From positions 1,054,001 to 1,118,000 of the forward strand of contig JAUPFP010000054.1 of the NCBI GenBank assembly GCA_036925085.1: a DNA stretch of 64,000 nucleotides, written 5' to 3'. The notes beneath the pieces are model-generated. The model saw only the letters and a list, made by a program, of their open reading frames with translations. It did no database searches and was not told the origin of the DNA. This document shows positions 1 through 64,000 of this stretch, in pieces (position 1 is the stretch's first letter; every line of letters starts with the position of its first letter). The position numbers were made by a program, and so were the translations under genes. This DNA comes from Brachycybe producta. Its lineage: Eukaryota > Arthropoda > Diplopoda > Playtdesmida > Andrognathidae.

Positions 1-194
1 TTTTTCTCCCTTTCTGTCTTCGTGTATTTGACATAAAACCCACACGGTGCTATTGACAGGCGGATGAAATGCAATGTTTGCAAAGTAAATTGCCCGAAAA
101 GTAACCAATTACAACTGAAAATCGTTGAAAACGGATAATAACATGAAAGATTTTTTTTTTTCTCGTTTCATCTCATTAGAAATAGCATAATTTT

Positions 195-450
195 TTTTTC
201 TTTTAACACGAAAAAAATATTCTAGTCTCTTACATTTCATGTTAAACGGTTTGTATTACATATTTTATGTATATATTGAAAATCGTTTAACACGAAAAAT
301 TGATAACATGTAATATTCTTTCCGTTTGATCCCTTGGAGAAAAAAATAGCTTCAACATTAACATAAAAAAATATTCCTCAGTTCTTTACATTTCATGTTT
401 AACTGTACCGAAATTAAATTTGTAATTATAATGTACTGTAATATGAATCT
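195..450. repeat. Repeat with AACACGAAA / TTTCATGTTAAACGG motifs, copy 1
   Basis: Short blocks ending in AACACGAAAAA and ACATTTCATGTTAAACGG alternate here. The same blocks, in the same order, occur at 11290-11570 inside an intron of B3GLCT. No coding capacity is seen. Confidence 0.5.
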
Positions 451-734
451 TATAAACCTTGTACACACACACATGAGTTAAATGAATTCAAATTAAATGT
501 GTTTAAGTGAATTATACGGAATCCAGTTAAGGACATAAACCAAATAAAAATTGACTTTAATTATTACTATTTTAAATTAAAATACTACAATAAATCAATA
601 TATTATTATTTAAATATTAACTCAATATTTTCAGATTATTAACTGAATAAATTGAATTCGACATATTGTTTGTTTGTCCTTCACGGGGCTCTGTAGAACA
701 CATTTATTATTTAAATGCATTTAAACTACTAGGT

Positions 735-1030
735 TTATGAAGGGCTGGTTTTCGAACTCTTTTCAGGAGCTAAATTAAGAAAAACTTAAGTGTGTTTTTT
801 AATTTAAGAAATTAGAACTTGTGTAGCTGAATCACTGAAGGATGGTGGTATCTTCATGTTGATATTTTTCAAAATAAACTTTTCACAAACTGACTTACCT
901 TTCTAGTCATCTAAAAAGCATTTGAGTTTCTCTTCGTTTTGCACCTGAAAAAAAAACACACAGAATAATGAAGAGTTCGAAAGGACCCCCCCCCCCCCCC
1001 GTTTACAGCTTTTAAACCATCTTAAATGAT
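735..1030. repeat. Family R element (degenerate copy)
   Basis: Both arms are recognisable: a GGTTTTCGAACTC-type outer end, the TTCATGTTGATAT block, and the TTTGAGTTTCTCTTCGTTTTGC right arm. A run of about 15 C (986-1000) interrupts the outer right arm. Confidence 0.55.
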
Positions 1031-1879
1031 GAAAACCTCTTATATTTGAGAATATATTATTTTTGTATTTATATACAAGAAAAAGTCTATTTGTTTTAAT
1101 CACTTTTTTCTTTAAAGCTTTCATTAAAAATACAAAAGCAAACAAAAAGAAAGTTAAACATTTTTTCATCTTAAAAAGATCATTAAGAAAAGATGTGTTG
1201 GTGGAGAAGAAGAAGAAGATTGAAATTCAATTAACCTTGCAAATTTACCAGTTACTTTTTTTCTTCTTCTCTTTAATATTGTTATAGTATAATGAGGATA
1301 AACCGATCTACAAATGGCATCCTATTTGGTTGTATAAAAATAACTTCGGAAAACGGGTAAAGGTGTTTTTTTCTTCTTTACTTTATATAATATTAATATA
1401 TAATATCTTTGTTAGTAATTTGTTTGTTTCATATAGACTCACTCTCGAGAGTTAATTGAATCAGTTTGCTATTTTATCTGAAAAAAAAAACCCCAGGAAA
1501 AATCATTTGATGTTTGTTCAACTCTCAAACCATTTTTTTTGGATCATAACAGCTGTTTTTATAGATTTTTTTCTAATAGTAAAAAAATAATATAAAAAAA
1601 CATAGAGAAAACAGGATCTTTTAATTGATTATTTTATAATTAATGAAACAGTTTTTTTTTTTTCTTAAATGGGAAAATGTATTTTTTGGGGGGTATTGTT
1701 GCAGTTTCGCTTTTCAGATAGATGCTAATTTTCTTCATTTTGCGCTGTCGAGAAAACCTTAAGATACACATTTATAAAAGAGAACAACAACAAAATAGGT
1801 CTTAAATAAGCATTAAAACGAAATTTAATTAACGTTACCAGAGTTATAAAAATGCAGCGGTAAAAAAATATATCCTTTT

Positions 1880-2128
1880 AAGATGTTTTAAAAACTAGAA
1901 GAGTAACTGAATCCCTTAAAAGATTTTTTCAGAAAAAAGTTTATTTTAAAACATAATAAAAGTTGGATTATTTTTTTAACTGACATAAAATTTAAAATAT
2001 ATCAACATGAAAATACGCTCATAAGCGATTTCTAGTTTCTAAAACACTTTCAAGTTTCTTTTAATTTTGCTCTTCTGAAAGACAGAATAATCAAGAGTTG
2101 GAAACATTTTAAAACCACGTTAAATACT
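1880..2128. repeat. Family R element
   Basis: Carries AACTAGAAGAGTAACTGAATC on the left, TTCTAGTTTCTAAAACAC on the right, and the outer AAAGACAGAATAATC block. It ends about 40 bases before the splice acceptor of the cystine-knot exon. Confidence 0.65.
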
Positions 2129-2170
2129 TTAAAAGTAGAATTTTGTTCTCTTCTAAATAATCTTTTTCAG

Positions 2171-2415
2171 GTAATGCCAATTGATGAATGCATTCCAGAA
2201 TTTGGTCGTTGTTTGCTCGGCAATTATTACCGATACGAGAAATGTTGCAGCGGAATGGAATGCTACAAAATTGGTTACGAGGCTGTTTGTGTGAATAGGT
2301 GAGATTCAACAACACAAAAACACAATTCGTCATCATTAATCTAATTTTCTTGTTCTTCTTCTTCTTCAGTAATAGTCTCGAGTCTTCTGCGATTGATTAT
2401 GACGAGAGACGTTGA
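2171..2415 (+). CDS. Small cysteine-rich protein with inhibitor-cystine-knot spacing (3' exons only)
   Basis: Two 3' exons are visible, 2171-2298 and 2370-2415, joined by a GT-AG intron that splits an AGT codon; the stop TGA is at 2413-2415. The translation holds six cysteines spaced C-x6-C-x10-C-C-x4-C-x8-C, the classic inhibitor-cystine-knot (knottin) pattern, followed by a short acidic tail ending in DERR. Such domains are normally secreted and disulfide-rich, and serve as protease inhibitors, ion-channel ligands or antimicrobial and signalling peptides; nothing here distinguishes these roles. The first exon begins in phase 0 after a pyrimidine-rich acceptor. The upstream signal-peptide exon was not found, so the gene is incomplete in this annotation. 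Confidence 0.55.
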
Positions 2416-3941
2416 ACACATTTTTCTATTTACAATTTAATTCTTTTATGTTTTCTTTTGCCTTTTCTTTTCGAGGGTCAGATAAAAATGACTAAATGTA
2501 AAAAAATCACTAAATTTTTCAAAAGTTGCTTTTAATTTTAAAAACTCTTAACTTTTTTTTAATTATGTAAGTGTTTATTTCCTTTGTAATTCTCTGCTAA
2601 CTTTAGTGGTGGGTAGTTCAACCGAAGCTTCTCTTGAAACCTGAATCAAGCATAAAATCTAATAATAGCGTCGTTAGTACATTACGCATGATTCACTCGA
2701 GGCATTCTCTTAACGAATTATATTCATCAGAAAACCCTCTCTCTCTTTCATTCTATTATATGTATTTCTGTATCTATAACTAACACTTGTTTTAATGTGT
2801 AACTGTAACATTGCTTCTTCTTATGCATTTGTTTTCGCCTCCCAAGTTTCATTCAGAAGTTCCGTCACTTTCTTTCATAAACAACCGAAAACACAAACGA
2901 GCCTTGTTCTTTTTTTTCTCTCTTAAAGATGTATTATAAGTAGGCGTTGCAAATTATGCAAATGACTTAAATCAATAGAATAAAACTCTTGATTATTAAG
3001 GCCAAAACTTTCATGCAAATAAAAATTTAGAAATGTGCAAATTGTGTATATAAATCTCGAAAATTTAAAAAAAAAACCCAAGAAATTCGGTTTTTGCAAT
3101 GAATCAGAAGTAATAACAGAAAATGCAAAATGAAAACGATTCGGTTTAAGAAACCCTTTATTGAGTGGTTTTTCTGGGGGGCAAAAAAAATAAAATTATG
3201 CAAATTTCCAAAGATTATGCAATTTGTGCATTTTAAGCAAACGTTTTGCCTTCATGATTATGGTGTTTCACAAGAAATTGAAAGTGTTTTCGAAACTAAA
3301 AAGAGTAAATGGATCATGGATTTTCATGTTAATAACTTAAAAAAACTTACGGCAATTTGAAATTTTCATTTATCACTAAAGTTTGGATAAGTTGCGATAG
3401 AAATCATCTTAAACCAGCAAGTTTATGTTTTAAATATATCTATAAGAAAATTCCCCTTAAGGTGGTTATAAAGAGTAATCGCTTCACAAACTGTGATTAT
3501 TGTATTTCCAGTTCAAAACTGAAGAGAAACTTGGATGTGTTTTAGAAAGGGTAGCTCAGTCACTTAATAGTATTTTCATTGCTTTGATATCGTTCAAAAT
3601 AAGCTTTTTATGTGAGTTTGAAAATGAGCCAACTTTAAGCAGGCGATATTTTTTAAAGTTTTTGTTTAAATAAAAAGTTTATTTTGAAAGATATCAACAT
3701 GAAAATACCCTTAAAGTGATTAAGGCTACCCTTCTAGTTTCTTAAACACCTTAAAGTTTCTCTGAAATGGACAAAATAATTAAAGAGTTCGAAAATCAGC
3801 TGTTCATAAACAGTAAACACTCGTAAGTGATTAAATTACTCTTCTAGTTTCTAAAACACTTTTCAATTTCATGTTAATGTTGCTTCTGAAATTCTTCAGA
3901 CATTTATAATTGTGTTTTTTTCTTCTTCTCAAGAACGAATC
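2416..3941. other. Non-coding interval between cystine-knot gene and PAGR1
   Basis: Open reading frames here are short and AT-driven and show no family resemblance. The second half is taken up by a family R element, probably a double or rearranged copy. Confidence 0.5.
3452..3900. repeat. Family R element (long, full-arm copy)
   Basis: Starts with CCTTAAGGTGGTTATAAAG, passes through the TGTTTTAGAAAGGGTAGCTC core, has a central part with two opposed TTTATTTTGAAAGATATC-like blocks, and ends with the reverse-complement arm TTCTAGTTTCTAAAACAC. Two right arms are present, so it may be nested. Confidence 0.6.
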
Positions 3942-3947
3942 TTTATT
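3942..3947 (-). terminator. Poly(A) signal of PAGR1
   Basis: AATAAA on the minus strand, 57 bases beyond the PAGR1 stop codon. Confidence 0.6.
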
Positions 3948-4003
3948 TACAATGGTATATTACAAGTGAGTGAAAAGAAAAGCAAAACTGAGAATCTTTA
4001 AGT

Positions 4004-4704
4004 TCATTGGTTTCCTTTAGACTCTTCGTCTGAATTTGTTGTGGGCGCCGTCGGTGGAGTTTTCTTAATCGGCGTTCGTCTGTTATCGAGTCTTTCCAGC
4101 CTCATTTGTCTTCTCATGTCAAACATCACGTTCTGAAAACTAGCAACTCGCTTCTGTCCGCTTCCTTTTGGCTTCGCTACACCTTTTTTTTTCCGAAACA
4201 GAACAAAAAACCTGAATCAAGACTTCGATCATTTCTCAACACGCCGCCGAGTTCAGAGAGACGTTACCTGGCGTACGACGTGGAGTGATCTTCACAGTTG
4301 TAGTTTCATTGAACATATCGTCAAAGTCGAACGCAGTCCTCGGTTCATTACTAGAAAGTTAAAGAAAGGGTCAAAGGTCATTTTTAGTAAGCGCCTTTAA
4401 AGCTGTAACAGACGTACGAATCCTCTGTTTCGAGTGTTTCTTTTTCGTTTGAGTCGATCTCTTTTGCTTCAGGACTTGGTGCTCTTCGTCCAGGGCATTT
4501 CCATTCCAATTTCAGCTCTTTCTTCTCTTCTAATGCGTTGTATAATCTTATTATGTCGCCCGTAGACGATGGAATCCATTGTTTATCGATGGGTTCTGTC
4601 ACAAATCCGTACGTTTCTTCGTCGCTGCACGAAATTTTCCAATCGTTCTCAACGCTCTCATCCTTAAAAGGTTCGTTTTTTGATATTCCATCGATTGCCG
4701 ACAT
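4004..4704 (-). CDS. PAGR1: PAXIP1-associated glutamate-rich protein 1 (PA1)
   Basis: Three exons: 4418-4704, 4268-4350, 4004-4182, giving 182 residues with every join in frame. The family is a small nuclear subunit of the MLL3/MLL4 (KMT2C/D) H3K4 methyltransferase complex that binds PTIP. Seen in the sequence: an N-terminal DW-x-I-x-CSDEE segment, a W-I-P...I-x-RLYNAL helix, RRAPSPEA, the acidic FDFDD box at about residue 104, RRTP at the end of exon 2, and a basic C-terminal helix (MRRQMRLERL). These match the order in vertebrate PA1, but the vertebrate glutamate-rich N-terminus is shorter here. The start ATG (4704) opens the first conserved exon. The gene is divergent from KIF22 across about 700 bases. 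Its partner PAXIP1 is about 9 kb away on the same strand. Confidence 0.9.
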
Positions 4705-5411
4705 CGTTTATTGCATTTAGCAAAGAGAAAACGTAGAAAATTGTTATTTCTTAGTGTGAAAATCGTTTGTTATGCACGCCGCCATCTTTTTTTGACCGAT
4801 TCTGCTATTTTGTAATGGGGACGACACAGAAGTGTGAATCGCGAACATTATGGAAAGCTGTTTTGCTTTTTATCCGCGTTTTTACTGAATCCTCAAAATT
4901 GAATTCTATTCTGGATGTCCAGTAAAGCGCGTATGAAAAGTAAAAAAAAATTACCATTCTTACGCTGTGCTGTGAATCTAGGTGAATCTCGTACATGCTT
5001 TTCTTCTATGTCGTTCCCCTTGCAAAATTTGTGTAGAGAGCGCCACTTGTGGTCACGAATAATGTCCGGTGCTCGCGCGAGAGGGCGCTATCATTCCGAA
5101 CACTTTTAATGATTTTTTCTTATTGGTTCGTTTTCGAATTTTGATTATACGTCATTAGTGACGTCACTTTGTGCGCCATTTTTTGACAGTTGGCCGTTGT
5201 TTTTCTAGTTTGTGAAATTCTTTCATTTTTATCGCAAATTATCGGCTTTTTTGTGTGATTTATTCGCGCGTTTATCATCAAGTTGTCGTGCTTTCATTTA
5301 GGTGAGTGACATATAACTACTTTATGAGCGTTTAAGTCAAATTAAATGACTGTTAAGACGTTTTTTCGTTTAAAATTCGCTTAAAAGTCTTATGACTCGT
5401 AGGTTTTCAAG
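4705..5411. promoter_or_regulatory. Divergent promoter region PAGR1 / KIF22
   Basis: This 707-base interval separates two head-to-head genes. TGACGTCA (a perfect CRE/ATF palindrome) lies at 5159-5166, about 250 bases before the KIF22 start codon. A likely 5'UTR intron of KIF22 runs from GTGAGT at 5302 to the acceptor at 5402, leaving nine UTR bases before the ATG. A TATA box is not obvious. Confidence 0.5.
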
Positions 5412-8400
5412 ATGAGTGTCGAAAACCGTACAAGAGTCGCTGTTCGATGTCGACCGCTTGTCGGCATCGAGACGGACGTCGGTCCTTACAATTTTCTGAC
5501 CTGCGACAGCGAACAGAAGCAGGTTTGTTGGTTAACTTCTTAAATCTTCTCGAAAAGACAATCTAATCGTTCTCAATATGTAAAAAACAGATTGAACTAG
5601 ACAAGAAGCTGTTCAACTACGACTATGTTTTCGATTCGACTGCTACTCAGGCCGACGTTTACGATGGAGCTGTCACTAAACTTACTGAAAAGTTTCTTTC
5701 TGGTATCTTCGAATGGAATTCTCGTCATAGATTACGATCTCTCTTGAGATTTTGTTTTTAATTTTGTATTTTTTCAGGTTTGAATGCTTCGATCATAGCT
5801 TATGGACAGACCGGATCCGGTAAAACGCATACGATGGGAACGAACGATCGAGGCGAAGACGCCGGAATCATTCCGAGAACTCTACGGCAGATCTTTGAGT
5901 CGACGGACGCAGAAACAAATGTCGTCGTCAAAGTTGCGTTCCTCGAAGTGAGAGAGCTTAAGAGATTTCTCGATTATTCGAGTTCTGATTCTATGTTTTG
6001 GGTTTTTTTTAAAGGTTTACAACGAAGATGTTTACGATCTTTTGAAGGACGGATGTCCAAAGATCTCATTACGAGAAGATGTTCATTCGGTTAAGGTTGT
6101 CGGATGTCTTCAAATGTCGTAATTATAAGAAAGTTTAATGTGAATGGTTTTTTATATTTGAAGGCGAGAGAAGTTCTGGTTCAGTCGTACGAAGATGCGA
6201 TGGTTTGTCTTCTGGATGGAGTTCGGATTCGTAAAACCGGAGCGACGGCCATGAACACCTATTCGAGTCGTTCACATACAATATTTTCGGTGATTCTCGA
6301 GACGAACGAAACCAGTCGCTGTCAGATGATGTTAGTCGATCTTGCGGGATCGGAACCGGTCAAGAAGACCAAAACGGTTGGAAATAGGTTCAAAGAGGGT
6401 TAGTTAGTTAATACAAACGCGGATCTCTTTTTTTTGTAAAAAAAATTATGAAAAAGTTTATTTTTAAAGATATTTTCTAGAAAATTCTTTTTTGTCTAAT
6501 TTGCATAGAAATAACTAACAACCGTTCAAAATGTATTTCGATGATAAATTTTATTTCTTCTCTGTAGGTGTAAACATCAACAAGGGGCTTTTTGTTCTCG
6601 GATCGGTTGTAAATGCACTGAGTCGCGATAAAGGAAGTGGTTACATTCCTTATCGTGATTCAACGTTGACGAAACTACTAAAGAGTGAGTCTTTCACGTC
6701 TTCGGAGCTTGTTTTCATTAGTAACGTTTGTGTTCTCTTGCGTTTGTATTTCATTCAGATTGTCTTCAGGGAAACGGTGAACTCTTGATGATCGTCTGCA
6801 TCAGTCCTCTCGAAGAAAGCGTTCAGGAAACGACCAACAGTCTCAAGTTTGCCGAACGTGCTCTCGCGATCGAAGTGAAGCCGCACGTACAGTCGAGAGT
6901 TTCCGGTTCGGTCTAGAAATCGGAGCTGAAATGACGCTCATCTCTTGAAAAAGCTCATCTGACATGTATTCAATTTTAGATTCGTGGTCCGGACGCAAGA
7001 AGGCGGTCAGTTCGAGTGGTGTCGGTGGTTCGATTCAGACTTCGACTCCTTTTAGTACGATTCAACAGAAGCGTCCGTTTCTCGGCAGCTCTTCTAAATT
7101 TACTCCAATTCCTGCTTTTAATTTGGATTCTTCTCCGTCCGGTTCTTGCATTACGATGGATGAACCGATGTTCAAGAAACCGAGAACTCCCGAACGGCCC
7201 GTTTGTTCTTCCTTTCCAAAAGATCTTTTCAGTCCCCTCGTTAAAAACATCTGTTCGACTATCGAGAGTAGTATGGAACGTGTGGCCGATCGTCTCGTTT
7301 TAGGATCTCGTAACGTTATTAACACTCCCGTAAGAGAGTCAATTGTTGATGCCGTCGTACACAGAATCACGATTGCACGTCGTCACTTCGGACCTCCTGT
7401 CGGTTGTGATGGTGAGTTCTTGAACTTCGAAAGTCGGAAGGTCCACCCTCATCGTCCATCGTATCTTTTTTTCTCCCAGGTTCCGAGACTACAATCGACG
7501 ATTTCATGAGCATCCAATCCAAGAACGTTTATATTCCGCCACGTTCTCATTCTACGAGACTAGGTCATAATCTGACGATAGAATCGAAAGAGAACGTCTC
7601 CGAGGACTCGGAAAATATGACGCAGAGTTCCGTGATGGACGACACTGTCCTGTTGAGACGATCAACGCGTTCGAAAGTATTGAAGGAGAGCGTTCTTGTG
7701 AAGTCGGATCGGACTATGAACGGCTCTGTAAATTACAAACAAGAGTTGCCTCGAAGATTTTCGAGGCGTTCCACCGTCAAAGGCAAAGTTCGCACTTAAC
7801 ATATTCTTAGAACTTTTGCAATTTTCGAAGTCTTTGATTATTTTCTTATTCAAGAGTAAAATTAAGAAAAACTAGAAAGTATTTTAGAAACTAGAAGGGT
7901 AGCTCATTCTCTTATGAATATTTTTGAATTAATATCGTTCAAAATAAACTTTATTAGACAAAAATGTCAGCTTAAAGTTGGATCATTTTCAAAATGACAT
8001 AAAAAAAGGCTTCTTTTAAAAGATATCAACATGAAAACAACCTAAAGTGATTGTGCTACCCTTCTAGTTTCTAAAACACTTTCATGGTTTCTCTTTAAAA
8101 CTAACTTAAGAAAATTGAACTTTCTTCATCTTTGAAGGAAAAAGAGGAATTTATTTGCATTTTCTGTGGCGAAAATTCAGTTTTTACGTTTTTCTAATTG
8201 AATTTTCTTCAATTAGGTTCGTCAGTTTGTCATAACAGTTCTCTGAACGTTGAACAGTCGATTTTGATGACAAGTTCGAGACGGGACGTCCACACTGCCG
8301 ACATTCTAAACTTATTAAACAAAGCAAGCGCTAAAGAGCTACAACGTTTGCCTTGTGTTGGACCAAAAAGTGCCATCATCTTGTATAACTGGCGCATAAC

Positions 8401-8655
8401 GAACGGACCGTTTCGTGACGTACGGTTCATTTCAATTTCAGCTCTTTCGTCGTCATCTTATATCGTTGTCATTTTATATCTTTATAAACTTTTTATTTCC
8501 AGATTAACGAAGTTCGATCCATTCCCGGTCTTTTGGGGAGTTTCTTTGGTCGCTTCGTCGAGGTAAAGATCTGGTTAAAAATGTTCTTCTCGTAAAACAT
8601 CAGATTCTGACAGAATTTGTTTCAATTTCAGGCCAATATGTGTATCAGCGATTAA
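5412..8655 (+). CDS. KIF22: Kinesin-10 family chromokinesin KIF22 (Kid)
   Basis: Plus-end microtubule motor expected to bind chromosome arms and drive chromosome congression. Exons: 5412-5522, 5591-5702, 5778-5947, 6015 to about 6113, about 6169-6398, 6568-6684, 6759-6905, 6980-7411, 7480 to about 7790, 8217-8419, 8503-8562, 8632-8655. The motor domain has the P-loop GQTGSGKT at about residues 84-91, SSRSH (switch I), DLAGSE (switch II) and the neck-proximal NSLKFAERA. The middle is basic and low-complexity. The C-terminus has two helix-hairpin-helix motifs (LQRLPCVGPKSA and VRSIPGLLG), the DNA-binding signature that separates KIF22 from other kinesins. Two joins are uncertain: the one near 6107-6169, and the one into exon 8217, which needs a phase-1 donor I could not pin down. 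A family R element sits in that last intron. The 3' end faces B3GLCT only 104 bases away. Confidence 0.92.
7850..8110. repeat. Family R element in KIF22 intron
   Basis: Shows TTAGAAACTAGAAGGGTAGC on the left and CTACCCTTCTAGTTTCTAAA on the right. It occupies most of the intron before the helix-hairpin-helix exon. Confidence 0.7.
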
Positions 8656-8759
8656 GTTTCGACTGTTCCTACTTGGAAAAATTAAGGTACAGTGACGAAA
8701 TTTCTTCCTCGAACGTCATCATTTTTGTTCATATTTTTTGTCATTTATTGCTATCCTTT

Positions 8760-11700
8760 TTACAATTCATCTTTTTGAACGTTTTTTACGTGTTCACTTG
8801 CATCTTTCAACCATTTGTCGTAAGTTTCGTACGGATCGATCAGCCAGAATTTATGAAATGAAATCGGTTCTTGGTGTTTCAGAATCTCGGAGTTGTAATC
8901 GTCTGGTCGTGCCTTTTATTTGAGAAGAAAGAAACCCATATTTTTAAAATGTTAATTCGATGGTTAACGCTCTACAGACATTCCAGAAGTTGCACGTTGC
9001 CACGAGAAGTGGTCAAAACGCCAGGAAAATTCCTCGTTACCAAAGAACATATTAAAGAATATGCATAACTTTTTCTTAAAGCTCAAAGTTGTTTCCGAAG
9101 AAGCAAACTGTTGTTAGCAAAATGGACCGCTTAACATGGGTCCAACAAATTAGTCGCAATTCAAAAAAGTGTAAAATAAAAACCCGTTGGAATAGTACAA
9201 CGAAAAGACCTTAAAACCTGGCCACATCAATTCAAGAAGCGATTGCAACTTCAATTATTGTTCAAAACACAGTTTGAAGAGAGATTTGTTGTTAGAATCG
9301 AGGCACACGTACAAACTCTGGAGTGTTTCTCTGGGCATTTTTTTAGGGACTTTTCTCTTTCTTTCTCTTGTCACCTGATGGAAATTTGGATTGTGGGTTA
9401 TCTGAATCGAGAGTTGTTTGAGACACAGTCCAAGAAACATGTCGTCGGGTGTGTCCGCGCTCGGACATATGCAAACTCCGCTGTTGACGAGCCTCTCGAC
9501 TGCGTTCATACTGAAAACCATTCTGGAAATAATAATAACGTGTAATTTTGATAGAATTAAATCAGTTGTTTAAGATGTTTTCCTTAACTTTTTTGCGTTT
9601 CAAAAGAGAGAAATTGAAAGTGTCTTAGAAACTAGAACGGGTAGCTGATTCACTTAATAGGATTTCAAAATTAACTTTTTATATACCAGAAATTAAAATA
9701 CTTTAAGAAAAAAGGCTTATTTTGAAATTAAACTTCTGATTAATTTTAAATTATTAAAATTTACAATAAATAATTTGAGTAATAAATGTCTAAATAAATT
9801 AGTATAAATTTAAGAAAAAAATATCTGATCGAAGATGGTTTTAAACTGTAAACGCAACTCTAAACTGTGGTTATTCCGTTTTAAAATAAGTGTTTTATGT
9901 CTCTGAAAACGGCTTATCTTTATAAGCAGCCGGTATATCAACACGAAAATACTTATCGGCTAAAGTTCTAGTTTCTAACACTTTTAATTTCTCTTCAGTT
10001 TGAAATTCAGCTGTTCGTAAAACATCTTAAATGAATTAAAACCGATGTTTTCTTTAGTTTACCCTCCGCCTCCGGTGATGTAGTCGTAACCCCGTTGAGA
10101 GGCCGTCCTGAAGCCGTACCTTTCGCCAATAGCGACCGGTTGCGCTGCCGAGTAGCACGACAATAACCGTAGCAAACGTTGAACACTATTGTCGTGACGA
10201 CAACAAAATTGTTAGATCTCGTAGTAAGACCCTTCTAATTATTGGGGGGAGGGGTTTACCTCATTAAGGTGTCGTCATCTGCGATAACTATCCACGATTT
10301 TCTAGCCAGTGCTTTGTCTTTTGCAACATAATTCAAAATGCCGATTGTTTTAGCGCAATGTCCTTAAAAACATTCCAATAAAATTGAAATCAAATTTCAT
10401 TTCGGTAAGTTCCCACACGGAGCTTTCGTTTTTGCCTCTTTCCGTGTTCGGTATTCCGAGATCTACGTAATGTGGACCTTGTTCCGATCCATCGCTGAAC
10501 AGTTTGACGTTCGAACTGTTTCCCCAAGTATTGAGAATTATGGGAACTATTTCACATGGACGGATCGTAATTTTTTTTTAATGTGGATCGTTTACGGGAG
10601 GTTACGTTAAAATAGGAGTTCGTAATTTCGTACCTCTGTCGCCGTGGAATTTCGTACATGTTTTAATGGCAAAAAAGATATCTGATTGGAGAACTGGCCG
10701 ATTCTGTATTTTAACAAAATACAAAATCTTATCAGCAAAGGAATTTCTTAAGCTGGTTTTAAAGCTGTAAACGTTTCGCGTTATTCTGTCTTTCAGGTGC
10801 AAAAGTAAGAAAAATCTGAAAGTGTTTTAGAAACTAGAAGGGTAGCTGAATCACTTAAGACTATTTTCATGTTCATATATTTCAAATTAAGCTTTCTAAT
10901 GACAAAATATGTGCGATCATTTTCAAGTTTGCCATAAAAAGCTTATTTTGAGGGGATTGAGTTATTACCCTTCTAGTTTCTAAAACACTTTGAATTTTTT
11001 TTGCAATGCAGAATAACCAGAGTTTGAAAATTAGTTGTTAATTAGAAAAGGTTGGTTTTTTTAAGGGTTTATTCGACTCACACAAATCGGAATCTTTGAC
11101 GCTGTGAAATAAGTTGCGCATTTTGTCGAGTCTTTTTCGATACAAAATTCTGGAACGTTTGTCAGAACCGTTCCGTTTCCATCGTTCCAAATGAACTTTG
11201 CCAGTTCGTATTGTGGATCGATAGAAAAGTCGAGCTTATCTACAAAAGCTATGCGACGTGATTCCAACCTTACGAAAAAAATTAGGGATTTTTAAATATA
11301 GTGAAAACCGTATAACACGAAATATATTCTTGTTCTTTAAAATGTCTTTCTTTTTAACACGAAAAAAATATTCTAGGTCTTTTACATTTCGTGTTAAACG
11401 GTTTCTATTGAATATAAACAATAGAAATCGTTTAAAAAGAAAACGGATAACACAAAATATAATTTTGTTCCGGTTCTTTTGAATAACACAACAATTCTTT
11501 TAAGAAGAAAAAAAATTATTCCCAGTCTCTTCCATTTCGTGTTAAACGGTTTCCACTGTATAGAAATCCATAGGAAATCGAGTGTTGTACTTTTTAATCA
11601 ATGGTAGATTTAAGGCAAAACCGGCTGCGAAATCAGGATAAAGAAATGCCTGAGGATTGTCGTGAAAGGCAAAGTGGTGAATGATCGTTGCTTCTCGGTC

Positions 11701-12870
11701 TCGAATCCCTCTTCCGAGAAACCAATCCTGAAATTCGAGCTTTTTTGTATAAGTCTACGGACCAAAAAAATATACAGATTTACCGACGTTTAAATCACCT
11801 TTTTCTGATCGTAACGACTCAAAACATTAAAAAGCTTTTTGATGTCGGTCGCTGTTCCTTCTTGAGAAAAAAACACCCATTCTTTAGGCGCTTGCGATCG
11901 AATTAACCTGAAACATAATGTTATATTTTGAACGTTTTTTTGTTTATCACAGGATTTTTTTATTAGCATTCTTTGTTCACTTAGTAAATAGAGGAAAAAT
12001 GGTCCAAGAACCGATTTCTGGCCACGTTTCGTGAAGTAGTTTTATCGTAACCGACTGTGAAGAACCGTTAAGAGTTAATATCTTATTTGATTACAACTTT
12101 TGGTGTCTCGATACTTTATATTTCACTTGTTCTTCTAACTGTTCTTTTAGTTTTTGAGCGTTTTTAACGTGTCTTTCGTTGGACTGGCTCAAAATAACTA
12201 TTGTAATACCAAATTCACGACGAATATTCGAAGAATTGCCCACATTATCATCAGATGACGATGGCGAGATTAAAGCAGTTAGAAGAAAACCTGAAAAATA
12301 AACTTAAGACACTTAAGGTCGGTTTCACAAGGACCACTTTGTGGCGCCACAAAGTGGTCCTTGTGAAGCCGACCTTAATTTAAAATTATGTGGAGATTAT
12401 TCTCTTAAGGTGGTTTTAAGGTTTAAACACCTTTCGAATTCGGATTATTCTGTATTTCAGATGTAAAATGATGAGAAAATGTGTTTTAGAAATTAGAAAA
12501 AGCAACGGGGAATCATTTAAGGCTTATTTTCTTGTTTATATATTTTAAAATAAGCTCTTTTTATGATGATATTTTTAATTTTTTGTTTTTTAAAAGAAAG
12601 TTTATTTTGAAATATTATATTAATGTAAAAATACTCTTTATGTGATTGCGGTAAACCTTCTAGTTTCTAAAACACTTTCAAGTTTCACTCTCATTTTGCT
12701 TTCTTCTGATTAAGACAGAAATAATCAATAGTTTATAAAACCATCTTAACTACATTTTCTTATCCAGTTTTTATGTTAAATTAAAATTAGTATAATTAGT
12801 TTTTTTTTTTTTCGATCTCACCAAAGATAATTAAAATAAGATAGAAAACAAAAACAGAGAAATTCTTCAT
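8760..12870 (-). CDS. B3GLCT: Beta-1,3-glucosyltransferase of O-fucosylated thrombospondin repeats
   Basis: ER-lumen GT31 enzyme that adds glucose to O-linked fucose on thrombospondin type 1 repeats after POFUT2. Twelve exons: 12822-12870, 12115-12290, 11981-12081, 11799-11907, 11591-11727, 11082-11268, 10634-10703, 10436-10546, 10260-10362, 10063-10185, 9375-9522, 8760-8912; total 488 residues (human about 498). Residues 1-26 form a signal sequence (MKNFSVFVFYLILIIFG...). Also visible: EATIIHH and YPDFAAG, the donor-site DDD at about 342-344, GERYGF, TGGGG-MVFS, TPDDMFLG, the SFHKFW box, and a C-terminal KDEL ER-retrieval signal (vertebrates use REEL). Intron 8 has a GC donor (10363-10435). 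Introns 1, 6 and 10 carry family R copies; intron 1 also carries a 66-base palindrome. The exon 2 donor could alternatively lie four codons upstream. Confidence 0.95.
9590..10050. repeat. Family R element in B3GLCT intron 10
   Basis: Large copy within the intron 9523-10062. The left arm GAAAGTGTCTTAGAAACTAG is clear; the right arm (AAGTTCTAGTTTCTAACAC) is eroded. Confidence 0.65.
10735..11060. repeat. Family R element in B3GLCT intron 6
   Basis: Left arm TTAGAAACTAGAAGGGTAGC and right arm TACCCTTCTAGTTTCTAAAA both intact, about 90 bases apart, with outer CTTTCAGGTGCAAAA arm. It fills the intron 10704-11081. Confidence 0.75.
11290..11570. repeat. Repeat with AACACGAAA / TTTCGTGTTAAACGG motifs, copy 2
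   Basis: Lies in B3GLCT intron 5. AACACGAAAAAAATATTCTA and CATTTCGTGTTAAACGGTTT match the copy at 195-450; two or three direct units are present, hinting at a short tandem array. Confidence 0.5.
12313..12378. repeat. 66-base near-perfect palindrome (fold-back)
   Basis: Arms AAGGACCACTTTGTGGC and GCCACAAAGTGGTCCTT meet with no spacer; outer arms GGTCGG / CCGACC complete it. It lies in B3GLCT intron 1. The same arms bound a larger element at 43801-44197, so this is probably a collapsed copy. Confidence 0.75.
12400..12770. repeat. Family R element in B3GLCT intron 1
   Basis: Starts CTTAAGGTGGTTTTAAGG, passes TGTTTTAGAAATTAGAAAAAG and ends with CCTTCTAGTTTCTAAAACAC and a degenerated outer arm. 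Confidence 0.65.
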
Positions 12871-12970
12871 TGATGGGAATTAAAATTAAAGGAAGCGAAT
12901 TCCATTTGCAGAAAAATATAATATTAGTGGTTCCTTTAGTAACAGATAGATGGGGCAGGTAATCTTAAAC

Positions 12971-13190
12971 ACAGGCAAGTTGTGCTCAGCAGTAAAATTT
13001 TGTTTACTCCGCCCTTTTATGAGCGTCATCAATTTCTAATTGGTTTGTTACTTGGTCTGATGTCACATATGCTCCGCCCTTTTCAATTTCTAATTGGTTG
13101 CTATTTGGTCTGACGCTCATTAAAGGGCAGAGCCAAAGAAATTCTGAAGCTGTGTACAGCTGCCTGTGGTCACTGGGCACACTTGCCTGT
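12971..13190. mobile_element. Family M element with 9-bp target duplication
   Basis: 220-bp element bounded by inverted termini ACAGGCAAGT / ACTTGCCTGT and flanked by perfect direct repeats ATCTTAAAC at 12962-12970 and 13191-13199. The interior contains opposed CTCCGCCCTTTTATGAGCG-type blocks and no open frame of note. A 9-bp duplication is typical of Mutator-like elements, so it reads as a non-autonomous MULE-type element. Confidence 0.8.
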
Positions 13191-13199
13191 ATCTTAAAC

Positions 13200-13909
13200 T
13201 TAGGTCCAAATTCAACAAGGGTAACTTGACCCATAGTACAAACTGCCATGAATAGTTCATTTTTAAAGATATCTCCATAAAAATCATTTTAGCACATTCG
13301 CACAAATTTGAACTTTTTAAATTGAAACTTTCATTTTATTAAAATTTAACATCCATTATGCAAATCTTTGAAATTTCTTTCATGAATATGAAATTTATTG
13401 CTAAAATGGCCTGGTCAAGTATAAACGCTTTGTGGTCTTATTAGTTAACTGATCAGTTGCACGTTTTATTTAGAATTGCATTATCTGCTGCAACAATTTA
13501 GGGCGCGGGGCTCTAATTCTGAGGTGTCCCTCGTTTTCCTTATTTGAATAATTACTCTGTAAGCAGCTCAGATGGCTTGATGGCTTTATTCTCTTATCGG
13601 CTCCTTCACACATATTCGGGTTATAGTTACCCGTAGTATCGGTCTTAACTATAACAAATGCGAACGTATCGAGTGAGCAAAATTCGGCTCGAAAGAACAC
13701 AACAAACGACACAAACTAATGATAATATATTTATTAATTTAGAAAGGTGAAAATACTTTTTTTTTTGTTGATAAAAATACAGAACTGAAAACGAAAAAAC
13801 CGTTGTTAACAACGACGAACACACGTTTAAATTAATAATTACATTTTTATCTCTAAAATAAACAATGCAAAAGAAATCGGCACACGAGAAACTGTTATCA
13901 AAAATTGGT
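13200..13909. other. Intergenic / 3' flank of PAXIP1
   Basis: No exon recognised between the family M element and the PAXIP1 stop. Open frames on the minus strand show no family features. Confidence 0.5.
13730..13735 (-). terminator. Poly(A) signal candidate for PAXIP1
   Basis: AATAAA on the minus strand about 175 bases past the stop codon. Confidence 0.4.
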
Positions 13910-16900
13910 TCAGTTTTGGATCGATTGTTGGATTTGGGCAAAGACAAACGACTCATAATCGACGTCCTGTCTCATCACTGCCGTTAGAATGAATTCCACA
14001 TTGTAGACTTCTGAAAGTAAAATTTCTTCTTTAGGAAAAGAAAAATCGTATTTGATCGAAAGCGACGACCAAAAACTTACTTATGTTTTTCTTAAATAAG
14101 TTAGTACAAAGATGAACGTCGTTGTCGCACGTAATCAAGATCAACCTCTGAGAATTCTAAAAAGGAAACCACATGAAGAGACGTCTAGCGAAGAACGATA
14201 TCAAAACTAAGAATGGGATACCTGGTTCTTTTCGATGAATTCGTTCGCCGATGGTCTCTTGGAAACGACCGTTCCACCGGCACACTCGATGATCTCTTTC
14301 AGGACGCTCGGACACGGTTTCACTCCGGGTGTCACATAAAAAGTAAAATCTTTGAAGAGTGTCCCTTTCCGCTTTTGTAACAGTGCCATTTTGACGTTAC
14401 ATCCAAAATGATTTTCATTCGGTACGTCGGTCAGTATGTACGGCGTTTCGTCTAAGATTCATTTAAAAGAAAAAAGGGGAACAACTGAATTTCATTAAAG
14501 CTGTTTCAAGATGAATAACTGATTTTCGAACTCTGTAGTTATTCTGCGTTTCAAAAGAGCAACACTAAACAGGAACTGAAAGTGTTTTAGAAACTAGAAC
14601 GGGTAATTGAATCATTTAATAGTATTTTTATGTTGATTTTTTTCAAAATAAGCTTTTTAGATGACAAAATTTTTAAATATTATCGGCTTAACGTTGGATT
14701 ATTTTCAAACTGCCATAAAAAGTTCATTCTGAAAGATATCAACATGAAAATAGCCTTAAGTGATTGAGCTACTCTTCCAGTTTCTAAAACACTTTCTAGT
14801 TTCTCGCCATTTTGCATCTGAAAGACAGAATAATCAGAGTTCGAAAGTCGATAAGACTGTAAAACCACAGTAAATTTATTGACGAACCAACTTTTAAAAC
14901 GAACAAATTACCAATGAAACGATTTTGCTTTGCACTTTCTAGTATCCAAGACTTAGTAACAACAAATTTGCAAACGCTGATGGCACAAAGGTACTTGACC
15001 GTACGGCACAGTGTGTCGGCCACCAAATGAGTACATTCCTTGTAAGTTTTAGCCACCAAACCACCCAATTCTTGAACTTTCTGTAAAAAAAAAAGATTCA
15101 AGTTCACTTTTAGAATCTGAGTGATGAAAACCGGAAACTTACTTTGGCCATTTCCGTTGTGCCTTTCATACCAGTGAACAAAACAATCGGTCGGTTGCTG
15201 TCATCCGGTGGAAATCGCGTTGTGATTGACACGTTTTCGTCGAGTTCGGGCGAACTTCTGTTTCTCTTGTGAACGTTGTTCGGTTCGTTATCCCCTAACT
15301 TTCTTTTACTTCGTTCTTGAATTAATTTCGTTAGTGCGTCGGGATTCGGAATAAATTTCTGTAATATGAAGCGAAGCAAATAACTTAACGTACACTAAGA
15401 GCTCTCGAGACACTCCAGTGCATGCACTCTGTAGTGTCTCTTAACCTCTATTAAAACATAAAACAGTGAAGAAAAAACCCGTAAACGTACTTTCCACGAC
15501 TCTTCCGACACTCGAATAGGAAAACGCCAAGCAGCTAACAAATATTCAAAAATCATTGGCATTAACGGTCAAGCGACTAAATCGATTGGCAAAAAAAAAA
15601 CACGATTTACCCATCAGCTGAGGTACGAGAGCGTAGTCGACTTTGAAAGGATTTGCAACGTTAAACTGTTGATATTTTGGTGCCGACGGCAAACGTAACG
15701 AATCGTAGTGTCCAAACAGAATGTCTTGAAGCCACTGAACGTTGACGCTTGGAATTTTCCACTCTCGTGCAGTTTCGTATTTATCTCCTTCGGACCTAAA
15801 GAGGAAAAAACGAAAAATAGATGAAAGTTTTTTCCGTTCTCTAATTTCGTTAGTTGTTGTTTGCCTTTTGCAGATGACTTTCGTGTTGCATTTACTCATG
15901 TATCCGGTGTATTTGGCTCCGGTAGAAGTGATCATGTATTTTAACCAAAGCCGTTCCTCTCCTTCGAAATTACTAACGGTGATGATTTCGTTCTTGCACG
16001 GTTTATCATCGGAAAACGGTGTTGGAAAATGAAGTGCCAACCACGGTGGAGACATTTTCTTCTGAATTAAGATGTCGTTGAGCCAATGTGCGGTTACACA
16101 ACGTTTTCCCTCTCTCATCGCCTTCGAAAATGAGAAAAAAAAGGAAAAGTGTTATGACGAAAACGTCTCGGTACGTGCGGAAATTTGTCTCGTAAACCTG
16201 TTGAACGATGGAGTTGCGTTGGTTATCACACATTATGTGTGTGCATTTTGCCGAGTAATCCGTTTCCACTTCGCCGCCATTATGCGAAATAATCTTCTTC
16301 CAGCTTTCCAGTTTGTCGATTGTCACCAATTTATCGTAATCGACAAAGTGAAAAATGCAGCCGAGAAGGCAGAGATCGGGAGGAACTGATAACGAAACGA
16401 GAATACCGATGAAATCGAGAAAATTACTTCGATGAAACGGTAGAGGAAAACGAACTTCTCGTCACTGGATCGTGTCCGTAAAACTGGACTCTAGGAACGG
16501 GAGTTGGATGACCGTTTCCCGGTGGCATCGCAAGACGAAAGTTTTGAGGTTTTCCTGCATTAACTCTTGGTGCCATCACAGGTTGCTGGCCATTATTGTT
16601 GTTGTTGTTTGTAATGTTACGAAGGGTACGTTGGTACTCAGCCGATTGTTCTACGGTTGTTGGTCCACTCTGAAATATGAAATAACGGGTGTTATTCGTA
16701 ACCAAGAAATCTTACTATGACATAAACACACCGGTTGTTGAGTGGCCGCAGGAGGTGGAACTGGAAGTCTGGGAACGGTAATCGGAGGTGGAGCTAGTTC
16801 AGTACTGTCCGGCATACGCTGAGACCCTTGCAGTCTGTTATTCAACAGATTAGCCAATGCTGTTTTTGTCTTCGGAGTGACCACTTGAGGTTGCATTTGA

Positions 16901-19900
16901 TTCGCAAGACTTTGCAACTGTTGTCTGATCTGTTCCTGACCCATTTGTACGGCTTGTTGCAGAGAATCTCGAGGTTGGTTCTGATCATTACTCGCAGATG
17001 CCTGATTGATTGGCTGTTGATTGGAAGTCACAACTTGCTGTTGTTGTTGCTGCTGCTGTTGAACAACTGCGGGAGCAACTAGTCGTACTTGAACTTGCTG
17101 ACCCTCGGGAAGTCTCACTGGGATGCCACCAGGTTGTAGTCCTTGAGCATTGACTAGTATTCGTTGAGGAACTAGCTGTCTCTGCTGCTGTGTTTGTATC
17201 TGAACGGGAGATTGACCCTGTTGCTGAAGTAGATGCTGAGTTTGCTGTGGATCTCTTCCGACAACTGTCTGCGGTGTTTGCCAGCGAACTTGCTGTGGTT
17301 GCTGAGTTTGGACCATTATTTCTCGCTGTTGTTGAACAGCAACAGGCGGAGGTTGCTGCTGTTGTTGTTGTTGTGCCCATTGAACTGGCTTAAGTTGTTG
17401 TCCTGACTGTTGCCAAGCAATGGTCTGTTGTGTTGCAGGTTGCATAACATCTCTTCTGAGTTGCAGTTGAGGTGGTTGCTGTTGCTGATTCACTTGACAT
17501 GTGCCTTCACTTCGAAGTTGTTGTGAAGGCTGTTCTTGTGATTGCGGTTGTTGTTGTTGCTGTTGTTGTTGAGCAACCTGCAATTTGACGTTTGAAAATT
17601 GTTGCATATGTCGTTCATGAAGGAGTTGCTGTTGTTGCTGAGACAGTGGTTGCCCTAGTTGCTGTTGTTGTAAGTGACGTGCTTGTCCCAATGGTTGTTG
17701 TTGGAGTTGTGACTGTCCCAATTGCTGTTGTTGGAGTTGTGGTTGTCCAAGTTGTTGTGGTTGTCCAAGTTGCTGTTGTTGAAGTTGCGTTTGTCCCAAT
17801 TGCTGTTGTTGAAGTTGCGGTTGCCCCAATTGCTGTTGTTGGAGTTGCGGTTGCCCCAATTGCTGTTGTTGGAGTTGCGGTTGCCCCAACTGCTGTTGTT
17901 GGAGTTGCGGTTGACCCAACTGCTGTTGTTGGAGTTGCGGTTGCCCCAACTGCTGTTGTTGGAGTTGCGGTTGCCCCAACTGCTGTTGTTGGAGTTGCGG
18001 CTGCCCCAATTGTTGTTGGAGCTGTGGTTGCCCCAATTGTTGTTGGAGCTGTGGTTGCCCCAATTGTTGTTGGAGTTGCGGTTGCCCAAGTTGCTGTTGT
18101 TGGAGTTGTTTTTGTCCCAGTTGTTGCTGTTGTTGTTGGGGTTGCACCAGCTGCTGTTGTTGGAGTTGTGTTTGCTGTTGTTGTTGGGATTGCACCAGCT
18201 GCTGTTGTTGGAGTTGTGTTTGCTGTTGCAGTTGCGGTTGGCCAAGTTGTTGCTGGGGTCGTTGTTGCCCAAGTTGCTGAGGCAAAGGATGCCTCATTTG
18301 CTGTGTTAGTTGGGCACGCTGCTGAAGCAATACTTGTCCAAGTTGCTGAGTCAATGGCTGCTGTTGTGGTGTTGGTTGACCCAGTTGCTGTTGGGGCATT
18401 GATTGCATGAGTTGCTGTTGTTGCTGGGGTGAGGGTTGTCTCACATGTTGGTGAATTGGTTGTCTCAGTTGCTGTGGCATTGAATGGCCCATCTGTTGCT
18501 GTGGGGATACCTGTCGGATTTGATGCATAGGTTGTCCAAGTTGCTGCTGTGGTGGCAATGGCTTTCTTAGTTGCTGCTGCTGAATTAATGTCTGTCCCAT
18601 TTGTTGCTGGGTCATTTGAATTAATTGCTGCGGTCGCTGAGGACGTGGTTGTCCCAACTGTTGCTGCAATGGACGTTGTTGTCCCAATTGTTGTTGCTGC
18701 AGTGGTCTTGGTTGTCCCATTTGCTGCTGTTGTTGTTGCTGTAGTAATTGTTGTGCCATCTGCTGAGGCATTGGTTGTCCAATCTGTTGCTGTTGCTGAG
18801 ACAGTTGTTGTCCAATCTGTTGCTGAGACAGGTGCTGTCCAATCTGTTGTTGTTGTGGTGTTCCTGGATGACCCTGTTGTTGAGATTTAAGAATTACTTG
18901 TTGTGATTGCAAAGTTGCTACTTGTTGCAACGAGTTGTTTGTCGACTGTTCTAACTGCTGCTGTTGTTGTTGTTGTAATGCAAGCTGTTGTTGTTGCCAC
19001 TGTTGTTTTAACTGCAGTTGTTGCTGCTGTTGCTGAGGAGATTGTCCTCGTACAACATTCCAATTTTGAACTACCTGCTGAGTACCACCCGGTCCAGTAC
19101 CTCTAGCAACCATTATTTGCCTAGGACCGACGGAAACCTGCTGAGTCTGTGGCTGTCCAATGAACTGAGTGTTTCCACCCTCTTGTTGAGGTGGTGGAGC
19201 TCCCATTTGACGCGGCCAAGATGATTGTCCCATTACCCTCTGAGGATTTAGTAGATGTTGTCTATGTTGCAGTACGAGATTTTGCATTCGTTGTTGCTGC
19301 GTAAGTTGTTGCAGCTGCATCTGATTCAACGGAAGCTGAGGTGGCCGTTGCGGAACTTCATGTTGCTGCCAAGATCCATGTTGTTGCTGCTGCTGTTGTG
19401 CTACTTGTTGTATAGCCTCTGGAAGTTGTTGTACAACTTTTGTTTGTTGCAGTTGCTGTTGAGCAGCAACAGCAGTAGTAACTTTCTGTGGCTGTTCTTC
19501 GATCGACGGATTAGTCCATCGAGCACCGAGCTCTTTCGAAGGTTCTAGTTGAGGTGAAAGAGGAGGTTGAGGAGTTCCTGGTGTAGGAGGTTGTCCAAAT
19601 GCTCCCTGCATCTGTTGAGTCATCCATTGACTGCTCTTCATTTGCAGCGGTGGAACATCGGCAGGCATCTTTAGTCGAGGGGTCGGTGGAGGCATCAAAG
19701 GTGTTTGCAATTGTGTATCTTGGTGTTTGGCAGAAACATTACTCGCTAATTTATCTAGAGAGGTCGCAGTTAACGTAGCCGACAGTACACCTATCTTGCC
19801 ATCAACCGACGAAGTTGAGATAGATTTCACGGCCGACAAAGGCATGACACTGTTAACTCTCGCCTGCAATTTCGCTCCGATCGGAACACTCGTTTCGACG

Positions 19901-21677
19901 GGAAGATCTAAACGACGATTTATCTCTTCTAGGAACGACATCGCTTTCATTGGCGGCGTTGCCATCGTCGAAGTAACCTCCATTTTAGGCTGTGGTGATA
20001 CCTCTTTTGGCCGTACGAGTAACTTTGGATGGTAAATATCGACATCGGGTCTTTTCTTCGCTTTGTAACATTCGTAGATCCAATCTGGAGTCACGACTTT
20101 CATGGAGTCTTTGTGTTCTAACGCCGCATCATATTTTGCCTTTTGAAAGTATGCGATGGATTAGATGCGAGACTATTAGCTATTTGCGAATATTTTTTTT
20201 AGCAAATTAATACCCCTTGCGGTTTCGTCGTAATCAAATGAGTGCAGGTTTTGTCTAGAAATGACTGATATCGGCCACCGTTAAATGTAATCATCGCCCA
20301 AATGATGTTGTTATCCGCTTTTGACAACTAATTCAAAGAAGAAATTTATCAGGAAAAGAGAAACATAATTCGTGTTGCATTGACAACTGTGTACCTGAGA
20401 AGGACACGCAACGACACCGGTAAATAATTGGTCCTCTTGAGGCCTGAAACCATTTTTACTGTAGTTATGCTGCGTTAAGGTATCGTCAACAGTAATCTCC
20501 ATATGAATGGAAAATTTAAAGTGTAGGCCCCTACTGTAAACGCGCCCCTCAAACTTCGAGAATTAAAAAACTGGAAAGTGGTTTCTAGAAACTAGAAGGG
20601 GCAATTTAATCACGTAAGGGTATTTTCAATGATTTATGCGAGTTTGAAAATGACCAAACTTTCAACTGATGATTATTTATAATTACTGTCTGTAAAAAGT
20701 TTATTTTGAAATATATTGTCATGAAAGTATTTTTTTATCAAATTCACCTTATTATTATTCCAGTTTCTAAAAAAAAAACTTTTATTCATTTATTAGATAC
20801 GATCATAAAGTTGCATACGAATTAATATGAAAATTAAGACTATAACGACCGTAAAAATAAAATATGATATCGTGATTAAGGATACGGCAAGAGAACTCCA
20901 CATTTTGCGGAAAGAACGATCCAGCGACTCTGTGATTGGAGAAAAAACAGAATAAATACGAATTGATTAATTCAAACGTTTTGATTATTCTTTCAATAAG
21001 GAGACCACTATTGCCTAAAGGTTAAGGCTTTGTTGTTATACAGGTTGCAAGCAAAAGAACTTGTACAGAGAGGCTAAAGTGGCTACTAATCGAAAGAATT
21101 TTCGAGTTTCTTGGGTGTCATTTACTGTAACGACTGGAAGATCGAATAAATCGATGGCTTCTTCGATTTGACTGTTATTCGGATCATCCGAAATAGCCAC
21201 AGTGACCAACTCTGACAGATACTGGCTCTCCTTGGCACCACCTTCTAGTAGAAGCTTCTTGATCTGTCAAATAAAAATAAGGTTTAGAACAGAGAGCATG
21301 GCTCAATAGACGCACTTGATATAAATGCATCATCGTAAGATGAAGCTTGCGTGACGTCAAAGGGGTTGACCAAAAAAATTAAGCTTGTGTCATTTTGTCT
21401 GATTAAAAAAAGGGTAATAAAAAATAATTAAACAACCCTACTTGTTTAAACTGTTACGACCATTTGCTAGCAACCTTTTTCTATCAGACTAAATGACACA
21501 ATCTTACATTTTACGTCAACTCCTCTGACGTCACAAGCTTTTATCTTACGGTGAGGCTACTATACTTGAAACCCCTGAATCTTCTTTTCTCACTTGGTCG
21601 CTTGTTTTGTCGGTGCAATAAAACTGAACATCCTTGAACAATTCGTTTCTTACGGTCTTCCCTTCAGAGACAGACAT
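13910..21677 (-). CDS. PAXIP1: PAX-interacting protein 1 (PTIP), multi-BRCT with giant Q-rich region
   Basis: Adaptor of the MLL3/4 methyltransferase complex and of DNA-damage signalling. Sixteen exons: 21594-21677, 21126-21263, 20886-20929, 20395-20533, 20214-20327, 16732-20139, 16456-16669, 16198-16385, 15865-16121, 15611-15795, 15491-15534, 15143-15358, 14912-15080, 14222-14451, 14081-14156, 13910-14010; 1868 residues (human about 1070). BRCT1-2 occupy roughly residues 10-240 (DLFDLPVVT, SRWIVLSAKCGVLLP, WAMITFNGG, VVTPDWIYECY). One 3.4-kb exon then encodes a glutamine-rich stretch of roughly 850 residues. BRCT3-6 follow (PPDLCLLGC, HNGGEVE, WKIPSVNVQWLQDIL, ECTHLVAD, IIECAGGTVVSK). The join at 16456 is chosen by phase only. 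The intron 15796-15864 has a GC donor. About 25 residues between BRCT1 and BRCT2, starting at the exon 20395-20533, have no counterpart I know. Confidence 0.95.
14490..14880. repeat. Family R element in PAXIP1 intron
   Basis: Complete copy within 14452-14911: TTAGAAACTAGAACGGGTAA left, CTACTCTTCCAGTTTCTAAA right, and outer AAAGACAGAATAATC. Confidence 0.75.
17694..18130. repeat. 30-bp and 27-bp minisatellite inside PAXIP1 Q-rich exon
   Basis: About nine 30-bp units (one decapeptide, LGQPQLQQQQ on the minus strand) are followed by three 27-bp units and degenerate flanks. Neighbouring units differ at only one or two bases, so the array has recently expanded or been homogenised. Reading frame is preserved throughout. 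Confidence 0.85.
20534..20795. repeat. Family R element in PAXIP1 intron 3
   Basis: Occupies most of the intron 20534-20885. Its outer terminus supplies or abuts the GTTTACAG acceptor used by the exon 20395-20533. Confidence 0.6.
21333..21553. repeat. Fold-back element in PAXIP1 intron 1
   Basis: Arms GTAAGATGAAGCTTGCGTGACGTC and, inverted, GACGTCACAAGCTTTTATCTTAC enclose about 140 bases. It fills most of the intron and brings TGACGTCA sites close to the PAXIP1 start. Confidence 0.55.
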
Positions 21678-22767
21678 TCTGGTCAGTATTCTCAATGGTT
21701 TTCTATACAAATAAAGCAAAGAAAACACCGTCAATAGTAAATCTCCATAAGGATGATGCTATATAGCATCCATGATGCTTTTTTCTTTCCCGCGAATTTA
21801 ACATTATGTCTATGGAGAATAGGGGGGATGGGTAGCTCATCTCTATTGGATTACTATTCCGGTGTCATTAAAGCGGATCCGCAATGAACTCGTCCAAGGC
21901 GGTATGACGTCACATGTTGTGGTTTCTCAACGTTCTAATCATATGGGCATTTTTTGAACAGCTACGTTCACGATAAAAGATGCGAGGCGAGGGCATCAGA
22001 ATACAGAATACAGTAATATTTTTAAGTATATGTCCTTTTATTAATGGGGTGACCTAATATGGTTTCTTATAGATATTAACTACAACTTGTAGCGTTCACC
22101 CCTTGTTTGTTCATAAATTTTGTTGCTTCAATTGTATGTCGTCATGTTATTTTATCAACTTTCTCATAGCGATGTAAACGACACTACTTTTTACCACTCG
22201 TACATTTTAAAATTAACTGAATAATTCGTCGTTTACATCAGTTGTGACGTCATGTCTTTTTAAATTAATGGGCATGACGTCGTGCGCGAGTCAGCTGAAA
22301 ACGTACTGTTGGTTTGCGAATGACGTCAATTACGCCATTTGAAAACGACTGTCATTTGTAAAATGTTTTGAAGTGTAGCCTCAACGTCGCCCTCGCGCTG
22401 CGGCAAATGCGTTATGGTTTCAATAAAGAGTCTATGAGTACGTACCTAGACGTGAGTGTCATTGAGGCTAGAACAGTAAAGAGCCGGACACAGTATACTG
22501 TGACTTGGCGTATACAGCTTTTATTTTCATGACGTCATATCTGGGTATTTAATAGGGGGAGAAAAACGCATATAGAAAGAAATGGATGTCATTAGATGAT
22601 GATGAGGGAGCAATGGAATGAAACGAGAAGAAGACGAAGAAGGAGGTGGAATGATTTATTTTTGCGATCGAAATTGTTTCATCGGAGTTTTTAAAATGTC
22701 ATCTTTCAATTCTCCTGTGAAGAGGAATTGCTATTCGATTGATATGCGTCCTTTTTAGCTCTAAAAT
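21678..22767. promoter_or_regulatory. Divergent promoter region PAXIP1 / KSR
   Basis: This 1.09-kb gap separates the two start codons. TGACGTCA occurs four times, at 21905-21912, 22245-22252, 22321-22328 and 22530-22537. No exon or repeat family was recognised in it. Confidence 0.55.
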
Positions 22768-25700
22768 ATGGCAGAAGAAGATGGAGAAAAGAGCTTAAAG
22801 AAGGCTCTTGAACAGTGTGCGATGGTGCAATCGATGATCGACATCAGTGCGGAACACTTGGACGGGCTCCGAACTCAATGTGCTACCAGTGCCGAGCTCA
22901 CTCAACAAGAGATTAGAACCCTTGAGGTAATTAGCATGCATATTTACTTAAATATGCAACGAAAACTCGGTAATCACAGCCTTGAAAAAACAAAACAACG
23001 TCAAAATAATCCGTTTTACAGGGGAAACTGATCAAGTTGTTCAGCCGTCAGATGATCTCAAAGGCCTGGATAAACGAAAACGAACGCTCTAATGAATTAA
23101 AACAGTATCCTCACTTGAAACAGTGGCTTTCAGTCGTTGGTTTACGAAGGAATTGCGTCCAAGTTTGTTTGGTTTTTTTGTCTTTACGATCCGAATACAG
23201 TTCGTAATTCGATTTTGTCGTTTTATTTCAGGGAATTTCTCAGAAAGTGAAGACTTTGGAGGATCTATTGAAACTTACTGACACCGAAATCAAGAATACT
23301 TTACGAGAGAACGACAGCAGAGACGAAGAAGAAAGACGGTTGATTGTGGCCCTTTGTAACCTCAGAAAATGCACCGGTGGGTGGCTTGTCTTTGTCGTCG
23401 TCTTTCTTGCTGTTTTTGTTGTAGCTTTTTGTGTCTTCTTAAACTGCAGAAATATGCTGAACTTTTCAATAATAAATTTCATTGTAATTTATGCGTTTTA
23501 TATTTTAGTTTGTGTTGTTTTCGTTTCAGAATGTTTGCGCCACGGCGAAAAGGACATGTGCAACGAGCTAGATCTCCATTGGGATTCTTGGGATCTCGTT
23601 TCGTCGAATAACGATGGAAACTCTCCGAAACCTCGTCAGCGTTCGGGACGTCCTCTCGGCGTAGGTTCGGAAGATCCGTTTTCAAGAGGAAATCCTTCTT
23701 CTCCACCGGTGACCGCGTCCGTTCCTAATGCACCCTGGAGTCCAGCCAACACTGCAAGTGTGACTGCGAGTCTTCCTCACGCGACTGGCAGTTACAATGC
23801 GACGGGATTCACTACGACGACTCGCGATCGGAGATTCACTCCACCTCCGACTCCGCCGACGTCGAGTAGAAAAGGAGAGAAGATTAGGTTTCCAACGACG
23901 CCTCCACCTCGAAAGAGACATCAGACGGCCGTCACGAATCTTCTTCCGGATTCTTATCCGCTCACAAAGAGCAAGTCACACGAGTCGCAACTCGGCAATC
24001 GAGTTGATCTCAATGATCCTACGTCAAGGTTTTTAGTCCGGTGTTTTTAACGTGAATGAATCTTAAATTTCGGTCGTTTTTTTCTCCGATTGCAGATCCG
24101 ATCGTCCGGCACGAAGACCTAGGCTTTTGACTGAACCGGGTCTCGAATCCGATCAGGAGGAGGTTACTGTAGTTTCGGGTCTTAGTAATTCTTTGACGAA
24201 CTCTCCGATGAGAATGTCGCCTCACTCTTATCTCGATCATATTCCGATGATCGATGAAGTGAACCACCGTTGTTAGTTTTGATCCAAAAAAAGGAAGCTT
24301 AACATGGTTTTAAATTGTAAACAGCGTCTCTTGAATATTATTCTGCGTTTCATTTGTAAAATGAAGAAAAATTTGAATGTGTTTTAGAAAACAGAAGGCT
24401 AGCTACTAGCTCAAATGTCTCAGCTTTAAGTAAACGATATTTTTTTTATATTTGTCTATAAAAAGTTTATTTTGAACGATATCAACCTGAAAATACCCTA
24501 AAGTGATTTAGTTACTTTTATGGTTTTTAAAACACTTTCAAGTTTTTCTTAATAATACACCAGAAAGACAGCATAAATTGGAAGATCGAGAGGCGTTCGC
24601 ACTTTAAAACCCAACTTAAACACATTGTCGGCGTTGTTAAAGGCTGTGTTAAATGTTTTATTTTCAGCACAACTCATTGCACCGACTTCACCGAGAACTC
24701 CGACGTTGCCGGCAATGGTTTTGCCTCAGATTTCGCATAGGTTTGTCTCATTAAATTGCAAATGGGAAAGCACACACTTCAAGGCTTTTTTTATTTATTG
24801 GTTTCGTTTTTAATCGAAGGTTCAAACAAATTATAAAAATGGCACCTTGCGACATTTGTAAAAAGCAAATGATCATCGGATTAAAGTGCAAGGAATGCAA
24901 GTAAGTCGTTTTTTCGAAAACAACTTGTTACAACACTTTCTCTTTACTCGTTCGTTTGTTGTTTCAAGGTTGCGTTGTCACCATAATTGTTCGGACAAAA
25001 GCAACTCTCCTTGTTTGCCTCCGGAACTTGTTAATTTCATTCGAATGCATAACGATGGTCAATCTCATATTTTTTAAATTTTTTTTTTTACGAAGAGCTG
25101 ATTTTCGAACTTGAGTTATTTTGCAGTTTCAGAAGAGCAACACTAAGGAAATATTAGACACTAGAATGGTCGCTGAATCACTTACTTTGATTTTCACGTT
25201 GATATTTTTCAAAAGAAACTATATAAACAAAAATTTCAAAATATTGTCTGCTTAAAGTTTCAACATTTTTGAACTGACAAAAATGCATTTTTTAAAAGAT
25301 GGCAAAATGAAATACCATTAAATGTTGGAGTTACCCGTCTAGTCTCGAAAACACTTTCAAGATTTTTTTAATTTTGCTTCTGAAACACAGAAATGACTGG
25401 AATTCGGGGGCCGTTTACACTTTAACAGGAAGAGAGAGAGAGAGAGAAGTGTATTTTTGGTTGAATCTGTTGATTTTGTTCATTAGGAAATCGATCTCCG
25501 ATTCTGGCTCGCTTCGGGATGGTTTCTTCGCCCATCTTCAAGAAAGATGGACATCGAGATCGAAGGCATTATCCTTTGCAGCCTCTCATCAATGCGCCGT
25601 TTCAGGCCATGGATACAAGTTCGAACACTTCTTCTTCGTCTTGCAATTCTTCCACTCCTTCCTCGCCCGCGCCGAACTCTTTAATGCACACTCCTCCCAT

Positions 25701-28480
25701 TCTGACGACGCACCATTTCGATTTCTCGGGTACGAAATACGCTTTCTCGTAATCTTTTCATTCGAAAGATAACTTTTCTTTGTTCGATACAGACGTAGCT
25801 TTCGAAAACAGCATCACGATCGAAACTAGGCCGTTAACGGAGATCAAGTGAGTTTAAGAATCGAAAGAATTGACGATTTCATCGATTTGGTTATTTCATA
25901 TGTTTGCGTTGTTGTCTATAGTGAGTTGGTGGAAACGCAGAAGTCGAATGATAGCGACAAAACGATGTCTGGAACTTCCGGAAGTGTAAGATATGGTTGT
26001 TTAATGTTTGAAATGTTTCACTGCGAGCGCAGAATGCAGAGAGTTGTAACTAACTAAGCTTTTCTAGTGTTTTTCTCGATAATGTCGAGATGTCATAAAT
26101 ATTTTTCATCGTTCTTTAGACGGATTCCGAAAAAACGCTCGCTGGTCGAGTCGATTCTCAGGACAGTCAGGTATCCGACGTCGATTCCATCGATCGTTCT
26201 TGGCCTCGACAGAACAGTGTATGTTATGAACAGCTGATTTTAAAACTTTTTTTTATTTTAAAGTTTCAGAAGAGCAACACTAAGTGTGTTAGACACTAGA
26301 ATGGTCGCTGAATCACTTCTTAGTATTTTCATGTCGATTTATCTTTCAAAATAAACTTTTTATGAACAAAAATTTAAAAACGTTGTCTGCTTCATTCTCT
26401 GGATCATTTTCAAACTGACATAAAAAGCTTATTTAAACAGATGTCAACCCTTAAGTGATTCAGCTACCTTTCTAGTTTATAAACCCTTTTTAGGTTTATC
26501 TTAATTTTGCTCTTGAAAGACAGAATGACCAAAGTTTGAGGTTTTTTACACTTTAAAAGCCCCTTAATTAAACTGTCTTTTCTTGTAGTTATCATTCCGA
26601 GAATGGGAAATCCCATACAATGAACTAGTCTTTGGCGATGCCGTTGGAACGGGACGTTTCGGCACCGTATCAAAGTGAGTTCTGTGGTACCCAGCTCTCG
26701 TATTTGACGTTAACTTCTGTTCTAAATCTTCCGATCTTTTTGCAGAGGTAATTGGCACGGTGAAGTAGCGATCAAGGTGTTCAATATGGATCATATGGAC
26801 GACGAAAATGCTCTCGACGCTTTCAAACAAGAAGTTGCAACGTTTCGTAAGACGCGGCACGAGAACCTCGTGTTATTCATGGGAGCTTGTATGAAACCTC
26901 CTCATTTGGCCATTGTTACGAGGTGTAATTGGCCTTCTTGACGATCGCCTCGAGTTCATATATGATTGTGTTCTTCATCGATTCGTTTTTGTACTGCTTC
27001 TCGTTAAAAGGTTATGCAAAGGAATGACGCTGTACACGCACATACACCTACGACACGACCGCTTTAACCTGAATAGGGCCATCATCATAGCACAGCAAAT
27101 GTCTCAGGTGTGTCTCGAAAGATTTGGCTATAAAAACCTTCATTAGCTTGCGTTTCAGAAGCAACGTTATGAAATTGGAGAGTGTTTTAGAAACTGGAAG
27201 AGTAAATGAATTAGTTTACATGTTTGTGAACAGTTGATTTTCTAGCTCTGGTTAATCTGGCGTTTGCAGAAGAATAACGAAAAAGAAAAATTGAAAGTAG
27301 TAGCGCAATCGCTTAATAATATGATCACGTTGACATCTTTCAAAATAAACTTTTTAGAAATAACAATTTAAACTGCTTAAAGTTGGTTCACCTTGAAAAA
27401 TACCTTTTTAAGTGATTGAGCTACCTTTCTAGTTTCTAAAACACTTTCAATTTCTTCTTCGTTTTGCTTTTGAAAGACAGAATAACCAAAGTTATCTGTT
27501 TAATTCTTTTGTAATGTCTGCTTATAATAAGAATGCTATTGTTTAGGGGATGGGTTACCTCCACGCAAGGGGCATCGTCCACAAAGACCTAAAGACAAAG
27601 AACATCTTTCTAGAGAACGGCAAGGTGGTCATCACTGATTTCGGCCTCTTCAGTGTAACTAAACTATGTCACGGGAATCGGTTTGTCTCTCCTCATAATT
27701 CTTTCGACCCAATCGTGTGATAGATTTTCACTCTCGTCTTTGTTTTTAGTAAGGGAGACTGGTTGACCATTCCTCCTGGATGGTTGTGTTATTTAGCTCC
27801 CGAGATTGTCAGCTGTTTACGAGCATCGAACGATTCGAATGCCAACGATAACATCCCTTTTACGAAAGCGTCGGACATCTATGCATTTGGGTCAGGGTCG
27901 AAAAATTTCACGATTTTAAACAAGATCTTAAAAAAAAAATCGTAAATTTATCAAAAACTTTAAATACTTTCAATATTCTTAAATTTGATTTAAAAAATGT
28001 GAACGTTTTTTAAACTCTGGTTAATTTGTCTAACGAGATTCAAATTAAACGAAATTTGAAAGTGTTTTTAGAAAATTCACGCATTCATTTCATGCGGGTT
28101 TCTTCATTTTTTTTTGTTAGGACGGTTTGGTATGAACTGTTGTGTAGCGAGTGGCCGTTTAAAGGTCAACCTCCCGAAGCGATAATCTGGCAAGTCGGCA
28201 AGGGAATGAAACAATCTTTAGGAAGCATTCAAGCGTCGAGAGACGTTAAGGTTTAACGGAAGCAGCTAACATTGGAATCGTTTGTTATTTTCGGATGTTT
28301 TGCTGATTTATCGTATTTTATTTATAGGACATTTTGATGATGTGTTGGTCTTACAAAGCGGCGGATCGTCCCGAGTTTAGCAGTTTTCCTAAACTCCTGG
28401 ACAAGTTACCTAAAAAGAGGCTAGCTCGAAGTCCTTCTCATCCGATCCAATTGTCACGTTCAGCGGAATCCGTTTTCTAA
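22768..28480 (+). CDS. KSR: Kinase suppressor of Ras (KSR)
   Basis: Scaffold pseudokinase that assembles RAF, MEK and ERK downstream of Ras. Nineteen exons: 22768-22926, 23022-23162, 23232-23376, 23530-24028, 24096-24271, 24668-24740, 24820-24900, 24969-25057, 25487-25729, 25793-25847, 25922-25985, 26120-26218, 26589-26674, 26746-26922, 27011-27107, 27547-27680, 27750-27890, 28121-28250, 28328-28480; 913 residues. Domains: N-terminal CA1 coiled coil/SAM-like ([10 protein letters not shown]), a Pro/Ser-rich CA2 with [12 protein letters not shown], a C1 zinc finger (about 398-455, CDIC...CHHNC), Ser-rich CA4, and a kinase-like domain from about 609. The loop GTGRFG and the lysine of VAIK (about 647) are present, with HKD instead of HRD (740-742) and DFG (759-761). 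Four introns contain family R copies. The gene is divergent from PAXIP1. Confidence 0.95.
24285..24625. repeat. Family R element in KSR intron 5
   Basis: Starts CTTAACATGGTTTTAAATTG; core TGTTTTAGAAAACAGAAGGC; the right arm is mutated (TTACTTTTATGGTTTTTAAA). Confidence 0.6.
25080..25425. repeat. Family R element in KSR intron 8
   Basis: Left arm GACACTAGAATGGTCGCTGA, right arm TTACCCGTCTAGTCTCGAAA. Shares the GGTCGCTGAATC variant with the copy at 26222, so these two are close relatives. Confidence 0.6.
26222..26580. repeat. Family R element in KSR intron 12
   Basis: GACACTAGAATGGTCGCTGA left arm, CTACCTTTCTAGTTTATAAA right arm; the variant core matches the copy in KSR intron 8. Confidence 0.6.
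27130..27500. repeat. Family R element in KSR intron 15
   Basis: The left arm appears twice (TTAGAAACTGGAAGAGTAAA and GAAAGTAGTAGCGCAATCGC); the right arm CTACCTTTCTAGTTTCTAAA is intact, suggesting insertion of one copy into another. Confidence 0.6.
27985..28090. repeat. Family R fragment in KSR intron 17
   Basis: Only the outer arm (AACTCTGGTTAATTTGTC...) and GAAAGTGTTTTTAGAAAA remain. Confidence 0.4.
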
Positions 28481-29921
28481 AGTAAATTCCTTTTCTCCTC
28501 CTCCTCCTCCTTTCGGTACCTTTACGCTTCTTTTTTTTAAATCGTGGTTCCGTCTTTTTCTCGTGTTTGGTGTCCATTTTCATTGATCATTCTCGAAAAG
28601 AAGTTCTCATTACAGATTGAAAGAATTGAGCTTCAGATTACACATTTCGAAATCGAATCAAAATCACATCTTAAAAAAGTAACATTTTCAACTAACCTTT
28701 TTGTTGATTCGATCAGATCGGATCAGTTTGGCTTATATTCCTCTCGTTGTTAGTCAGTATCTCGTGTTTAAATTTTAAAGTAACTAAAACTCCGTAATGC
28801 ATGACTTTTATTCGGACTCGATGGCCAGCACGTTTGCTATCGTAAATTGCGATCGAAACTATTCGTGTTTTCCTACGTCAATAGGGGATGTTTTCGTAGA
28901 AGAATGAAATGAACATACGCTTTCTTTAGATGAAATTTTTAAGAACAACAGGAGACGGTTATGCTGCACATTTACCATTCTAGTTTACAACAAACTTAGA
29001 ATTTTTTTCCTGAAAGCCGTATCTAAAAAAAAGTTTTCGTTCTTTGTGAATTCGTTTATAAATTGTTTTAACGACTCTTGCATCGAAGCCACCGTAATGA
29101 ATTTCACTTGTGACTGAACCGATCCGATTGATTACCTCCTTAAAGTAAGGTGTATGCAACCGTGAGTTTTCTAGTAACGATCACTGCACACCAATAGAAT
29201 GAGATTGCAATCAATTTTAGCAAACGAAGCGAATATTGCTATATTTAATTAATAATCTGTGACGTACGGTCTCGATATCGGAAGTTTAAAACGCCGCAAA
29301 TCGCAAAATCATTTGCGGTTAAAAAATGCACTTCTTAAAAACAAATTTGCGGCCTTTTTTTCTAAACTCATCATTTAGATTTCCATTTCTATTAACTAAA
29401 AAAAAACCGTAATTATTCCTCTGAATGTATGTTAGGTGTCATATTTATTTATATAAGTTTTGTACATAATGTACAGAGGGTTTCGTCGAAGAAACCTTTT
29501 GAAAAACAAAATGGGTTCTTTGTTGTGGATCGATTTTTCATCCTTTCGATACACAAAAATCGAAATCGTCTTAAAAAAATAACAATAATATGAAACTTTA
29601 TTTTTTGCTTCTCATAATAATTAATATGCAAATAACTTTCTTTCCCATCTTTTTCCTTCCTTCAATTTCCTCTCCTCCTCCTTCTCCCCACGATATGTAA
29701 ATATTCAAAACATAAATTAATGACCAAATTTTAAATATTTCATTTTTTCTTCTTATACATAAGATATTGTAAATATTGTGTTTCGTGTTTTGATTAAGTT
29801 TTATTTCGGTGCTTTTAAAATAAGCAAATTGAAAAAGTGCTGCCAAAGACCAAAAGTTTTAAGTCAAGAGAAGAAGAGAAAATTGGGCCTAAATTCACTG
29901 AAGAAAACTTAAGTACTTCTA

Positions 29922-30012
29922 CCCTCTGAGCAAGGTTCCAACATTGAAAAAAAAAAACCTGTTCAAATGTACTAAAATAAAACAGGTCGTTGTTGGAGCC
30001 TTGCTTGGAGGG
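29922..30012. repeat. Small fold-back
   Basis: CCCTCTGAGCAAGGTTCCAAC pairs imperfectly with GTTGGAGCCTTGCTTGGAGGG across about 50 bases. Confidence 0.5.
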
Positions 30013-30054
30013 TTCAAGTCATAAAGGTCTCATTAATGATTTCTAACTGTGAAA

Positions 30055-30135
30055 AGTTAAAGCTAGTGCTAAACTTAGCAACTTTTACTTGAAGTTTCCT
30101 ATCAAAAGTTCATAAGTTTAGCACTGGCTTTGACT
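30055..30135. repeat. Small fold-back
   Basis: AAAGCTAGTGCTAAACTTA pairs with TAAGTTTAGCACTGGCTTT across about 35 bases; it lies 43 bases from the previous fold-back but is unrelated in sequence. Confidence 0.5.
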
Positions 30136-30164
30136 ATCTGACTATTAGCAGTCAATTAAAGTGG

Positions 30165-30470
30165 GTTTGAACTGTAGTTATTGTTTTCAGGAGCTAAATA
30201 AAGAGAAACTTGTGTTTTTTTATAAACTAGAAGGGTAGTTAAGCCACTTAAGGATATTTTCATGTTGTGTATTATTTAAAACAAGCTTTTTAATTCAGTT
30301 TATTAAAAAGTTTGTTTTGAAAGATATCAAACATAAAAATACTAGTAAGTGATTCAGCTACCGTTCTAGTTTCTAACACACTTTCAATTTCTCTTCTTAG
30401 TGTTGCTCTCGTTTCATGCAGAATAACCAACAGTTCAAAAAGGACCTTTTCATAAAATATTATTAAGTTT
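30165..30470. repeat. Family R element
   Basis: Intergenic copy with TATAAACTAGAAGGGTAGTT left and CTACCGTTCTAGTTTCTAAC right. Confidence 0.65.
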
Positions 30471-30644
30471 TCTTCTTAAATTTGGGCCTTGCTTTCATTT
30501 CTTGTTGATGTTTTTTTAAACAGAAATCCCTAATTGTATTTTTCTCTTTATCGCTTTAAAAAAAGATAAGACATGTAACTAAATAATTAATATATGACTA
30601 AAAATTTCATATACAAATTACACAGTGAGTTTTGTTCAAGAGTT

Positions 30645-30650
30645 TTTATT
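30645..30650 (-). terminator. Poly(A) signal candidate for HIRIP3
   Basis: AATAAA on the minus strand, about 100 bases after the HIRIP3 stop; other A/T-rich matches are nearby. Confidence 0.35.
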
Positions 30651-30750
30651 ATATATTAATAAAAACATTCATTGTTAAAAAAAAAACGACAAAAAAAGAA
30701 CTATATATGAAAAAAAAAAAGAAGATGCAAACACTACTTTATACTAAATT

Positions 30751-33390
30751 TTAATCATCACTTTCTTCACTGTCAACGATATCTTTCAATCTAGAAAACC
30801 TCTTCTTAATGGAATTGTCTTTGTTGTTTGTATCGGTACAAGTCTTTGGTGACTTGCGCGGTGACGATTGGAAGGAATTGCGATCACTTCGCCGAGTTCG
30901 CCCTAAAAACAGAAAGAAAAAACCAAAGTTAAGCTCATTTTTAAGCGTAAATGCGCTCCCATGTAATCTGGTTATTGTCTTTCGGAAAGTATTTTAGTAA
31001 ACTAGAATCATAATTCAATCACCTAAGGAATATTTTCATGTTAATATCTTTTAAAATAAGCTTTTTATGTTAGTTTGAAAATAGCAACTTTAAGCTGACG
31101 ATATATTTTAATTTTTGTCAATAAAAAGTTTATTTTGAAAGATATCCTAAATGAGCTCGACTACCATTCTAGTTTCTAACAAACTTTCAATTTTTTCTTA
31201 GTGTTGCTTTTCTGAAATGTAGAATAACCAATTTCAAAAATCTGCTGTTCATAAGACAGTTTATCTAGCCTCTTTTGAGGCCTCATCTAGCCTCCAATCA
31301 AACCTTCACTGTTAGTTAAAATATTCCGCACGTCCAATTCGGCTATTTCTTGATTTCGTTCACGTCTTTTTTTTAGACGTTTGCATTTTTCGACGCTTGG
31401 GGTTCCTGTAATTCGAAAAAAAAAAAAAAAAAAAATTAACATCTTCATTTTTGCAGAACTTTTGTTTAGAACTTTCGAACTGTTTTCACCTTTCAGACCA
31501 GCTTCTTCTAATGAATCCTGAAGTTTTTGTACTTTGGATTTAACACTCTTGCAATTCTCGAACAATTTAACGCAATTTAGTCTCAATCCGGCAAGTCTGA
31601 TGTACTTTTTCATTCTTAGTATCTTCGGATCGTCGTCGTTCCCAGATTTCTGTAATTATTTCATTTTGTAACGACTTCAGGACAAAAGTATGCGGGTTTT
31701 TTGTATTCAAAGAGACTGTTTAGAGGCTATAAATCTTAAAATTACTCCAGAGTTAATAGAAATGTACAACCTGACAATTAATCTACTAGAATTCTAGCCT
31801 CTAAACGGTCTCATTCATTGAAAAAGGCATACTTCTTTTAATCCTAGTAATTAATGATGAAAAAAATGATTCATTTTTCAATTAAAACGGTCTGTTCAGA
31901 GGCTAAAATCTACTAGAACTCTTGGTTAGGTACTGAGAATTCTAGCCTCGAAACGGTGTTAAATTGCAAGAAGTATTATTTTTTTTTCCACTTTAGCAGT
32001 GAGTAATGAGCTTTATAACAAGTTAATATTATTGAGAACACTAACAGTTGATCTCTTATTAGTTTTTCCATCCGAAGAACCTCCTTTCTTTGCTTGTTTT
32101 TTCTTTTGAGGTTCTTCTTCAGAGTTTTCCGCTTCTGTTTCTGAATTACTCTTCTCGTCATCGTCACTTCTCGCATTCTGAAATTATGTAACAGACAATT
32201 AATCATTGTTGCTTGGCTCTAGTTTGTGTCGTAGAAGAATACAAACAGTCAGCTTTTTCTTTTTGTGTTCGTCTTCAGATTCATCCGATTCACTTCTAGA
32301 ATTATTGTTCTCGTCATCAGATTTATTTGCTTCTTTCGTGCCCATTTCCTTCTTCTCAACGCCGTCATCCGAGTCGGAATCTGAAAATTTCTTCTCTTTC
32401 ATTGTGAAATCTACGGTTGTATCACTAATTCTCTCCTCCATTTCGTCATCATCATTTTCTTTTGCAGGTTTTTTGTCTTTACGTGGTTTTAGCGGCTCTT
32501 CGTCATCAGAACTCGAAGAAGACGACATTCTTCGTTTCTTCTTTGCATCATAATTTTTAGAGCCGTTTTCATTCTTACGCTTTGCATCTTTATGTTTGTT
32601 TTGTTTTGTTTCAGGTTCGTTCACTGTGAAGTCTACCGTTGTATCACTAATTCTCTCCTCCGTTTCGTCATCATCATTTCCTTTTGCAGGTTTTTTGTCT
32701 TTACGTGGTTTCAGCGGCTCTTCGTCATCAGAACTCGAAGAGGACGACATTCTTCTTTTTTTCGTTGCATCATAATTTTCAGAGTCGTTCTCATTCTTGC
32801 GTTTTGCATCTTTACGTTTGTTTTGTTTAGTTTCAGGTGCGTCCTCGTCGTCTGAACCCTCAACATTTTTCTTTCCGTTTTTAGTTTTCGGTTTCTTTTT
32901 GACATCTGACTTCGACTCGTTCTGAACAGTTTTCCTTTTCTTTACAGGAGACTTCTACATAAAGTACGATACTTTTAAGATTAAAATAATTCTTAGCACT
33001 ACTCGAATATATATTTCATACTATGGAATAATCTTCTTTAAAGACTCTGATGACGGCAGCCGAGAAAACTTCTTTCTCTTCTGGTGATAGCGAATCTTTG
33101 CCAATTTCCTCCAGATATTTTGTTACAAGAATACGTTTTGTGAGTATCCTGTACGATAGAAGAAAAAAAACCATCAAAGATAAAACATGTGGGAAATCTG
33201 AAGATTTTGGCGCCAAATTGATTCCCACCAAAAGCTTTTAACAACGTGTAACGCAATGCATCAGTTAAAACACTGAATTCATGTAAAAAACTAACAAACA
33301 AAGTGATATTTTATTCAATTCTTACCCAGGATCTTCAGCTGCATTCAAGAATTTTCGAATAAACGATGAATAAGCGTCTCCTTCTGCCAT
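30751..33390 (-). CDS. HIRIP3: HIRA-interacting protein 3 homologue (H2A-H2B chaperone)
   Basis: Nuclear histone chaperone of the HIRA/CK2 network. Seven exons: 33326-33390, 33022-33148, 32247-32954, 32046-32177, 31490-31649, 31304-31405, 30751-30902; 481 residues. Seen: an N-terminal helical domain (LTKRILVTKYLEEIGKDSLS, then EEKEVFSAAV) as in HIRIP3 family N-termini; a long Lys/Glu/Ser/Asp-rich linker with CK2-type SSSSSSDDEE clusters; the conserved C-terminal domain (MKKYIRLAGLRLNCVKLFE, LEEAGLKG, TPSVEKCKRLKKRRE, ELDVRNILTNS); and an acidic end matching the CHZ histone-binding motif (FSRLKDIVDSEESDD). The linker contains a 222-bp in-frame tandem duplication. One intron carries a family R copy. 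Upstream lies a decayed family M element. Identity rests on the N- and C-terminal domains together. Confidence 0.88.
30945..31265. repeat. Family R element in HIRIP3 intron 6
   Basis: TTTTAGTAAACTAGAATCAT left arm and CTACCATTCTAGTTTCTAAC right arm inside 30903-31303. Confidence 0.6.
32395..32838. repeat. 222-bp tandem duplication within HIRIP3 coding exon
   Basis: Two nearly identical units are offset by 222 bases (74 codons); for instance GACGACATTCTTC occurs at 32521 and 32743. Both encode a serine cluster, EEPLKPRKDKKPAK and SDTTVDFT, so an acidic phosphorylation-type module has doubled. Confidence 0.8.
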
Positions 33391-33878
33391 GGCTTCTCGA
33401 TTTCGTGCCTTTTTCGCGAATGAAATCTTATTTCCGGCTTGGAGAGGGATTTTGGCGCCAATTCTCCTAGAAATAACGTAGGCGTTTGGATCCAGCACAA
33501 ATTATTTATGACCGTTAGCCCAAATATTAACCAATTAAAATATGCCATCCCCTCACAAAAGGGCGGGACATTTGACGTCAGACCAAGTAACAAACCAATT
33601 AGAGATTGCCGTGTCACATAAAAGGGCGTGAAAAATGAATTTGTTGTGCTGGCTCCAACTGCCTATCAAAAATAACGCGCATATGAATAATACGTCACTA
33701 TATAGAAGCTAAACTTCGTCAGGTAAGTGTACTACAATGGTGTTTTTTATTACGTAGTTATACGAACGTGTGACGCCATCTTCGTTCGCCTATATTTTTT
33801 AAACGCCTGAGCCATCTTAAGGTACAACCTGTGCATCAATTTCAATCATGTGATGTGAATCATGTGATTCATGTCAAG
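33391..33878. promoter_or_regulatory. Upstream region of HIRIP3
   Basis: Contains a decayed family M copy (about 33535-33665; CACAAAAGGGCGGGACATTT and CATAAAAGGGCGTG blocks) that carries a TGACGTCA at 33565. Its ends are not clear enough to give target duplications. Confidence 0.45.
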
Positions 33879-35164
33879 ATGGCCGCGTACAGGTTATTTG
33901 TATTTTCTGGTAGTTTATTTGCTAAAAATGTATTATTAATTTATTTTATACTCTTTTATCTGTCAGTACGGACGCATAGAATGCAGTTTGTACCTTTGGA
34001 AGAGATAAGTATCTTTTTATAATATAAATACGCTCATTTTCTTTGTATGTTTTCGTTTTTAAGATATTCGTTTATTAAGATGATTTATGCTGTATTATAC
34101 TAGCATATGCTTATTAGAATTTTCATAGCGCATGCGCATTGGTTAGTAATAGGAAAGTGATAGCAGGTTTGCGTTAGCAGCGCCATCTATTGATCACCAA
34201 TGGAAACTGGCCTTGAGAAGTAGCTTTCACTTGCTATCACTTTCCTATATAAACCAATGCGCATGCGCTATGAAAATTCTAATAAGCAAATGATAGTGTT
34301 TAATGGGAAGTAATGGTCTTAAGATTTATGGACAGCTGATATTCGAACTCTGATTATTAAGTCTTTCAGGTGGAGATGAATTCTTTTGATTGGCAGCCAC
34401 GTGTATAGCCTCTAATCGAAGACTGTGGTGGAGGTGTTTGCGCCGAAGGCGTGAAATAAAGCGAAACGCTACACAATCCTCCTGCATAAAGTTTATTGAA
34501 AGAATAACCGAAATTAGAAACAGGCAGTTAGAAATAGAAGAGAACTTCAATTGGATCCGCCCTTTTTATGACGACCGGCAACTTCTAATTGGTTTGTTGT
34601 GTGGTTCGACGTTGAAAAGGGCGGAGCATGTGACGTCAGACTACATAACCACCCAATTAGAAGTTGCCGGTCGGCATAACAAGGGCGCGGAGCCAACTGA
34701 AGTTCTCTCCTATTTCTAACTGCCTGTAATTAGAAAGTGTTTTAGAAACTAGAAGGGTAGCCCAATCATTTAAGGCGATTCTCATGTTGATTTCTTTCAA
34801 AATAAACTTTTTTAATGGACAAAAATTAAAAAAAATTATCACTTGCTTAAAGTTTTCCACTGACATAAGAAGCTTATTTTGAAAAATTACCCTTCTAGTT
34901 TCTAAATTACATTTAAAGTTTCTCTTCATTTTGCACCTGAGAGATATTTACACTCTTAGAGGCGATGTCAATAATAAAAATGTTCGTCTTTTGACCCTGA
35001 AACGATTATTAATTTTTCTTTTCATCTTCACCTCTTTTTACTTGTGGCTTTGGATTTTTTCTTTAGAAAAATACTACTTCCAAACTATTATAACAAACGA
35101 TTGTACGCATGGTAAGAGTGGAAAACGATTGCTAGATCAAGAGAATGTTGTTAAACAGCTTTAA
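33879..35164 (+). CDS. Possible small single-pass membrane protein
   Basis: Not recognised. Exons 33879-34008 and 35067-35164 join in frame to 75 residues, starting at an ATG inside AAGATGGCCGC, a typical YY1-like start context. Residues about 16-32 (KNVLLIYFILFYLSV) look like one membrane helix, followed by a basic and polar tail. The intron of about 1.06 kb contains a fold-back, a family M element and a family R copy. An earlier donor (TACAG/GTTATT, 33892) and a further donor in exon 2 (GCATG/GTAAGA) give other readings, so both structure and reality are uncertain. Confidence 0.3.
34109..34287. repeat. Fold-back element with about 60-bp inverted arms
   Basis: GCTTATTAGAATTTTCATAG and its exact complement bound the element; the arms continue through GCGCATGCGCATTGGTT and, after a short mismatch, GGAAAGTGATAGCA. 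The centre contains GCGCCATCTATTGATC, a motif repeated near 40.3, 40.9 and 51.5 kb. Confidence 0.75.
34519..34724. mobile_element. Family M element
   Basis: Termini ACAGGCAGTTAG / CTAACTGCCTGT flanked by direct repeats AATTAGAA (8 bp). The interior holds TCCGCCCTTTTTATGACG and its inverted partner, and TGACGTCAGAC. Confidence 0.75.
34725..34950. repeat. Family R element (short copy)
   Basis: TTTTAGAAACTAGAAGGGTA left, TACCCTTCTAGTTTCTAAAT right. The family M element above appears inserted in its left outer arm (matching sequence resumes at 34330-34380). Confidence 0.65.
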
Positions 35165-35531
35165 AAATCATTTTTATTTCCGTTTCAGTACTGGTTTAAC
35201 AAAGTGATAGGTTTTACAAGAGTGTAACGGGTGATTAGATACTACAATAAAGATATTAAATGAATGCAAACACGTTAACAGGAGAGAAGTATCACATTTC
35301 AATTTAAGTAAACGTTGGTTTTGTATTAATTTTTATTGTTTGTGCGAATCTTCACCACTGCTTACTCGCTCGTCCCTTCAAAGATAAATAATATTAGAAA
35401 CATTTGTCGGGTACTCTTTCGATTAGGAACCGCTAGCCTCCAGCTCCAAGCTGCACGATTTCCTGCATAGAGGCTAAGCAGCGGCTAATCAAAAGAATAT
35501 ATCCATATTTTTCTACCGATTTAAAAAATTC
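35165..35531. other. Intergenic interval
   Basis: No exon recognised. A short imperfect inverted repeat (CGATTAGGAACCGCTAGCCT with GGCTAATC) lies at 35419-35490. Confidence 0.4.
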
Positions 35532-38500
35532 TTACTCCGATTTAGGAGTGTTCCGATTCATGGTGGGAATGTCGTCGTAATTGTTGCTGTTCTGAACGTG
35601 CAAAACGGCTCTGCGCACGTCTGCCGAATAAAGACGGCTGGAATCGGAGATGAATATCTGTTTGAAAAGGAATAGAATTGAAAAGACATCCTCTCATAGG
35701 TCTATGTATGGTATTTTTTTGTAACCTCTCGAACTCCGAAGTAATCCTTTGCTTTGACAAAACGTGTTTTAAGCAGAAACAGAAGAGCGAGGCAAACGTC
35801 TACAAAGGTCCTTTCCCTCCACTCGTGATACAATAGTTGGTCCCAAACAAAAAGCAATGCATTGTGGTTAACAGCACTCGCAAATCCCTTAAAGAAACAG
35901 AATTAAAACGGAAGTTAAGAGTTGCTCGAAGAAGCAAATGTTCGAACCTCTGCGATCCATTTTCGAACAAAGGCGGTCGTATCAGTTAAAATAGCGAGAC
36001 ACTCTTTTGGAATGTCATTTCGGGACTTCCCTTTTAATTTCACAAACATTTTATTCGCTTCGGATCTGTTTGCGTGAAGAGTTTGAGCCGGAAAGTCCTA
36101 AATATAGGGAAAAGATAAACGCCTGAAATTTTTAAATAACCATTTCGCGTATGTAATCAAAGGAAATTTTAATTCACAAAAATGTTTTAAGGTGTAAACT
36201 TCGGCTCTCATATTCCGTTTTTCCGGTACAAAAAAAAAGAGAAACCTGAATGTGTTATAGAAACTAGAAAAGTTGCTCAATCCTTTAAGGGAATTTTCAT
36301 GTTGATATCTTTCAAAATAAACTTTTTTATAGGCAAAAATTAAAAAATATCGTCTGCTTAAAATTGAATCATTTTCAAACTGACATAAAAATGTTTATTT
36401 TGAAAGATAAACAACATTAATAATATTCTTGATTGAGCTACCTTTCTAGTTTCTAAGACACGTTCAAGTATCTCTTCGCTTTGCACCTGAAAGATAGAAT
36501 AATCAGAGTTCAAGAGGCGCCGTTTACACGTTAAAATCAACAAAGCATCTAAACGGTGTTCAGAAATTCCTGTAGTTATATTTTTAGTCGGCTTTCGTGA
36601 CGTTCAACGTTAGAAAAAAACAACATTAAAGTTTGATAACATTTTTTCACCTTAGCGTTAATCCAGATATTGTTTTTCATTGCTTTTTGAACACTGTGAT
36701 AAAGATTGGAATCCCATTCTCTCCAGATTCGGATAACTTCTTCGGCCATCTTGAAGATACGTTCGGGAGTTGGGATACAATGACGAGTAATCAGCTCCAG
36801 AAACATGGCCAACTCCATCGCGTGCGCGTCTTCCGGTTTAGATAATACGGGAGGACTCCTCTTGCCATTCTTTTCTCGTACTTTTAATCCGTGCGTGTCG
36901 TTCTTCTCACCGATTCCTTTAACCGAATATCCGAACGTAAGTTGAATTGGAAAGACCCACAGAACAAGAACGGGATCGAACGACTTGTTGTAGACCTGAA
37001 GAACGTTTAAAACTCTTGCAGCTTCGATTTGTTTCTCTTCTGTGTTTTGCAGACGTAAAACTCGGTCGTAAGTCTGTGCGAGTAATCGGATCATAACTTT
37101 TTTAATATTTCATGTTTTGTGGTCAAGAAAATCTATGAGAACATTTTTAAGAAGCAAAATTAAGAAAAATTTTAGTGTTTTAGGAACTAGAAGAGTAATT
37201 CAAGTACTTAATGGTGTTTTCGTGTTGATATCTTTCAAAATAAGCTTTTTGTGAAGTTTGAAAATTACCGAACTTTAAGCAAACAATATTTTTTCATTTT
37301 TTTGTCTATAAAAAGTTTATTTTGAAAGATACCAATATTAAAAATACTGTTAAAGTGATTCGGTTACCATTCTAGTTTCTAACACTTTCAAGTTCTCATT
37401 AGTGTTGCTTTATTTATTCATACGCAATACGGTTTGTAACTAGAAGAGTAAACGACGTTTGCAAAGATAATTTTCACGATGATACCGTAGAAAATTTATC
37501 GACCTTTTTTTCTTCTTTTACTCTTCCGGTTTCGTATGAATCTTAAAATTCTTTCGGTACAATTGCTTAAAAAAAGCGTTCTCATAGTTTTTCTCTGATA
37601 ATTCATCTGCACCTCTTTGACTGCAGTGTCGATCTGACTCGAAACGAACGATCGAATCGCACCATTCACTACTAGATCCACTGATTGACGACGAACCGTT
37701 TTGATGAACTGTGACCTCCAGGAATCTTCTATCTCGCCGAGACTTCGAGAGAAATAAAGTGTGGTCACTCGTACGTTATTATTTAAACTTATTCCTTCTT
37801 TTATACGTTAATTCCTTTGTAAACTTGTCCTTCTCTTTCGTGAAGAAAAATTCTTTGAGAAGGAGAATCCTCAGCGGTGACGGTAATGAATAATTCTTAT
37901 CTCTAAATATTCTAAACAAGTGTTTTGTTCGTTGAGGTTCGTAACGGCAAACTTCGACCAATGCTTGACCCATAATGTCCGTTTCCTTATCCCACATTTC
38001 GATCTCTTTATCCCGTTCGCTGTCAAATTTCACCATTTTTTCTTTTGAACTTTGTTTCACCTGCGAATTCTACATAAAAGGTTTGGCCAAAATATGGATT
38101 TTTATTCAGTATTGAAAACAGAAAACTCCTCAATTATAGTCTCACTTTGCTATTTGCATCTTTTATTTGTCGATTGACACCGTCTTCGAAAACTGTTCTC
38201 GACTGCGTCACGAAATTACCCAATGGTGTCACACTGGAGTATTCCAAAAGCGGTTTCCCATAGTTTTGCTTCTCGATGATTCTCTCAAGGTGCACGCTCA
38301 TTCTCGCTTTTGTCTCTTCTAAAAGAGAATTCTTTTCCTGAGACGTCAACCGTTCCTTCGGGGAAAGTAACGGATTCGATTTAATATCGTTATCGTTAAA
38401 TGAAAAAAAGTGGACAGATTTCTAACCAATAAGTTTAAATTGTAGTCTGAATTCGGAAAGTGTTTGCTGACGTACGGAAACCCCAAAAGACTGTAAGTTA

Positions 38501-38742
38501 TTTGCCGCCGTTTATCATCTTTTGCATTGTGAAAATCTGTTTCTAGCTTCGATGCGAGTTCAGTGGCGATTTTCTCAGTCACCTGCCAAGAAACGCAAAC
38601 ATTATGGTTTCTACTTTTGATAACTGTTTGGCTTTGGTGTCACTGCGACCTCATCTAGAGGCGATCCTGGCTTAGATAGAACATATGCGCAACCGTTCAA
38701 CCAAGAACAACCGTAAAGCGGTCGTTCTGAAGTAATGCTCAT
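35532..38742 (-). CDS. Unnamed protein with TBC-like helical C-terminus
   Basis: I do not recognise a named family. Nine exons: 38650-38742, 38427-38582, 38146-38355, 37789-38069, 37561-37742, 36651-37096, 35948-36097, 35726-35887, 35532-35657; 601 residues with all phases consistent. The first exon is tentative. The protein looks helical and soluble, with a charged middle (SERDKEIEMWDKETDIMGQA). The C-terminal segment VNHNALLFVWDQLL...VCLALLFLLKTRFVKAKDY, then IFISDSSRLYSADVRRAVL, resembles the last helices of TBC (Rab-GAP) domains, but the catalytic IxxDxxR and YxQ fingers are not seen, so GAP activity should not be assumed. The start ATG falls ten bases beyond the SPRING1 stop on the same strand. 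Introns 5 and 6 carry family R elements. Confidence 0.75.
36110..36560. repeat. Family R element in intron 6 of the TBC-like gene
   Basis: TATAGAAACTAGAAAAGTTG left arm, CTACCTTTCTAGTTTCTAAG right arm, outer arms GGTGTAAAC and GTTTACACGTTAAAATC both present. Confidence 0.7.
37140..37425. repeat. Family R element in intron 5 of the TBC-like gene
   Basis: TTTAGGAACTAGAAGAGTAA left, TTACCATTCTAGTTTCTAAC right. Confidence 0.65.
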
Positions 38743-38752
38743 CACTGTTCGA

Positions 38753-40226
38753 TCAGTGACGTGACGACGAGTGAAGCAATTCGGGTCTGTATTCACCGTA
38801 GCAGTGTTTATACCGCGGATCTCTGTACGAATTTTCGTGTTGAACGCTCTGTTAGGGAGAAATCGAAACGGTTGCCGAATATAATCAAATTTGAGGTAAA
38901 ACTTTACAATTACAAAACTCATTAGAAAAAGTGTAAACGTTATTGGAACTCTGGTTATTATTTTTTTTTGAGAAGCAAAAGTAAGAGAAAATTGGAAGTG
39001 TTTTAGAAACTAGAAGGGTAACACAATCACTAAAGAGTATTTTCGTGTTGATATCTTTCAAAATAAACTTTTTATGTCTTAAGTTTGAAAATGATATTAT
39101 GTTAATTTTTGTCTATAAAAAGTTTATTTTGAACAATATCCACATTTCAATTTCTCTTCAGTATTACTATTTTAAAACACAGAATAAATTGTTTCGGATT
39201 TTTTTTTTCAGCGACATTTTGTGAAAATGATTTTTAAATTGCTTTATAAAGTTTATTTTGAAGGATATTCTTATTGAGAGTTTAGAAAATTCCCCTACCA
39301 TTCTAGTTTCTAACTATCTTCAAATTTATCATTAAAATTGCTTCTAAAACAATATTTAATTCTTCATATCATTTTCTAACTTCTAAACATTAAAACAATT
39401 CCAAAAAAGAACCTGTGAAGACGTTCGACACTTGACCAAACACAATTCGTAATGATCTTTGATCGTCGAGAAGAGTAAATGAAAGTTTCCACTCGCTCTG
39501 TCCAAAACTTCCTGAAGTAAAGACTTCTGTGTTTAAGAGAAAAAACAGTTCGTTATAACGAAGAAACGAGTGGATTATGATCACTCTTAAGAACTCAAAA
39601 GTGAATGTATAGAGACGATAAACCTTATCCGGATGAAGACAACAAGAAATACAATACTCGTAGACGCTGCAGCAATGATTTTGATGACAAGTGTCGCAAG
39701 AGTATCGTTTTGTGGTCACAGAATTCACGTCACAGCATCCGGAAGAAAGAACACCTTGTCTTAGACACACGTATCCTTTATCGTCGGCCAACAACACTTT
39801 GCCTTGAACAGAGTTTCGACAGTTGACGACAATCGAACGAGAAGAACCATAAGTCGGTTCCGAACTACGATCCTTCGAAGACGTTCGATTGTTGTTTTTG
39901 TCGTCGTCGTCGTTCTCGACGACGTCTTCTTCGACTTCGTTTGATTGCCAATGGAATGGTTTTCGAGAGAACGTAACGTCAACTTCTTCTGATCTGTCTT
40001 TGTCCTCCTTTTCGTTGAAACGAACCTGAAGAAGACAAAAAAAAAAAAACAAGGTTGAAAGTGTCGATGTTTGTTTACATGCGTTGTCATGACAACCATG
40101 CACGAGTCTCGGATACATCCACACCTGTTTCGTGACGCTGATGATGAAATAGACGACAGCAATTGTCAGAATGGTAAACAGAATTATTCTCGTCCTCAAT
40201 GTTCGCACGATTTTGCGAAACAACAT
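38753..40226 (-). CDS. SPRING1: SREBP regulating gene protein (SPRING)
   Basis: Golgi membrane protein that licenses site-1 protease and so SREBP processing. Four exons: 40125-40226, 39624-40025, 39413-39526, 38753-38848; 237 residues. One N-terminal membrane helix (about residues 14-30) follows a basic start, giving type II topology. The luminal domain has the cysteine-rich signature CRNSVQGK, GYVC, SSGCCDVN, CDTCHQNHCCSVYEYC, SCCL at about residues 110-165. Then come LLFSTIKDHYELCLVKCRTSSQ and the last-exon block SVQHENSYRDP...CYGEY, essentially the human motif. An acidic, low-complexity stretch (EEDVVENDDDDKNNN) between the helix and the Cys-rich domain is longer than in vertebrates. Intron 3 holds a family R copy. 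The gene is divergent from RNFT. Confidence 0.95.
38925..39360. repeat. Family R element(s) in SPRING1 intron 3
   Basis: TTTTAGAAACTAGAAGGGTA at the left; two right arms (near 39145 and 39300) imply a partial second copy. Confidence 0.6.
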
Positions 40227-40414
40227 TTAAAGGTGATTGTTTTCGTCTTCTTAAACGCATGTACATGTATTATAACTAAAACAATAAATGTTGCTTAATG
40301 TTGTCAATAGATGGCGGTGTCCTATGTTACTAGCTAGAGCTAAGCACTGTCATCTATTGACTATAACAGGCAACGGGAAGGATTCATTCTTTTTATTAAA
40401 TGTTTATATAAAAG

Positions 40415-40608
40415 ACAGGCATCTGTAGACAGCTTCAGAATTTCCTTGGCTCCGCCCTTTTATGAGCATCATTAATTTCTAATTAGTTTATTATTGGGTC
40501 TGATGTTACGTGCCCAGTCCTTTTTATTTCTAATTGGTTGATTTTTGGTCTGACGCTCATAAAAAGGGCGAAGCCAAAGAAATTCTGAAGCTGTCTACAG
40601 ATGCCTGT
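40415..40608. mobile_element. Family M element with 9-bp target duplication
   Basis: Termini ACAGGCATCTGTAGAC / GTCTACAGATGCCTGT flanked by ATATAAAAG at 40406-40414 and 40609-40617, a perfect 9-bp duplication. Interior blocks GGCTCCGCCCTTTTATGAGC and its inverse are well preserved. Confidence 0.85.
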
Positions 40609-40699
40609 ATATAAAAGTAGTTCAACTCCATATTTGAGGTGCAAAAGTCATGGATGAGCGATAGTCTCCTTATCTTCCTTAGGATAAAGAGGCTATGCC

Positions 40700-40862
40700 T
40701 CTACATAACACCGGCGGTTGGAGACAGCATTAACGATTTTTCATCAAACCAATTAGAGATTGCCGTTCCTCATAAAAGGGCGGGGCTTATGACATCCGAC
40801 CATTATCAAACCAATTTAGAAACGGGGAAAATGAATTGTTAATGCTGTCTGCACTTGCCTGT
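40700..40862. mobile_element. Family M element (decayed copy)
   Basis: Contains CCTCATAAAAGGGCGGGGC and ends TGCACTTGCCTGT; the left terminus is eroded, so no target duplication is visible. Confidence 0.55.
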
Positions 40863-41296
40863 TAACGTAACATGTTTTTATATAAGGCTCAACTGTTGTC
40901 TGTTAATTTCAATAGATGGCGCTATCGTTCCAAGAACGTTCTTGGGAGAAGCTGATGCAGGACACGAAAAGAAACGTCCATTGATTTGATTTGATTTTGA
41001 TAAAAAATGTTGAAATGATGTGCGAAACAATCATTTAATCGCTTCATTTACTATTTATTTATAACATATTTGGTTGAGAATTACTTTCTGACTGAGTAGT
41101 TAAGACGAAGTTTAATTAAGAGCGAAACGTTGTTGTTTTCATGTGAGTCGTCATCCTCATCGATTTGGGTCTAAAGTTCATTTCCTTCTTTATATTGAGT
41201 ATTGTTCTCAATTAATTTCCCCTCCTGGCTGTCTAAAGTGTTGTTTTCTTGTTGTTTGATATTTACAGTTCTCTAATGAAGACGTAGATCGAAAAA

Positions 41297-43653
41297 ATGG
41301 CTGGTGAAAGATCGACGAATCGTGGTTCTGGAGGTAGATTTCCTTGGTCATCGACATTGCAGCCTCTTTTTGGAGCATCAGGTGTAGGAGGAGGAGGATC
41401 AAATACGGCTTCGACATCCAGATCGGTTCACCTTATTCCTCCGAGTCATAGTCCGTCTTCGAGAGGAATAAGAGACGATATTCAAGACGTAATACGTGGT
41501 CTCGGTCCTCTGGTCGAACAATCTCATAATCTGAGCCTCGGAACATGGTTACGACACAGCAACAACAACGGGGGAGGTGTAGGAAATAACGAACAGCGTG
41601 GAAGTCAGAATCCTTCGAGTTCTTCTGCCGTTCATACAGACGTTAGACCAGATGTGGTGGTCAGTATTGACAATGTGGGACTGGATGGTGGAGGTGGCGA
41701 CGGAGGAGGAGGAGGAAGTGGAGGTGGAGGATCGGACGATGGTTCGCAGGATTCGACGATGGGACAGTATGCCGAAGCTACGAGACATAGTCCGGAACTG
41801 AGAACGGCCATTGCTGTCATCGAGAAATATATGCCCTTCTTTCTCATTCTGTTGGCTAAACTAATATTCGATCATAAGTTGGGTACGGAAAAAAAAATCT
41901 TAAGAAGGAGAAAATGACAAGAAAAGTCTCCCGATTTCAATTTCTCGAGAAAAGAAACGTTCAATCAAACAAGTTTCTTTTATTTATTTCTCCAAAGGTA
42001 TTTTAGTTTTGTTCGGTTTAGTGATCACTTTTTTTCATGCAAATTCAGTCATCCGAAGAGAAGTAGGGAAACAGGTTCGTTTTAGTTCTCATTTCTTCTT
42101 TTGTTTCTTTCATAGCGTCGCTTTATTTCCGTTTTAATTTTTCTGTTTCATCAGGGAAAGCGAAGTGTCCGATGTCTTCTCTCGGTCATCGTAAATCTCC
42201 TCACCTGCATCTTTTTTCTGCTTTTCTTCGTGTTCGAGTCAGACAAGCTTTACTACAAGTAAAGGAAAAGTTTAGTTCGTTCGGAGTGGATCGATTTAAA
42301 TCATGATTTAATAACAAAAAAATTAGCAACAACATAAAAATGAATTGATTTAAATCACATTTTTATATTCTTTTTAAAATTTGTCGTTTTTCTTTTAAGT
42401 AAAAATGATAAAATGGGCAATTTTATGAAATTTTAAATAAATGCAACAAATCTTTACCCGATTTAAGTAAAAAAAATTATCGATTTAAATAGAAATAATT
42501 CGATTTAAGATTTTTCATGAACTGCTAATTTTGTTTTTTTTACCAAAATGACCATTCTCTTTTTCAGAGGATAAATAAAGAGATATTTGAAAGTGTTTTA
42601 GAAACTAGAAGGGTAGCTCAATCATTTAAGGGTATTTTCATGCGAGCGAGCTACCCTTCTAGTTTCTAAAACACTTTCCAATATCTCTTCATTTTGCACC
42701 TGAAAGATTGAATAATCATAGTTCGAACGGCCCCATTTTCACTCTAAAACCACCTAAAATATGAATCTGATTTAAATCCGCCCTGATCTTGTTCTATCGT
42801 TTCATTTCATAAAAAGATATAACGATTTCGTTTTTTCAGTCTCGTTTTCATGCCACCATTTACGGTCCATCCTCCATCTTTGTGGGATCTTCTTTTCGTA
42901 GTCGGAATCACCGATTTCGTTCTGAAGTTGATCACGGTCGTATGGAAGGCAATCGTCGTTGCTTTACCCGCTTGTATCCTTCCTTTTCAAAAGAAGGCAA
43001 CTTTTTCGTCAGATTTAAATCCGTTCTCTTATCGATTTTCTCGTTTAAATGTTTTTGGTTTCTTTTAGGGTAAATGTTATCTATTCATCGAACAGACGTC
43101 TCAAACATACAGATCTCTGATTCCGATCAGACCGTGGTTGGTATATCTCCTCGAGGCTTACGAGGGGGTCGGTAAATTGGTCGGAATCGTTCTGTGTGCT
43201 GCTTACATCATAGCCAAAGGAACTCACTTGATTCGTGGGTTCAAAGAATGGAGAATCGCACTTTCGAAACTCATGCAGAGCGTTGTCAGTACAAAAGTCC
43301 GCGTTAAGGTATCAAAGAATCGAGTGTTCGTTAATCGGCCCTTTTCTTTTTTAAGACTTACGGCTGTGTTCCGAGCCGAGAACAGATCGAAGCTTCCGGA
43401 AATATGTGTCCCATTTGTCAGGACTGCTTCAGACAACCAACTGTCTTGAATTGCAAGGTGGCGATTCTCGTTAAATTGTTAAATTTTCGTAACTTAGGTT
43501 GATTCGTTTGTTTTTTTGCAGCATATTTTCTGCGAAGAATGCGTTTCACTTTGGTTTGATCGTGAGAGAACGTGTCCCATGTGTAGGACACAAATCGCAG
43601 ACGATCCGACGTGGAGAGACGGTGCAACGTCTTTCTTTCTTCAATTGTTTTAA
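41297..43653 (+). CDS. RNFT: RING finger and transmembrane E3 ubiquitin ligase, RNFT1/RNFT2 type
   Basis: Multi-pass membrane E3 ligase; vertebrate RNFT1 acts in ER-associated degradation. Seven exons: 41297-41882, 41998-42074, 42155-42258, 42840-42996, 43069-43308, 43356-43457, 43522-43653; 465 residues. The N-terminal 170 residues are low-complexity (Ser, Gly, Asn), then [17 protein letters not shown] starts the conserved membrane region with about six hydrophobic segments ([50 protein letters not shown]). A C3HC4 RING follows at about 406-443 (CPIC...C-x-H-x2-C-x2-C...CPMC). It is equally distant by eye from RNFT1 and RNFT2. Intron 4 (42997-43068) needs a GC donor. Intron 3 contains a family R copy. 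Confidence 0.93.
42525..42770. repeat. Family R element, compact palindrome, RNFT intron 3
   Basis: TTAGAAACTAGAAGGGTAGC and GCTACCCTTCTAGTTTCTAA lie only about 30 bases apart, so nearly the whole element is a hairpin. This is the cleanest copy for defining the arm ends. Confidence 0.8.
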
Positions 43654-44381
43654 AAAAAATCCGTATATCATTGAAATAATGTTTTATCCAGTTGAATACG
43701 CTTGAAATCACATGTAGAAACTTTCGTCTATTTAAAACGTTAATGGTTTTTTTCCATTAATGTTGTGGCTGGTTAGAGGCTAGAGCTCTCTGGTCACTTA
43801 GGTCGGCTTCACAAGGACCACTTTGTGGCGCCACATAAATTGGTCGTTTTTAGCGAACACTATTGATTACGTAGGAGGTGTTCACTTAAGCTACTGCCAC
43901 CGGTTTTTTTTGCACAATAGTGGCGACCACCACCTGCCTATCGTTGATGATCAAGGTCAACTTTTATGTGACGCCACAAAGTGGCTCGTGATGTTAAGAA
44001 AGCTATTTACAACTCTGGCCTGTTAATTAGTACAGGTGAGTGGTATGACCTTGATCTTCACAGAGAACAAAATCGATGTTCGCCACTTGTGGCATGGGGG
44101 AAAAAACCAGTGGCTTTGGTTCGTGTGAACACTACGTAATCATTGACTTGTTAAAAACGACCACTTTGTGTGACGCCACAAAGTGGTCCCTGTGAAATCA
44201 TCATAACGTTTATAAACTAGAAAACTTTAGCCTCTAACCAGTCCTTTTTTGATTAGAAAAATTGTAATTATGATTCTATATCACATTTTTAAATTTCCCC
44301 ATATTTTCATCTATTGGTTTTATTTCTGTTTTAAAAAAGGTGTTTTCAAGAGAAAAAAACAATTTAAATAATAAACAAATT
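43654..44381. other. Intergenic interval RNFT / ARL6IP4
   Basis: Tail-to-tail gap mostly filled by the fold-back element at 43801-44197. No exon recognised. Confidence 0.5.
43801..44197. repeat. Large fold-back element with CACTTTGTGGCGCCAC arms
   Basis: Ends GGTCGGCTTCACAAGGACCA and GTGGTCCCTGTGAAATCA. Internal inverted arms GTTTTTAGCGAACACTATTG and CATTGACTTGTTAAAAACGA also pair. Its outer arm equals the 66-base palindrome in B3GLCT intron 1. Confidence 0.65.
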
Positions 44382-45610
44382 TTATTTTTTGCTCGTCTTT
44401 GTTGTGCGATCGAACAAAGTTTTCTTTTGTAGTCCGAGTTTTGCTTGAAAAATGGCTCCGTCGCCTTCGGTCGCTCTCTTGAAAATCAGAAAAAGAAACA
44501 TATTTTCATATTTTTAGTCTTTTGTTTTCTCTGAACCAAAAAAAAAAAAATTAAGACCTTATTAATTTCCATGTGCTGTTCGTAAGTGACTATCTCTTCC
44601 ATCACTTCACCGTCTCCTTTGATCAACCTTTCAAATTAAACAATTTCTTTTATTAAATATTGTTTTTCAGATGAAGGATTCAGTTTGTGCTTTTTATTTA
44701 ACCTGGTTCTTCCTGTATCCGGATCGTAAATCCTCCTCATGACACTCTGTTGTTTATCCCATTCGTCTTTCGTCATCGGTTTCATACTGTGCATTTGCAT
44801 CATCTTCGGATTCGGTCCGATCTCTTCTGTGATCAGAACCGGGTCAGTTTTAGATGAAAAATCGTTCATGATCGTCTTTCGTACTATACCTTCGCTCGCA
44901 TTCTTATTACTCGATTTCTTCTTTGAGTTTGCATCCAAATACGGAAACATTTGCAGTCCGTTTTCTTCTACGTCTTTCGTTTCGTTCTTTTCTGCTTCTT
45001 TTGGTTTCTTTATCCGCTTTGTCTTTGACTTATGACGTCTTTTCTTCGTACTCTTTGTATGCTTCGAACTCTTCTTTTTCCTGTTGTGAGATTTAAAATA
45101 AATTATGTTCGGTTAATGCAATGCGTTTCCTTTGCATGTTTTAGTTGACTTTTTAGTTTCGGGTTCTGAACTGCTACTACTGGAAGTGGATCTGGTTTGC
45201 TTTCGTTTTTTCACACTCTTCGTTCTACTCGTTTCTCGGCTCGACCTTTTCTTTGAATGACGACGATCGTCTTCAGAAGAACTCGAAGATGATGACGAAT
45301 CGGAGGAAGATGATGAAGAAGACGACGATGATGATGATGAGGAGGAAGAGGAAGTTGACCGGCTTCGTCTGTGCTTTTCCCGTTTCTTAGTAGATGCTCT
45401 CAGTTTTGCTTTTCCTTTATGGCCACTACTTGAAGACGACCTGTCACTTCGACGTCTGGATGAATCCCTCCTGTCCCTTGCTCTTGAATGGTCCTTGGTC
45501 CTTGCTTCATAGTGGTCCCTGACTCTGGCTTCTGAGTGGTCTTTAGCCCTAGACTCAGAGTGGTCCTTAACCCTTGTTTCCTTAAGAACACGTCGGCGTC
45601 CCTCATCCAT
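44382..45610 (-). CDS. ARL6IP4: ARL6-interacting protein 4 (SRp25-like)
   Basis: Nuclear-speckle, SR-like protein linked to splicing. Four exons: 45150-45610, 44703-45080, 44558-44627, 44382-44477; 334 residues. The N-terminal half is Arg/Ser/Lys-rich with five imperfect heptapeptide-like repeats (KDHSEAR) and a run of about 18 serines. The C-terminal quarter carries the family signature [49 protein letters not shown] and an [14 protein letters not shown] tail. That last domain makes the assignment; the RS half alone would not. The ATG at 45610 is the first in frame. Head to head with the aldolase 5'UTR exon. Confidence 0.9.
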
Positions 45611-46404
45611 TCTCAATTAACTTAAAACCTATGTTAAGATTAAGAATGTCTATTAATGTTACATCATCCAATGACCAAATCCTTATCCATTGTTTTGATC
45701 CGTTTCTATGGCAAATTATAAGGTTTTTGACCATTCAAACAGGAGGAAAGTTGCCGAAAATAGCGGTTTCGATTATCGATGTAGATCGTTTTATCATTAA
45801 TCTGATACTATCGATATGCTAATTTCTCACGCGGGAAGCGCCGGACGTAAGAAAAAAAAGACAGTTATTATTTAAATTGACTAGACAATGTGGAGAACTA
45901 CAATTAATCTACACAATCACGAGCAATTTAGGCAGTTTACAGAACGGCTACATGTGTGACGCTATCTTGTTGTTTTCTGTATTTTATACTTTGCCTAAAT
46001 TTGCTAATGATTTTGTGAATTTACTTTCAATTTTTCTTTGCATATTATCTAGTAATTGTACGAAATAACTGATAATTCATTTTGGCATTAACAATGGCAT
46101 CAATATACTTTTAAAGAGAACTCCTTGACGCACGAATTCGTGTTCTACATAGCTGAAGAAGCAACGTAAAAGGGTGATCGAAGATGGCGTAAATATACAC
46201 ATTACATACTTTCCAACACTGAAGTCGCCATGGTTGTACACCCACATTGCTTGTAAGATGTAGAGATGTGACGTCATGTTGACATTTTTTGGTTTCTGCG
46301 TTATCTATGAGGTTCTGTAAGGTAGTAGCCGAGGTGAACCAATAAGAACCCTCGTTACAATTGTAAATGCGTTCATCTTCTTCTTTATAAGCTTTATAAG
46401 TGGT
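45611..46404. promoter_or_regulatory. Divergent promoter region ARL6IP4 / aldolase
   Basis: Contains TGACGTCA at 46269-46276 and a TATA-like TTTATAAG at 46384-46401 just before a pyrimidine-rich start region of the aldolase transcript. No exon recognised elsewhere in it. Confidence 0.45.
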
Positions 46405-46505
46405 TCTCCGTTCTTCCTTCCTTCTTTCACTCGTCTTTCGTCAATCCCAGAACCGGTCGATTGTCTGTCATTCTGCAGCTTCTTAGCAGCTCAATATCTC
46501 GATTT
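46405..46505 (+). other. Probable non-coding first exon of aldolase
   Basis: A TATA-like stretch is followed by a C/T-rich leader and a strong donor (GATTT/GTGAGT at 46506). The acceptor at 48730 lies ten bases before the aldolase ATG, giving a 2.2-kb first intron. Confidence 0.5.
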
Positions 46506-47383
46506 GTGAGTATTAAATATACTTTATTAAGCTTAACGGTACTTAATTATATCGTTTTTTATAATTTGTTTAATATTTATAATTGATAAATGATTGCGTT
46601 GTCATTATTTTAAGTGCCACTTTAATGTATTTAATACTGCGAAGGTCATTGAAGGTCGAATTATTTTTAAGAATAATTTTGTACGTTGCGCGCTTACGTA
46701 GCATCCGCAAGTGGTAGTATGAAGTCACTGAATACGTGGTTCATTGCTAACGCAAGCGCATCGTTCATAACATATACGTTAATCGTCCCTCATACGTGCT
46801 AATTTGCATAATATTTTTTTTTTGCGCTTCTTATTAGTCAGTTATTTTTTTTGTAGACGTGAATACAATCTTAGTAATGGTTTAAGATTAAATGTCATTT
46901 GTCTATTGAACATGATGCAATTTGTCCTTTATATTGCTCGTATTATTGAAGATTTCATCGTTTAGTTGTGTCATAGTAGTATATTATGGGGGGGAGGGGA
47001 AAATATATTTGAAGGTGACCTTCACTTTTGACGGTGTCAAATTACCCCCCCCCCCCCCCCCCCCCCCCGCAAACGACTAGAATGACGTCATAGTGCGAAG
47101 TTCTTATCTGACAGTTCACGTTCTGAACGCGATGAGTAGACCTCATTGGTTGAAGTTCGCTAGTGTCTGATGACGTCATCGGATTTCACCTGTTTTTAGG
47201 TTCCGCCTGGATCGTTCGTACATTCTGTTGTGCATCGATTTAGCCAGCGGCGTGACGTCACGTCTATAGATATTAACGTGACGTCACACTTTGTAAGTCG
47301 TTGAATAACGGGAATGTGCAGTACATCACGTGTTGGAACCAAGATGGCTGCCGTTATTCTTTCAGTAGCAAAAATTACACATA

Positions 47384-47560
47384 CATCTGTAGACAGCTTC
47401 AGAATTTCTTTGGTTAAGCCCTTTTATGAGCGTAAGACCTAATATCAACCAATTAGAAATGAAAAGGGCGGGGCATCAGTAACAAACTAATTAGAAATTG
47501 ATGACGCCCATAAAAGGGCGGAGCCAAAGAAATCCTGAAGCTGTCTACAGATGCTTGTAA
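47384..47560. mobile_element. Family M element (decayed termini)
   Basis: ACATCTGTAGACAGCTTCAG and CTGAAGCTGTCTACAGATG pair; the outer ACAGGC ends have decayed to ACATAC / GCTTGT. Confidence 0.7.
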
Positions 47561-47569
47561 AACTACTAG

Positions 47570-47740
47570 AAACTATTAAGTTGTTTAGAAACTAGAAGGG
47601 TAGTTAGAGCTTTTAATTAAAATTTTATTTTAACATGAATTTGAGCTGACCCTTCTAGTTTGTAAAACATATTCAATTTTCTCATCATTTTGCATCTGAA
47701 AGACAGAATAATCTGAATTAAACGTAGCTTGATTTTTTTT
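47570..47740. repeat. Family R element (short)
   Basis: TTTAGAAACTAGAAGGGTAG and GACCCTTCTAGTTTGTAAAA about 60 bases apart. Confidence 0.65.
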
Positions 47741-48189
47741 TGTTTTCTGAAAATGCATTGAGGCTAGAATGACTATTTAATAGTCAAGGTCATAAGGGCA
47801 ATAAAGGTTTAATCAAATTTCTAAAAGTTTACAAACGGAAAACAAAATTTAGCGAATAAAAAGACGCAAAAGAAACGGGGATGAATAAAGGGGAGAAGGG
47901 GGTGAAAAAAAAAAATGAGGATAAAAATGGAGTTGTTTTTCGTCTCGTTTTATTTTATTACGCACCCAGTTGACCTTCAAAAAAAGTGAGAAGGGAGGTG
48001 GAAAGACAAGACAGACGAGTTTTTGTTTTCCCTTTCCTTCCTCCCCTCCCCCCCCCCCCCCTTGTCTCTATCTCCGCCCCAATTTCTTGTGGCATTGAAC
48101 GACCCAACTGTGAAATCTGTGTCAATGACCCACTTTTTAAAACACATCGTTATATCGTGACTTGTTAGTAGTCTTGTTATTAATGCTTC

Positions 48190-48715
48190 GGTTAAGTATA
48201 CATTGAGACAGAGCAAAATTAATAGAAAACTACGTTAGAAACTAGAAGGGTAGCTCAGTCACTTAATGGTGTTGTTTGTTATCTTTCAAAATAAAACTTT
48301 TTATAGTGCCAAAAAAATAAATGAAAAATAACAATCTGCTTAAAAGTTTGGGTTATATTCAAACTCGCATAAAAAGCTTATTTTGAAAGATAACATAAAA
48401 TTACCGTTCAGATGAGTTTTCAACAGCTGATTTTAGAATTCATTGTTCTGCAAAATTAATATAGAAACTGGTAAGTGTTTTAGAAACTAGAAGATGATAG
48501 TATTTTCATATTGCTGTCTTATAAATTTTTATGGCCAAATATTAAAAAAATAACATAGAAAAAGCTTATCTTGAAAGATGAAAATACCCAACAATTGATT
48601 GAGCTACCCTTCTAGTTTCTAAACCACATTCAAGTTTCTCTTCATTTACCTGAAGAAAAAAAATAATCATGGTTCAAGAGGCCCCGTTTACACTTTAAAC
48701 ATTTTAAACTTAAGA
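48190..48715. repeat. Family R elements, tandem or nested pair
   Basis: Two left arms (near 48233 and 48478) and one good right arm (CTACCCTTCTAGTTTCTAAA near 48604), ending just before the first coding exon of aldolase. Confidence 0.6.
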
Positions 48716-48740
48716 TTATTATTTCCGAAGGTTGAATACG

Positions 48741-50736
48741 ATGGCCCACTTCAATTACCTTTCACAAGAACTTCAGGATGAACTTAGTTCGATTGCTCAG
48801 GCGATCGTCGCTCCTGGAAAGGGAATCTTAGCTGCTGACGAGAGCACAGGTTGCAACAAAGACCGTTTCGTTTACAAAGATCTTCGGACGAATGATAAAT
48901 CTCCATTCCCCCCCCCCCCCCCCTCTTGTTTGTTTATAAAAAGCGACCATTGGAAAGCGTTTCGCCGGAATCGGTCTCGAGAACACGGAAGAGAACCGCC
49001 GTCTTTACAGACAGCTTCTGTTTACGGCCGACGATGCCGTCGCTCAGAACATCAGCGGAGTTATTCTTTACGAAGAGACTCTGTATCAGAAGACTGACGA
49101 TGGAACTCCCTTTGCTGAACTCCTGAAGAAGAAGGGAATTATTCCCGGAATCAAGGTGGACAAGGGTGTTGTCACTCTTCAGGGAACGGACGGCGAATCT
49201 ACCACCCAAGGACTTGACGGATTGGCTGAACGATGCGCAAAGTACAAGAAGGACGGATGCCAATTTGCGAAGTGGCGTTGCGTTCTTAAAATCGGAAAGG
49301 ATACTCCTTCACCGCTGGCCATCCTCGAGAATGCCAACGTGCTCGCACGTTACGCCACCATTTGCCAGACGGTGCGTCTTCTTGAACAGCTGATTTTATA
49401 AACACTTTGGTGTTTACTTTTTGGCTTAAAAAGCGTTTCTATTGTTTTTCTTCTTTCTTTTTAGAACGGTCTTGTACCAATCGTCGAACCAGAAGTTCTT
49501 CCAGACGGCGACCACGACTTGGAACGTGCTCAGAAGGTGACCGAGAAGGTTTTGGGAGCCGTCTACAAGGCTCTGAACGATCATCACGTCTACTTGGAGG
49601 GAACTCTGTTGAAACCGAACATGGTGACGGCCGGACAGAGCAGCACTAAGACTTACTCTCACGCCGAAAACGCGAGAGCCACCGTTCAGGCTCTGCAGAG
49701 GACTGTGCCTCCAGCAGTCGCTGGTAACCTTTTTCGCCCTCCTCGCGGACGTATTGAGATCAAACGGCACTCACTTTTGGCTTTTTTCGTCATTTAGGAG
49801 TGACATTCTTGTCCGGTGGTCAATCAGAGGAAGACGCATCTCTGAATCTGAACGCCATCAATCAACACAAAGGTCGTAAGCCGTGGGCTCTGACTTTCTC
49901 GTACGGACGCGCTCTTCAGGCTAGTGTGTTGAAGGCCTGGGGTGGCAAACCGGAGAACGTGAAAGCCGGTCAAGATGAGCTGCAGAAGAGAGCAAAGGTA
50001 ACGAAATGGAGCTCCCGAAATCAAAAACAGGAAATTTGGTTGTTTAGAATTTGTGTGTTCACGTAGCGTTAGCGTCTAATTTTTGCTTTTGTTTAGAATA
50101 TTTCGAATTTGCATCTTGTTTTTTTGTTTTTAGTTTTGTTTTGATTTTTTTATGCTTTCGTAGGCAAACGGTTTGGCCTGTCAGGCCTTGTACACTTCCG
50201 GATGCGTTTCTAGTGCTGCTGCCGTCCAGTCCAATTACGTCAAATCGCACGCTTACTAGAGATTTGTGTCTTCCCGTTCCAAAAACAAAAACCCTTATCC
50301 TGCTTGTTCCGTGTTATGCATTTACTCATTATGGTAGTTAAAAAAATGAAAAAAATTTACATATTCATAATTTCGGTTAATTTAATGGTGGCTTCAATTG
50401 AAAATATTTAAATATCCTATTGAATGAACTAAGTTACCCTTCTAGTTTCAAAGACACTTTTCAAGTTTCTCTTTATTTTTCACCTGAACACAAATAACCT
50501 TTGAAACCACCTTAAGTTGACCAGAAATGTAGTTGCTGCATGCATAATTTATTAATTCCGTTGAAATTTTCAGTTTCTTTTAAATCGAAATTTAAAATTA
50601 ATTGAAATCTTTTTCTTTAAATTTTCAACTTTTTATTTTTCAGGCTAATGGTGACGCTTCTTTGGGACAATACACCGGTGGCCTCAGTGGTGCCGCAGCT
50701 GCCGAAGGTCTCTTCATTAAAGATCACGCATACTAA
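48741..50736 (+). CDS. ALDO: Class I fructose-bisphosphate aldolase with two alternative last exons
   Basis: Glycolytic enzyme cleaving fructose-1,6-bisphosphate. Common exons 48741-48849, 48944-49371, 49465-49723, 49798-49997 encode 332 residues; either of two terminal exons, 50164-50259 (31 residues) or 50644-50736 (30 residues), completes a 363- or 362-residue protein, the usual class I size. Catalytic features: [12 protein letters not shown] (187-189), Schiff-base Lys in [10 protein letters not shown] at about 229, LSGGQSEE, and FSYGRALQ. Both last exons begin in phase 0 with Ala-Asn and end with His-Ala-Tyr, preserving the C-terminal tyrosine needed for full activity; their middles differ ([11 protein letters not shown] versus [11 protein letters not shown]). 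The first intron splits what is usually a glycine codon and yields ADEST-A-TIGKR. Codon use is richer in G/C-ending codons than in neighbours, as expected for high expression. Confidence 0.95.
50395..50520. repeat. Family R fragment between alternative aldolase exons
   Basis: Right arm TTACCCTTCTAGTTTCAAAG with outer CACCTGAACAC; the left arm is missing. Confidence 0.5.
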
Positions 50737-52068
50737 TTAATAACTTGTGACGGTATATTATAAAATAATAGCCTCCTCGTAAGTACCCTTCTTAGCCTCC
50801 CTCCCTTTCGATTGTTGTTCCGTTTAATCACTCGAGTGCGTTAAACATTAGCCCCGGGAGTGAAAATCATTTTTAAATTGTATATTTCGTCGTTTTCTTC
50901 AATTATAATTATTGTTTAAAAGAAAAATTCTTTCCGACACCCAAATGTTAAGAAATTGTCACGAAATGGTTTTTCTTTCTGTCTCTTCCTTCTATTGAAA
51001 TTGGTGCCTCTTCTGTTTTTTAGTCCTTTTTGGGTTGATTGGATTAAAGTGAAACTAAATATGTATCTAAATAAAATATCTAGTTCTCAAATAGAAACGA
51101 AAGCGAATTTCAGTCATTTGTTGATTTTCATGGAAAAAGGAGATTATCGAACTTGTGCGTTAGTCATGTTTACCAGCAACAGGAAGAATTTTGAATTTCT
51201 AGGGAATTTTCATGTTGATAACTTTATCATCATAAAAAGCTTATTTTAAAAGATGTCAACCAAGATATCTGCAATGGAAATTGTTTTAACATGGAAGGGA
51301 CAAGGTTTTTTTCATGTTAAACTAATTTCATGTTAAGAATTTTCAATCTTTTATTCGGTTTGGGGTTCGAAGAAAAAACTATTGCAGCTGAGTAGACTTT
51401 TAATGGTACTCTCGTCAAGGTTCTCTAATTTCGCACTGTGTATGTCTTTATTCTTCCAAAATAAATACGCAAAGGTAACTTAACTTCTAGCGCTGTGGCA
51501 AATAGATGGCGCCATGTTGCCTTGGAGCTAAGCGAGATAAAAGCAATAAATAGAACCTTGAAGAGAGACTATACTCGCTCACCTGGGAAGTTTTTCTCTT
51601 ACTAGTTCCAAAGTTAAAACTACCTTTTTAATGTCATTACATTATTTAGCAGCTACTCTAGTTTCCAAATCGCGTTTTAACTTTTTACTATTGTTCTTAA
51701 AAGGTAGATTAATCAGCATTCAAGATGTGCTTTATTTTTTTTAAGACAGTTTTAACAATTCCAATGTTTTATTTCGAAACATTTACATTTATCGAGGGTT
51801 TATTCTCGTTATATATAAACAGTATTAAAAAAAATCTCTGCAAAAAAGTTTGCAGAATGTTATTCAATTTTAAACATCATGATCTTTTGTTTTCTACGAA
51901 AAGTTCTTTTTCGCTTGTATAATTAATTTAACAGCCGTTTCTTTTTGATGTCTTATTGTGTTGGAAAAACCGAAAAGGAAAAGGCATTTTTTTTTTGCAA
52001 CTGTTCATGTAGGACCTGCAACGTCTACACCATTTGTGTCACCACCACAAGAGATTTAAAAATGGGAA
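50737..52068. other. Intergenic interval aldolase / NCBP3
   Basis: No exon supported. AATAAA at 51070-51075 may serve aldolase. A family R remnant (TTCATGTTGATAAC and AAAAGCTTATTTTAAAAGATG) sits near 51200-51260, and AAATAGATGGCGCCATG near 51500 matches the short motif seen at 34.2 and 40.3 kb. Confidence 0.45.
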
Positions 52069-53974
52069 TCAAACGTCGTCCTGCGAGATCTCGATTAAGA
52101 GCGGCACTTTCGGTTGCCGCGATTGCCGAAGTTTCTCCAGTTTGCTTCTTAGATCGCCAATGACTGACGGTCTACTGAGATCGCGTCCGATGTCATCTTT
52201 CGAAGAATCGTCCCACTGCGGTTGTTGCGAAATCGGCCTCGAACCCAGACGCAGTCGAAGGTCGGACGACTCTGAAGAACAAACGTCACGATTTGTACCC
52301 AACGAGACAGAAAGCTTTTCGTTGCCGATTCTATTTCTCAAATCTCTAGATCCACGACTAGAAATTGTGACCGTCGTAGTTCCAACTTTTGTTTTTTCCT
52401 CTTCGTCATCGGCGTACATTCTCATTCTTGGCCGTTTTAGTTGCTCTATAGGTTTCGTATCTACAAAAAAAAGACACTTGAATTTGACGGTAACAGACTA
52501 GAAAAATCCCGGTTCTACCGAAATCATAAGAATGTTCGATGTCTCTTAACGCATCTTCATCGTCGACAGCATCTAAATCGACGTAACCGCTCGGCTTTCG
52601 ATGAACATCTTTGATCTTTCGTTTCAAAGACGTGCTTATGATACCCTTTAAACCTTTTAATAATATAATGACAAGTTACAATGTCTCGTTTTTAATTGTC
52701 GATATATTTTTTACACCTTTGTAATTGGGATTTCCGTTCTTGAGGTAATACTGGCTCAACTTCTCGGCCCCCTGAATCTTACGATCCGTTCTGTAAGCGT
52801 AACGAAGCAAAAGAAACTTGGCTCTCGGATGTGGAACACCCAATCGCCAGAGGCCCGGAGGAATTGGAACGTCGACGTTGGAAGCGTCAACTTCGATGAT
52901 ATCGTCTTCAATCTCTCCGGCTTCGGCCGGACTATTGTGAGGAGCCGAAGTGTTCGCCTGCTCCGTAGATCTCTGAAATAATAGAATTCAATCGTGATCT
53001 TTATGTAATTTTTTTATTCTATTATGTACACACTCTCTGTTGACCGTCACTGTCGACAGAACTCGACGAACGATGCCTGATGTGAGCCGGAGATGATTCC
53101 ATTTCAACAACATCTACTTTATTTTCATCGTCTGCGTCTACTTCCTGTTGGTCTTCATCATCGACTCGATTTCCTTCTTCTTTGTTTGCAGTCGCTCTCG
53201 AACGTTTCATCGGTTGGCTCAGTGAGATTAGAGCTCTCGCCGGACCCGTCGTATCAAGCCATACGACGTTACCTGCAACAACGGAACAGAAACTTGTAAT
53301 AAAAGATCCCAAAAAGATAAAAATGACATCGTTTACAAGAATGATCGTTAACCCATTCGACGCTAACTGGCCCGCAATCGCTGAAGTAATCGAAAACGTC
53401 TTCGGTGTTCATATCATCAACACCACGTACGTGAAGTGCATCGAGGCGAACTTTACTCGATCCAACGCTTCCCTTAGATCCAAATAATTCGTTGAAATCC
53501 AAGTCCAGGCTATGAAAAATGGCTACAAATGAGAAATGTGTATAACAAAAGAGGGCGACAGGCTAGAGAAAACCTTTTACAAAGTCCTTTGAGTTGTATT
53601 TCTGAGATCGGTTTTAAAGCTGGATTCAGTTCAGTTCCAAACCTCTGAGCTCTGTGTTCCAATCTATCTAAAGTGATCTATTAATTTGACAGAGAAGAAA
53701 AAACAGATAAGAGTTCAATCAACTTGTAATTTTTCTTGCGGTGTTTTGAAAGTGCGTGAAAGAGAAGCCATTTTACAAGGGGACAATTCATTGAACTTAC
53801 ACTTTCCAATAAACTGTCCAATTGAATCACTTCTTCCGTCTTCTGATTAGCTGAACACGTGTCATCCTTGTAATTTGTCAAAGGCGTTGTATCGACAACC
53901 ATCGATTCCACGCAAGAATCCACGAAAATACTATTCTCTCGCTCGGAATTCACTTCATTATCGGAGTTCGCCAT
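52069..53974 (-). CDS. NCBP3: Nuclear cap-binding protein subunit 3
   Basis: Partner of the cap-binding complex in mRNA export. Seven exons: 53801-53974, 53574-53677, 53337-53509, 53034-53272, 52715-52972, 52519-52645, 52069-52460; 488 residues (human about 620). Seen: HRAQRFG helix; the RRM-like core KVRLDALHVRGVDDMNTEDV, then VEWVNDHSCNVVWLDTTGPA, which includes the cap-contacting WLDD/T type motif; acidic low-complexity linker; AKFLLLRYAYRTDRK...SQYYLKNGNPNYKG; SYDFG; MRMYADDEEE; DLRNRIG and RLRLGSRP repeats; and the C-terminal helix SKLEKLRQSRQ...LIEIS. The order matches vertebrate NCBP3 (C17orf85). Divergent from SMPD4 over 402 bases. Confidence 0.93.
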
Positions 53975-54376
53975 CTTTTTTAGACGCATCTGTAAGCACA
54001 TTCTGTTATTCAGCGATTTAGTCAGTTCCATGACATCACAGCCTTACATTTCTATGAATGTGACGTCACTCAGTTGGATAAATCGATGAATAATAAAATA
54101 TGTAGTTTTAATTTGATGCCAGATAACTCACTTGCTGAATCGTTACTTTCCTTCACGTTTATCTTTAATACGTAGTATTTCTCATATTACAGACTTATTC
54201 TATATATATTTATATCGTTTTGTTTATTTATTTATTTTATTTATTCTAAATAAAAAATTATCATTTCATTGTTTAAATAAAAATTATTTATTATTATAAA
54301 TATAGCGTTATTCTTTTTCTTTCTATTATGAATTAAAGTAACTTGACAGCACTGTCACCGCATTTGTTCGAGAAAA
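53975..54376. promoter_or_regulatory. Divergent promoter region NCBP3 / SMPD4
   Basis: TGACGTCA at 54061-54068, 87 bases from the NCBP3 start codon. The rest is AT-rich with TTTATTTATTTATT runs near 54220-54300. Confidence 0.5.
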
Positions 54377-57300
54377 ATGGCGCTGAACGCGGAAGAAAGT
54401 GTTTCTGTAAGTACAATTGTCATTTTTCTAACTTTTTATCTGTTTTAATAAATAACTTCAGCTTTATTCTATTGTTTAGTATCGAGTCAATTGTGCCTTT
54501 AACTATCCTTTAATTCAAAGATGTTCTGAATTGACGAAATTAATGGAACAAAGTAGTTTTAAGGTTGATATGTCACTTATATGAAAAACACGTTTTTTTC
54601 TCAAACTATTTCTTCATGAAAACCGTAGTTTAGATCCGTTTCTATCTTTATAGGACGCTCACTCATTGTTTCCTGTCATAGTTGAAAGCGTTTTTGGGTT
54701 TGGTAGACACCATCCTGGCTGGGGACTGAATCACCAGACGCTTCAGCCTCGAGAGTTCGATTCGGTTCGTCATTTCGTTTCTCCCGAAGGTCCTCTCGTT
54801 CTTCTTGCGTATAGACTCATGAACGATGGTTACCTCAAGTACGAGTTTCCCGTTTCGTGCCTTCCGTTGGTCGTCATTCGATCCATTGAGGATGGTGTCG
54901 TTCCTTCATTCTATTATGGGAAACTTCAATCCGTCAGTCCTGGACAACGGATTCCCAATTCACTTCTTCTAAGTATCACTGTTTTTGTTTTTCTTTTGAT
55001 TAATTGATCATTCTAAATCCTTTGCATTCATTCGTTCTGCTTAGATCCGTTCGAATTTTTTGTATTTCATCTTTCGTACTTCCTCATCAAGGCGCAAAAT
55101 CAAAAAGTAAGATAAAGGTTTCAGCAAATTTTCTAAAAAATTACCGAATTTTTGCGTTTTATTTGTGTGTCACAAATAGAGATGATTATAACTTCTGTTT
55201 TCTATCTATAGACATATTTAGATTGGAACAACGCCGGAGACGCTCTTTATGCTTTCACCATTGAGGATTACTTACAGTACTTCTTACCATGCAGCGGAAG
55301 TTTTCCTCCTCCTCCTCCGTACTCCGTAAATGCACAGGCTTCTGTTGCAAGCAGGTCGTTATCATAATTTGTTTTCAGCTTGCAAAACCAATTTATTGTT
55401 TCGACATTACAAACAGTTTTGTTGGAAAGGTCGTTCAGAGTTCAAAAGGAACGGTCGGTTCTAATTTAACGAGTATATTCAAGAGTCCGGAGAGAGATCA
55501 ACAACCGTCTAAGAATCTCTTCAAGCAACCTTCGGTCACGAGACAGTCTTCTGCCGTCGGTCCTCAGCCACGGGATGGGGGGCACGTCGAACTCTGGCGG
55601 TCGGAGGTTTTCGTTCAGGTTGTTTCTACACAATTAATTGTCGTTGTCTTCGTTTTTCAATGAAGGTATGTGCCTCTTTAGGCTCTCGTTGAGTTTTGGT
55701 TGGATCATTACACAGTTGAGAAGCAACGTGGTTTCCATCCGTCCGACAAAGTACGTGCGCGTTTCTCGTGACATTGCTGTGACATGCTTTTTTGTTAATG
55801 AAGCGTTTCTTCAATCAGTCTCGGTCTAACCAATGGAGCCCGGGATTAGACATTTCTTGGATGGCGGACGGATCTTCGCTTCATTCTCGTAACTCATTCC
55901 GAGTACGGTTTTCATTTTTAAGTTGATGTTTTATGAACAGGTGAGTTTTGAAATCTGGCTGTTTTGTAGTTTCGGACGAGCAGCAATAAGAAGAATTTGA
56001 AAGTGTGTTTTGAAACTTAGAAGAGGTAACTGAATCACGTTAATAGCATTTTCATGTTTATATTCTTTTATAATAAGCTTTTTACGTCAGTTGAATAATG
56101 ATTTAAGCTTTTTTGTCAATAAAAAGTATATTTTGAAAGATATCATTGTGAAAATACTATTAAGTGATTCAGTTACCGTTATAGTTTCTAACACACTTTC
56201 AGTTTCTCCTTAGTGTCGTTTTTGTGATACGCCGAATAACCAGAGTTTGAAAATCATCTGTTTTTTTTAAAACTCGTATTGAGCCACCTCATCACATTCG
56301 TAAAGACTTAACCAAAGGTTTTCTCCTCATATTTCAGGAGCCGTTTTTTCCGTCTATCGACCACGTTCGACTTTTGCGAATGTGTATTAAGCATTTCCAT
56401 TATTTTTCAAATAGTGCTCGACCCAATTCGACAAATAACTTTGACGAGTTCAAGAGGTCGGTCGGATCTATTTAAACATCCACAAATCATCTAAAAATGT
56501 GTTTTCGTCTCATTTAAAAATACAGAGCTGTGATTCCGCAGTTAGTTCAGAAGAAACTTTATGCTTTCGTTCGTCACATGTTCAACCATTGGCCTCTGGA
56601 TGCCTCTTTCCGTCTCGTACATTTTTTTCAAAGTCGACAAGAAACGAACTTATTTCAATATGTTTTTCAATTTTTCAGGTTCTCGAATTGTGGTTGAGTT
56701 ACATTCAACCGTGGCGTTACTCCGGAAATCTTGTCAAGAGTCCTTCGAAGGTCGAAGAAATGGATCGGGTCGTTCTTTCCAAGTGGCGACCTTTCATCGA
56801 AGAAAACCTTCTCTTCTACACTCTGTTTTTTCAAAAGATGATTCCTCGTCTTTTTAGAGTTGATCTCACCACTGTTAAAAATGCTAATATGTTACACAGA
56901 GTCACAAAGGTGGTAGATTCTTAAGGATTTAGTGTAAATTTAGGGTCGTTCACGTTTTTCTTTTTTTATTTTTCGTCTTTTAGGTGTTTTCGCAAGCGAA
57001 TGTCGAGAAAATACTAAGAGAAGGTCTCGTATTTTAACGCAGCTCGATTGTAATTTCTGTTTGTATAAAGTGGAAGTAAACTGTTTTTTAAAAAAAATCA
57101 AAGTAAACTTAAAAATTAAAAGAGAAACCGGAATAGTATTTTTAATGAATATTTTACAGCTGTTTTAAAATATTTTTACTAAAATGCAATGCAATGCAAA
57201 AAAAAAAACATGTAATTTGGGCTTTTTCATTAAATTTTAAAAATGTCATTATGAAATTTTGGCATAATCACTTTATGATGAAAGTGTATTTTGAAATATG

Positions 57301-59608
57301 TCACCTTTAAGTGATAGAGCTACCCTTCTAGTTTCTAAAATATTTCTGAATTTCTCATAATTTTACGCCTGAAAGACGTTGGTGTTCGAAATCAGCTGTT
57401 CCCTAAAACACCGTACATTCCACTTTTAAGTGCGACTAGAAAGTATATTTGAGTCGACTTAAATCTTACTTTGTTTTCCATTTGTTCATTCATTATTCAT
57501 TTTTCTGTTTGTTGTTGAATAGCCGATGGCTTGTTGCAAGAACAAACCGGTAGAACACTCGGTGGCCTTTCACCGTCGGTGAGCCATCATCATAGCATTC
57601 TGTCACGCTCGGCAACCGAAGCGGGACACGCGGGCCTGATTCGACAGCACGTGAGCGAACTAGAGGGTCCGTCACATGCTTACGTTCCCATGTTCGGAGA
57701 AGAAGTTACGAATCAGATCAAACAGTTGCTTCAGCTCATTCAAAGAGCTAAAGAGACCATCGCCGAAAATAAACAAATATCGTCGACGACACAATCGAAG
57801 AAGGGTTTCTTCTCTAGTTTGAGTTCGTTCTTCGAGTTGGGCGGCGGCGGCGTAGATGGTTATGGCCGTGATAGCAGTGGTGCGTCTTCGGATAGACACA
57901 AAGTCGAGCAATATCTAGAAATGGCATCGACACACTTGGAAAAACTATTTCAGGTGAGACTTCGACTCGTAGGTGTTTCGTTGCCAGCTGCTTATGAAGT
58001 TATGAGGTTCTTCTTGTTGTTGTAAGATTCAAGTCGTCGTTCGGAGAAGTCCACTCGAACAATCGTTTTCATATCGAGAAACTCCAAGTCGCTCTGAAGT
58101 TTCGTCGTCATCGCCAGCTGATAACATTCTGACGGAACATGGGACGCTCACTCCTCATGGACGATACAAGGTTAAGTTGGTCTTAAAGTGTAAACGCACC
58201 ATGAATTCTCATCGTTATGTCTTTCACAAGCAAAATTAAAAGTAACTTGGAAGTGCTTTAGAAACTAAAGGGTAGCTTAATCACTTATAAGAGTATTTTC
58301 TTGTTAATATCTTTGAAAATAAGCTTTTTATGTCAGTTTTCGAAAACAACAACTTTAACTAGACGATGGTTTTACAATTTCAGACCAATAAAAAGTTTAT
58401 TTTGAAAAATACTAATGTGAAAATACTATGAAGTGGGTATAGTTACCTTTCTAGCTTCTAACACTTTCAATTTATCATTAATGTCGCTCTTCTTGATTTG
58501 AATGAATGTTGTCTTCATGTGTTATGAACAGCTGATATTTTCGAACTATTGTTATTTTGTGTTTCTTGAAATGTCAACCACAGAAATTCAAAAATAATAA
58601 TCGACTGAAATAAAAAACTTATTTTAAAATATAGCAACATGAAAATATCCTTAAGTGGTTTAGTTACCCTTCTAGTTTCTAAAATACTTTGAAATTTCTC
58701 TTAATTTTTCTCTTGAGAATCAGCTGTTAATTAAACATCTTAAGACTAAAGTGATTTTCCCGTTTTATCACCTTTAAAACACAAACTATCGAAGTTTCAT
58801 CACGGTTTGCTTCTTACTCTTCTACTTTTCTAGCTTCTAAATCGAATGTGCGAACCGGAACTTTCGTTTCGAGGTGATCCCGATCGTCAGCCTATTCGAA
58901 GTTACGAGATTGCGTTTCTAGTTCGACTCCTCTTTCAAGTGGCTTCGACATTCAATAGAAAGGTTTTATCATTCGAAGAGATTTATTAGTCGTTAATTTA
59001 AATCTCGTAACGAACTTATATTCGTAAATTTTCTCAGTTTGCATTAGACATAAAAAGTCTGTATGAACGTAACGACTTTGCCGGCCGATTCTGTCGTCAG
59101 TTCATTCTGCCTCCAACAGTGTGTTACACTTTTCAAAACTACGGCACACCGTCGACGAGAGAAAAGACGATTCTGCCACCGAGGATCAGTCTGAGAGCTC
59201 TCGGAAGTAAACAGAATCTCGGGTACATCATTGCCGTCTTCCTCGTGGCTCATCACAACGGATTCGGCGTCTTTTCTGCCGTTTTCTTCATGGCGGCCGC
59301 CGTTTCTCTCATCGCTACTTTCAGAGTTTTATTGGAACTATTCAACAAGGTGAATTTATTTTGTTCTGTGTCGTCTCAAAGTAAAAGATTTCGGCTAAAT
59401 TACGAGCTAAAAACGAGAAAAGGGTTCTTAGAGGTTGACATTTTCTTTTATTTGTACATTTTTTTTTTCTCGTCTAGAATTATGCGTTTTATAAATTATT
59501 TTTATGTCCTGAATAATTATCACTGTGCCAACGTCTTCACGTTTTGTGTTTTTGTTTGCATAGAAATTTAAGCGACTACGAAGCGAATCCCACGGTCGAA
59601 AGCGCTAA
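54377..59608 (+). CDS. SMPD4: Neutral sphingomyelinase 3 (sphingomyelin phosphodiesterase 4)
   Basis: Tail-anchored ER/nuclear-envelope protein of sphingolipid metabolism and nuclear-pore biology. Seventeen exons: 54377-54406, 54480-54563, 54654-54972, 55045-55106, 55212-55354, 55417-55618, 55682-55750, 55819-55902, 56338-56456, 56526-56616, 56679-56909, 56984-57023, 57523-57953, 58027-58170, 58834-58962, 59038-59349, 59564-59608; 844 residues (human about 866). Conserved blocks in order: [19 protein letters not shown] region, [115 protein letters not shown] and [13 protein letters not shown] hydrophobic anchor near the C-terminus (about 795-825) precedes a basic tail. The exact catalytic residues of this family are not settled, so activity is inferred. 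Introns 8, 12 and 14 carry family R copies. Confidence 0.95.
55940..56290. repeat. Family R element in SMPD4 intron 8
   Basis: GTTTTGAAACTTAGAAGAGG left, TTACCGTTATAGTTTCTAAC right, within 55903-56337. Confidence 0.6.
57100..57420. repeat. Family R element in SMPD4 intron 12
   Basis: Right arm GCTACCCTTCTAGTTTCTAA is perfect; the left arm is strongly decayed. Confidence 0.6.
58180..58770. repeat. Two family R elements in SMPD4 intron 14
   Basis: First copy about 58180-58525 (TTAGAAACTAAAGGGTAGC / TTACCTTTCTAGCTTCTAAC), second about 58535-58770 with only a good right arm (TTACCCTTCTAGTTTCTAAA). Confidence 0.65.
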
Positions 59609-59714
59609 GAGACCGTTTCTAGTTTAATCTGCTTTTTTCTGTCTTCTTTGCAATTTCGTTGTAAACTTTTCTTTTGGAATCATCTCTTTTGCTAGCTGCT
59701 GTCCGAAGTTATCG

Positions 59715-62700
59715 TTATCTTTTAAACGTCGAGCTGTAGGTCGGTTTTCCAGCCAATTCCAAAAGATAACGATCTGGGTTTTCGTTCCAATCTACTGCAT
59801 TTAGATTAACCTATAATTAGTCAATACAAAAATTGTTTTCAATTATAGAAATTTTGCAGGAAAAACAACTTCTGCAACGTATCAAGTTGATTTACAAACA
59901 GCTGATTTTCCAACTCTAGTTATTCTGCGTTTTAGAAGAGAAACTGAAAGTGTTTTAGAAACTAGAAACGGTAGCTAAAACACTTCATAGTATTTTCATG
60001 TTAAGTGGTTGCGCTATCTTTCTAGTTTCTAAAACACATTCAAGGTTTTCTTAATTTTGCACCTGTGAAGTCAGAATAATCAGAGTTCGAGAGCCGTTTA
60101 CACTTTGAAACCATCTCGAAGTTGTTAAAAAACACGTTCCCCGCTTGACCTTTTTCTGTTTCTCCACTTGTGCATTTTCCCATTTCTTTTGTTTGATTTG
60201 CGCATCTCGAATATCTTCTCCGGCACAACCCCAAACCTAAAAAACAAAAGATGTGAAGAGCTTATTCGATCGTAGTTCATTTCACTATGACGTCCGAAAT
60301 ATCTCGTATTCTCACTTCGAGTGATTCTAATTTGTACGGTATTTTCTTAACAGACGCCAAACATAGATCGGGATCGATCTCCAAGACGAGGGACTTCGGA
60401 TTCCGTCCGACGTGTAATCCGAATGGATAACCTCGTGTCGTCAGATTGAAGTACATCATCCGATCACCGACTGAGGCAAAGGGGGAAACAAACGGCTCGA
60501 TTAACGGATAAAAATAAGTAACTTTTTATATATATATGTATTAAACCTTCAAATATTTTAAAACACGGAGTTATCTGAACTGCTATACATTGTTCGCCTC
60601 CCCACCGTGTATTCCGTTCTCTGTATATAAAGCAAAATTGGTGTTTAAGTAGTTTCTCTCTCTAGCTTTAGATGTTTCTTCGTTAGTTCGTTTCAAACCT
60701 CCACTCGTGGTCAATGCAGACACAGATCGTGACTTCGGCATCCGTTCGAACCAACATAGCAGTGGGACCACGATACGAAAACACGTGGTGTTGAAACCTT
60801 AATAGAGGGAAGATACACTGAATAGATACTTTGGGTTGTAAGTTACCCAACTTTTTCTTCTCCTAATCTTTCAAAATAAATTTTTATTACAAAATACTTT
60901 TAAGCCCATTGACTGTCGCATTTTGTAAGTACATCTTAATGTTTCGCCTAAGAAACGTCGAAAACGTCATTTTTTTGAACTGTAAATGAAGTTTTTGTTG
61001 TCAAGGTCTATATTGCAGAATCATGAATAATGCTTAAAAGTTCCTCTCAGAAAGTTTATTTTGAAAGATATACCAAGCATGAAATATCTCGAGCATGAGC
61101 CTATTCAAATTAAACTTTTGACAGCCAAAAGTTTAAAAAATATCATTTGCTTAAAGCTTAAATGATTGCGCGGCCATTCTAGTTTCTAAAACACTTTCAA
61201 TTTCTCAAATCTTTTTTTTTTAAGTTAATTTTGTAAGATATCAACATGAAATTGTTAAAGTCAAATATATTTACTCTTAATTTTTTAGCACAAGTTCAAT
61301 TTACTCTGAAAGTTATTTCTAAGCAGCTGAATAACAAAAGTTATTTGAACGGACCACCAGACTAGAAACACCCGCACAATTTGTAACCCCCATTAAAGAG
61401 AACCTGTTCATGCTCTGTCCTTGTTCGAGGCTACTATAAAGCCTTGTCCATTCCAAACTACTGTTAAACTTCATCTGGAAGAAGCAGAAATTCTTTACGT
61501 TGTTGAATACAATAGGAAAGTCATTCATTTTGTTAAATAGACACTGACCAACGTATTGAGGACTTCGTGTGGATCGTAGAAAACGTTCCTCATCGGCCTG
61601 ACGGGACTCGGAAGTTGAACTTCGCGAGGTTTAGTGTAGAGTTTCGGTAGTGTGTTTGCAAACAACCAAGTGAATATCGGATGTAAGTGTCCGTCGTTGA
61701 CTAAATCACTTCTCATCGATCGATTTGATTTCTGTGTTAAGAAACCGTATCGTAACGAGATGAAAAAAGGGGATCAATACATGTTCGTTTATGTTCTAAG
61801 TCGATTTATCCATCGGTATGACGTCATTTTCATAGAAATAGGTGTCAGTGACGTAACACCGATGGATAAACGGAACGTGCTGTTTGATTCGATTAGGAAG
61901 TCACCGTTGAATTCGTATTTCCAAACTGAACCAGTTTGGTCGAATGTAGTCGATGAGCGACCCAACGGTGAATGCTCGAGTGGATCATATTCGGACAAGT
62001 CTTCTCCATCCACATTTGTAACGAATCGACAGCGATCAATTTCTCTCCTTGCATCTGCAAGTTAAAAAAAAACGGATCTTTCTCTTGCATTCTTTATAGT
62101 ATATCTTGAAAATGTATGACGTTACGCATGCTCTGGCCAGCGATTCCGTTACGGACGTCACGAGACACGAATTTGGGTCGCAGTCGTATTTGCTTCCAAC
62201 CATCTCGGCCTCTAACCGAAAGCAAGTATGGAACAAGTCTTCCACGGCTAAAGAACAGAATCGCAAAAACCATCAGTGTATGATTTTCGTTAACTCGAAC
62301 ATTCGATGTTACCTTCTCTTTCGATGTTAGGTCTGCCTTTCGAGAACAACAGGGCATAATACTTCTGTTGGTGGCTGTTGGCGATCAGATTACGAATTTC
62401 GGCACAGAATTTAACAAATGTTTCGCGTGGTATTGAAGGTGGTGGTTCTGTGCCGCAAGTGCAGCCACTGAACCGAACGTAAAGGAGACTTCCAGCTTCG
62501 GGAGCTTTTTCCGAATGGAAATAATCCTGAAATGATAAAAAAAACCCGGTGGTTTTCCTTTCTCTATCCTCTTTATTCTTTATTGATAGTCAATAACAGT
62601 AACGTGAATTAAATTTTATTCTTCACTTTTAATGACCTAATTATAATTAATTATTGCAATAATTAAGGTTGTAAAATGAATGGAATGAAACTGGATTCGA

Positions 62701-63293
62701 TTGGATCGAAGCCTAAAGAACTGTTAGGAAGAGGTAATTAATTTATTATACCACAAAACTCTCTCTAGAAATATTCTTCTCGCCAACTCCGTGTTTTCTC
62801 GAGTCGTTTATCAGACGCTGTAAATAAACAAAAAAATTTCCTCATAAAGAATTTCTAAAATACAGAAAATTGCAAAGAAAAATGAGAAAACTTAAGAAAA
62901 TGTGCGAATATTTTCCTGCTAGTTTTCATACGTTTTCTACAAATTTTCTTAAAAACTTTTCTGCTATTTCTTTGCAGTGTTTTTTTTTTCTTGTAAATTT
63001 TCTCAAGTTTTCTGTTGTTTCTTTGTATTCTTATGCTATTCAGATAAACCACAACAAGAGTTGCGTCATCTGTTGACAAACTCGTGGCGTCTCCCGTTGT
63101 CATAGCAACGCACGCGACGTTCCTTCCCTTCTCATTCATTCATTAATTTATGAACATTAACAACCTTGCTAAGTTCGACTGCTGCGTCGTCAGTCCTCTG
63201 TCTGGGTTCCTCGTCCGCGGCCCACATCGTCTGTTTGCCGTCCGTGTCCACTGACACCAGTTGTTTATTGGACGACGACTCTCCGTTTCCCAT
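59715..63293 (-). CDS. TLDc-domain protein with N-terminal myristoylation motif
   Basis: Eleven exons: 63165-63293, 62313-62526, 62126-62247, 61927-62054, 61549-61708, 61404-61474, 60699-60797, 60547-60620, 60316-60470, 60134-60236, 59715-59794; 444 residues. The start MGNGESSS fits the N-myristoyl consensus. Residues about 252-410 form a TLDc domain: WTRLYSS, FSYRGPTAMLV, EWRERN...RWGGEQC, MYFNLTTRGYPFGLHVG, and LESLEVWG. TLDc proteins (OXR1, NCOA7, MEAK7, TBC1D24) act in oxidative-stress protection and V-ATPase regulation. The combination of MGN start and C-terminal TLDc recalls MEAK7, but the N-terminal half (GSLLYVRFSGCTCGTEPPP) and the C-terminal NENPDRYLLELAGK tail do not match what I know of it, so I give no symbol. 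The exon 4/5 join (61927/61708) is selected by phase. Two introns carry family R copies. Confidence 0.82.
59890..60125. repeat. Family R element in TLDc gene intron 10
   Basis: TTAGAAACTAGAAACGGTAG left arm and CTATCTTTCTAGTTTCTAAA right arm about 50 bases apart; it ends within ten bases of the donor at 60133. Confidence 0.65.
60840..61225. repeat. Family R element in TLDc gene intron 6
   Basis: Diffuse copy or copies in 60798-61403; the best arm is CGGCCATTCTAGTTTCTAAA near 61161. Confidence 0.5.
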
Positions 63294-64000
63294 CGTTAAG
63301 ATTTTGAGCTCCTTTAAATAGTTGCCACTTCTACTTTTGCAAGCTTAAATTTTATCTCTCAACACTACAAGGAAAGAAATGGAATTAATTGAAAAATGAC
63401 AACAATAACCAGTACATTTCTTAAATCGATAATTTATAAAGGCTTTTGAATGACATCATGACGTCAAAGATATAAATTGGTATTTAGAGTTGACGTCACG
63501 CTTAATTAACCATTTCATTAATTTGCTAAACTTTTTTTTTAGTCCCAGAAGTGTCGCAATATTTATTCTGCGCATGTGTCATTTTGATGACGGGGAATAA
63601 AAAACTGCCGACGGTGACGTCATATAGTTGAAGCCACTTTGGGGTGTACTAAGGTGGCTACGTATTTAGATTTTCTTGTCTTGTAAAAGAACGCCATCTT
63701 CCTTCATATAATGTTTTTTCTACGGAAGGCTAATAGGCTCGAATTAATCAGTAGGCATAGTCCGCATAGAAATAAGTCAGAATTCTGCATTATGTTAGTT
63801 ATTGTACAGCATATCAAGCTTCCGTAAATTTACTCAATTGCGCTAGTAGTAGCGCCATCTAGTGCTGACAACTACGAAATGAAATATAAATGGCGGCCTC
63901 CTTGTAAATGTCAAGTTACCAATTTGCAGCTAAATTGCAAACGTTTTTATATTTAACATATTCAGATATGTTAAGTTTAACAAGACGACTTCGAACAGGA
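63294..64000. promoter_or_regulatory. Upstream region of the TLDc gene
   Basis: TGACGTCA occurs at 63459, 63491 and 63615. GCGCCATCTAGTGCTGAC near 63852 recalls the GCGCCATCTATTGATC motif. No exon seen up to the window end. Confidence 0.45.

Follow-up and report, generated by a model that had tools for sequence, protein, structure and literature searches.

Relatives of human 16p11.2 and 12q24 genes on one contig of the millipede Brachycybe producta

In the genome of the millipede Brachycybe producta, 47 kb contain PAGR1, KIF22, HIRIP3 and a single aldolase, with KSR, SPRING1, RNFT and ARL6IP4 in between, which raises the question of why relatives of genes from two human regions, 16p11.2 and 12q24, lie side by side in an arthropod. 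The stretch of DNA analysed here (the window, 64 kb) corresponds to C54:1054001-1118000 of an assembly of 295.3 Mb in 442 contigs, contig C54 itself comprising 1,274,609 bases. An earlier note on this DNA had read it as one ancestral animal block that was later split in vertebrates. That interpretation is partly supported, being right in direction and too narrow: a single block still explains the data best, but its human counterparts extend beyond 16p11.2 and 12q24 to chromosome 17 and 22q. The window is very probably a segment of a single ancestral bilaterian linkage group, and one in which rearrangement has been slow.

Gene content of the window

Fourteen gene families were worked with in the 64 kb. 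The gene finder chained neighbouring genes, and therefore its exon-level output alone was used; the names below are assignments from profile matches and best-match evidence, and coordinates are positions within the window. Gene content, order and orientation are as follows.

4022..4704, minus strand: PAGR1 (PF15364, E 5.7e-9, over the cut-off; start codon and last exon seen)
5412..8562, plus strand: KIF22 (PF00225, 1.9e-74; C-terminal helix-hairpin-helix against 2edu; draft exons, last exon unsure)
8798..11754, minus strand: Fringe-like glycosyltransferase, no human counterpart given (PF02434, 6.1e-15; draft exons)
14222..21266, minus strand: PTIP/PAXIP1-like gene with multiple BRCT domains and an extended glutamine-rich region (PF00533, 5 stretches, 3.9e-39)
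22768..28457, plus strand: KSR (SAM_KSR1_N, 4.9e-27; KSR chains above RAF in the matches listed)
31290..33390, minus strand: putative HIRIP3 (corrected C-terminal exon and N-terminal exons; 6m2m, 9.3e-4; no Pfam match)
35726..38315, minus strand: gene with a weak TBC-like domain, no human counterpart given (PF00566, 0.0015, under the cut-off)
38761..40226, minus strand: SPRING1 (PF10218, 2.6e-43; start codon seen)
41297..43653, plus strand: RNFT1/2-like RING protein (general RING families, best 2.8e-9; start codon and end read)
44558..45610, minus strand: ARL6IP4 / SR-25 (PF10500, 2.8e-33; approximate 3' end)
48741..50736, plus strand: class I fructose-bisphosphate aldolase (PF00274, 2.9e-181; stop codon 50734-50736)
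52072..53974, minus strand: NCBP3 (PF10309, 4.5e-16)
54654..59349, plus strand: SMPD4 (PF14724, 1.1e-89; draft exons)
59728..63293, minus strand: weakly matched TLD-domain gene, perhaps MEAK7 (PF07534, 0.005, under the cut-off)

A small cysteine-rich (knottin-like) peptide frame without a Pfam match is also present on the plus strand at 2174-2299.

The eight names on which the earlier note was built (PAGR1, KIF22, HIRIP3, aldolase, KSR, RNFT, SPRING1 and ARL6IP4) all find support, which is less firm for HIRIP3 and RNFT. The KIF22 candidate combines a kinesin motor with a C-terminal helix-hairpin-helix, whose top solved-structure match is human KIF22 (2edu, 3.3e-7) and whose Pfam profile, PF12836, scores under its cut-off. 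The motor alone matches KIF4 best, and no KIF22 occurs among the best 60 of 158 matches in the motor search, so that the name, which is supported, is carried by the C-terminal domain. KSR ranks above every RAF among the best 60 of 653 matches. The RNFT assignment was made from the layout of the protein, which we take to be that of the RNFT1/2 family, because Pfam shows general RING families; similarly, the name PAXIP1 for the PTIP-like gene is suggested by architecture. Within this last gene, 16654-20160 encodes a very long glutamine-rich stretch of 15-48 bp tandem units that is open in several frames.

HIRIP3 is the least secure of the names. It has no Pfam match, and a protein search returned no match with either version of the C-terminus, corrected or not. 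After the last exon (31290-31406) had been re-spliced by hand, it matched chain 6m2m_M (E 9.3e-4), which carries the name 'Expressed protein' and which we take to be rice Chz1; the assignment draws on this corrected exon, the 6m2m match and motifs compared with human HIRIP3. The acidic part of the gene contains a 222-bp tandem duplication whose copies are 91% alike (32398-32842).

The aldolase is a single-copy gene, the four exon matches of the family in the genome together making up one gene; among the families with several human members, copy number was checked for this one alone. Its top structure match, 1fba, is labelled just 'fructose 1,6-bisphosphate aldolase' and is presumably the Drosophila enzyme. 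Arthropods, a heavily sampled group, account for 33 of the 38 organism-named entries among the 120 matches listed; the non-arthropod relatives among them are Camelina, Toxocara, Ridgeia, Patella and Owenia, with Camelina at the top by E-value (66% identity). In a tree that holds no vertebrate sequence, the gene pairs with an environmental sequence, outside a supported chelicerate group.

Placement against the human genome

Most human positions and region sizes used here are background values rather than those of a curated map. We take SPRING1, ARL6IP4, KSR2 and RNFT2 to lie in 12q24, KSR1 and ALDOC in 17q11.2, RNFT1 in 17q23, ALDOB in 9q31, PTIP/PAXIP1 in 7q36, NCBP3 in 17p13 and SMPD4 in 2q21. 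PMC8328201 places KIF22, ALDOA, HIRIP3 and PAGR1 in human 16p11.2. For KSR, RNFT and aldolase a choice among two to three human paralogues is available, and the random draws described here allow for it.

In these draws, the 14 families with their human paralogues were placed on 19,500 genes, gene clustering being ignored. The shared placement proposed by the earlier note proved better than chance: a 29-gene interval anywhere in human that holds four of the 14 families arose in 12 of 100,000 draws. Wider intervals gave 41/60,000 (60 genes) and 3,466/60,000 (300 genes), and in 555 of 200,000 draws one or more of the 13 neighbouring pairs came to be adjacent on the human side. A chance origin of the 16p11.2 grouping is therefore unlikely. 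When both regions are considered together, 16p11.2 or 12q24 contains a member of 8 of the 14 families against 0.54 expected (P 7.5e-9, or 1.5e-6 with three human members assumed for each family), a value to be read with the fact that the regions were picked after the genes had been seen. By these background positions, four of the 14 families also have a member on chromosome 17 (KSR1, ALDOC, RNFT1 and NCBP3; P 0.039), and none of the 14 has one on 22q. For the four regions together (12q24, 16p11.2, 17 and 22q), P is 0.0089 with three members per family, and the remaining 5/14 families have no member in these regions or no assigned human counterpart.

The flanks were read over 200 kb on the left side of the window and 80 kb on the right side, and yielded 30 families, some of them named by eye. 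The enrichment in the two regions that the earlier note would predict there is present at 4/30 against 1.31 expected (FET (FUS), RNF20/40, VPS33A and BICDL; P 0.039, rising to 0.17 when each family is assigned three members). Chromosome 17 or 22q is the stronger partner, with 15/30 families (11/30 for chromosome 17 and 8/30 for 22q, by the same background positions). The four regions jointly take in 18 of the 30 families against 5.7 expected (P 4.5e-7, or 7.1e-4 with three members per family), the set of four having been picked after the flanks were read. A shorter list of 15 families was obtained by dropping most multi-member and weakly called ones; PYURF and AP beta (identified by eye) as well as FET and SGSM (from general domain matches alone) were retained in it. 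This list gives 3/15 for the two regions (P 0.015) and 12/15 for the four (P 4.3e-8). Enrichment thus reaches flanks that had not been selected for it, with the four regions named post hoc and a two-region P of 0.039 or 0.17. Orthologues on this contig concentrate on few human chromosomes beyond the expectation of random placement, given these human positions.

Among the flank families, the names VPS33A, RNF20/40 and RAD51C were checked against solved structures, and further identities include PIGS, UFD1, MYBBP1A, PIGL and OSBP; the calls for VMP1, CENPV, a DHHC gene and BICDL lie under the Pfam cut-off. At C54:909890-988750, on the minus strand, a single cytochrome P450 exon is present eleven times, in two groups between which UFD1 and metalloproteinase genes are situated.

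Close neighbours

Several genes of the window lie in tight pairs. SPRING1 and RNFT are adjacent and head to head, with start codons 1,071 bp apart, and PAGR1 and KIF22 are likewise head to head, with 708 bp between start codons; in human we take SPRING1 and RNFT2 to be head to head as well, but not PAGR1 and KIF22. In adjacency, orientation and spacing, the SPRING1-RNFT pair is a candidate for the kind of conserved microsynteny pair that has a shared promoter. Other pairs that we take to be neighbours in human also recur on C54: ALDOC beside PIGS (17q11.2), ALDOB beside RNF20 (9q31), ALDOA with RNF40 (16p11.2), PIGL beside CENPV (17p11.2), RNFT1 near VMP1 (17q23) and SPRING1 beside RNFT2 (12q24). 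Such recurring pairs fit the remains of a single pre-duplication chromosome after two vertebrate doublings. In cattle, PMC8650139 lists SPRING1, RNFT2, FBXW8 and MED13L near one SNP. NCBP3 and SMPD4 form a divergent pair (52072-54698), with 680 bp from the NCBP3 start codon to the first SMPD4 exon seen.

Origin of the block

Descent from one chromosome and two rounds of doubling are inferred here, as is any promoter region in common. Genes carried by one chromosome in the protostome-deuterostome ancestor would have remained together in the arthropod because interchromosomal translocations seldom become fixed. In the vertebrate line the ancestral chromosome would have doubled twice, and its copies would have lost different genes and been partly rearranged, so that orthologues would now lie on human 12q24, 16p11.2, 17 and 22q. 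Since human counterparts are spread over at least four regions, the 'split' of the earlier note is better described as duplication with uneven loss. Most of the local closeness would reflect common chromosome ancestry, and the rarity with which chromosomes exchange pieces is most likely all that keeps the genes together; tight pairs such as SPRING1-RNFT may additionally be held by a common promoter region. The RR chitin-binding cuticle family, an arthropod marker, gave 33 matches, and these speak, with the aldolase relatives, against a sponge or cnidarian host. As the host is an arthropod, the linkage reaches back to the protostome-deuterostome ancestor; the block is thus ancient, as had been claimed, but its age is shown just to the bilaterian ancestor rather than for animals as a whole.

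We take 12q24, 16p11.2, 17 and 22q to constitute a paralogon of the two vertebrate genome doublings (2R). KSR1/2, RNFT1/2, ALDOA/B/C, RNF20/40 and FUS/TAF15/EWSR1 each have a predicted relative on C54, in agreement with such a paralogon. The contig differs from it with regard to ATXN2 and SETD1, families with 12q24/16p11.2 ohnologue pairs of like kind in human: SETD1 lies on contig C6 and ATXN2 on contig C124, and neither is on C54. This weakens the case for a compact ancestral block, and is compatible with one chromosome because the contigs are unplaced. PMC12730607 assigns ATXN2 to 12q24.12 and ATXN2L to 16p11.2.

Linkage groups of this kind are well described. Early animals are reported to combine high macrosynteny with low microsynteny (PMC10719294), linkage groups are traced as far as cnidarians and sponges (PMC10719294, PMC10232365), and groups that chordates have in common with a protostome, intact in scallop, are well documented (PMC7269912). 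The window resembles the bilaterian-cnidarian-sponge and chordate groups in that linkage is kept irrespective of order (PMC10232365, PMC7269912); it differs in resting on one arthropod contig, and the comparison is with such groups in general. No description of this block in an invertebrate was found among the papers listed from the literature searched, which omits most subscription papers. Conserved macrosynteny being already known, what is new here is a further example with a few tight pairs. For tracing where the human 16p11.2 deletion interval, 12q24, 17 and 22q come from, it offers an anchor on the arthropod side; constraint across animals can be tested on its close pairs, namely SPRING1-RNFT, PIGL with CENPV, and aldolase with PIGS and RNF20/40.

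The alternative that survives best, although we consider it improbable, is a functional cluster in which selection holds PAGR1, PTIP, KIF22, HIRIP3 and their neighbours together via common regulation in dividing cells. PTIP is a known partner of PAGR1 in the same histone methyltransferase complex, and in the window the two genes, PAGR1 and the PTIP-like one, together span about 17 kb (4022-21266); their human counterparts, however, are on different chromosomes, PTIP at 7q36, so that this linkage has not been kept. PMC11211608 describes PAGR1 as a member of that complex. PMC8328201 gives KIF22, ALDOA, HIRIP3, PAGR1 and MAZ as the 16p11.2 genes that progenitors of the human fetal cortex express, and the window's four 16p11.2 genes are four of these five (P 2.1e-4 for a blind draw from 29). 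The overlap was noticed post hoc, and for old, broadly expressed genes both an arthropod orthologue and activity in progenitors are to be expected. The head-to-head arrangement of both SPRING1-RNFT and PAGR1-KIF22 would also suit common regulation, but aldolase, SMPD4, KSR and SPRING1 have no evident common function. We treat the head-to-head pairs, the closeness of PAGR1 and PTIP and the progenitor overlap as leads, not as evidence of selection. It is improbable that PAGR1, KIF22, HIRIP3 and aldolase, along with PTIP, represent an ancient dividing-cell and chromatin neighbourhood kept in arthropods and in human 16p11.2 by common control.

Chance, aided by free choice among paralogues and human regions, is very improbable as an account of the whole. 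Three of the eight matches do come from families with two to three human members, the regions were chosen after the genes had been seen, and the two regions are weakly enriched in the flanks; yet the scan of every 29-gene interval allowed for paralogues, and so small a fraction of draws reached the observed grouping. Assembly error or foreign DNA can be practically dismissed, given that a single contig of 1.27 Mb carries the window together with 280 kb of its flanks, and that one dispersed repeat family is common to both.

This repeat family is A+T-rich and is found across the window and flanks (e.g., 14701-14838 and 47384-47605). One 18-mer occurs in 62 copies in the 344 kb of window and flanks, and 18-mers with at least 4 copies cover 4.7% of the window, including part of the PTIP repeat.
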